From NCBI GenBank assembly GCA_016937975.1, contig JAFGVN010000035.1, forward strand, positions 1 through 33,925: a DNA stretch of 33,925 nt. Reading direction: 5' to 3'. This document shows, piece by piece, positions 1 through 33,925 of the stretch (position 1 is its first letter; every line of letters starts with the position of its first letter). Source of the stretch: Clostridia bacterium (GTDB lineage Bacteria; Bacillota; Clostridia; Peptostreptococcales; Acidaminobacteraceae). The position numbers were made by a program, and so were the translations under genes. Below the pieces are notes generated by a model, which was not told where the DNA came from, made no database searches, and saw nothing but the letters and a program-made list of their open reading frames with translations.

Positions 1-800
1 CAAGCTGATTTTACTATGAATTTTGCTGACTTTATCAAGGTTTATTATGATGATATGGAACCAAGAATTAAAGAACATACAATGCGTAACAAGCAGTATA
101 TCATTGATTTAAAGGTGCTGCCATATTTTAAAAATATGTGCGTAAGTGACATTAAGGCAGCAACAATAAGAAAGTGGCAAAATGAGTTAATGAGGCAAGG
201 ATATTCTGAAACCTATCTTAAGACAATCAATAATCAGTTAAGTGCAATTCTGAACCATGCAGTTAGGTTCTATGAGCTCAAAAGTAACCCGTGTAAAAAA
301 GCTGGAAGTATGGGATAGAGTAATGCTGAAGAAATGCAGTTTTGGTCGAAGAAGAAGTTTGATACATTATTGAAACTGTTATGGGCAAACAAGAGTCTTA
401 TGTGGCATTTACGACTCTTAAATGAATAGGGATGAGAATTGTAGATCTAATACATTAACAAGAACTGATATTGATACTGAAAAGAAAACAATCTCTATCA
501 CTCAATTCTATCAAAGGGTTGATAAGCCTGATGTACTGCCCATAAGACTTCAAAAAGTAGGAGGGTGTTCAAAATTCTTACATTTTGCTGCAGATTTAGA
601 AGATGGTTTCTCAAGATTATACAAGTTGAAAAAGGTGAAAGGATCTTCAGATTTACTTTGGATTATCATACAAGTGATATGAAACTTAGCTTTTAAATGG
701 ACGGACAATAGATAAAAGAATAAAAGTAACTGGAAAGTAAAAGTTAATGATTTAAGAGAAGCATTTTTTAAGCGGAAGTTCATATTAACGTTGGAAAGTT
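1..800 (+). pseudogene. Degraded tyrosine site-specific integrase (phage/ICE type)
   Basis: The first reading frame is open from the window edge to a stop at 316-318 and encodes a SAM-like N-terminal core-binding domain (WQNELMRQGYSETYLKTINN near residues 50-70). After that stop, integrase-like sequence continues in shifting frames: NAEEMQFW near 322-345, then SYVAFTTLK followed by an in-frame TGA and IGMRIVDLIH, which matches the box I region holding the first catalytic Arg. TRTDIDTEKKTISI follows near 463-500 and RIFRFTLDYHTSDMKLS near 640-690, with a possible decayed NDLREA motif near 747. Several stops and frame changes make it non-functional. The order of blocks matches integrases of integrative elements, so this is probably the scar of a lost mobile element whose left part lies outside the window. 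No attachment site could be identified. Confidence 0.8.
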
Positions 801-836
801 TATAAGCGATAAATTCACACTTGAATATAAGATTAA

Positions 837-878
837 AAAATAGGTTATGATCATAATTAATGAACCATAACCTATTTT
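837..878. terminator. Perfect 13-bp inverted repeat, possible bidirectional terminator
   Basis: AAAATAGGTTATG (837-849) is perfectly complementary to CATAACCTATTTT (866-878) across a 16-nt loop. The A-run on the left and T-run on the right would give a U-tract in either direction. It lies between the integrase remnant and the end of the leftward reading fragment and tetR-type gene. Confidence 0.55.
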
Positions 879-888
879 CTTATGCTAT

Positions 889-985
889 TTAATTACAAAT
901 GGTGATTTTATTTTGACCAACATCTTTAGATTGATACAGTACTTCATTAACTGAATTTAAAACCTTATTTTCAAAATGTATGGCA
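889..985 (-). pseudogene. C-terminal scrap of a GGDEF (diguanylate cyclase) domain
   Basis: Read leftward, this stretch encodes about 30 residues ending at a TAA (889-891): a segment with NEVLYQSKDVGQNKI shortly before the stop. This resembles the end of GGDEF domains, where an alpha helix with ADxALYxAK is followed by GRNR and a last beta strand. Nothing upstream of it belongs to a GGDEF protein, because the TetR-family gene ends immediately before it on the same strand. It is therefore a remnant left by deletion or rearrangement, with no predicted activity. The match is short and was judged by eye. Confidence 0.45.
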
Positions 986-1594
986 TTAATTGACAATCCC
1001 ATTTGAAATGATGGAGATAAGATGATCAATATGTTCCTCGTATTTTTCAACAGTCATATCCATACTTTTTAACTCATAAACAAATATAACGGTACTTATT
1101 TGTACACAAAGACTAACAACGGATTCAATTGAAATACCTTCTTTAATTAACGCTCTTGCACTGTCAAGTTCTAGCATTCTTGTAAAATCTTCAGTGTATA
1201 TGTCTTCAAGGTTATTAACCAACTCGACACTTGCTGGGTGATCCGAAGAATATAAATGCTTACTGATTCGAATATAATGTGGATTTATAATAAGAAACTT
1301 AACACTGTACATGTATAAATCTTTAAAATAACCCAAAAATGATTCGTAATGAGTGAGCATATGTTCTCTAAGAAAGTTTAATCTTACATTTCTTAACCTT
1401 AAAATAATATATTTATACAAATCTTCTATAGAGTCAAAGTAATTATAAAATGACCCCCTAGAAATATTAGCACGTTTCATAATCAATGCTACTTTTGCTT
1501 CTCGGATGTTTCTTTCTGAGAATTCTTCAATTGCTGCAATAACAAGCTTTTCTTTTTTTTCTTCGGATAAATTGAAGAATGTTTTACTAGGCAA
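986..1594 (-). CDS. TetR-family transcriptional repressor
   Basis: This 202-residue protein has a classic TetR N-terminal DNA-binding domain. The helix-turn-helix lies near residues 30-60 (AKVALIMKRANISRGSFYNY, then FDSIEDLYKYI), and a divergent, all-helical ligand-binding domain follows. The start is TTG at 1592-1594, chosen because a perfect AAGGAGGT (reverse complement of 1601-1608) sits six bases upstream and no ATG is available. It is divergent from the transport/catabolic operon, and the shared control region carries three near-identical palindromes. By the usual TetR logic it should bind them as a dimer and release on binding a ligand, plausibly the imported substrate or a CoA ester made from it. 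The ligand cannot be predicted. The C-terminal domain gives no specific subfamily that I recognise. Confidence 0.9.
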   Translation of the reverse strand: MPSKTFFNLSEEKKEKLVIAAIEEFSERNIREAKVALIMKRANISRGSFYNYFDSIEDLYKYIILRLRNVRLNFLREHMLTHYESFLGYFKDLYMYSVKFLIINPHYIRISKHLYSSDHPASVELVNNLEDIYTEDFTRMLELDSARALIKEGISIESVVSLCVQISTVIFVYELKSMDMTVEKYEEHIDHLISIISNGIVN

Positions 1595-1625
1595 ATGAGT
1601 ACCTCCTTCATTTCATTATAAATAC

Positions 1626-1653
1626 ATTATACATGATAATCATTGCTTTTCAA
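1626..1653 (-). promoter_or_regulatory. Putative promoter of the TetR-family gene
   Basis: On the minus strand, TTGAAA (1653-1648) and TATAAT (1631-1626) are separated by 16 bp and sit upstream of the TTG start at 1594. The nearest palindrome (1670-1683) lies about 17 bp upstream of this -35, so control of the repressor's own gene would be less direct than control of the forward operon. Confidence 0.55.
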
Positions 1654-1669
1654 TGGTTTAAGAAAAAAA

Positions 1670-1727
1670 TGACACTAGTGTCAAAATAATCTGACATTAG
1701 TGTCATTTTATATTGACACTAGTGTCA
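1670..1727. promoter_or_regulatory. Three phased TetR-type operators
   Basis: TGACACTAGTGTCA occurs at 1670-1683 and again at 1714-1727, and TGACATTAGTGTCA at 1692-1705. The first and third are perfect 14-bp palindromes; the middle one differs by one base. Centre-to-centre distance is 22 bp both times, about two helical turns, so bound dimers would lie on one face of the DNA. The third copy overlaps the forward -35 box. They are the expected sites of the divergent TetR-family protein. Confidence 0.85.
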
Positions 1728-1742
1728 GATATCTGGTATTAT
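1713..1742 (+). promoter_or_regulatory. Putative operon promoter with operator over -35
   Basis: A consensus TTGACA (1713-1718) and TATTAT (1737-1742) are separated by 18 bp. Five of the six -35 bases lie within the third palindrome (1714-1727), so bound repressor would directly exclude RNA polymerase. The first gene starts at 1782 with GGAGGGGG a few bases ahead. Confidence 0.75.
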
Positions 1743-1781
1743 TTTTTTGTAACATAAATTAATTAAAACGGAGGGGGACAC

Positions 1782-2504
1782 ATGAGATTAAAGGATAAAA
1801 TTTGCATCGTTACTGGTGGTGCTCAAGGAATAGGGCGAGCAATCGTAGAAAGATTTGCTGAGGAAGGTGCAAAAATGATTTATTCACTGGATTTAAATCA
1901 AGGTGAATATGAAAGAGATAATGTAAAGCATATCCAATTGAATACAACAGATCATGAAGGTGTTAAACAGTTAGTGGAGACAATCATCCAAGAAGAAGGT
2001 CAAATTGATGTTGTTGTAAACAATGCTGGTATCACAAGAGATGCCTTAGCCAACAAAATGACAGAGGAGCAATGGAATATAGTGATCGATGTCAACATGA
2101 AAGCACCACATTATATGGTTGCAGAAGTTGGACCACATATGATGGCTGCAGGTAAAGGCTCGATTATTACCATTTCTTCAATTGTTGGATTATACGGTAA
2201 TGTTGGTCAAGTTAACTATGCTGCAACAAAAGCTGGGGTCATTGCAATGACAAAGACTTGGACAAAAGAGTTGTCTAGAAAAGGTGCAGTTATTAGAGCA
2301 AATGCTGTTGCACCCGGTTTCATTTCAACACCAATTTTGCAGTCTATGCCAGAAAAAATTATTGATAGCATGAAAGCGAAGATCCTTTTTAATGAACTAG
2401 GAGAACCAGAAGACATTGCCAATGCATGCTTATATTTAGCATCAGATGAATCCAAATATGTAACTGGTCAAGTACTTGAAGTATCAGGGGGCATAACAAT
2501 TTAG
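1782..2504 (+). CDS. SDR-family 3-hydroxyacyl-CoA dehydrogenase / 3-oxoacyl reductase (FabG-like)
   Basis: This 240-residue classical short-chain dehydrogenase has all hallmarks: the cofactor-binding TGGAQGIG at 11-18, NNAG at 80-83, catalytic Ser133 and the YxxxK pair Tyr146/Lys150 (YAATK), plus the PG motif after the sixth strand. Length and order match FabG and acetoacetyl-CoA reductase proteins. An Asp at residue 37, at the end of the second beta strand, usually favours NAD(H) over NADP(H). That would suit oxidation of a 3-hydroxyacyl-CoA rather than fatty acid synthesis. It is the first gene of the operon, directly after the repressor-controlled promoter, and livH begins 12 bases after its stop. 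Family certain; substrate and direction are inferred from context. Confidence 0.85.
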   Translation: MRLKDKICIVTGGAQGIGRAIVERFAEEGAKMIYSLDLNQGEYERDNVKHIQLNTTDHEGVKQLVETIIQEEGQIDVVVNNAGITRDALANKMTEEQWNIVIDVNMKAPHYMVAEVGPHMMAAGKGSIITISSIVGLYGNVGQVNYAATKAGVIAMTKTWTKELSRKGAVIRANAVAPGFISTPILQSMPEKIIDSMKAKILFNELGEPEDIANACLYLASDESKYVTGQVLEVSGGITI

Positions 2505-2516
2505 TGGAGGTTAACG

Positions 2517-3392
2517 TTGAGTAACTTTATACAGGTTATATTCAGTAGTCTTGAGATTGGTAGTATATATGCTTTAGCATCAATAGGTATTATACTCATT
2601 TATCAAACTTCAAAAATGACCAACTTCGCTCAAGGTGCCATTGGTATGTACAGTGCTTATATGGCAACCGTCTTTATGAGAGGTACTGGTATTTCAGCTA
2701 CCTTGGCGACGATAGTTGGTATGGCGTTTGGTCTTGTATTAGGTTTTGCGATAGACCTATTGATTATGAGGCGAGCAAAAAATGCCAGTCCAGTAACATT
2801 ACAAATTATTACTTTAGGAATCGTATTGTTTTTAACTGGTTTAGCGCCACTTACTTTTGGCGCAGTACCACTTGCATTCCCGAGATTTATTGAAAACAAA
2901 TCCATAGAAATATTGGGAGCATCTATTTTATACAATGGTATTCTAAATATCTTTATTGGCTTTATCGTTGTTGCGCTTCTATTTTTTGCATTACAACGTA
3001 CAAAATGGGGATTGGCTGTAAGAGTAACTGCTGCTAATCCTACAGCAGCTAAAGTTATGGGTGTACCGACTAAAAAAGTAACTATGGGAACTTGGGCTAT
3101 TGCAGCCTCGCTTGGTGCATTATCAGCTCTGATGCTTGCACCAAACACAGTAGTTGATGTAGGAATGATGGAAGGTGTACAGTTAAGTGCGCTGATTGCA
3201 TGTGTACTTGGAGGCTTTCAAACGTTCTTTGGTCCAGTACTAGGTGCTTATATATTGGCCATCGTTAGGAATCTATTTGGTTTTTATATATCGAGTACAT
3301 GGGGAACTGCTTTGACATATTCAGTCATCTTAATATTCATAATTTTCAAACCAAATGGATTAATTGGTAAGAAAAAGATTAAAAAAGTATAG
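2517..3392 (+). CDS. livH: Branched-chain-type ABC transporter permease, LivH family
   Basis: This 291-residue protein is almost entirely transmembrane, with about eight hydrophobic segments. The N-terminal pattern SSLEIGSIYALASIGIILIY and the later LGGFQTFFGPVLGAY are typical of LivH/BraD permeases, the first of the two pore subunits in hydrophobic amino acid ABC importers. The start is TTG at 2517, with TGGAGG (2505-2510) right behind the stop of the dehydrogenase gene. LivH and LivM form a heterodimer with LivG and LivF on the cytoplasmic face. Relatives also carry urea, amides, aromatic acids and other small acids, so the family name does not fix the substrate. Here it sits in a catabolic operon, which suggests a non-amino-acid ligand. 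Confidence 0.92.
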   Translation: MSNFIQVIFSSLEIGSIYALASIGIILIYQTSKMTNFAQGAIGMYSAYMATVFMRGTGISATLATIVGMAFGLVLGFAIDLLIMRRAKNASPVTLQIITLGIVLFLTGLAPLTFGAVPLAFPRFIENKSIEILGASILYNGILNIFIGFIVVALLFFALQRTKWGLAVRVTAANPTAAKVMGVPTKKVTMGTWAIAASLGALSALMLAPNTVVDVGMMEGVQLSALIACVLGGFQTFFGPVLGAYILAIVRNLFGFYISSTWGTALTYSVILIFIIFKPNGLIGKKKIKKV

Positions 3393-3400
3393 GGGGAGAC

Positions 3401-4411
3401 ATGGAAAAAAAATTAAAGTCCAGGTTTAACCTCCTGGAAAACGTTTACATCAATTATATATTGATTGGTATTCTATTTTTAATAGCTATTCCATTGAACC
3501 AAGCGGGAATCATAGGCGGATCTGTATTAATTACATTAGGCTCTGTCATCTTATATTCTGTCGTTGGTATCGGGATGAATATTCTACTAGGATACGCAGG
3601 TTTGATTACCCTTGGTGGTGCTGGTTTTATGGGATTAGCCGCTTATTTATCAGCCTACTTTACAAGAGATTTAAATATGCCATTCTTATTTTCCTTAATA
3701 TTCTCAGTTGGAATACCTATTATAATTGGTATCGGTATTGGCCTTATTTCTTTAAGACTTGGAGGCTACTATCTTGCAATCGCTACCTTAGGAATTGGTG
3801 AAGTCCTTAAGCAAGTGTTCATCGAATACGATGTATTCACTGGGGGTTTTTCAGGTAAGAGTGCAGGTTATATCAATTTGTTTGGCTTACAGTTTGATCG
3901 GATAGGAACTTATGCCTTGTACGCAGTTATATTAATATTTGCATTAATCATAGGCCACAACATAGTCAACTCTGCTACTGGAAGAGCTTTTATGACAATG
4001 AGAAGTAGTGAAGCAGCTGCCCAAGCTATGGGCATTAGAATGTTAAAGTATAAGGTCTTAGCATTTGTAATTGCAACGATTTACTCAACCATTGGTGGCA
4101 TTATGTATATGCATTTAATTAAGTTTTCTTTCCCAACAACATGGGGATTAGGCATGTCATTGAACTTCTTATCAATTGTTGTTATTGGTGGGATGAAGGC
4201 AATAGCAGGACCAGTAGTAGGCGCATTGTTTGTCATTGCTTTTCCTGATTTAGTTTTAAAGAACATACCAATCATCGGAACATCACCAGGTGTAGCTTAT
4301 ATTTTTAATGGTGTGTTGATTGTAGTTGTATTACTATTCTATAACAGAGGATTAATCAAAATATTTACAGATGCAAAGGTGTTGATAAAGAAATTGATAG
4401 GTGGTAAATGA
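3401..4411 (+). CDS. livM: Branched-chain-type ABC transporter permease, LivM family
   Basis: This second membrane subunit has 336 residues and about ten hydrophobic segments. It contains the LivM hallmark stretch GMNILLGYAGLITLGGAGFMG near residues 60-80, followed by LRLGGYYLAIATLGIGE, the cytoplasmic coupling region typical of the family. Near the C terminus VVIGGMKAIAGPVVGA repeats the GG...GPVxGA pattern found in LivH. AGGGGGAG lies ahead of the ATG at 3401, eight bases after livH. Its stop overlaps the start of livG by four bases (ATGA), which points to translational coupling. With LivH it should form the membrane channel. Confidence 0.92.
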   Translation: MEKKLKSRFNLLENVYINYILIGILFLIAIPLNQAGIIGGSVLITLGSVILYSVVGIGMNILLGYAGLITLGGAGFMGLAAYLSAYFTRDLNMPFLFSLIFSVGIPIIIGIGIGLISLRLGGYYLAIATLGIGEVLKQVFIEYDVFTGGFSGKSAGYINLFGLQFDRIGTYALYAVILIFALIIGHNIVNSATGRAFMTMRSSEAAAQAMGIRMLKYKVLAFVIATIYSTIGGIMYMHLIKFSFPTTWGLGMSLNFLSIVVIGGMKAIAGPVVGALFVIAFPDLVLKNIPIIGTSPGVAYIFNGVLIVVVLLFYNRGLIKIFTDAKVLIKKLIGGK

Positions 4412-5235
4412 TAATGAAAGATAACCCAATCTTTAGAAATGACATGATTTTGAAGATCGAAGACTTATCCATATCATTCGGAGGGATTAAGGCTGTTGAT
4501 GCTGTTTCTTTTGAAGTTAATGAAAAAGAAATTTACGGTTTGATTGGTCCTAACGGAGCTGGTAAAACAACCATCTTCAATATAATCACACAGTTTTATA
4601 AGCCAGACAACGGTAAGGTGTATTTTAAAGATAAAGATTTAAAATGGAAAAACCTAATTGATTATAAAACACACGATGTAGTGAAAACAGGTCTGATTAG
4701 AACATTCCAAAATTTGGAGCTGATTCAAGATCTATCATTATTAGATAATTTATTAGTAGGTAGTCACACTTTTTACAAATCGACGGCACTAGAACAGGCT
4801 TTAAGAATGCCGAGAGCTGTGAAAGAGGAGAGGAAGTTTCGAAATAAAGCCATGGAGATAATGAAACTTTTAAATATATCAGACAAGGCTTACGAACTGG
4901 TTTACGGCCAACCCTATGGTATTTTAAAGAAAGTTGAGTTGGGACGAACCTTAATGAGCGAACCTAGAATGATTATTCTAGATGAACCAGCAGCTGGTCT
5001 AAATGAAAGAGAAACAGCTGAACTTGCAGATATTTTAAAACATATAAGAACCGATTATGATACGACGATTTTTCTCGTAGAACATGATATGGGTTTGGTA
5101 ATGGATATTTGTGATAGAATCTGCGCCATTTCGTTCGGTGAGAAATTGGCTGAAGGCACGCCAGCTGAAATACAAAATAATTCCTTTGTGCAAGAAGCTT
5201 ATCTAGGAAGTGAAGAAGGGGAGCTTGCAGAATGA
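4408..5235 (+). CDS. livG: Branched-chain-type ABC transporter ATP-binding protein, LivG family
   Basis: This 275-residue ATPase carries Walker A GPNGAGKTT at residues 47-55, a Q-loop region RTFQNLEL, Walker B IILDEPAAGLN and the switch histidine in LVEHDMG. The signature helix reads QPYGILKKVELGRTL instead of LSGGQ. Variants with a PYG core are usual in this subfamily, so it should be active. The C-terminal GEKLAEGTPAEIQNN and YLG motifs are typical of LivG. ATG at 4408 overlaps livM; a second ATG at 4414 is also possible. It overlaps livF by four bases at 5232. It would power import together with LivF. Confidence 0.92.
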   Translation: MIMKDNPIFRNDMILKIEDLSISFGGIKAVDAVSFEVNEKEIYGLIGPNGAGKTTIFNIITQFYKPDNGKVYFKDKDLKWKNLIDYKTHDVVKTGLIRTFQNLELIQDLSLLDNLLVGSHTFYKSTALEQALRMPRAVKEERKFRNKAMEIMKLLNISDKAYELVYGQPYGILKKVELGRTLMSEPRMIILDEPAAGLNERETAELADILKHIRTDYDTTIFLVEHDMGLVMDICDRICAISFGEKLAEGTPAEIQNNSFVQEAYLGSEEGELAE

Positions 5236-5948
5236 AGAAATTATTAGAAATTAAGGACTTAGAAGTTAAGTATGGTAGCATACAAGCTTTAAAAGGTGTT
5301 TCTTTAAATATTGAAGAAGGTGCGATTGTTGCATTATTAGGTGCTAATGGTGCCGGAAAGTCTACTTTATTGAAAAGTATTTCAAGAATTGTTGAATCAA
5401 GCAATGGTGACATTATCTTTGATGGTGAAACGGTTTTAAAAAAGGAAGCCGATCAAGTTGCTTGGATGAAAATCAGTCATTGTCTTGAAGGAAGACAGAT
5501 CTTTGCAGAATTGACCGTTTTGGAAAATTTAACAATAGGTGGTTTTACGCTTAAGAGCAAATCAGAAAAGGAAGAGGCAATCAAAGAAAGTTACAAGATG
5601 TTTCCTGTATTAGAGGAAAGAAAACATCAAATTGCTGGTACCTTATCTGGTGGTGAGCAGCAAATGCTTGCAATAGCAAGAGCTTTGATCATCAAACCTA
5701 AATTACTTATTTTGGACGAACCATCACTTGGTTTAGCGCCTATTATAATAAGAAACGTATTTGATATCATTAAGAAAATTAATGAATCAGGTACAACAGT
5801 ATTAATTGCAGAGCAGAATGCTTTGCAAACTCTAAAGATAGCAGATTACGCATATATGCTTGAAGTAGGGAAAATTACAATGGAAGGTAAGGCAAGTGAC
5901 TTGCTTGCTGATGATAATTTAATTCATGCTTACCTTGGTAAACATTAA
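5232..5948 (+). CDS. livF: Branched-chain-type ABC transporter ATP-binding protein, LivF family
   Basis: This 238-residue ATPase has Walker A GANGAGKST at 37-45, the canonical signature LSGGEQQ beginning near 138, Walker B LLILDEPSLGLAP beginning near 158, and AEQN at the switch region, which is the LivF-typical replacement of the histidine loop. The Q-loop region reads CLEGRQIFAELTVLENL, close to the EGR.IF.LTV pattern of LivF. It starts within the end of livG (ATGA overlap) and ends 12 bases before the binding protein gene, completing a full five-part importer in one transcript. Confidence 0.93.
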   Translation: MKKLLEIKDLEVKYGSIQALKGVSLNIEEGAIVALLGANGAGKSTLLKSISRIVESSNGDIIFDGETVLKKEADQVAWMKISHCLEGRQIFAELTVLENLTIGGFTLKSKSEKEEAIKESYKMFPVLEERKHQIAGTLSGGEQQMLAIARALIIKPKLLILDEPSLGLAPIIIRNVFDIIKKINESGTTVLIAEQNALQTLKIADYAYMLEVGKITMEGKASDLLADDNLIHAYLGKH

Positions 5949-5960
5949 AGGGAGGAAATT

Positions 5961-7199
5961 ATGAAACGAAGTTTAGCACTATTATTGGTTTTAGCATTAG
6001 TAGTATCACTGTTCGCTGGTTGTGGGGATTCAGCATCTAGTGGTGATCATGCACAAGGTATCACAGATACTGAAATTTTAGTAGGTAACAACGCAGCTAC
6101 ATCTGGTGTATTTGGACCAGTTGGTCAACCTTACATCGATGGTTTAAATGCTTATTTTGCTATGGTAAATGACGCTGGTGGTGTTCATGGAAGACAAATC
6201 AAATTCTTACATCAAGACGATGAGTTCTCACCTGAAAAAGGTAAGGCTATGTATGATAAGCTCATCAATGATGACAAAGTATTTGCAATTGTTGGTGCTT
6301 TTGGTACACCTATCGTAGGCGCAATTTTAGAAGATCTAAAGGAATCTGGTATTCCATCGGTATATTTTGCAACAGGTATGCCTCAATTATATGCTGAAGA
6401 TGCAACAGATTATGGTAGAAATATTTATCCAGTACAACCTATTTACACAACTGAGGGTAGATTATTCTCAGCTTGGGCAAAAGGTACATTCGAAGGTAAG
6501 AAGTTTGGTGTAATCTATTCAAGTGATGACGCTGGTAAAGGTTTATTTGAGGGTATTACAAAGCAAGCTGAAGAAATTGGTTTAGAAGTTGTAGCAGAGC
6601 AAGTTGCTTATGGTGCGGAAGATGTTTCAGCTGCAGTAACAAAAATTTTATCACAAGACGTTGATGTTGTTGCAATTGCATCAATGCAAAATACTTTCTT
6701 AACCATTGCTAAAGAATTAGGTAAACAAGGTAATACATCACCTACATTAACTTCATATGTAAATGTTGGTCCAACCTACTACTCACAATTCGCAGCAGAT
6801 ATCGAAGGTAAATATGACTTATATGGTCCAGGTTGGTTAGGTGCAGATGAAACTGAACTTGGTCAAATGATTGAGTGGATGGAAGTTGTAAACCCTGGTA
6901 ACGAATGGGGACCATCACCTTATGCAATTTCTGGTTGGTTAGCAGCTAAGTTCTTCACTGAGGGTTTAAGAAGAATTCCTGAAGGTGATGCATTAACTTG
7001 GGAAGCGTTTATGGATGCTATGGAATCTAAGCCACATGACTTAGGATTTGGTTCAGGTTCAATGATTGACTATGCAGATGGTAAGCGTTATGGAACAGAA
7101 ACATTATCACTTTACAGATTTGATCAAAATGCTGGTCCTATTATGGCAGATGTTTTCAAACCTTTTATGACTGTTAATGAAATCTTAGAAGGAAAATAG
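5961..7199 (+). CDS. ABC transporter substrate-binding lipoprotein (LivK-like, type I periplasmic fold)
   Basis: The 412-residue protein begins with a lipoprotein signal peptide. The lipobox LFAGC places the acylated Cys at residue 21, so the mature protein is tethered to the outer face of the membrane. The rest fits the two-lobed Peripla_BP_6/LivK family: GITDTEILVGNNAATSG at the start of the mature part, then NDAGGVHGRQIKFLHQDD and a DVVAIASMQNTFLTIAKELG segment. Several Trp/Tyr-rich stretches (YGPGWLGADE, WGPSPYAISGW) suggest an aromatic or hydrophobic pocket. AGGGAGG precedes the ATG. It supplies ligand specificity for the importer; which ligand is unknown. Its coding sequence is visibly richer in preferred codons (GGT, GTA, TTA) than its neighbours, consistent with high expression. 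Confidence 0.92.
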   Translation: MKRSLALLLVLALVVSLFAGCGDSASSGDHAQGITDTEILVGNNAATSGVFGPVGQPYIDGLNAYFAMVNDAGGVHGRQIKFLHQDDEFSPEKGKAMYDKLINDDKVFAIVGAFGTPIVGAILEDLKESGIPSVYFATGMPQLYAEDATDYGRNIYPVQPIYTTEGRLFSAWAKGTFEGKKFGVIYSSDDAGKGLFEGITKQAEEIGLEVVAEQVAYGAEDVSAAVTKILSQDVDVVAIASMQNTFLTIAKELGKQGNTSPTLTSYVNVGPTYYSQFAADIEGKYDLYGPGWLGADETELGQMIEWMEVVNPGNEWGPSPYAISGWLAAKFFTEGLRRIPEGDALTWEAFMDAMESKPHDLGFGSGSMIDYADGKRYGTETLSLYRFDQNAGPIMADVFKPFMTVNEILEGK

Positions 7200-7214
7200 G
7201 ACGGAGGAAGAAAC

Positions 7215-8255
7215 GTGGCGAAAGATATAGTTGGTGTAGTAGGCACTGGTCTTTATATCCCAGATAATTATTGGACTGCAGAGTATTGTGCTGAGTTAAC
7301 AGGTGGCCGCTGGACACCAGAAGCAATTGTTGAAAAACTTGGCTTTAAGAGAAAACCTGTAGCACGTAATCATGAAGGTACAATGTGGATGGGCGCACGT
7401 GCTGCTGAAGATTGTTTGAAAAAGACAGGATATGACCCTGAGAAGATAGACGTTGTATTATGGTTTGGTGAAGAGTGGAAAGAATATCCACTAACAACTG
7501 CTGCTTTATATGTACAAAATGAAATCGGTGCAGTTAATGCGTGGGGGGTCGATGTCAGCAATAGATGCGCAACTTTTATCACTGCTTTAAAAATGGCAAA
7601 AGATATGATTATAGCTGATGAAAGCATCAACACCATTATGCTTGCTGGTGGTTATAGAAATAATGACTTTATCAACTTATCCAATCCAAAAGTCTCTATG
7701 TTATACAGTATTGGTTCAGGTGCTGCAGCCATGTTGATTACAAGAAATCATCATGAGAATGAAGTACTGGGTCATCACCTAATTGGTGATGGCTCCCTGT
7801 TCCATACGATGGGTGTACCTATTGGTGGTACTGCTCAACCTATTACAAAAGACAATGTGGACAATTGGATGAGTTATGAAATTATGGATGTTGATTTTAT
7901 GAAAGAAAAACTAAATTCAGTATCCATGAAAAATTGGTTTAAATGTGTAGATCAGTCACTTGAAAAATCAGGAGGCTTGACAAGACAAAATGTAGATTAT
8001 CTTGCAGTCACACAGTTCAAACGTTCCATGCATGACTTTATGCTAGAAGAGTATGGATTACAAGAGGAGAATTCCACTTACCTAGATGAATATGGACACA
8101 TTGGTCAAATGGATCAGATCTTGTCGATTGAATTAGGTTTAAAAGCGGGAAAAATTAAAGATGGCACTGTGATCTCCCTAGTCGGTGCAGGTGGGGGCTA
8201 TGTATGGGCTGCTGGTGTCATTAGATGGGGTAAAATTAAGAGAGATGGTGAGTAA
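7215..8255 (+). CDS. KASIII-like thiolase-superfamily condensing enzyme with atypical active site
   Basis: This 346-residue protein is similar in length and layout to FabH (3-oxoacyl-ACP synthase III) and archaeal HMG-CoA synthase: GVVGTGLYIPDNYW at the N terminus, GFKRKPVA near 45-52, and the nucleophile region VDVSNRCATFITAL with Cys118. The rest of the FabH triad is not conserved. Where FabH has HQAN, this protein has VTQF (Thr266). Where FabH has the Asn of YGNTSAA, it has YGHIGQ (His295). The C-terminal GAGGGYVWAAGVIRWG is typical of the fold. The start is GTG at 7215 behind GGAGGAAG, and its stop abuts the CoA-transferase start. Context suggests acyl transfer or Claisen-type chemistry on acyl-CoA esters in the catabolic operon, not fatty acid synthesis. 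Reaction unknown. Confidence 0.75.
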   Translation: MAKDIVGVVGTGLYIPDNYWTAEYCAELTGGRWTPEAIVEKLGFKRKPVARNHEGTMWMGARAAEDCLKKTGYDPEKIDVVLWFGEEWKEYPLTTAALYVQNEIGAVNAWGVDVSNRCATFITALKMAKDMIIADESINTIMLAGGYRNNDFINLSNPKVSMLYSIGSGAAAMLITRNHHENEVLGHHLIGDGSLFHTMGVPIGGTAQPITKDNVDNWMSYEIMDVDFMKEKLNSVSMKNWFKCVDQSLEKSGGLTRQNVDYLAVTQFKRSMHDFMLEEYGLQEENSTYLDEYGHIGQMDQILSIELGLKAGKIKDGTVISLVGAGGGYVWAAGVIRWGKIKRDGE

Positions 8256-9572
8256 ATGAGTTATAAGGATAAAATTATCACTGTACATGAGGCTGTCAAT
8301 CTAGTTAAGTCTGGTGACTATATTGTAACTGGTGTTGCAGCTTCAGAAGCTAAAATGTTTCAAAGACATTTGCCTGAAATAGCTGATTGTGTAAAGGATG
8401 TCCATATCTCTACTTGCCTTGTAATGGAAGAGTACGATTATATTGTAAACCCTAAATATAGAGAAGCGTTTTTTCATGATGCTTGGTTTTATACACCTGT
8501 TTTTAGAAAAGCACACAAAAATGGCAATGTATCCTATGTTCCGAATCATTTGCATTTGGCTGTGCAAGGTAGATTATCATATAAAAAACCAAACTTTTAT
8601 GTAGGACTTGCTTCAATGCCTGACGAACATGGATTCATGTCTATTATGAGTAATGCCTATGAAAAAGAAATGATGGAGCAAGCAGATTATGTTATTTTGG
8701 AAATTAACCCAAAGTGTCCTAGAACCTTTGGTGATAACCAAGTACATGTCAATGAAGTGACACATCTAATTGAGGTTGATTATGATATACCTGAATTGCC
8801 GGATGTTTCTTTCAGCGAAATTGATGAAGTGATTGCAGATTTGGTACTAGGAGAAATAGAAGATGGATCGACGATACAATTAGGTATTGGTGGCACGCCA
8901 GCTGCTATTGCTTCAAAACTTTATAATAGAAAAAATTTGGGTATTCATACAGAAATGTTTACAACATCTATGGCTCAACTGGTGAAGGCTGGTGCTATAA
9001 ACGGTATGAACAAAAATATTGATAAAGGACTACATGTATGTACCTTTATTTTAGGAACAAAGGAACTTTATGATTTTGTGGATAACAATCCGAGTGTACG
9101 TGTCAATACCGGTGTGAAAACAATAAATCCATTAGTCATCAAGGACTGTACAAAACAGATTTCAATTAATGCAGGGCTTTCAGTCGATTTAACTGGTCAA
9201 GTATGTAGCGAATCTATAGGTTCAACACATTTTACAGGCACAGGCGGACAATCATCTACAGCAAGAGGCGCTTTACTTTCTGAAGGTGGTAAATCCTTCA
9301 TCGCCTTGTATTCCACAGCTATGGTAAGAGATCAAGAAACTGGTGAGAAAAAGAGAGTATCTCGGATCGTGTCACAATTGGCAGCGGGATCTGCGGTGTC
9401 ACTACAAAGAAATGATTCAGATCGAATTGTAACGGAGTACGGTATTGCATATATGCAAGGTAGAAGTTTACAAGAAAGATGTGAACAATTAATTAATATT
9501 GCACATCCTGATTTTAGAGAAGAACTCCGTAAAGAAGCAATTGCTCTTGGGATTATTCCAGGAAGGAACTAA
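8256..9572 (+). CDS. Family-I CoA-transferase (acetyl-CoA hydrolase/4-hydroxybutyrate CoA-transferase family), copy 1
   Basis: This 438-residue protein matches the Cat2/AbfT-type CoA-transferases. It has an N-terminal acetyl-CoA hydrolase-like half with VPNHLHL near residues 95-100 and a C-terminal half with LGIGGTPAA. The catalytic glutamate is Glu233 in GIHTEMF, which forms the glutamyl-CoA thioester in this family. GTGGQ and the terminal IAHPDFREELRKEA are further hallmarks. Such enzymes move CoA from acetyl- or butyryl-CoA to a carboxylic acid, activating it without ATP. ATG follows directly after the stop of the KASIII-like gene. A paralogue lies at 12758-14068, and both are followed by the same kinds of hydrolase genes. 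Confidence 0.88.
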   Translation: MSYKDKIITVHEAVNLVKSGDYIVTGVAASEAKMFQRHLPEIADCVKDVHISTCLVMEEYDYIVNPKYREAFFHDAWFYTPVFRKAHKNGNVSYVPNHLHLAVQGRLSYKKPNFYVGLASMPDEHGFMSIMSNAYEKEMMEQADYVILEINPKCPRTFGDNQVHVNEVTHLIEVDYDIPELPDVSFSEIDEVIADLVLGEIEDGSTIQLGIGGTPAAIASKLYNRKNLGIHTEMFTTSMAQLVKAGAINGMNKNIDKGLHVCTFILGTKELYDFVDNNPSVRVNTGVKTINPLVIKDCTKQISINAGLSVDLTGQVCSESIGSTHFTGTGGQSSTARGALLSEGGKSFIALYSTAMVRDQETGEKKRVSRIVSQLAAGSAVSLQRNDSDRIVTEYGIAYMQGRSLQERCEQLINIAHPDFREELRKEAIALGIIPGRN

Positions 9573-9573
9573 A

Positions 9574-10404
9574 ATGTCGGAAGTAAAAATTAATGGTAAA
9601 AATATATATTACGAAGTTCATGGGGATCAAGGAGACTTTATTGTGATGCTCAATGGACTTATGATGTCAACAAACAGTTGGTTGCCTCTAATCCAAACTG
9701 TAAAAGAGAATTTTAGAGTTGTTCTAATAGACATGCATGATCAAGGTCGATCAGAAAAGATGGAACATTCTTATAAGCACGATGTTCAAGTAGAAGCTGT
9801 AAAAGGTGTTCTTGATCACTTAAATATTGAAAAAGCTAATTTCTGTGGTACTTCTTATGGTGGTACAATTGCATTGCAAATTGCCTTAACTTACCCTGAA
9901 AAGTGTAATAAATTGATGGTCTTTAATACCCTTGCATATGCAGATAAATTTTTAACTGATGTTGGTAAACTTTGGGAAAAAGCTGCAGCTAGCTATGATC
10001 CAGATAAGTTTTATGATGAGTTTGCACCCTATATATACGCACCGTGGTATTATGAAAAATTCCATGATTCTATATATGAAAGAAAAGAATTGTTTAGATC
10101 TTTCTTTACACCAGAATATTGCGATGCTTTTATTAGGTTGTCAAACAGTACACAGGGTTATGATATCAGAGAAAGATTGTCAGAAATAAGTACACCAGTA
10201 TTGGTTGTAGGTTCTGATGAAGATTATTTAACACCAATGAAACAACAGTATTTCTTGAAGAATAATCTGCCTAACTCAGAATTTGTAATCATACCGGATT
10301 CAGGTCATGGTGCAGTGTATGAAAAGTCTTTGTTAATCGTTACATTGATGATGGGGTGGTTTAGAGATATAACCGTTATACCTGTTTTCAAAGAGGGAGA
10401 ATAG
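9574..10404 (+). CDS. Alpha/beta hydrolase, type A copy 1
   Basis: This is a 276-residue single-domain alpha/beta hydrolase. The nucleophile elbow is GTSYGG with Ser94; the likely acid is the Asp in GSDEDYLTP and the His lies in PDSGHGAVYEKS near the C terminus. The oxyanion-loop segment reads VMLNGLMMST: Asn replaces the His of the usual HG motif. ATG at 9574 is preferred over upstream in-frame codons because GGAAGGA lies at 9561-9567 and the upstream extension overlaps the end of the CoA-transferase gene. Start and stop fit a tight operon, with a 1-base gap to each neighbour. The overall pattern resembles enol-lactonases and C-C bond hydrolases. The substrate is unknown. A paralogue is at 14179-14991. 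Confidence 0.85.
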   Translation: MSEVKINGKNIYYEVHGDQGDFIVMLNGLMMSTNSWLPLIQTVKENFRVVLIDMHDQGRSEKMEHSYKHDVQVEAVKGVLDHLNIEKANFCGTSYGGTIALQIALTYPEKCNKLMVFNTLAYADKFLTDVGKLWEKAAASYDPDKFYDEFAPYIYAPWYYEKFHDSIYERKELFRSFFTPEYCDAFIRLSNSTQGYDIRERLSEISTPVLVVGSDEDYLTPMKQQYFLKNNLPNSEFVIIPDSGHGAVYEKSLLIVTLMMGWFRDITVIPVFKEGE

Positions 10405-10405
10405 C

Positions 10406-11287
10406 ATGTTAACTGGCAAAAGCGTTTTATTAGGTAATGACGAAAATATTCATTATATTGATGTTGGTCAAGGAGAAAAGGTACTTGTACTGATTCATGG
10501 GAATATGAATTCATCTGCTAACTGGGATTTGTTAATAGAAGCAATGGATCCTGATCAATATAGGATGATTGCTGTAGATCTAAGAGGTATGGGTCACTCG
10601 TCTTATATTCAACCTGTCGCTTCAATTAAGGATTTTTCTGATGATTTAGATCTTTTATTCAAGCGATTAGGATTAGAAAAATTCAGTTTGATAGGTTGGT
10701 CTGCAGGTGGTGCTGTCGTCTTACAGTATGCTGCAGATTACCCAGAGAAAGTTGAAAAATTGGTATTACTAGAAGGTGCAAGCATCAAAGGATTCCCGAT
10801 TCCTAAAAAAACGCTATTTGGAAAAATTAAGCCAGGACAATATGTATCATCAAGAGAAGAAATTGCTAAAAAAGTAAAGCTAGTTGAAAGAGCATATGAA
10901 AAGAAAAACAAAAAATTTCTAAAGATGATTTTAAATAAGGCTTTGTATACAGTTAAAAAGTGTCCAATGGATAAAATCGAATACTATATAGATGAAATGA
11001 TGTTACAAAGAAATCTAGTTGATTTGAATTATTCTTTAGTCCATTTCAATATTTCTCACGAGCACAATGGCGTCGTAGAAGGTAATGGTTTAGTGGACAA
11101 AATTGTTGCACCAACTTTGGTTATTCAAGGTGAGTTGGATAAGTTGGTAACCATGGCAATGGCAAAGAGCAATGTAGAGGCTATTCAAAATGCAGAACTT
11201 GCAGTTTTATCAGCTTGTGGGCACGTTCCACTTGTGGATGACATGAACAGTTTAAAAGCAACATTAGTTAATTTCTTAGAGTCATAA
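10406..11287 (+). CDS. Alpha/beta hydrolase, type B copy 1 (GWSxGG lipase box)
   Basis: This 293-residue alpha/beta hydrolase has LIHGNMNSS at the oxyanion loop, nucleophile elbow GWSAGG (Ser99), a candidate acid in QGELDKLV and the catalytic His in SACGHVPLVD. Between the core halves lies a basic cap (AKKVKLVERAYEKKNKK region). The GWSxGG box with a Trp before the Ser resembles that reported for the intracellular short-chain polyhydroxybutyrate depolymerase of Bacillus thuringiensis, a protein first annotated as an enol-lactonase. Ester cleavage of 3-hydroxyacid oligomers is thus one option, but the motif alone is not proof. It starts one base after the type A gene, and its stop lies inside the stem of an intrinsic terminator. 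A paralogue is at 15050-15928. Confidence 0.85.
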   Translation: MLTGKSVLLGNDENIHYIDVGQGEKVLVLIHGNMNSSANWDLLIEAMDPDQYRMIAVDLRGMGHSSYIQPVASIKDFSDDLDLLFKRLGLEKFSLIGWSAGGAVVLQYAADYPEKVEKLVLLEGASIKGFPIPKKTLFGKIKPGQYVSSREEIAKKVKLVERAYEKKNKKFLKMILNKALYTVKKCPMDKIEYYIDEMMLQRNLVDLNYSLVHFNISHEHNGVVEGNGLVDKIVAPTLVIQGELDKLVTMAMAKSNVEAIQNAELAVLSACGHVPLVDDMNSLKATLVNFLES

Positions 11288-11311
11288 AGGTATGTTTTTC
11301 ATACCTTTTTT
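11286..11311 (+). terminator. Intrinsic terminator inside the gene cluster
   Basis: AAAGGTATG (11286-11294), a TTTTT loop and CATACCTTT (11300-11308) form a perfect 9-bp stem followed by a U-run ending at 11311. The stop codon of the upstream hydrolase forms part of the stem. The ribosome binding site of the thiolase gene (AAGGAGGA, 11312-11319) begins on the very next base, leaving no room for a separate promoter. Confidence 0.85.
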
Positions 11312-11326
11312 AAGGAGGATCAAAAA

Positions 11327-12508
11327 ATGAGTATAGGCGTTATTGGAACGTATCATTCAAAGTTTGGTAAATCTGATGACACGATTTATGAAATGATGAA
11401 TAAAGCTGTAAAAGGTGCACTTGATAGTGCTTGTGTGGATCCAGAAAAAATCGGTGGCATATGGGTTGGTAACTACAGTGGTGGTGGATTTAATAAACAA
11501 GAACATATAGCACCTTTAGCACTGGATGCTGATGAAAGACTTCGATTTACACCAGCAACTAGAGTAGAGAATGCTTGTGCTTCTGGTTTTGCAGCAATTG
11601 CAGCTGCAAGAAATGCAATCCTTACTGGTGAAATAGAATATGCCCTAGTTGTTGGCATAGAAAAAATGACAAGTCTTAGAACAAGTGGCGTTACAGAGGT
11701 ACTTGCGATGGCTTCGCATCAAGTGAATGAAGCTCAAGAAGGATATACTTTCCCAGGTTTGTTTGCTGAATTTGCAAAAGGCTATCAAAAAAAATATGAT
11801 ATCTCAGATACTGATATGAGTGAAGCACTACAAATGATTGCAGCAAAAAACTATAAAAATGCCCTTAAAAATGATAAGGCACAAATGTCAAGAGACTGGA
11901 CTTATGAAGATATTGCAGCGCTATCAGATGAAAAGAACCCAATGATTGCAACGCCTTTAAGATTGCATGATTGTTCATTGGTTTCAGATGGTGCTGCAGC
12001 AATCGTGCTCACAACATCTGAAAATGCAAAAACATTAAAGGAATCATTTGTTGAGATGTCTTCATTGATACATGTAACCGATTATATGGAAATATCCAAA
12101 AGAGACACTTACCAGTTCGAAGGTGCAAAAAAAGCAGTGGAAGAACTTTATAAAAGTGAAAATATTACAGTAGACGATGTTGATTTTGCTGAAGTACACG
12201 ATTGTTTTACAATCGCTGAACTCCTTGCATATGAAGCGCTCGGTATTGCAGAAGCCGGAAAAGCGATTGATGTTATCAAAGATGGAAGTGTTTATCCAGG
12301 AGGAAGATTGCCTGTCAATGCATCTGGTGGTTTAAAAGCAAAAGGTCATCCGGTTGGTGCAACAGGTGTTTCGATGGCAGTTCTAGCAACCAATCAGTTG
12401 ATGGGTACTCCAATAGGTGAAGAGGTAAAAAACGCTAAAATTGGTATTACATTAAACTTAGGTGGTAGTGCTGTTAATAATTATGTTGCATTGTTTAGAA
12501 AGAAATAG
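11327..12508 (+). CDS. SCP2-type thiolase (acyl-CoA C-acetyltransferase)
   Basis: The 393-residue protein belongs to the SCP-x/SCP2 branch of thiolases. It shows the nucleophile motif VENACASGFAAI (Cys84), the branch-specific HDCF motif (His291 to Phe294, whose Cys is thought to act as acid/base) and GGLKAKGHPVGATG with His341. The classical C-terminal CxG motif is replaced by NLGGSA, as expected for this branch. It would cleave a 3-oxoacyl-CoA with free CoA, or run in reverse. AAGGAGGA precedes the ATG. Transcription probably comes from read-through of the terminator just upstream. Bacterial and archaeal relatives often work with a DUF35 OB-fold partner; none is encoded here. Confidence 0.88.
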   Translation: MSIGVIGTYHSKFGKSDDTIYEMMNKAVKGALDSACVDPEKIGGIWVGNYSGGGFNKQEHIAPLALDADERLRFTPATRVENACASGFAAIAAARNAILTGEIEYALVVGIEKMTSLRTSGVTEVLAMASHQVNEAQEGYTFPGLFAEFAKGYQKKYDISDTDMSEALQMIAAKNYKNALKNDKAQMSRDWTYEDIAALSDEKNPMIATPLRLHDCSLVSDGAAAIVLTTSENAKTLKESFVEMSSLIHVTDYMEISKRDTYQFEGAKKAVEELYKSENITVDDVDFAEVHDCFTIAELLAYEALGIAEAGKAIDVIKDGSVYPGGRLPVNASGGLKAKGHPVGATGVSMAVLATNQLMGTPIGEEVKNAKIGITLNLGGSAVNNYVALFRKK

Positions 12509-12757
12509 TAGGTTAGTACGTAAAGTTATAGAAGTTGACACAGTGTATATGGTGTTTGCAGAAGAACTGCCTATTCTTTGAAAGGTGGATTTGAGCCAAA
12601 CAATGAAACATAGCAAGCAATTAAAATACTGGTTATGAACAGTTTCATTCATAGCTTGTGATGTTATATAACACTCTACTTCTTTTCTTAGTCTCAAAAA
12701 TGGTGGTGATGCTATCACCATCATATAGAGGCTTTATTAAATTATATGAGGTTTAAA
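12509..12757 (+). other. Intergenic leader with operator-like dyad and hairpin
   Basis: No gene is seen in these 249 bases. TTGACACAGTGT (12535-12546) resembles the TTGACACTAGTGT of the main operator with one base missing, but no good -10 lies at the right distance. A stem of TGGTGGTGAT and ATCACCATCA around a GCT loop (12701-12723, one G-U pair) lies 35 bases before the next start. It lacks a U-tract, so it may be a leader structure and not a terminator. Confidence 0.35.
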
Positions 12758-14068
12758 ATGGATTACAAAAATAAATTAATAACGGTTGAAGAAGCTTTGG
12801 AAAAAATAAAGTCCAAAGATATTATTGTGACTGGACTTGCAGCAGCAGAGGCAAAAGCGACACTAGAAAAACTACATACCATCAGTCATAGAGTGGAAGA
12901 TGTGAAGGTCATTACATGTTTACCTATGGCCTATGCACCTTATTTTCAAGATCCATCCTATAAGGATAACTTCCATATGGAAGGCTGGTTTTATACAGGA
13001 CCTATGAGAAAAGCTCAAAAAAATGGTAATGTATCTTTTATACCGAATCATTTACATTTAGCAGCAGTTAATCGATTGGTTTATGATCAACCAACAATTT
13101 ATATAGGAAATGCTACACCACCTGATAAACATGGTTATGTGTCACTTTCCTTAAGTAATGTATATGAGAAGAGAATGATTGAAGCTGCTGATTTGGTTAT
13201 ATTAGAGATTAATCCTAAATTACCGAGAACATTTGGTGATATGGAAGTACATATTAACGATATTGATTATATGATAGAAGTAGATTATGACATTCCTGAG
13301 TTGCCAGATGTTGAACCAAGCGAATTGGATAAAAAAATAGGCAATTTCATAGCAGATTATATTCATGATGGTGACTGTATACAATTGGGAATCGGGGGTA
13401 TTCCTAACGCAGCGGCATCAGCCCTACATGACAAAAAGGATCTAGGCATTCATACAGAAATGTTAACAACGGGTATGATGAAATTAGTCAAATCAGGTGT
13501 AATTACAGGTAAAAATAAAAATGTTAACAAAGGTAAAATCGTATGTACATTTGCACTAGGTAATAGAGAATTGTATGATTTTATAGACAACAATCCATCA
13601 GTAGAAATCAGGGATGGTTATCATGTTAATGACCCTTGTGTTATTGGAGAAAATGATAACCAAGTTTCAATTAATACAACTATAGAAGTTGATCTAACAG
13701 GGCAGTGTGCTTCTGAATCCATTGGAACAGTACAGTATTCTGGTACGGGTGGTCAAGCGGATACAGCTATTGGTGCTCAAAGAGCTAAGAATGGTAGATC
13801 CTTTATAGCGCTTTATTCAACAACAATGGCTAAACAAGCAGATGGAACAAGAAAACTCATTTCAAAGATTGTACCGACTTTAAAAGCGGGTGCTGCTGTG
13901 ACTTTATCACGTAATGATGTTGACTTTGTTGTAACAGAATATGGTGTTGCTCAGCTTAAAGGGACATCTATTGCAGAAAGAGTGAAACGCTTAATTGCAA
14001 TAGCTCATCCTGATTTTAGAGATGAACTTAGAAATCAAGCATTGGAAATTGGATTTATTCATGAATAA
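12758..14068 (+). CDS. Family-I CoA-transferase (acetyl-CoA hydrolase/4-hydroxybutyrate CoA-transferase family), copy 2
   Basis: This 436-residue paralogue of the gene at 8256-9572 is colinear throughout. Shared landmarks are FIPNHLHLA, LEINPK.PRTFGD, the VDYDIPELPDV block, LGIGGIPNAA, the catalytic Glu234 in GIHTEML, and IAHPDFRDELR at the end. I judge identity by eye at around half of residues, so this is an old duplication. The start at 12758 is chosen because MDYKNKLIT then aligns with MSYKDKIIT of copy 1; an in-frame ATG at 12746 would add four residues. A weak GAGG lies at 12748-12751. Copy 2 may differ in acid specificity, since the residues around both motifs have diverged (GGIPNAA against GGTPAAI). 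Confidence 0.87.
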   Translation: MDYKNKLITVEEALEKIKSKDIIVTGLAAAEAKATLEKLHTISHRVEDVKVITCLPMAYAPYFQDPSYKDNFHMEGWFYTGPMRKAQKNGNVSFIPNHLHLAAVNRLVYDQPTIYIGNATPPDKHGYVSLSLSNVYEKRMIEAADLVILEINPKLPRTFGDMEVHINDIDYMIEVDYDIPELPDVEPSELDKKIGNFIADYIHDGDCIQLGIGGIPNAAASALHDKKDLGIHTEMLTTGMMKLVKSGVITGKNKNVNKGKIVCTFALGNRELYDFIDNNPSVEIRDGYHVNDPCVIGENDNQVSINTTIEVDLTGQCASESIGTVQYSGTGGQADTAIGAQRAKNGRSFIALYSTTMAKQADGTRKLISKIVPTLKAGAAVTLSRNDVDFVVTEYGVAQLKGTSIAERVKRLIAIAHPDFRDELRNQALEIGFIHE

Positions 14069-14178
14069 GCTTTTATATTATAATGATGAAAAAAGCTATA
14101 TAACGGTTATATTACTATTAGCAATACTAAGGTGTTATGTACTGATATGAAGAATGAGCCCTTTTGAAGGAGAAAATA

Positions 14179-14991
14179 ATGAGTGTATTTGAAAAAGATG
14201 GATTGAAGTTTTTTTATGAGTTGAAAGGAAATGTCAATGGTAATCAAGTCATTGTATTTTTAAATGGCGTCATGGCCTCAACAAGCAGTTGGGATTTTCA
14301 AGTGCCTGTTTTTGAAAGATTAGGCTTTAAAATACTGGTTCATGACTTTCGAGGACAACTGATGTCAGATAAACCTAAAGGAACTTATTCTTTTAAGATA
14401 CACGCTGGCGATACGATTGCCTTATTAGATCATTTAGGTATTAAGAAAGCACATTTTATTGGTACATCTTATGGTGGTGAAGTAGCCATGCGTCTTGCCA
14501 TAGACTATCCTGAAAGGACAGAGACTATCTCAATTATCGATTCAGTGAGTCAATTAGATGAAAGTTTAAAACTCTTCATTGAGTCTTGGATAGGTTTAGC
14601 AAAGTCTAATGATGGACAAAGTTTCTTTCAAGGGATATTACCGACTATTTATCACAATACATACATTCAGAATAACAAGATTATGTTGGAGAAGCGATCT
14701 GAACGTATGAAAGACATACCGAGTTCTTACTTTGATGGTCAGGTATCTCTGTATAAAACCTTTTTAGAAGATGTGGAGATGACAGAGGAATTAGATCAGA
14801 TCACTTGTCCTACACTCGTTGTTTGTGGAGAAAATGATATATTGAAACCAATAAAGTTCTCTCAAATTATTAGCGAGAAAATTAAAGGGGCAGAGTTTGC
14901 CATTATTCCAGATTGTGGACATGTGACGATATTTGAAAAACCAGATGTTTTGAATTCTATATTATTAGGATTTGTTGTTAAGCATATATAG
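14179..14991 (+). CDS. Alpha/beta hydrolase, type A copy 2
   Basis: This 270-residue hydrolase has the elbow GTSYGG (Ser97), acid in GENDILKP and His in PDCGHVTIFEKP. Like copy 1 it has LNGVMAST, with Asn at the usual His of the oxyanion loop, and it shares the YPE stretch after the elbow. The start is ATG at 14179 behind GAAGGAG (14166-14172); an in-frame TTG at 14164 overlaps that site and is rejected. A 110-base gap separates it from the CoA-transferase, against one base in the first trio. Function unassigned; the same order as copy 1 argues that both serve one pathway step. Confidence 0.85.
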   Translation: MSVFEKDGLKFFYELKGNVNGNQVIVFLNGVMASTSSWDFQVPVFERLGFKILVHDFRGQLMSDKPKGTYSFKIHAGDTIALLDHLGIKKAHFIGTSYGGEVAMRLAIDYPERTETISIIDSVSQLDESLKLFIESWIGLAKSNDGQSFFQGILPTIYHNTYIQNNKIMLEKRSERMKDIPSSYFDGQVSLYKTFLEDVEMTEELDQITCPTLVVCGENDILKPIKFSQIISEKIKGAEFAIIPDCGHVTIFEKPDVLNSILLGFVVKHI

Positions 14992-15049
14992 CACGTTAAA
15001 TGATATAAAGACAGAGGTAGAATATACATATATTGGAAGGAGTATATAA

Positions 15050-15928
15050 GTGAAGAGTTATCTATTAAAAAATGGTGATACCATTGCTTACCGAGAGTTT
15101 GGACAAGGTAGCAATATAATGGTTCTGATTCATGGTAATATGTCATCTAGTTTTCATTTTGATGTATTAGAAAAATATGTACCAGAGAATGTACGTATTA
15201 TATTACCTGATATGAGAGGCTTTGGTGAGTCATCTTATAAAAATGAAGTAAACTCCCTACAAGATTTTGCAGATGATATCATGGAACTCATTAATTATTT
15301 AAATATCAAAGCTTATTCTGTTGGTGGATGGTCAACGGGTGGAGGAGTAGCCATGCTCATTGCAAGTCAAAGAAATGAGCAAGTGAAGAAACTTGTCTTG
15401 ATTGAGTCAGTTGGTATAACTGGTTATCCAATCTTCAAAAAAGATTCATCGGGGCAACCGATTATGAATGCATTGATAAAAACAAAAGAGGAATTATCTC
15501 AAGACCCTGTACAAGTTTTGCCTATTTTGATGGCTTATAAAAACAGAGACAAAGAAACTTTGAAGACCATATGGAATGCTTTGATTTATACACACAATCA
15601 ACCAGAAGAAAGTGCGTATGACCTTTATCTAGAGGATATGTTAAAGCAAAGAAACTTAGTAGATGTGGATTATGCCTTAATGTACTTCAATATCAGCGAC
15701 CAACATAATGGGTATGTAGAGGGAAGCGGTGACATAAAACAGATTAAAGCAGACACACTCATTATTCATGGCTATAGAGATTATGTAGTACCGATGCAAA
15801 TGCGAGATAACATTGTATCTGCTTTAACCTGTAATAAGGAAGTTTACAAAGGCGACTGGGGTCATTCTCCATTTGTTGATATTGAAAAAGAAGTGTGTGA
15901 AAAAATTCTTTCCTTTATTGAAGAATAA
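15050..15928 (+). CDS. Alpha/beta hydrolase, type B copy 2 (GWSxGG lipase box)
   Basis: This 292-residue protein is a clear paralogue of the hydrolase at 10406-11287. Shared features are LIHGNMSSS at the oxyanion loop, nucleophile elbow GWSTGG (Ser95), the long insert ending KQRNLVDVDYALMYFNIS.QHNGYVEGSG, an acid candidate in HGYRDYVVP and His in DWGHSPFVD. The start is GTG at 15050 with GGAAGGAG at 15035-15042. It closes the second trio and is followed by a terminator. As for copy 1, the GWSxGG box allows a 3-hydroxyacid ester hydrolase but does not prove it. Confidence 0.85.
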   Translation: MKSYLLKNGDTIAYREFGQGSNIMVLIHGNMSSSFHFDVLEKYVPENVRIILPDMRGFGESSYKNEVNSLQDFADDIMELINYLNIKAYSVGGWSTGGGVAMLIASQRNEQVKKLVLIESVGITGYPIFKKDSSGQPIMNALIKTKEELSQDPVQVLPILMAYKNRDKETLKTIWNALIYTHNQPEESAYDLYLEDMLKQRNLVDVDYALMYFNISDQHNGYVEGSGDIKQIKADTLIIHGYRDYVVPMQMRDNIVSALTCNKEVYKGDWGHSPFVDIEKEVCEKILSFIEE

Positions 15929-15965
15929 TGTTAATTTATATCGATCAAATATAAGCGTTGTATTA

Positions 15966-15997
15966 AAAAGAAGCCCAGTCATATGAGCTTCTTTTCG
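15966..15997 (+). terminator. Intrinsic terminator after the second trio
   Basis: AAAAGAAGC (15966-15974) pairs perfectly with GCTTCTTTT (15987-15995) around a 12-nt loop, with the T-run forming the end of the stem. It lies 38 bases after the last hydrolase stop and closes the catabolic cluster. Confidence 0.7.
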
Positions 15998-16015
15998 TAT
16001 TCATTAAATAATGAA

Positions 16016-16263
16016 TCAAAACATAATATCATATAGTATACCTGATAGAAATGCACTTGAAGTTGCTAAAATGATATATATAAGAAATATCTTTCTCTCC
16101 ACAATTTTATAACATCAGCCAGTGCTACACCTTCTGAAAGTCCCTTAGTGAGTAGACCAGAAAAAAGACCGAAAGCAGATAGATTGGTTGTGTACATTGG
16201 GATACAAATCAATGTTGCTTTTAAAATCCCTAAAGACCTTGACCAAAGAATGAACTGATCCAT
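16016..16263 (-). pseudogene. C-terminal remnant of an ArsP/DUF318-type permease
   Basis: Read leftward from 16263, about 60 residues include ATLICIPMYTTN, GLFSGLLTKGLSEGVALA and DVIKLW. After a frame change near 16090 the reading continues as KIFLIYIILATSSAFLSGIL and stops at 16016-16018. The order resembles the end of ArsP/SO_0444-type permeases, where IPLY, AKGLSxGAALA and a final IYLLxIxxGAxLFGxxxD helix occur. The conserved TGPATN segment is missing between the blocks. Frame change, internal loss and absent N-terminal half all indicate a dead fragment. Assignment is by eye and uncertain. Confidence 0.45.
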
Positions 16264-16316
16264 TGATCAGGGATGTAAAAGACAATAATGGAATTTTAAT
16301 AATTAAATCAATGGTG

Positions 16317-17024
16317 TCAACAATTACCTAGTTTCCTGAATATCTCAAGTAGATAAACGACTTCTTTAACATTTAAAATACGCAGTGATAAAGGTCCTTC
16401 CAAGTTTGATTTGAGAAAGGATTCCACTAAAAGTTCAACTGTATTGTCTGTCAGATGATATTTTTTAAATATCAAGGATATTTCTTGGATTTTCTCTCCC
16501 AGAAGCAGTGGATTTTTTTTCTTTATTAATGGTTTAGTGGATTTTATGATTTCAATAATTGTATTATGATCATCAAGACTTTCAGGTTTATTCATCATAT
16601 CCAAGACCAAGTGATATTGATCTTCTGGTAGATTCTCTTTGTACCATAACAAGTGCTCTTCGTCTAGACTTACTTTGATTGCATCATAAACACTTAACTC
16701 TGTGCTGGAGTTTATTTTTTTTATCATCCTTTTTGCCAATTCTAATTGAAGCATTTGCTCATTAATATAGTTTAACTTTTCAGAAAGCAGTTCTCTTAAA
16801 AGTTGACAATCCGTATCTAAGTTCGTTTTTATTTCCTTCAATGAAAACCCCATAGTCTGTAGATTCTTAATAAGTTGAAGCTTATCAAGGTCTTCATCAG
16901 TATAATACCAATATCCATTACTATCTATTAAGGATGGAATGAGGATCTCCATTTTTTCATAGTGACGTAGTGTCTTTTTCGTCACATTTGCCATATTACT
17001 TAGATCTGATGAAGAATATCTCAT
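16317..17024 (-). CDS. MerR-family transcriptional regulator, copy 1
   Basis: This 235-residue protein begins with a MerR winged helix-turn-helix (residues 1-70): KKTLRHYEKMEIL, NGYWYYTDEDLDKL and MGFSLKEIK, typical of a two-wing DNA-binding domain. A long helix near 75-105 would form the dimer coiled coil. The remaining ~130 residues form a helical effector domain that I do not recognise; it has no cysteine pattern suggesting a metal sensor. GGAGG (17036-17040, reverse) precedes the ATG at 17024. It is divergent from the hydrolase at 17101, and the gap contains a promoter with a 19-bp spacer, the form MerR proteins activate by DNA untwisting. It is paralogous to the protein at 18251. Confidence 0.88.
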   Translation of the reverse strand: MRYSSSDLSNMANVTKKTLRHYEKMEILIPSLIDSNGYWYYTDEDLDKLQLIKNLQTMGFSLKEIKTNLDTDCQLLRELLSEKLNYINEQMLQLELAKRMIKKINSSTELSVYDAIKVSLDEEHLLWYKENLPEDQYHLVLDMMNKPESLDDHNTIIEIIKSTKPLIKKKNPLLLGEKIQEISLIFKKYHLTDNTVELLVESFLKSNLEGPLSLRILNVKEVVYLLEIFRKLGNC

Positions 17025-17040
17025 AATTGTTAAAACCTCC

Positions 17041-17071
17041 TTGACTTCGCCCTTAGGTCATGATTTATAGT
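17041..17071 (+). promoter_or_regulatory. MerR-type promoter with 19-bp spacer (hydrolase)
   Basis: TTGACT (17041-17046) and TATAGT (17066-17071) are separated by 19 bp. The spacer holds GCCCTTAGG two bases after the -35, exactly as in the promoter at 18191. TGAC and GTCA flank it as a loose dyad. The overlong spacer is the hallmark of MerR-activated promoters. Confidence 0.75.
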
Positions 17072-17100
17072 AATTATATCATAGAAAAGGAGAGTGTTTA

Positions 17101-18099
17101 ATGAAAAATAAAATATTGAAAATAAGTCTAATAATCCTAAGTGTAATTATTTTACTTATTCTAGTCGTTCCGTTGCTGATACCTATAGAAGGAAGGGTTG
17201 GACTCAATGAACCTGAAGATATGCTTACTGAGAACTCAGCAATCGTTACGATTCCTTTTGAAGGGACAGATGGTTTAGATATTTATTATGAATACAAAAA
17301 GAAAGAGGGTAGTGACAAAAATTACATTCTACTTCATGGATCCATGTACAATTCTAAGTCATGGAGTGAAGTCATGGATTTCTTTTCTGAAAAAGGGAAT
17401 GTATATGCCTATGATCAATTACCATATGGTTATAGCGAAAAAGTGTTAGAAGGAGAGTGGACGGGTCAAAATCCCTATACAACTGAATCTGCAATACGAC
17501 AACTAGAGCTGTTTATGGATGCTTTAGATATTCAAGAAGCAACTTTAGTGGGGAGTTCTTTTGGTGGTGTCATTGCAGCAGAGGCAGCCATTCGATATGA
17601 AGATCGTATAGAAAACTTGATACTTGTTGATCCAGCGATCCTAGTAACTGAAAGCGTTCCAGAGTGGCTAGTTGGACTACCTCAGGTGGAACATTTAGGT
17701 CCCTTACTTGCATCGATATTATCTGAAGGAGATGGTTTTTACGAAAGTACTTTCTATAATCAAGAATTAATGACAGAAGAGAGAATGCGATACAGTAAAA
17801 GAGAAACAGAAATCAATAATTGGAATTTAGCGATGTGGGAATACTTACAAGCATGGTCAACTCAACCAAGTGATGTGAGTAAGAGGCTGAATGAAATCAA
17901 ACAACCTACCTTAGTAATAAGTGGAGAGAATGATAAAATAGTCCCGCTTGAAGACAGTGAGGAAATTGCAAAACTTATTCCAAATTCGAAAATGGAGGTG
18001 ATTTCAGCATGTGGTCATATGCCACATGAAGAGCAACCTGATAAGTTTATAACTATTTTAGAGGAATGGTTAAAAGAATTAGAAGGCAATTCAAATTAA
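17101..18099 (+). CDS. Membrane-anchored alpha/beta hydrolase
   Basis: This 332-residue protein has one N-terminal hydrophobic helix (residues ~7-30), which could be an uncleaved anchor or signal peptide placing the enzyme outside the cell. The alpha/beta hydrolase domain follows, with LLHGSMYNSKSW at the oxyanion loop, elbow GSSFGG (Ser153), acid in GENDKIVP and His in ACGHMPHEEQP. AAAAGGAG lies just before the ATG. It is transcribed alone, from the MerR-type promoter at 17041 to the terminator at 18106, divergent from a MerR gene. It differs from the four cytoplasmic hydrolases upstream by its anchor and box. It may detoxify or release an exported ester sensed by the MerR protein. Substrate unknown. 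Confidence 0.85.
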   Translation: MKNKILKISLIILSVIILLILVVPLLIPIEGRVGLNEPEDMLTENSAIVTIPFEGTDGLDIYYEYKKKEGSDKNYILLHGSMYNSKSWSEVMDFFSEKGNVYAYDQLPYGYSEKVLEGEWTGQNPYTTESAIRQLELFMDALDIQEATLVGSSFGGVIAAEAAIRYEDRIENLILVDPAILVTESVPEWLVGLPQVEHLGPLLASILSEGDGFYESTFYNQELMTEERMRYSKRETEINNWNLAMWEYLQAWSTQPSDVSKRLNEIKQPTLVISGENDKIVPLEDSEEIAKLIPNSKMEVISACGHMPHEEQPDKFITILEEWLKELEGNSN

Positions 18100-18105
18100 T
18101 TATTA

Positions 18106-18138
18106 AGATAACTGGTAGTTTTCTGCCAGTTATCTTTT
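18106..18138 (+). terminator. Intrinsic terminator after the anchored hydrolase
   Basis: AGATAACTGG (18106-18115) pairs with CCAGTTATCT (18126-18135), a perfect 10-bp stem with a 10-nt loop, followed by TTT. It lies right after the hydrolase stop. Confidence 0.8.
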
Positions 18139-18190
18139 GATGTGGAGACTTATTTTTTTATTTTATCTAGGAAGTTTTATCGCAAATCCC

Positions 18191-18221
18191 TTGACTGAGC
18201 CCTTAGGGCTCATATTAGAAT
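18191..18221 (+). promoter_or_regulatory. MerR-type promoter with 19-bp spacer and perfect dyad
   Basis: TTGACT (18191-18196) and TAGAAT (18216-18221) are separated by 19 bp. The spacer contains the perfect dyad GAGCCC TTA GGGCTC (18197-18211). It shares TTGACT and the equally placed GCCCTTAGG with the promoter at 17041. It would drive the MerR gene at 18251 and the surface protein gene that overlaps it. Confidence 0.82.
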
Positions 18222-18250
18222 TGACTTATTAAAGGGAATAGGAGTTTGGT

Positions 18251-18991
18251 ATGGGAGAAAAAATATATACGACTAAAGAAGTTGCTGATATTGCCACAAT
18301 CACAAAAAAGACCATTAGACATTATAATAAAATCAATTTACTAAAACCTTCTTATATTGACGGCAATGGCTACTGGTACTTTAATGAAGAAGATTTGGAC
18401 AAGTTGAAATATATCCAACAATTAAAATTTATTGGAATGACTTTAGAAGAAATCAAAGAGTTCTTGGCAATGGATTTTAAAGATAAAGATAAAATATTGC
18501 TCAGTAAAGGCATGAAGATTAAAGATGAGATAGGTCAATTACAAAATGCTTTAGATGTATTAGAAAAAATAGATACGCGTAAAAATACGATTGATCAGAA
18601 TACTATTAATAGCATTATTGATGATTATCACTTAGAGTGGCTAAGAGATGAGTTTGATGATCATGAAATAAAAATGATTCTGTTAATGTTTGAGTTAGAA
18701 AATGGTACGGAAGACCATAGCCGCTTAGTGGAGATTATAAAAAAAATGAAAAAGGAAAAGATAGATTCAAAGTATAGTCAATATCTATCTTACCTAAATG
18801 AAGCCAATGCGCTACTGGAAAGATATTCTAGTAAGTCTAGTGAAAAGAAAAGTATATTATTGGCTCATATTTTAATGATGACATCAAAACATGCATTGTT
18901 AAATGAGTTAAATGTGGAGCAAGAAGACAAATTGGTTGAAATCGTTACAAGTTATTATGATGAAGAAGATAAAAGGAGTCAATATGAGTAA
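18251..18991 (+). CDS. MerR-family transcriptional regulator, copy 2
   Basis: This 246-residue protein is a paralogue of the one at 16317-17024. The DNA-binding domain shows KKTIRHYNKINLL, NGYWYFNEEDLDKL and IGMTLEEIK, giving near-identical recognition helices, which fits the shared promoter core in front of both target genes. A predicted coiled coil near residues 80-105 and a helical, charged C-terminal domain follow. The effector is unknown. AGGAG precedes the ATG. Its last 8 bases overlap the start of the giant surface protein gene at 18984, so both should be on one transcript with coupled translation. The dyad promoter upstream suggests that it activates or represses itself and the surface protein. 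Confidence 0.88.
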   Translation: MGEKIYTTKEVADIATITKKTIRHYNKINLLKPSYIDGNGYWYFNEEDLDKLKYIQQLKFIGMTLEEIKEFLAMDFKDKDKILLSKGMKIKDEIGQLQNALDVLEKIDTRKNTIDQNTINSIIDDYHLEWLRDEFDDHEIKMILLMFELENGTEDHSRLVEIIKKMKKEKIDSKYSQYLSYLNEANALLERYSSKSSEKKSILLAHILMMTSKHALLNELNVEQEDKLVEIVTSYYDEEDKRSQYE

Positions 18992-21900
18992 TATTAGGAA
19001 CATTAGTAAAAAATATAAGCATAAGGTCGTTGCTGTGACATTAGCACTAATTTTACTGATCTCTTTATTAACAAGTGTTTTTGCTGTAACAACAACTTAT
19101 GATATTGGTTCTTTTGAAATCAATGAAGGTGAAACAAGTGTCGTAACAACGGGTTCTACAACAGGTAATTTCACACAAAGTGCTATTACTATTCCGGCAG
19201 GTATAGCTGGTACTCAAATCAAGGCAGGAGATTTTGTTATATCCAATGGTGCAACCACACCAGCTACTCCAGGTGGTGTAACATGGAGCCTTTCTAGTAT
19301 ACCTGGTGGTGCCTCGCCGGGTACATATGTTATCACTTGGACACAAACATCAATTGGCAATGGTGATATTGTTAATACTAAGATTACATTAGTGATTAAA
19401 TCCAATGTTGTTGCCCCTTCTGTTACAACAGGCACTCATTCAAGTGTCACAAGCAACTCGGCAATCGTATCTGGTTCTGTTACAAATGATGGTGGTCAAA
19501 GTGTATCTTATGGTATTGCATATTCGACATCTAGCAATCCAACAACGGGTACAACCGTTGGTTCGGGAACAGGTACTCGCTCTTTTAATGGTAGTTTAAG
19601 TGGACTTTCAGCAAATACGACTTATTATTATAGAGCCTTTGCATCGAATAGTGCAGGTGTAACATATGGTAATGAAGGCAGTTTCACAACATTACCTAGT
19701 CCTCCAACTGTTTCTATTAATAATGCTACTGGGATTACCAGCACTGAAGCGACTGTTTCTGCTAACGCATCAGGACTGTCCATATCAGCAAAGGGATTTT
19801 CAGGTGACTTGTCCTATAGCTCAGGCGGAGCAGGCAGTGGAAACTATTCAAATACATTTACTGGATTAACACCAAATACTTATTACTCATTAAGAGCCTA
19901 TGCAACCAATACTGGAGGCACAGGTTACTCTTCATATACCAATTTTTATACCTTAGCGAATCTACCTTCCATTACAAGTGTCGTCATGAATGGATCCAAT
20001 GTAGAAATATCCGTTGATGCCAATAGTAACCCTGCTTCGACAACATATTATATTGAAGCATCTACTGTAGATGGGGATTTTTCTTCAGTAGAAGTTGTGG
20101 CAAACTGGTTGACTTTATCTTCAGGTAAAATTGTCTTTGCAGATAGTCTGTTAAATGCTAGAGATACTGAATATTTCTACAGAGTTAAAGCAAGAAACGG
20201 TTCTAGTGTAGAAACTGCTTTTAGTGCGGATAGTTCAGATCACTTATTATCAATGCCTCCAGTGCCAAGTGCGCCGACTGTAATCCCTAGTGCGTTAGGT
20301 GAAATGACTATTAATGGATATGATGTTGTAAAGATTGACTCGCCGGAGATAACATATAATATATACAGAGATAATGTCTTAATCCTAGGTGGTAGTGCAA
20401 CGAATAGTATTTCAGTAACGGATACGGGATTAGCAACTAATGTACAGTACGGGTATAAAGTAGAAGCTATAAACAATTCTGGAACTTCTGTTGCTTCAGG
20501 TGTTACTTCAAAATACAGTGCTGCTGCTGTCCCAGATGTTATATCTGTACAAGCTCAACAAAATGGTGACTTAATACTCACAATTGATAAAAAAGACAAT
20601 CCTAATGCTACTGAATACTTAATAGAAGAATCTACCACATCAGATTTTAGTGGAGATGTTACGATAGAACGCAATTGGTCTACTTTTGGTGCAGGTATTA
20701 ATACGTATACAGTTGCTGCTAATACTGTAGACGATGATAAGACGTATTATTATAGAGTAAAAGCAAGAAATGGTGACAATATTGAAACGAATTACGGTAA
20801 TTTAGGGTCAGCTTTAACGGTACCATCTGTTCCTTTGGCACCTACTGTAACCGTAGATAGTGATGAGCAAATCACCTTAAGTTGGACACAAGTTAATGGT
20901 ATAGATACAGTTATTATCACCTATGATATCTATGTGAATATTAACAATGGTGGTTTTGCCATATTGGAAAGTGATTTAACGGTTGCAGACCAAGGAAATC
21001 CTTCTTATATTCACAACACTTTAACGCCAAATACAATTTATGAATACAAAGTACAAGCAAGAAATGCAAGTGGTGTTTCTAATGATTCGCCATCTGATCA
21101 AGATGTAACGCTAGCGTCAATACCGGATGTCTTGGAAGTCAATCCGGAAGCGAACGGTAACATTACTTTAACAGTAGAGGAGTATGGTAATCCTAATATT
21201 ACGGCGTATTATGTTGAAAAGGCGACAGATCCTCTTTTTTCAGATGCTGTTTTAGCGCTAACATGGACAAATCCTGATGTTGATCATAATCTAACCATTA
21301 CAGGATTGGATCGAGGGACCTTATATTACTTTAGAGTAAAGGCACGTAATAGTGTAAATGTTGAAACTGGATTTGGCCCTATCATAGGTTCAATTCGAAC
21401 CATTCCAGCTGATTTGTTGATAGCGCCTGTTGCAACAATTGTATCATCAAACCAGATCAATTTATCATGGAATAGTGTGACTGGTGCAACGACTTACGAT
21501 CTATACAGAAATGGAAGTTTTTTAATCAATGTATCGGGAGAAGCCTTCTCGGATACAAGCTTAAATCCTAATGATGATGTGATATATACCATTAAAGGGG
21601 TTAACACGAGTGGTGAAAGCATTAATGCATCACCGGCATCAACCATTAAATATACCTATACTGTAACACCTGCACTATCTATTTTACCAAATGAAAATGG
21701 AACCGAAGTGGATGTTACAATTACAGATGATGATAATGAAGCCGGTGTTCAATATAGTATTGAATATGATACTTCATCAGATTTTTCTAGTGCATCATCG
21801 ACAGCGTGGAGTAGTAATCAAGCTGTTAATATTAATGGCTTAAGCCAAGGCACAATCTATTATCTAAGAGTTAGAGCACGAAATGGTAATAATGGTGCAA

Positions 21901-24900
21901 ACACAAGTTATGAATCGCCTTGGTCAACTTCAGAGTCCATCATGACGGCTTTACAACAAGTGAATCAACCAACTATTACACCTGATAGTGCTGTAGCATT
22001 AGACGTCTCTTGGGATTCAGTAGTAGGTGCAAGTAATTATAAAATCTATCGTGATACAGTCTATGTTGGGACTGTTAGTGGTTTAACTTATACGGATAAT
22101 GGCTTGAAATCCAATAAATCTTACAGCTATACTATTAGCGCAGTCAATGCAGATGGTGAAGAAAACCTTCAGTCCATAGCAGGTGAAGGTAGAACTAGAG
22201 CTGCTTATCCTGAAAGCCTTTCGGTTATAGATCGAACTGCTACAAGTGTCGACCTAGAAATTAGTCCTTTTGAAAGGATTGGTGATACACAGAAATATCA
22301 GTTGATTATCAAAGACAAAGCATCTGTTGAAGGCGATAGAATATTAGCTTGGTCAAGAGACCTTCAATATAAAATTGAAGGCTTAACAACAGGCAATGCC
22401 TATGAAGTGTGGGTCGGTGTTAAGAATGAAGATGGTTTGACTGAACCAGCCACTCTTATAATGGAAACACTTTATTCTAATCGACCAGTACAAGGAACTT
22501 TGATAAATGATGCTGACCAAATTAGATCTGAAATTGCAGGATTTAATCAAGCATTTGAATTAAAGCTAAAAATTAGTGATCCGGACATGGATGTTGTCAC
22601 AGTATCTGCAGAATTAAATGGTCTTACTAAAACTATGACGTTAACAGCGCCAGCAACAGAACCAGCTGATGCAAATGTCACACTTTCATGGGATGTTTAT
22701 TCTTTGGAAGAGGGTAATTACACCAACATTGTTGTTTCTTTTAGTGATCCATATGACTATCATGGTACAAGTACCTATTCTTCTACCTTAATTGTAGATA
22801 AAACAGCCCCTATTATTACACTAACAGGAGATGCAACTGTCTTTTTGTTAGTGGACGAGGTTTACACTGATGCTGGTGCTACAGTTCTTGGTGATGATGG
22901 TAATGGTGTTGTTGTAACGGGGGATAACATTGATACGAGCCTAGTTGGACTTTCAAATGTGACTTTTACATCTACAGATAACGCGGGTAATGAAGTCAGT
23001 GTGATGAGAAATGTACATGTTGTTGAAAGTGTTGCTATAGAAGCAATCACTGTTGACCAAATTGCTTCTCAAAGTGTTTCTGCTTTTGGAGAAATTTTAT
23101 CTTTAGGTAAAGTAAATAATGCAAATGAATATGGTTTTGTTTATGGTGAAGCAGATCAGCCAACCATAGCAGACAACAAAGTTAACCTTAAGGGCCTTGA
23201 TCCTGCAATAATAGGCGCCTATAGTACGCAGATTACAGGTCTAACAGAATCTACAACTTATTATATTAGAGGTTATATATTAGATGGCGATAATGGTGAT
23301 ACGCCAATTTACACAGATTCAATTTCTTTTGATACCATCGCAGCGGTTGATGATGTAGCAAAATTTGCTGTTGATGAAGTACACTATACGGTTGTTGAAG
23401 GGAATACGATTACTGTTTCAGTTAATCGAACGGTTATCACAAGCGGCGAAATGACCGTTGATTATGCTTTAATCGATGGTACTGCTATTGGTGGTACTGA
23501 CTACAATTCAGACTCAGGCAGTATAACTTTTGCTGATGGAGAAGTATCAAAAACAATAGATATTATTACGATTGATAATGGTATTTTTAATGCTGAAAAA
23601 GATTTGGTGTTTGAACTTTCATCTCCAAGTGATGGGGGCGTAATTACAAGTAGCCAAGCCAGAATAAGCATTACTAATGATGATCCGAAAAATAGTGAAA
23701 ATAGAATAAGTGCTTTTGATTTAACCGGCTCAGTAGGTCCTGCTGTTATAAACGATGGTGCTGGTACCATAACCATTACTGTTGCAAATGGTACAAACCT
23801 TATAGATATTTCACCGAGTACCTTAACACTCCTGTCGAATGTTTCATCTGTCAGTCCAGCAATAGGCGTTTTGAGAGACTTTTCAAGTCCTCTTGCTTAT
23901 ATTGTGACTGCAGAAGATGGTACAAGTAAGCGTTACATTGTTAATGTTACAGAGCAGGCTTTGGATTCAGATGCAGACTTAGCTAATTTAACTGTTACAG
24001 CTGATGGTCAGAATCAGACTTTGTCTCCTGGATTTACAAGTAGTAATACGAGTTATTCAATTACAGTTGCAAATGACATATCATTAATAACATTAATACC
24101 TACTCTAAGTAGTGTGAATGCTACGTATGAGGTAACAAAGAATGACGTTCTTGATGATGAAGACATTTCTCTAGATGTAGGCATTCAAACTGTAAAGGTT
24201 AAAGTAACTGCACAGGATTTGTCAGAAAAGACTTACACAATTCAAATCACAAGACAAGCAGCAGCTCAAAGTAGTAATGCATACTTATCTTCATTAAACT
24301 TATCTGAAGATGGCATGAGTCCTGAGTTTGATAAAAGTAAAAATAACTATGTACTAACTGTACCAAATAATGTGAGTAACCTGGAAATCAATACAACAAC
24401 TGAAGATCCTTCTTCTGGTTTAACGATTGAAGTTAATGGTCAATCGATTCTTTCAGGTGATTCATTCAATTTAAATGAAGGTGCGAATGTAGTTAGAGTT
24501 ATTGTAACTTCAACAGACGGTACAAAAAATGTGTACGCTGTTGCGATTACTCGAAGTGAAGCAGTTGTGAGTTCAGGTGGTTCATTGCCAAGTGGTTCAA
24601 TACCAACGACTCCTCCGACATCAAATGAGGAAGAAGAGGATAACTCAAGTGATGATAGAAAAGTAGGCGTACCTGTTGAAGATGAAAACTTTGAAAATGA
24701 TGTAAAGAAGAAAATTGAAGAAAATCCAAAAAATGATGATCGTGAACAAACAGGTCCTATTATACAAGTAGGTAATCCTAAAGCATCATCTCATGAAAAG
24801 GATTCAAATGAAGATATCTCTAAAAATGAACCGGATGCTTCTCCAACTTCATATGAGAAAACAACGACTACTTTATCAAAAGAAGATTTTGGTGATGAAG

Positions 24901-25613
24901 ACTTAGAAAATTACGGTGTTGGTAAAATCAATCCAGAAACAGGAGAAATAACACCAGTCATTGGTAAGATTATAGATAACGGTGATGGTACTGTAGATAT
25001 CGAGATATATGATCAGGATGATGGATACTATACGATTTTGAAGAATAATAAGGATTTAATTGATAAAAATTCATCAAATCACTGGGCTTATGATGTAGCA
25101 ACAAAGGTTGCTGGTCGTTATGCTTTAAATGAAATACTAGGTCAAAATATTGATTTAAGTTCGGATTTAACACGGAAGGAAGCTGCCGCATTAATGGTAC
25201 GCTTAATGGGTATTGATGTATCAAGATATGACTTACCAATAGGGTTTAGTGATGTAAATAAAGAGGATGAGTTATCATCTTATTTAACCGTTGCCTATAG
25301 ATTTGGCATTATTAGTGGTTATGGGGATAATACATTTAGACCAGATCAAATTATTTCTAGAGAAGAAATGGCTGTCATTGCAGAAAATACAATTTCTTAT
25401 ATGAAGTTACTAGATCTACGCTCTACGAATAAACAATATATTGATGAAGGCGAATTTTCCCTATGGTCCTATGGCTCGATATACACATTAACAGACAATG
25501 GCATATTTGAAGGAACACCAAATGCCAGTTTCTTACCAAAACGGGAACTCAGCAAAGGTGAAATGATTCAGATTTTCTTGAATCTAGAAAATTTCTTTGT
25601 AAAGGAAGAGTAA
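18984..25613 (+). CDS. Giant SLH-anchored multidomain surface protein
   Basis: The product has 2209 residues. Signal peptide: basic KKYKHK, a hydrophobic core and a VFA cleavage site near residue 34. Then come a beta-rich N-terminal domain (~36-142), about eleven FN3-like domains (~143-1180), an Ig/cadherin-like domain, a DUF5011-like domain (~1271-1352, opening DKTAPIITLTGD), another FN3-like domain, a Calx-beta domain (~1455-1565, with FADGEVSKTI and an FEL..P pattern) and three cadherin-like beta-sandwich domains (~1571-1859). An acidic, Ser/Pro-rich linker (~1862-1985) leads to three SLH repeats (~2030-2209). SLH repeats bind pyruvylated wall polymer, so the protein should stand on the cell surface. 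ATG 18984 is chosen over an earlier in-frame ATG (18912) because AAAAGGAG lies at 18971-18978 and the signal peptide then begins properly. No catalytic domain is seen; adhesion is likely. Confidence 0.9.
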   Translation: MSNIRNISKKYKHKVVAVTLALILLISLLTSVFAVTTTYDIGSFEINEGETSVVTTGSTTGNFTQSAITIPAGIAGTQIKAGDFVISNGATTPATPGGVTWSLSSIPGGASPGTYVITWTQTSIGNGDIVNTKITLVIKSNVVAPSVTTGTHSSVTSNSAIVSGSVTNDGGQSVSYGIAYSTSSNPTTGTTVGSGTGTRSFNGSLSGLSANTTYYYRAFASNSAGVTYGNEGSFTTLPSPPTVSINNATGITSTEATVSANASGLSISAKGFSGDLSYSSGGAGSGNYSNTFTGLTPNTYYSLRAYATNTGGTGYSSYTNFYTLANLPSITSVVMNGSNVEISVDANSNPASTTYYIEASTVDGDFSSVEVVANWLTLSSGKIVFADSLLNARDTEYFYRVKARNGSSVETAFSADSSDHLLSMPPVPSAPTVIPSALGEMTINGYDVVKIDSPEITYNIYRDNVLILGGSATNSISVTDTGLATNVQYGYKVEAINNSGTSVASGVTSKYSAAAVPDVISVQAQQNGDLILTIDKKDNPNATEYLIEESTTSDFSGDVTIERNWSTFGAGINTYTVAANTVDDDKTYYYRVKARNGDNIETNYGNLGSALTVPSVPLAPTVTVDSDEQITLSWTQVNGIDTVIITYDIYVNINNGGFAILESDLTVADQGNPSYIHNTLTPNTIYEYKVQARNASGVSNDSPSDQDVTLASIPDVLEVNPEANGNITLTVEEYGNPNITAYYVEKATDPLFSDAVLALTWTNPDVDHNLTITGLDRGTLYYFRVKARNSVNVETGFGPIIGSIRTIPADLLIAPVATIVSSNQINLSWNSVTGATTYDLYRNGSFLINVSGEAFSDTSLNPNDDVIYTIKGVNTSGESINASPASTIKYTYTVTPALSILPNENGTEVDVTITDDDNEAGVQYSIEYDTSSDFSSASSTAWSSNQAVNINGLSQGTIYYLRVRARNGNNGANTSYESPWSTSESIMTALQQVNQPTITPDSAVALDVSWDSVVGASNYKIYRDTVYVGTVSGLTYTDNGLKSNKSYSYTISAVNADGEENLQSIAGEGRTRAAYPESLSVIDRTATSVDLEISPFERIGDTQKYQLIIKDKASVEGDRILAWSRDLQYKIEGLTTGNAYEVWVGVKNEDGLTEPATLIMETLYSNRPVQGTLINDADQIRSEIAGFNQAFELKLKISDPDMDVVTVSAELNGLTKTMTLTAPATEPADANVTLSWDVYSLEEGNYTNIVVSFSDPYDYHGTSTYSSTLIVDKTAPIITLTGDATVFLLVDEVYTDAGATVLGDDGNGVVVTGDNIDTSLVGLSNVTFTSTDNAGNEVSVMRNVHVVESVAIEAITVDQIASQSVSAFGEILSLGKVNNANEYGFVYGEADQPTIADNKVNLKGLDPAIIGAYSTQITGLTESTTYYIRGYILDGDNGDTPIYTDSISFDTIAAVDDVAKFAVDEVHYTVVEGNTITVSVNRTVITSGEMTVDYALIDGTAIGGTDYNSDSGSITFADGEVSKTIDIITIDNGIFNAEKDLVFELSSPSDGGVITSSQARISITNDDPKNSENRISAFDLTGSVGPAVINDGAGTITITVANGTNLIDISPSTLTLLSNVSSVSPAIGVLRDFSSPLAYIVTAEDGTSKRYIVNVTEQALDSDADLANLTVTADGQNQTLSPGFTSSNTSYSITVANDISLITLIPTLSSVNATYEVTKNDVLDDEDISLDVGIQTVKVKVTAQDLSEKTYTIQITRQAAAQSSNAYLSSLNLSEDGMSPEFDKSKNNYVLTVPNNVSNLEINTTTEDPSSGLTIEVNGQSILSGDSFNLNEGANVVRVIVTSTDGTKNVYAVAITRSEAVVSSGGSLPSGSIPTTPPTSNEEEEDNSSDDRKVGVPVEDENFENDVKKKIEENPKNDDREQTGPIIQVGNPKASSHEKDSNEDISKNEPDASPTSYEKTTTTLSKEDFGDEDLENYGVGKINPETGEITPVIGKIIDNGDGTVDIEIYDQDDGYYTILKNNKDLIDKNSSNHWAYDVATKVAGRYALNEILGQNIDLSSDLTRKEAAALMVRLMGIDVSRYDLPIGFSDVNKEDELSSYLTVAYRFGIISGYGDNTFRPDQIISREEMAVIAENTISYMKLLDLRSTNKQYIDEGEFSLWSYGSIYTLTDNGIFEGTPNASFLPKRELSKGEMIQIFLNLENFFVKEE
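19966..22475 (+). repeat. Alternating two-domain FN3 super-repeat in the surface protein
   Basis: Two kinds of FN3-like domain alternate. Type A opens PDV..V and ends YYYRVKARNG..VET.FG; copies begin near residues 327, 516, 713, 895 and 1074. Type B opens P.AP.V, has an IYR or LYR strand and ends Y.V.A.N.SG. The A-to-A period is 189, 197, 182 and 179 residues. Copies have diverged at the DNA level, so this is an old expansion. Confidence 0.7.
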
Positions 25614-26044
25614 AAGAGTCATTTATAAGCATCCTGGTGGTACCTATTGACTTATTTTGATGATTTTGAAGCATAGCAAATAGCTGGAATCCTTGAGAAT
25701 TTACGAATTAATAGGAAATTAATTTTAGCGGTGGAATGGGAATAGAAAGCAGGTTTTAATAAGTAACATTTGTTAGTTCCAATTTGCTGATGGTGATATA
25801 AAGTCTGTTTATTATTGTCATCACTGTTATCGAAGAAGATATTCGGAATAAATTTTAAGTCATAGACTCTCAGTTTGGGTATACTGGGAGTCTATGATTT
25901 ATTATACTATATTTATATTTTATGTTTATTGAGAAACTGTATTATATGATTATCTATTGTTGTTTAGTTGAAAATATAAATGGGTGTATTAAAATATTCC
26001 AAATAGGGTAAGTAGATCGCATAAAAGTGTATTACATGTTCGAA
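25614..26044. other. Gene-free spacer
   Basis: About 430 bases follow the surface protein gene with no convincing coding sequence. A short stretch near 25789-25850 could encode YYCHHCYRRRYSE, reminiscent of a zinc-ribbon scrap, but stops flank it. The only clear structure is the long hairpin at 25856-25901. Downstream of it the DNA is very AT-rich up to the response regulator promoter. Confidence 0.5.
25856..25901 (+). terminator. Long hairpin, probable terminator of the surface protein transcript
   Basis: Bases 25856-25874 pair with 25883-25901 (19 pairs, two of them G-U) around the loop TTGGGTAT. The core is CATAGACTC against GAGTCTATG. The following bases are AT-rich but contain no clean U-tract, so termination efficiency is uncertain. 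It lies 243 bases after the stop codon. Confidence 0.55.
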
Positions 26045-26077
26045 TTTCACATAATTTTCATATAGGCAGAGTAAAAT
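26045..26077 (+). promoter_or_regulatory. Response-regulator-type direct repeat and promoter, site 1
   Basis: TTTCACA (26045-26051) and TTTCATA (26056-26062) are direct repeats 11 bp apart, the spacing used by OmpR/PhoB-family regulators. Nine bases further is a -10-like TAAAAT (26072-26077). The same arrangement, with identical spacings, occurs at 28171-28203. Transcription should start near 26084, after the ATG at 26076, which supports the TTG at 26103 as the true gene start. Confidence 0.75.
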
Positions 26078-26102
26078 GATATTTGTAAGGAGGGATAGTT
26101 AC

Positions 26103-26789
26103 TTGAGAATAAAGATACTAATAGCTGAGGATGACAGTATTTTTCGCCGATTGATTTGTGATATCCTGACTCAAAAGGGATATCATGTCTTAGAGGCAAA
26201 AAATGGTAGAGAAGCAATGGATTTGTTTTTTAGCCATATGGATATTGCACTGTGTATTTTTGATGTGATGATGCCAATATATAGCGGATGGGAAGTTTTA
26301 AGGGATGTTAGAGAAAAAAGTGATGTTCCTGTTATGATGCTTACGGCCTTAGGAGATGAACAAAATGAAGTTAAAGGATTATCAAAGGGTGCGGATGATT
26401 ATATTTCCAAACCTTTTTCTTATCCAATTTTTGTCGCTCGAGTTGAAGCACTGCTTAGAACGGTGAAAAAGCAAAATAAGGAAAAGCAAATAATGGGAGA
26501 TCTTGTGATTGATTATTCAAACCATAGGGTTTGGGTGAGAAAAAACGAAATAATATTGAACAATAAGGAGTATCATTTGTTGGTATATTTTATGAATAAT
26601 AAAGGTATTGTGTTGGGGCGTGAAAAAATATTAGACAATATATGGGGCTATGATTTTGACGGAGATATGCGAACAGTTGATGCACATGTAAAAATGCTAA
26701 GAAATAAATTGGGATTATGTTGTGACTATATTAGAACAATCAGGGGTACAGGTTATATTTTTGAGGTGGAAAATGAGGAAGAGCATTAG
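26103..26789 (+). CDS. OmpR/PhoB-family response regulator
   Basis: This 228-residue protein has an N-terminal receiver domain with the acidic pair in AEDD (residues 8-11), phospho-acceptor Asp54 in IFDVMMP, the Thr of MMLTA and the Lys of ISKPF. A linker and a C-terminal winged-helix domain follow, with WVRKNEIILNNKEYHLL and TVDAHVKMLRNKLG, ending in the wing IRTIRGTGYIFEV. The start is TTG at 26103, eight bases after AAGGAGGG (26087-26094); the in-frame ATG at 26076 would lie upstream of the predicted transcription start. It overlaps the sensor kinase gene by 17 bases. The repeat element before its own gene and before the gene at 28263 is the likely target. Confidence 0.92.
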   Translation: MRIKILIAEDDSIFRRLICDILTQKGYHVLEAKNGREAMDLFFSHMDIALCIFDVMMPIYSGWEVLRDVREKSDVPVMMLTALGDEQNEVKGLSKGADDYISKPFSYPIFVARVEALLRTVKKQNKEKQIMGDLVIDYSNHRVWVRKNEIILNNKEYHLLVYFMNNKGIVLGREKILDNIWGYDFDGDMRTVDAHVKMLRNKLGLCCDYIRTIRGTGYIFEVENEEEH

Positions 26790-28170
26790 ACTTAATTTTT
26801 TTGTTTTTCTTGTAATATTTATGGGAACATTCATGCTTGTAAGCGTGATTTTAAATTTATTGTTTCTTCAAAAGTTTTATGTCATTAAGAACAAGGATTT
26901 TTTACGTGAACAGGCTTTAGAAATTCAAAATTTAATGATGATAGATGTAAATTTTCAAAAGGAAATTGAAGCAATTGATCGAGCTGAAGGGATTTCAGTA
27001 GCAGTTGCTGATTTTGATTATACAATGATTTTTACATCATATCCTATACGTGGAGCGACTAGTAAACTACCCAATGAGATAGAAAAATTGATTGAGAGCA
27101 GCAACAAAAAAGAAATTTATAGTGTTGTGGAAAAAAGCAATGAAACTTCCAAAATTGTATATGTCACTCAAACAAAAAATGGAAAGTTTATAATATTAAC
27201 TAAGCAAATGAAAGGGATTGAGGAAAGTGCAATTATCTCAAATCAATTTAATATTATTATTGGAATTTCTATGCTGATATTAGGAAGTATTTTTCTAATT
27301 CGACTTTCTAGTAAAATAACAAAGCCTATTATTACCATGAGTCGCATAGCTGAGAGTATTTCAAATTTGAAGTTTGATCAAAAAGTAGCTATTAACAATC
27401 AAGATGAGATTGGTATTTTAGCAAAAAGCATTAATACGTTATCAGACAAACTCAAGATGAGTTTAGATCGTATGCAAAATGACATAGAGTTTCAAAAGAC
27501 ATTATCAAGAAATATGGCCCATGAATTAAAGACACCTATAGGTGTGATTAAAGGTTATGCAGAAGGATTAGCCTATGGTGTTGCTTCTAGTCCTGAAATG
27601 CACCATCAATATATTCATACGATTGTAGCAGAATGTGACCGCATGGACGAACTTGTAATAGAAATGTTGGAACTATCTAAGTTAGAAGCTGCAAATTATG
27701 TTTTAGAGGATATTGAAGTTTTTCCATTTAACAAATTAATTGAGTCGATTAAGTCTCGATTTTCTGTTGATTTCATGGATAAGAATATAAGGTTTCTATA
27801 TGAAGAGACTTCTGAGGTTCAATTAAAAGCTAATTATGCCCTTTTTGAGAGAGTGATAAGTAATCTTGTTTCAAATGCCATCAAATATAATGATGAAAAC
27901 AAATATATTCGAGTTTATGCAAAAGAAAAGCACAATGAAATACAGATAAACATTTTCAATACTTGTAATAATATTGATGCTAAAGAAATACAGAGAATAT
28001 TCGATCCATTTTATAAAATTGATAAAGCTAGATCTCGTTCAAATGAGGGACATGGTCTTGGTCTATCTATTGTGAAGTCGATAGTCGAATTGCACAACGG
28101 CATTATAAGTGTTGAAAGCATAAAAGGTGGCATCGAGTTCAAGATTGATCTGCCTAAAAATATAAGTTGA
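26773..28170 (+). CDS. Membrane sensor histidine kinase
   Basis: This 465-residue kinase partners the response regulator. The start at ATG 26773 follows GAGGTGG and overlaps the regulator gene. It has a transmembrane helix near residues 8-30, an extracytoplasmic domain of roughly 130 residues, and a second helix (IIIGISMLILGSIFLI) near 175. A HAMP linker follows, then a HisKA domain with phospho-acceptor His250 in MAHELKTPIGV and a HATPase domain with N box NLVSNAIKYN, the DPFYKIDKARSR segment (F box region) and G box GHGLGLSIV. The outer sensor domain is not one I recognise; its signal is unknown. The downstream phosphoesterase and matching promoter element raise phosphate limitation as a candidate signal. 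Confidence 0.92.
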   Translation: MRKSIRLNFFVFLVIFMGTFMLVSVILNLLFLQKFYVIKNKDFLREQALEIQNLMMIDVNFQKEIEAIDRAEGISVAVADFDYTMIFTSYPIRGATSKLPNEIEKLIESSNKKEIYSVVEKSNETSKIVYVTQTKNGKFIILTKQMKGIEESAIISNQFNIIIGISMLILGSIFLIRLSSKITKPIITMSRIAESISNLKFDQKVAINNQDEIGILAKSINTLSDKLKMSLDRMQNDIEFQKTLSRNMAHELKTPIGVIKGYAEGLAYGVASSPEMHHQYIHTIVAECDRMDELVIEMLELSKLEAANYVLEDIEVFPFNKLIESIKSRFSVDFMDKNIRFLYEETSEVQLKANYALFERVISNLVSNAIKYNDENKYIRVYAKEKHNEIQINIFNTCNNIDAKEIQRIFDPFYKIDKARSRSNEGHGLGLSIVKSIVELHNGIISVESIKGGIEFKIDLPKNIS

Positions 28171-28203
28171 TTTCACATCAATTTCATAAAACAGTATTAA
28201 AAT
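28171..28203 (+). promoter_or_regulatory. Response-regulator-type direct repeat and promoter, site 2
   Basis: TTTCACA (28171-28177), TTTCATA (28182-28188) and TAAAAT (28198-28203) repeat the arrangement found at 26045-26077, with the same 4-nt and 9-nt gaps. The element begins on the base after the kinase stop codon. It should drive the lipoprotein and phosphoesterase genes under the adjacent regulator. Confidence 0.78.
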
Positions 28204-28247
28204 GTATTTGAAGATAGGATAACTATTAACTCAAATACATTTTTTTT
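28200..28247 (+). terminator. Terminator whose 5' arm overlaps the downstream promoter
   Basis: AAATGTATTTGA (28200-28211) pairs perfectly with TCAAATACATTT (28231-28242), followed by more T to 28247. Read-through transcripts from the kinase would form this 12-bp stem and stop. Transcripts from TAAAAT at 28198-28203 should begin near 28210 and lack nearly all of the 5' arm, so they could not. Confidence 0.75.
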
Positions 28248-28262
28248 GAAAGGAGAACTCTT

Positions 28263-29705
28263 ATGAAACAGGATATGATAAGAAAAAGTTTTCTCACAAT
28301 CCTAGTATTGAATTTGATTGTCATGACTGGATGTTCAACCGCAAATGCCAATACGATATTAAAGAATTCAGAATCGCAATTAAATGGGGTATCAAACAGT
28401 CAAAGTTTGATGCCTATAAGTCGTGATCAAAAGGTACAAAATAGAGTTGAATCTGATGTAACAGAAAAGAAAAAAGGTGGAAGTTACTCATTAGAACAGG
28501 CTTTATCAGATAATGCACAACTTTCGACTATTGCTTTTTCAGGATTGGCTTTTTTAACTGGAAGCTCAGGTGCTGATAGTTTTATGCCACCAGGAAAAGT
28601 TGCGGATTTTTTTGGATTTCAGTATATGCGTGATGTTGATGTTGCTGGATATGGTCATAATACTCAGTTTTTAACAAGAGTAGCAAGTAATATGCTTTTT
28701 ATTTTAAATGATGAGCAAAGGGAAAAGCTAGTTGCGCTTGCTAAAGAACAAGCGCCAATATATATCAGTTTTGCTTATAATCGATTTCCTATTATGGACG
28801 CATTTAGACAAAGTCTTGAAGGCAGAGATGGTCTTGACCAAGAAGCTGTAGCTAATTACACAGCTAATCTATATAAGACTGATGCAGAATTAAGTTACAA
28901 GCGTGCAGTCGTTGTAGGTGAGATTATTAATTCTTTTACAGAAGAGCAAAAGGCATACCTTGCAATTATGGAATTCAACGATTTTAATTCATGGCCTGTG
29001 GTCGAAGAAGATGAAATTTTAAAAAGATCCATGACGAATACCGAATTTGTTGCTGTTATGACCTATGCTAGCGAAATGTTTTCTTGGTACAAAGGAAGTA
29101 TTGATGCGGATGTGTATTTTTGCCCAGAGCGTCATGGTACTTATTTTGGTGGATTCTTCATGAAAGACTACCCCGCTATGAACAATCCTGATTATTTTAT
29201 CAGTACTGCAATTACTGGTGATAAAGGGAAAGAATTTTTAGAAATTTTGAACCCTTCTCAAAGAAAAATGATTGAAAGTATTATTACGGAGCAAAAAGAT
29301 GCAATGACAGAAATTGCAAATATTAGAGTTGAAGTATCTACAGAATTAAGAAAAGCACAAGTGGGCGGGACCATAGATAAAGAAAAAGTATATCAACTTA
29401 TTGAGAGATATGGCTACCTAGATGGTGAAGTTTCAGCGCTATATGCATTAAGATTTTCACAAGTTCATGAGAGTCTTTCAGTGGAGCAAAAGAAAGCACT
29501 TTATGAATTGCGTGATTTAGATGTTGTTCCAAATGGCGCTTATATGTTTTCTAGCGAAGTTGCTGAGCCAGTTCTACCGAATGTGGATTACATGTTTGGA
29601 ATTGGAGATTTACCGACAGATGCTGGACAATATAAGGTTCCTGAAAGTTTTATCCCAATTAAGCAGCCTCCTGTAAATAGTAATTCAAAGCCAGCAAAAA
29701 AATAG
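28263..29705 (+). CDS. Lipoprotein with LTxxQ-like repeats, function unknown
   Basis: This 480-residue protein has a lipoprotein signal (lipobox VMTGC, Cys24), so it is anchored outside the membrane. The mature part is largely helical. Four segments resemble the LTxxQ motif of Spy/CpxP-type proteins: LNDEQREKL near residue 147, FTEEQKAYL near 224, LNPSQRKMI near 329 and LSVEQKKAL near 405. Spacing of 77 and 76 residues within pairs, and about 182 between pairs, suggests an internal duplication. Between them lies a distinctive segment, DVYFCPERHGTYFGGFFMKD. No enzyme motif is seen. AAAGGAGA precedes the ATG; the phosphoesterase gene begins 11 bases after its stop. A binding, chaperone-like or accessory role to the phosphoesterase is possible, not shown. 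Confidence 0.75.
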   Translation: MKQDMIRKSFLTILVLNLIVMTGCSTANANTILKNSESQLNGVSNSQSLMPISRDQKVQNRVESDVTEKKKGGSYSLEQALSDNAQLSTIAFSGLAFLTGSSGADSFMPPGKVADFFGFQYMRDVDVAGYGHNTQFLTRVASNMLFILNDEQREKLVALAKEQAPIYISFAYNRFPIMDAFRQSLEGRDGLDQEAVANYTANLYKTDAELSYKRAVVVGEIINSFTEEQKAYLAIMEFNDFNSWPVVEEDEILKRSMTNTEFVAVMTYASEMFSWYKGSIDADVYFCPERHGTYFGGFFMKDYPAMNNPDYFISTAITGDKGKEFLEILNPSQRKMIESIITEQKDAMTEIANIRVEVSTELRKAQVGGTIDKEKVYQLIERYGYLDGEVSALYALRFSQVHESLSVEQKKALYELRDLDVVPNGAYMFSSEVAEPVLPNVDYMFGIGDLPTDAGQYKVPESFIPIKQPPVNSNSKPAKK

Positions 29706-29716
29706 GAGGCGATATT

Positions 29717-32203
29717 GTGAAAAAGCTAGTTCTCATTTTGATGATATCCACCATGATTTTTCTTTCTACTGGTTGCCAAAATGGACTAACTATCGTAACC
29801 TATGCTGAAAGTAAATCCTTTAATGGTACTGTTATATTTGGGCGGCCTACTTATACTAGTATTGCAGCCAGTATCACAACATATGCAGAAAATGATGTCT
29901 TCGTAGCATATGGTGAAAATTCTGGTGTATATACCAGTAAAACAGAAATAAAAAGTAGTAATTACAAAACACCTGCTGAGTTTATTTTGAATGGATTAGA
30001 AGCGAATAAAAAATATTATTACGTCATTTATTTTAAGGGAAGCCATGAGTCTAATTATTCAAAATCAGAGGAGTATAGTTTTTCTACACCGAAGTTAAGT
30101 GGGAATAGTTTTAACTTTGTCATTCAGGCAGATTCGCATTTGCTAAACAAAGCGGATTCTGATCTATATTTCAAATCAATGCAAACAATCGCAGCATTTA
30201 ACCCTGATTTTATGTTTGACTTAGGGGATACATTCTTAATGGATAATGGAGGAAATGATATCAATGTACTTACTCAAGAAGACGTAAATGAAATTTATCG
30301 CCAGCAGCTTCAATACTTTGATATGGTGACAAGAAATGCACCGCTGTTCTTAGCTATTGGGAATCATGAAAGTGAATATGGTGTTTTGCTTGATGGTACA
30401 AGAGATAATATTGCAGCCAAGAGTACAATTGCAAGAACAACCTACTATTTAAATCCTTTCCCAGACCAATTCTATTCAGGTAATTTAGAAAAAGAAGATT
30501 TAATAGGTAGCCCAGAGAATTATTACGCCTTTACATGGGGAGATGCGTTATTTGTTTCTATTGATCCCTATCGATATAGTGAAAATGGTGCATCTGAAGA
30601 CTTGAAAGGTGATGGATGGGGATGGTCATTAGGAAAAACACAATATGACTGGTTTAGAGATACGCTTGAAAGCAGTCATGCAAAATATAAGTTTGTTTTT
30701 GCCCATCATGCCATTGGAAATATTCGTGGTGGTGCAAATATCGCTGAACTTTATGAATGGGGCGGATATGATCAAAAGGGCAATTATTTGTTTGATGAGA
30801 AACGTCCAGGTTGGGGGAAGCCAATACAGGAAGTTATGAAAGATACTGGCGTAACGATATTCTTTCAAGGTCATGATCACGTGTTTGCAAGAGAAGATGT
30901 AGACGGCATTGTCTATCAAACCCTTCCTAAACCTGCTGAAAGAATTGCGGACAATCAATTGAATGCTAAGTACTTCACAGGAGATGTACTTCTCAATTCA
31001 GGATTTTTGAATGTGAGCGTTGATGAGTCAGGTGTTCAAGTCGATTATAATCGAAATTATCTTGTTGCGAGTGGAGATCAGACAACAGGTGTTGTGTATA
31101 GCTATCGTGTTGATTCTGATCATCATGTGACGGTTTTAAAAAAGACTGAGGATATATTGAATAGTTATGGGAAGAATGATGAATCTTTAAACAAAACAGA
31201 AAAAAGTAAAATTTCAAGTGATAACATCAAAAATAAAAGCATCGACATTGTTACTCCTAGTATTGGCGTTGGTGCCATTTCAGCTATGGATATGAATGAA
31301 ATACCAGCTAGTGGTTTTTCTTTTACAATTGAGGCTGACTCACATTTCGATGAAAATTATCAAGATGAATTGTTGCAAATGACAGCGAATAATATTTTGA
31401 AATCGAATCCACATTTCTTAATTGATCTTGGTGATACCTCAATGTTAGAAAAACTAGGAAAATCCCCTGAAAAAGCTATTATACGCAACAATTTGGTTGC
31501 ATTATATTTTTCAAAATTTGGGACTCTACCAATAAAAATGGTTACTGGTAATCACGATGTCCCAATTAATAATGGCAATCCAAATTATTATTCTTTTACA
31601 AAAAACAACGCTTTGTTTATTATACTTGATCCTTATGCTTTTAGTGAGCAATCTGTAAGCAGAGGAGGTGGGTGGGCTACAACGCTTGGGAAAATCCAAT
31701 ATGAGTGGTTAAACAATACACTGTCAAATAGTAGTGAAGATTTTAAATTTGTGTTTATTCATAACCTTACTGGTGGAATAAGCAAAGATAGCCGTGGTGG
31801 GGCAGAGGCAGCAGAATTTTTTGAATGGGGTGGAAACTCAGAAGCTGGAATAGATGAATTTTCTGAAATGCGGCCAGGTTGGGACATGCCAATACATGAT
31901 CTTTTATTAAAATATGGTGTTGACGTGGTATTTCATGGACACGATCATTTTTACGCTAAACAAGACTTAAATGGCTTAATATATCAGCTTGTGCCACAGC
32001 CAGGTACTCCGGGAAACAGTGTGAATGACGCTACTACTTACGGTTATAAAAATGGCGTACTACTTCCATCAGCGGGATTTTTAAGAGTAGTAGTATCTTC
32101 AGAGAATACTATAATTGAATATATTAAGACTTCAGAAAATGGTAATTTTACAATTCCAAATGTTTATAGCATTCCTGTTAATAATAATGCAACGAAAGAA
32201 TGA
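29717..32203 (+). CDS. Surface lipoprotein with two tandem metallophosphoesterase domains
   Basis: This 828-residue protein starts at GTG 29717 after AGGAGG. The lipobox LSTGC gives Cys20. A purple-acid-phosphatase-like FN3 domain (~30-125) leads into metallophosphoesterase domain 1 with ADSH (Asp139, His141), LGDT, GNHE, AHHAIG and GHDH (385-388). A hydrophilic linker near 480-530 joins domain 2, which repeats the set: ADSH (Asp541, His543), LGDT, GNHD, IHNLTG and GHDH (741-744). Both domains share AEfFEWGG/AELYEWGG and RPGW stretches, so they arose by internal duplication. Each keeps the expected two-metal ligand set; one differs at HH/HN. Likely an extracellular phosphomonoesterase or phosphodiesterase, co-transcribed with the lipoprotein at 28263. 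Only domain 1 has an FN3 partner. Confidence 0.88.
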   Translation: MKKLVLILMISTMIFLSTGCQNGLTIVTYAESKSFNGTVIFGRPTYTSIAASITTYAENDVFVAYGENSGVYTSKTEIKSSNYKTPAEFILNGLEANKKYYYVIYFKGSHESNYSKSEEYSFSTPKLSGNSFNFVIQADSHLLNKADSDLYFKSMQTIAAFNPDFMFDLGDTFLMDNGGNDINVLTQEDVNEIYRQQLQYFDMVTRNAPLFLAIGNHESEYGVLLDGTRDNIAAKSTIARTTYYLNPFPDQFYSGNLEKEDLIGSPENYYAFTWGDALFVSIDPYRYSENGASEDLKGDGWGWSLGKTQYDWFRDTLESSHAKYKFVFAHHAIGNIRGGANIAELYEWGGYDQKGNYLFDEKRPGWGKPIQEVMKDTGVTIFFQGHDHVFAREDVDGIVYQTLPKPAERIADNQLNAKYFTGDVLLNSGFLNVSVDESGVQVDYNRNYLVASGDQTTGVVYSYRVDSDHHVTVLKKTEDILNSYGKNDESLNKTEKSKISSDNIKNKSIDIVTPSIGVGAISAMDMNEIPASGFSFTIEADSHFDENYQDELLQMTANNILKSNPHFLIDLGDTSMLEKLGKSPEKAIIRNNLVALYFSKFGTLPIKMVTGNHDVPINNGNPNYYSFTKNNALFIILDPYAFSEQSVSRGGGWATTLGKIQYEWLNNTLSNSSEDFKFVFIHNLTGGISKDSRGGAEAAEFFEWGGNSEAGIDEFSEMRPGWDMPIHDLLLKYGVDVVFHGHDHFYAKQDLNGLIYQLVPQPGTPGNSVNDATTYGYKNGVLLPSAGFLRVVVSSENTIIEYIKTSENGNFTIPNVYSIPVNNNATKE

Positions 32204-32687
32204 ATTAAAATGACCGACTTTTGACTGCTTTTGGTTAAGAGAAAAATAAAAGGTGAAAATAATGACAATGAGTGTATAAGAAGCCTTGAAAATGCTCTTT
32301 GAGCTGCATGGAATCATATTCTCTCAATTGAGTGAAAACAATCATAAAAAGATAGTTTAATAATTTAAAGGACATTGATTAGGGATATACGAATCAAAGT
32401 CCTTTTTATCTATACTTGAGATTATAATAAGTAATGAAATCCATCTAAAACGATGAGGTATTATTAAAATAAACTATTAACTTTGCCTTTAATTGCTGAT
32501 CTATTTTACTTGGGCTGAATATTTTGGATGTGATAGACATGTATTTCATAGCCATATGCATTATAGTTTTAGTATCGGTGATTTTAAAATGAAGATAGAG
32601 GTTGTCAATAATCATCAAAGAACCTTTGCAATAGATCTGATGTAATGGGATTCTTCCTGTAAAATTTAAATGAAAAGGATTATTGGG
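32204..32687. other. Intergenic region with decayed reading frames
   Basis: No secure gene is visible over about 480 bases. On the plus strand an ATG at 32262 behind AAGGTG reads five codons, stops, then stays open as EALKMLFELHGIIFSQLSEN, perhaps a dead gene start. On the minus strand a frame is open from 32750 down to a stop at 32445, with an ATG at 32615 after AAAGG that would give 56 residues. I recognise neither. The terminator at 32367-32407 lies between them. Confidence 0.35.
32367..32407 (+). terminator. Intrinsic terminator after the phosphoesterase region
   Basis: AAAGGAC (32367-32373) pairs with GTCCTTT (32399-32405), and TTGATT (32375-32380) with AATCAA (32392-32397), separated by an A-A mismatch. 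The loop is 11 nt and the stem ends in a T-run. It lies 163 bases after the phosphoesterase stop. Confidence 0.75.
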
Positions 32688-32716
32688 TTGTACTTTTTTA
32701 TTTCCTAGTGTATAAG
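32688..32716 (+). promoter_or_regulatory. Putative housekeeping promoter of the EIIC-like gene
   Basis: TTGTAC (32688-32693) and TATAAG (32711-32716) are separated by 17 bp, a good fit to a vegetative sigma promoter, with the start codon at 32753. No palindrome or repeat suggestive of an operator is visible nearby. Confidence 0.6.
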
Positions 32717-32752
32717 TAGAGTATAGGAGTCTTACACAAAAAGGATAGGTTT

Positions 32753-33784
32753 ATGAATAAATTTAAAGCTTTTTTAAAAAGAAAGAATGTAGAAATATCT
32801 GCAAAAAGATATTTGATTACAGCGCTGAGCTATATGACCTATGGTTTATTTGCTTCTTTAATTATCGGAAGCATTTTAAATCAAATCGGATTAAAATTGA
32901 ATATTGCTATTTTAAGTGAAACCATTTGGCCTGCAGCAAGAGCAATGACCGGTCCTGCTATTGCTGTAGCAGTTGCTTTTGGATTAGAAGCGCCTCCTTT
33001 GGTTATTTTTGCCTCCACCTTGACAGGTTCTATTGGTGGTGCGTTAGGTGGTCCGGTAGGTGCTTTTGTTGCTGGGGTCGTTGGGATTGAACTGGGTAAA
33101 ATGGTTTCAAAGGAAACTAAGATTGATATTTTGGTTACACCTTCAGTAACTATTATTGCAGGAAGTCTTGTTGGGACTTGGATTGGTCCATACATTGATT
33201 CTTTGATGCAAGGATTTGGTCAAATGATTGTTTCAGCCACAGAATTACATACGTTGCCAATGAGCATATTGGTATCAGTACTCATGGGTATGGCATTGAC
33301 CTTACCGATTAGCAGTGCTGCAATAGGCATCATGCTTGGTTTAAATGGATTAGCTGCTGGAGCAGCAACTGCAGGTTGTGCAGCGCAAATGATTGGCTTT
33401 GCAGTCATTAGTTTTAAAGAAAACAGATGGTCAGGCTTATTTTCACAAGGCATTGGAACCTCCATGCTTCAAATGCCAAATATCGTTAAGAATTATCGCA
33501 TATGGATTCCTTCAATTTTAGCTTCTGCCATTGTCGGTCCCATTGCAACCATACTCTTCAAACTTGAAAATACACCTATTGGTTCGGGAATGGGCACCAG
33601 TGGATTTGTAGGTCAATTTGGAACCATTGAAGCTATGGAACAGTTGGGATATTCAGGAATTAATATTTATGGGCCAATAGTGATTGTTCATTTTCTATTG
33701 CCTGCACTCTTAGCTTTAATCTTTAGTGCGATTTTAAAAAAATTCAATTGGATAAAAGATGGAGATATGACTTTAGAACTATAA
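32753..33784 (+). CDS. PTS-EIIC-like integral membrane protein
   Basis: The 343-residue protein is very hydrophobic, with about eight to ten membrane segments and many Gly/Ala-rich stretches (GSIGGALGGPVGAFVAGVVG, LPISSAAIGIMLGLNGLAAG). The pattern fits the group annotated as PTS transporter subunit IIC, a family of stand-alone EIIC-like proteins common in Firmicutes. The conserved GSGMGTSGFVGQFGTIEAM segment near residues 280-298 is its most telling motif. No IIA, IIB or sugar gene accompanies it, so phosphotransfer activity is doubtful; it may transport something else or act as a regulator. AAGGA lies before the ATG. It has its own promoter and terminator, so it is probably a single-gene unit. 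Confidence 0.8.
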   Translation: MNKFKAFLKRKNVEISAKRYLITALSYMTYGLFASLIIGSILNQIGLKLNIAILSETIWPAARAMTGPAIAVAVAFGLEAPPLVIFASTLTGSIGGALGGPVGAFVAGVVGIELGKMVSKETKIDILVTPSVTIIAGSLVGTWIGPYIDSLMQGFGQMIVSATELHTLPMSILVSVLMGMALTLPISSAAIGIMLGLNGLAAGAATAGCAAQMIGFAVISFKENRWSGLFSQGIGTSMLQMPNIVKNYRIWIPSILASAIVGPIATILFKLENTPIGSGMGTSGFVGQFGTIEAMEQLGYSGINIYGPIVIVHFLLPALLALIFSAILKKFNWIKDGDMTLEL

Positions 33785-33838
33785 TCAAGGGGTTGTCGGT
33801 AAATAAGCTTTTTTAATTGGATTACCCATAGATATTAG

Positions 33839-33890
33839 AAACCATGCAAATATCAAATGTTTAAAGACATTTTGATGTAGCATGGTTTTT
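33839..33890 (+). terminator. Intrinsic terminator after the EIIC-like gene
   Basis: AAACCATGC (33839-33847) pairs perfectly with GCATGGTTT (33880-33888), followed by TT. Inside, ATCAAATGT and ACATTTTGAT pair with one bulge, giving a long branched-looking stem. Confidence 0.75.
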
Positions 33891-33925
33891 CTGTATTTTT
33901 GTTTTGTTTCTATTTTAATGCACAA

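Follow-up and report, generated by a model that had tools for sequence, protein, structure and literature searches.

What does an operon that joins a complete Liv-type importer to a dehydrogenase, a KASIII-like enzyme, CoA-transferases, hydrolases and a thiolase take up, and what becomes of its substrate? The question is raised by a stretch of 33,925 nucleotides (hereafter, the window), in which a sequence-only reading had seen a candidate system for the uptake and degradation of a C3-oxidised acid or ester, probably one already bearing a 3-hydroxy or 3-oxo group. The genome concerned is 4.03 Mb in size and 98.7% complete; because contamination of the bin is put at 4.62%, the contig's membership in it is likely rather than certain. 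As argued below, the operon may import and ferment short (R)-3-hydroxyalkanoate esters or oligomers, most simply other organisms' 3-hydroxybutyrate oligomers derived from PHB, a reading that we favor tentatively and place just short of evenly balanced.

A 14-gene operon with a module present twice

All 14 operon genes are intact open reading frames on one strand between positions 1782 and 15928 (Table 1), with families assigned from Pfam and NCBIfam (for PhaZ2 and LivHMGF, from NCBIfam only). These assignments bear out the gene set that had been described, comprising an SDR, a Liv importer, a KASIII-like enzyme, two CoA-transferases, four alpha/beta hydrolases and an SCP2 thiolase, with two amendments: two of the four hydrolases exceed the curated cut-off of a PHA depolymerase family, which had been missed, and the thiolase is of the SCP2 kind as a subtype (NF005704), while a domain search found no SCP2 sterol-carrier domain (PF02036) in the genome. 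A module of CoA-transferase, alpha/beta hydrolase and PhaZ is present twice (8256-11287 and 12746-15928), with a 237-bp gap (12509-12745) ahead of the second copy. Recent tandem duplication of the module was considered and rejected, since the copies are only 30-56% identical (CoA-transferases 56%, hydrolases 30%, PhaZ 39%). The copy nearest to the genes of relatives is CoAT2; CoAT1 is at most 55% identical to any fetched protein.

Table 1. Features of the operon and its flanks (positions in the window)
Feature	Position	Strand	Basis
TetR-family repressor, divergent from the operon, TTG start	986-1594	-	PF00440, 41.3 bits
Three putative operator palindromes, TGACAYTAGTGTCA	1670-1683, 1692-1705, 1714-1727 (span 1670-1727)	.	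inverted repeats
Predicted promoter, -35 TTGACA overlapping third operator, -10 TATTAT	1713-1742	+	11/12 consensus matches with TG
FabG/PhaB-like SDR, NAD-type (Asp37), proposed (R)-3-hydroxyacyl-CoA dehydrogenase	1782-2504	+	PF13561
LivH-type permease	2517-3392	+	UrtB/LivH models, under cut-offs
LivM-type permease	3401-4411	+	UrtC/LivM models, under cut-offs
LivG-type ATPase	4408-5235	+	NF008449, 248.6 bits (cut-off 362)
LivF-type ATPase	5232-5948	+	NF008626, 248.4 bits (cut-off 441)
LivK-type substrate-binding lipoprotein	5961-7199	+	PF13458
KASIII-like enzyme with Cys118 and His295	7215-8255	+	NF005308, 418.8 bits (cut-off 315)
CoA-transferase 1 (CoAT1), 4-hydroxybutyrate/butyryl CoA-transferase group	8256-9572	+	PF02550, PF13336
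Alpha/beta hydrolase 1 (ABH1), PcaD-like, likely ATG start	9574-10404	+	PF00561
PhaZ1, scl-PHA depolymerase family	10406-11287	+	NF050089, 334.9 bits (cut-off 300)
SCP2-type thiolase with Cys84, HDCF and GHPVGATG motifs	11327-12508	+	NF005704, 456.3 bits (cut-off 412)
CoA-transferase 2 (CoAT2)	12746-14068	+	76-77% identity to same-genus operon genes
Alpha/beta hydrolase 2 (ABH2), PcaD-like	14164-14991	+	PF00561; TIGR02427, 134 bits (cut-off 256)
PhaZ2, scl-PHA depolymerase family	15050-15928	+	NF050089, 365.5 bits (cut-off 300)
Terminator-like hairpin, U-rich 3' arm, end of cluster	15966-15995	+	-11.4 kcal/mol, z -4.95

A divergent TetR gene facing three putative operators

The operon had been placed under one TetR switch. 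The TetR gene itself lies outside 1782-15928, the interval that the sequence-only reading covered, and its product matches no NCBIfam equivalog at or above that model's cut-off. Between this gene and the operon, as TetR regulation would lead one to expect, palindromic operators overlie the predicted promoter; they stand at an exact spacing of 22 bp, the first and third being identical and the middle copy differing at one base. Exact matches in the 4.03-Mb genome are confined to these three sites, one-mismatch sites elsewhere number three (equal to the reversed control pattern), and at up to two mismatches the window holds six matches against 0.84 expected from shuffles. Promoter-like matches overall are no commoner than in shuffles (69 versus 71.7). 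Presumed to bind at the three operators, the TetR protein would hold the operon off without inducer. The hairpin at the far end is not among the calls of a consensus terminator scanner. Because a gap precedes the second module, control of all 14 genes by one switch is no more than plausible.

Two hydrolases of the PHB depolymerase family in a probably degradative gene set

The family whose cut-off PhaZ1 and PhaZ2 exceed (NF050089) is the intracellular short-chain-length PHA depolymerase, and PhaZ2 also matches a solved poly(3-hydroxybutyrate) depolymerase (PDB 8ynv/8ynw) at 318 bits. A Ser/Asp/His triad with a lipase-box-like motif is kept in all 72 aligned PhaZ sequences (a set limited to scores above 180 bits and lengths above 240 residues, with the two copies of the window among them), and the two enzymes are predicted to hydrolyze amorphous PHB or 3HB oligomers. 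Our genome has no match to the one PHA synthase model searched (TIGR01836). Nor does it have the Esterase_PHB domain (PF10503), the one extracellular depolymerase family searched, so the organism would rely on depolymerization by others, a point against the hydroxyalkanoate reading.

Intracellular PHB mobilization consists of PhaZ, 3-hydroxybutyrate dehydrogenase, a CoA-transferase and a thiolase. Because two of the hydrolases fall in the PHB depolymerase family, the operon's depolymerases, SDR dehydrogenase, CoA activation and thiolase fit that outline, and the earlier remark that no named pathway with this exact set was known is not supported. CoA activation and thiolysis are represented with their catalytic residues in place: the catalytic Glu is kept in 29 of 29 aligned CoA-transferases (CoAT1 matches PDB 3gk7 at 299.5 bits), and the thiolase retains Cys84, HDCF and GHP. 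Operons of the same genus include an acetyl-CoA acetyltransferase-type thiolase, and in Bacilli an acyl-CoA ligase takes the place held in anaerobes by the CoA-transferase. Unlike intracellular PHB mobilization, however, the operon adds an importer, the KASIII-like enzyme, PcaD-like hydrolases and a duplicated module; the first three of these, along with the absent PHA synthase match, are what is new here.

The SDR also departs from that scheme. Its Asp37, said earlier to favor NAD, is real and recurs in 56 of the 60 SDRs of related loci that pass 190 bits and 200 residues, with Ser133, Tyr146 and Lys150 kept in all 60; it fits FabG models best, scoring 260 bits with TIGR01830 and 213 bits with TIGR01829, each under its cut-off. 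Neither our genome nor any of the 17 PhaZ-carrying genomes described below has a match to the 3-hydroxybutyrate dehydrogenase model TIGR01963 at E<=1e-60, which counts against the hydroxyalkanoate reading. As judged from its sequence, the SDR is not a canonical free-3-hydroxybutyrate dehydrogenase, which makes the CoA ester the probable form in which the substrate is oxidized.

In the proposed order of steps, LivK would capture the substrate and LivHMGF carry it into the cell, where PhaZ1 and PhaZ2 together with ABH1 and ABH2 would cut ester bonds to give free hydroxy acids. CoAT1 and CoAT2 would transfer CoA to the acid from an acyl-CoA that arises at a later step, the NAD-type SDR would oxidize the (R)-3-hydroxyacyl-CoA to a 3-oxoacyl-CoA, and the SCP2-type thiolase, perhaps aided by the KASIII-like enzyme, would split this into acetyl-CoA and a shorter acyl-CoA.

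The partnership recurs in other genomes

Among 61 genomes (our own and 60 relatives), PhaZ scores above cut-off in 17 and the KASIII-like gene is found in 25, including all 17 with PhaZ (hypergeometric 2e-9, uncorrected for descent); in each of these 17, PhaZ is clustered with Liv genes. Of the 25 genomes with the KASIII-like gene, 8 have no PhaZ, an observation against the hydroxyalkanoate reading. Across 150 Bacillales genomes, PhaZ is present in 49, the KASIII-like gene in 45, and both in 42, in 39 of which the two are adjacent (<500 bp apart, median 46). In the seven Bacillales with PhaZ and no KASIII-like gene above threshold, the surroundings of PhaZ vary: one (L235) keeps Liv genes beside it, in another (L233) it adjoins an acyl-CoA ligase, two (L231 and L234) have an SDR-like gene immediately before it and an ABC ATPase further upstream, and three (L229, L230 and L232) have none of these arrangements. 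The same partnership recurs in the gene order of other genomes. Of the two outcomes named beforehand as refuting, neighbors that would place the enzymes in a biosynthetic route and a binding protein specific for ordinary branched-chain amino acids, neither came up in the analysis.

All seven of these PhaZ-only genomes have a PHA synthase, against 17 of the 42 with both genes at a looser threshold (p 0.004); at the strict threshold, where 5 of 42 have one, most operon-carrying Bacillales lack a PHA synthase. That operon carriers avoid PHB synthesis is nevertheless unsupported, since their counts are not lower than those of genomes with neither gene (strict, 5/42 versus 11/98, no difference; looser, 17/42 versus 22/98, p 0.04, with synthase-like proteins somewhat commoner where both genes are present). 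In the 61 genomes, PhaZ and PHA synthase never overlap, but because this is not significant (p 0.13) we do not take the anticorrelation as proof.

Among eight LivHMGFK-PhaZ-ABH loci, two whose upstream genes were read (L134 and L138) have genes resembling aroA, aroC, aroE and pheA ahead of the importer, by a reading of the sequence alone, which speaks against the hydroxyalkanoate reading; upstream ORFs in the other six are mostly of similar length. In six loci LivH is preceded by a gap of 193-232 bp, and in two a 278-residue ORF lies between or overlaps. A shikimate-type substrate was weighed on account of the aro- and pheA-like genes but not adopted, since the window operon has none of them at its flanks.

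A KASIII fold with an altered active site

An AlphaFold2 model of the KASIII-like enzyme (pLDDT 94) matches 4dfe with Z 39.3 over 320 residues at 2.4 A, confirming the FabH fold. In this fold, in its nucleophilic Cys and in its score for NF005308, the enzyme resembles KASIII, whereas the decarboxylating Cys-His-Asn triad is not kept in an alignment of 77 family sequences: by sequence alignment, in FabH numbering, the His244 column holds Leu in 75 of 77 sequences (the window enzyme has Thr) and the Asn274 column is His in all 77. What the family conserves is the Cys, an invariant Gly-His loop and a His displaced by one residue (where the window enzyme has Gln); 12 of 23 more distant paralogues have Ser in the Cys118 column. 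We put forward a thiolase-like active site as a hypothesis and no further, since an hhalign comparison with a thiolase aligned the N-terminal part only (probability 11%) and stopped short of the Gly-His loop/GHP loop region. Plasmid relatives of the gene are distant (best 33% identity), and in related genomes it forms a two-gene unit with a CoA-transferase gene. Textbook PHB mobilization has no place for such an enzyme, which again counts against the hydroxyalkanoate reading; the auxiliary role suggested above is one it may fill.

The importer and its binding protein

The importer is a full five-gene set, as in Liv/HAAT ABC importers, and all its proteins are of that type. The solved structure closest to LivK, 4n03, is titled a fatty acid ABC transporter binding protein and carries a molecule name of branched-chain amino acid type; leucine-binding proteins are among the next matches, which tells against hydroxyalkanoate import. 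Unlike E. coli LivJ and LivK with their Glu226, which in LivJ has an ammonium-binding role, the window LivK has Asn (Asn268) at this position, as do 18 of 18 members of its clade. At the residues on the carboxylate side, the LivJ Thr102 column is Gly in 18/18 (with Thr one column earlier in 13/18) and the Ser79 column is Thr or Ser in 18/18. Of 48 Bacilli binding proteins, 12 were inspected and all of these carry Asp at the Glu226 position, a further point against hydroxyalkanoate import. Two Liv lineages, with gene orders HMGFK and KGFHM, are attached to the same enzymes.

Alternative readings

The same general route, from import through hydrolysis of an ester or lactone and CoA activation to oxidation and thiolysis, might be used for a different compound. 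A lactone would be one example, a polyketide-like or 1,3-dicarbonyl acid of the triacetate type another, and successive C-C bonds would then be cut by the KASIII-like enzyme and the thiolase. The operon has more thiolase-superfamily enzymes (two) and PcaD-like hydrolases (two) than plain PHB use requires, ABH1 is closest to MGS-M2 (PDB 4q3l, 209 bits) rather than to a PHA enzyme, and the two-gene unit of KASIII-like and CoA-transferase genes points the same way. We nonetheless consider such a substrate rather unlikely, as the KASIII-like gene has a depolymerase-family partner in 42 of 45 Bacillales and in 17 of 25 genomes of the 61-genome set, and no BKACE family match was found among the operon proteins scanned. 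In the anaerobic phloroglucinol pathway, an SDR oxidizes a 3-hydroxy acid before cleavage to acetyl units, and the operon, as proposed, does likewise; the two differ in that the operon proteins scanned include no match to a BKACE-type cleavage enzyme.

A biosynthetic function, with condensation of units by the KASIII-like enzyme and their reduction by the SDR, would suit the FabH fold and the FabG-like SDR, but is improbable in view of the replaced His244 and Asn274 columns, the NAD-type SDR, the lack of a carrier protein among the operon ORFs, and the presence instead of an importer and several hydrolases. It is more improbable still that a branched-chain amino acid importer simply sits among unrelated lipid enzymes: the Liv/HAAT type of all five proteins and the leucine-binding structural matches are what one would expect of it, yet two Liv lineages are joined to the same enzymes, the Glu226 column is Asn throughout the window's clade, and the title of 4n03 names fatty acids. 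Least credible of all is mobilization of the cell's own PHB granules, which the NCBI name of the PhaZ family (intracellular) would imply; against it stand the missing TIGR01836 match in a 98.7% complete genome and the importer genes clustered with PhaZ in all 17 PhaZ genomes.

Implications

Conserved neighbors, the NAD-type SDR, the catalytic residues kept in PhaZ, the CoA-transferases and the thiolase, and the Asn of the LivK clade all agree with uptake and degradation of a 3-hydroxy acid or ester, so that the original interpretation is, overall, partly supported. PhaZ resembles the NF050089 depolymerases in score and intact triad, and departs from their named role in its genomic setting, an operon with an importer, whose hosts often have no match to PHA synthase. 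The recurrence of this importer/PhaZ partnership across many Bacilli and Clostridia suggests common scavenging of other microbes' hydroxybutyrate-type esters. A bolder proposal, which we think doubtful, is a widespread unrecognized pathway by which Bacilli and Clostridia, many without PHB synthesis, import 3-hydroxyalkanoate oligomers through dedicated Liv-type transporters and hydrolyze them intracellularly with "storage depolymerases", the KASIII-fold enzyme with its altered active site being a new thiolytic or acyl-transfer catalyst.

The analysis also draws attention to a family of KASIII fold whose active site is changed and whose role is likely to be catabolic. If the hydroxyalkanoate reading is true, a curated "intracellular PHB depolymerase" family would, in many of the Bacillales and Clostridia that carry it, act on material taken up from outside, and Liv-type importers would become candidates for the uptake of PHB breakdown products, for which we know of none described. 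It would also account for how non-producers, anaerobes included, may live on released PHB or bioplastic fragments.

Architecture and control of the operon

All of the open reading frames that the sequence-only reading had assigned to the operon exist, on the plus strand and free of stops. By family they comprise an SDR, the importer proteins LivH, M, G, F and K, a KASIII-like enzyme (NF005308), two CoA-transferases of the 4-hydroxybutyrate/butyryl-CoA group (CoAT1 and CoAT2), four alpha/beta hydrolases and an SCP2-type thiolase (NF005704). The four hydrolases had been recognized as such, but not that two of them, PhaZ1 and PhaZ2, score above the curated cut-off for intracellular short-chain-length PHA depolymerases; the other two, ABH1 and ABH2, are PcaD-like. 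Four-bp overlaps join LivM to LivG and LivG to LivF, the KASIII-like gene and CoAT1 abut, the widest gap (237 bp) separates the thiolase gene from CoAT2, and PhaZ2 is followed by a hairpin whose 3' arm is rich in U.

The CoAT-ABH-PhaZ set is present twice. CoAT2 shares 76-77% identity with the corresponding same-genus proteins, whereas CoAT1 reaches at most 55% with any protein compared, and we therefore regard module 1 as the diverged copy. The source genome (4.03 Mb; completeness 98.66%, contamination 4.62%), in which the window forms the initial 33,925 bases of contig C106, carries an additional LivK-CoAT-ABH-PhaZ set on the 4.4-kb contig C28, as well as a PhaZ gene on contig C43 with no adjoining Liv genes on the stretch examined. 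The operon may lie next to a decayed mobile element, represented by the integrase fragment, and the MerR-hydrolase group on the operon's other side is a separate unit.

Coordinates of features in the window
Feature	Positions	Strand	Remarks
Tyrosine integrase N-terminal fragment	16-318		PF14659; at the contig's beginning
TetR gene	986-1594	-	
Operon	1782-15928	+	SDR gene to PhaZ2
KASIII-like gene	7215-8255	+	
Module 1	8256-11287	+	CoAT1-ABH1-PhaZ1
Module 2	12746-15928	+	CoAT2-ABH2-PhaZ2
MerR-hydrolase group	16317-18991		Hydrolase with a MerR-type regulator on either side (34% mutual identity)
Alpha/beta hydrolase of that group	17101-18099		N-terminal hydrophobic stretch
Surface protein	18912-25613		2233 aa; fn3, cadherin-like, Calx-beta and S-layer domains
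Two-component system and following genes	26076-32203		Genes after it encode an LTXXQ-motif protein and one bearing two calcineurin-like phosphoesterase halves

The stretch that separates the divergent TetR gene from the SDR gene holds three palindromes, TGACAYTAGTGTCA, at a spacing of exactly 22 bp, and the third overlaps the -35 element of a predicted promoter. Because the palindrome has no exact copy elsewhere in the genome, and sites with one mismatch are as frequent there as for the reversed control (three each), the TetR regulator looks dedicated to this locus. Regulators differ in relatives: several Clostridia have a sigma-54 activator (the one protein tested comes closest to PrdR and AtoC without reaching their cut-offs), and in Bacilli an upstream gene, of a family (c9) found at 32/60 loci, is read from sequence as a putative BTAD/MalT-type activator.

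Conservation of the gene set

A search for the same gene order in other genomes, as the sequence-only reading had proposed, recovered LivK-G-F-H-M, the KASIII-like gene, PhaZ, the SDR and an acyl-CoA ligase together at most of the 60 loci retrieved from named genomes when the KASIII-like protein served as query; clustering of open reading frames placed PhaZ, LivG and the ligase each at 51/60 and the SDR at 52/60 (these and the following co-occurrence counts are raw, uncorrected for common descent). The carriers retrieved include Rossellomorea vietnamensis and a Psychrobacillus, which are culturable and non-pathogenic. Since this retrieval begins with the KASIII-like protein, we also worked in reverse and searched with the PhaZ model. 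Of the 36 genomes examined in the family of Bacillus sp. P14.5, 18 encode a PhaZ that exceeds the cut-off, and in 17 of these the KASIII-like gene lies directly upstream and the SDR gene directly downstream; in the eighteenth PhaZ is shortened and the SDR alone was seen. Across 150 Bacillales genomes, 49 have PhaZ, 45 have the KASIII-like gene and 42 have both; in 39 the two genes lie within 500 bp of each other. Among the source genome and 60 relatives, all 17 genomes with PhaZ above cut-off also have the KASIII-like gene, which is found in 25 and thus without PhaZ in 8. On our own reading of two result sets, importer, KASIII-like gene, CoA-transferase and PhaZ share one locus in 9 of the 17, and in the other 8 they are split between a LivHMGFK-PhaZ-ABH locus and a sigma-54 activator-KASIII-like-CoAT locus; one genome, G027, has the latter unit only. 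In our searches of the open PMC literature, no title or abstract among the papers listed describes this operon.

Several parts are interchangeable. CoA activation relies on a CoA-transferase in anaerobes versus an AMP-forming ligase in Bacilli, and the importer belongs to one or other of two Liv lineages that differ in gene order; at more distant loci it is replaced by a membrane protein, read from sequence as a putative sodium-solute symporter, accompanied by a short protein that matches the hydratase half of NF006045 below cut-off. Same-genus operons have an acetyl-CoA acetyltransferase-type thiolase, two loci of a different genus (L095, L098) have one of SCP2 type that shares 62% identity with the thiolase of the window, and the SDR is missing at some loci (L091-L094). 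The recurring core consists of the KASIII-like enzyme along with functions for uptake, ester hydrolysis and CoA activation.

Read from sequence, lookalikes of aroA, aroC, aroE and pheA lie just upstream of the LivHMGFK-PhaZ-ABH unit at L134 and L138, and probably at L135-L137 and L139-L141. Loci L114-L118 combine a KASIII-like gene with a CoA-transferase, beside a membrane protein that resembles symporters and one like FMN reductases in some (both read from sequence), and would represent a related but different pathway. One stretch with six KASIII-like and two SDR genes (L119, G017:C21:14000-33900) resembles a natural-product cluster.

The KASIII-like enzyme and the binding protein

AlphaFold2 gave the KASIII-like enzyme a confident KASIII fold. 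Among 77 close sequences (the window included, near-identical species kept), Cys118 and His295 never vary and 76 have His267; the window's copy alone has Gln267, which suggests that the function of this copy may have changed. In single-sequence and profile alignments alike, His295 aligns with FabH Asn274 and the column of FabH His244 holds Leu or Thr, so the decarboxylating triad of FabH is not kept. We infer that the enzyme may have a thiolytic or acyl-transfer role.

The LivK model (pLDDT 81.7) is closest to structure 4n03 (Z 38.0; next 35.2), also its best sequence match, whose title names a fatty acid ABC transporter binding protein and whose molecule name is of the branched-chain amino acid type; leucine-binding proteins follow in the list of structural matches. 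Residues were placed by alignment with E. coli LivJ and LivK, in which Glu226 has a role in ligand binding. The Glu226 position is Asn in 18/18 members of the window's LivK clade, which argues against amino acids as ligands of this importer; the case is weaker for the Bacilli importers, which have Asp there (12/12 sampled of 48).

Relation to PHB mobilization

On score and triad, PhaZ1 and PhaZ2 are assigned to the NF050089 family, and the similarity of PhaZ2 to a poly(3-hydroxybutyrate) depolymerase of solved structure reaches E 5e-94. The operon would work like PHB mobilization. The PHA synthase model TIGR01836 has no match in the source genome, nor was an Esterase_PHB domain found there, and a synthase scored above cut-off in 5 of 50 genomes taken from the 60 named loci (ten were left out), with nothing above 100 bits in 39. 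Among Bacillales with PhaZ, the synthase is above cut-off in 7/7 genomes without the KASIII-like gene versus 5/42 with it (Fisher 9e-6; 17/42 and 0.004 at a looser threshold). A plain 3-hydroxybutyrate route is disfavored by the SDR, which is FabG/PhaB-like, and by the absence, at the threshold used, of the canonical 3-hydroxybutyrate dehydrogenase family; for the same reasons oxidation on the CoA ester appears more likely. The operon thus differs from canonical PHB mobilization in two of the defining features tested, a PHA synthase of its own and the canonical dehydrogenase, and is not an instance of it. In B. thuringiensis, according to PMC4908106, deletion of phaZ delayed PHB loss and did not abolish it. 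Loci L142 and L143 hold a further PhaZ-family gene with a sigma-54 activator nearby, accompanied at L142 by lookalikes, read from sequence, of an AtoDA-type CoA-transferase pair and an acyl-CoA dehydrogenase.

In the mechanism that we propose, the substrate would be imported and hydrolyzed by PhaZ and ABH, the product would receive CoA by transfer, and NAD-linked oxidation and thiolysis would follow; acetyl-CoA would yield fermentation products and also return to the CoA-transferases as donor. As a guess, each of the two modules might handle a different chain length, 3-hydroxybutyrate or 3-hydroxyvalerate. The PHA synthase counts in Bacillales fit a PhaZ family that puts one chemistry to two uses, on the cell's own granules and on imported material.
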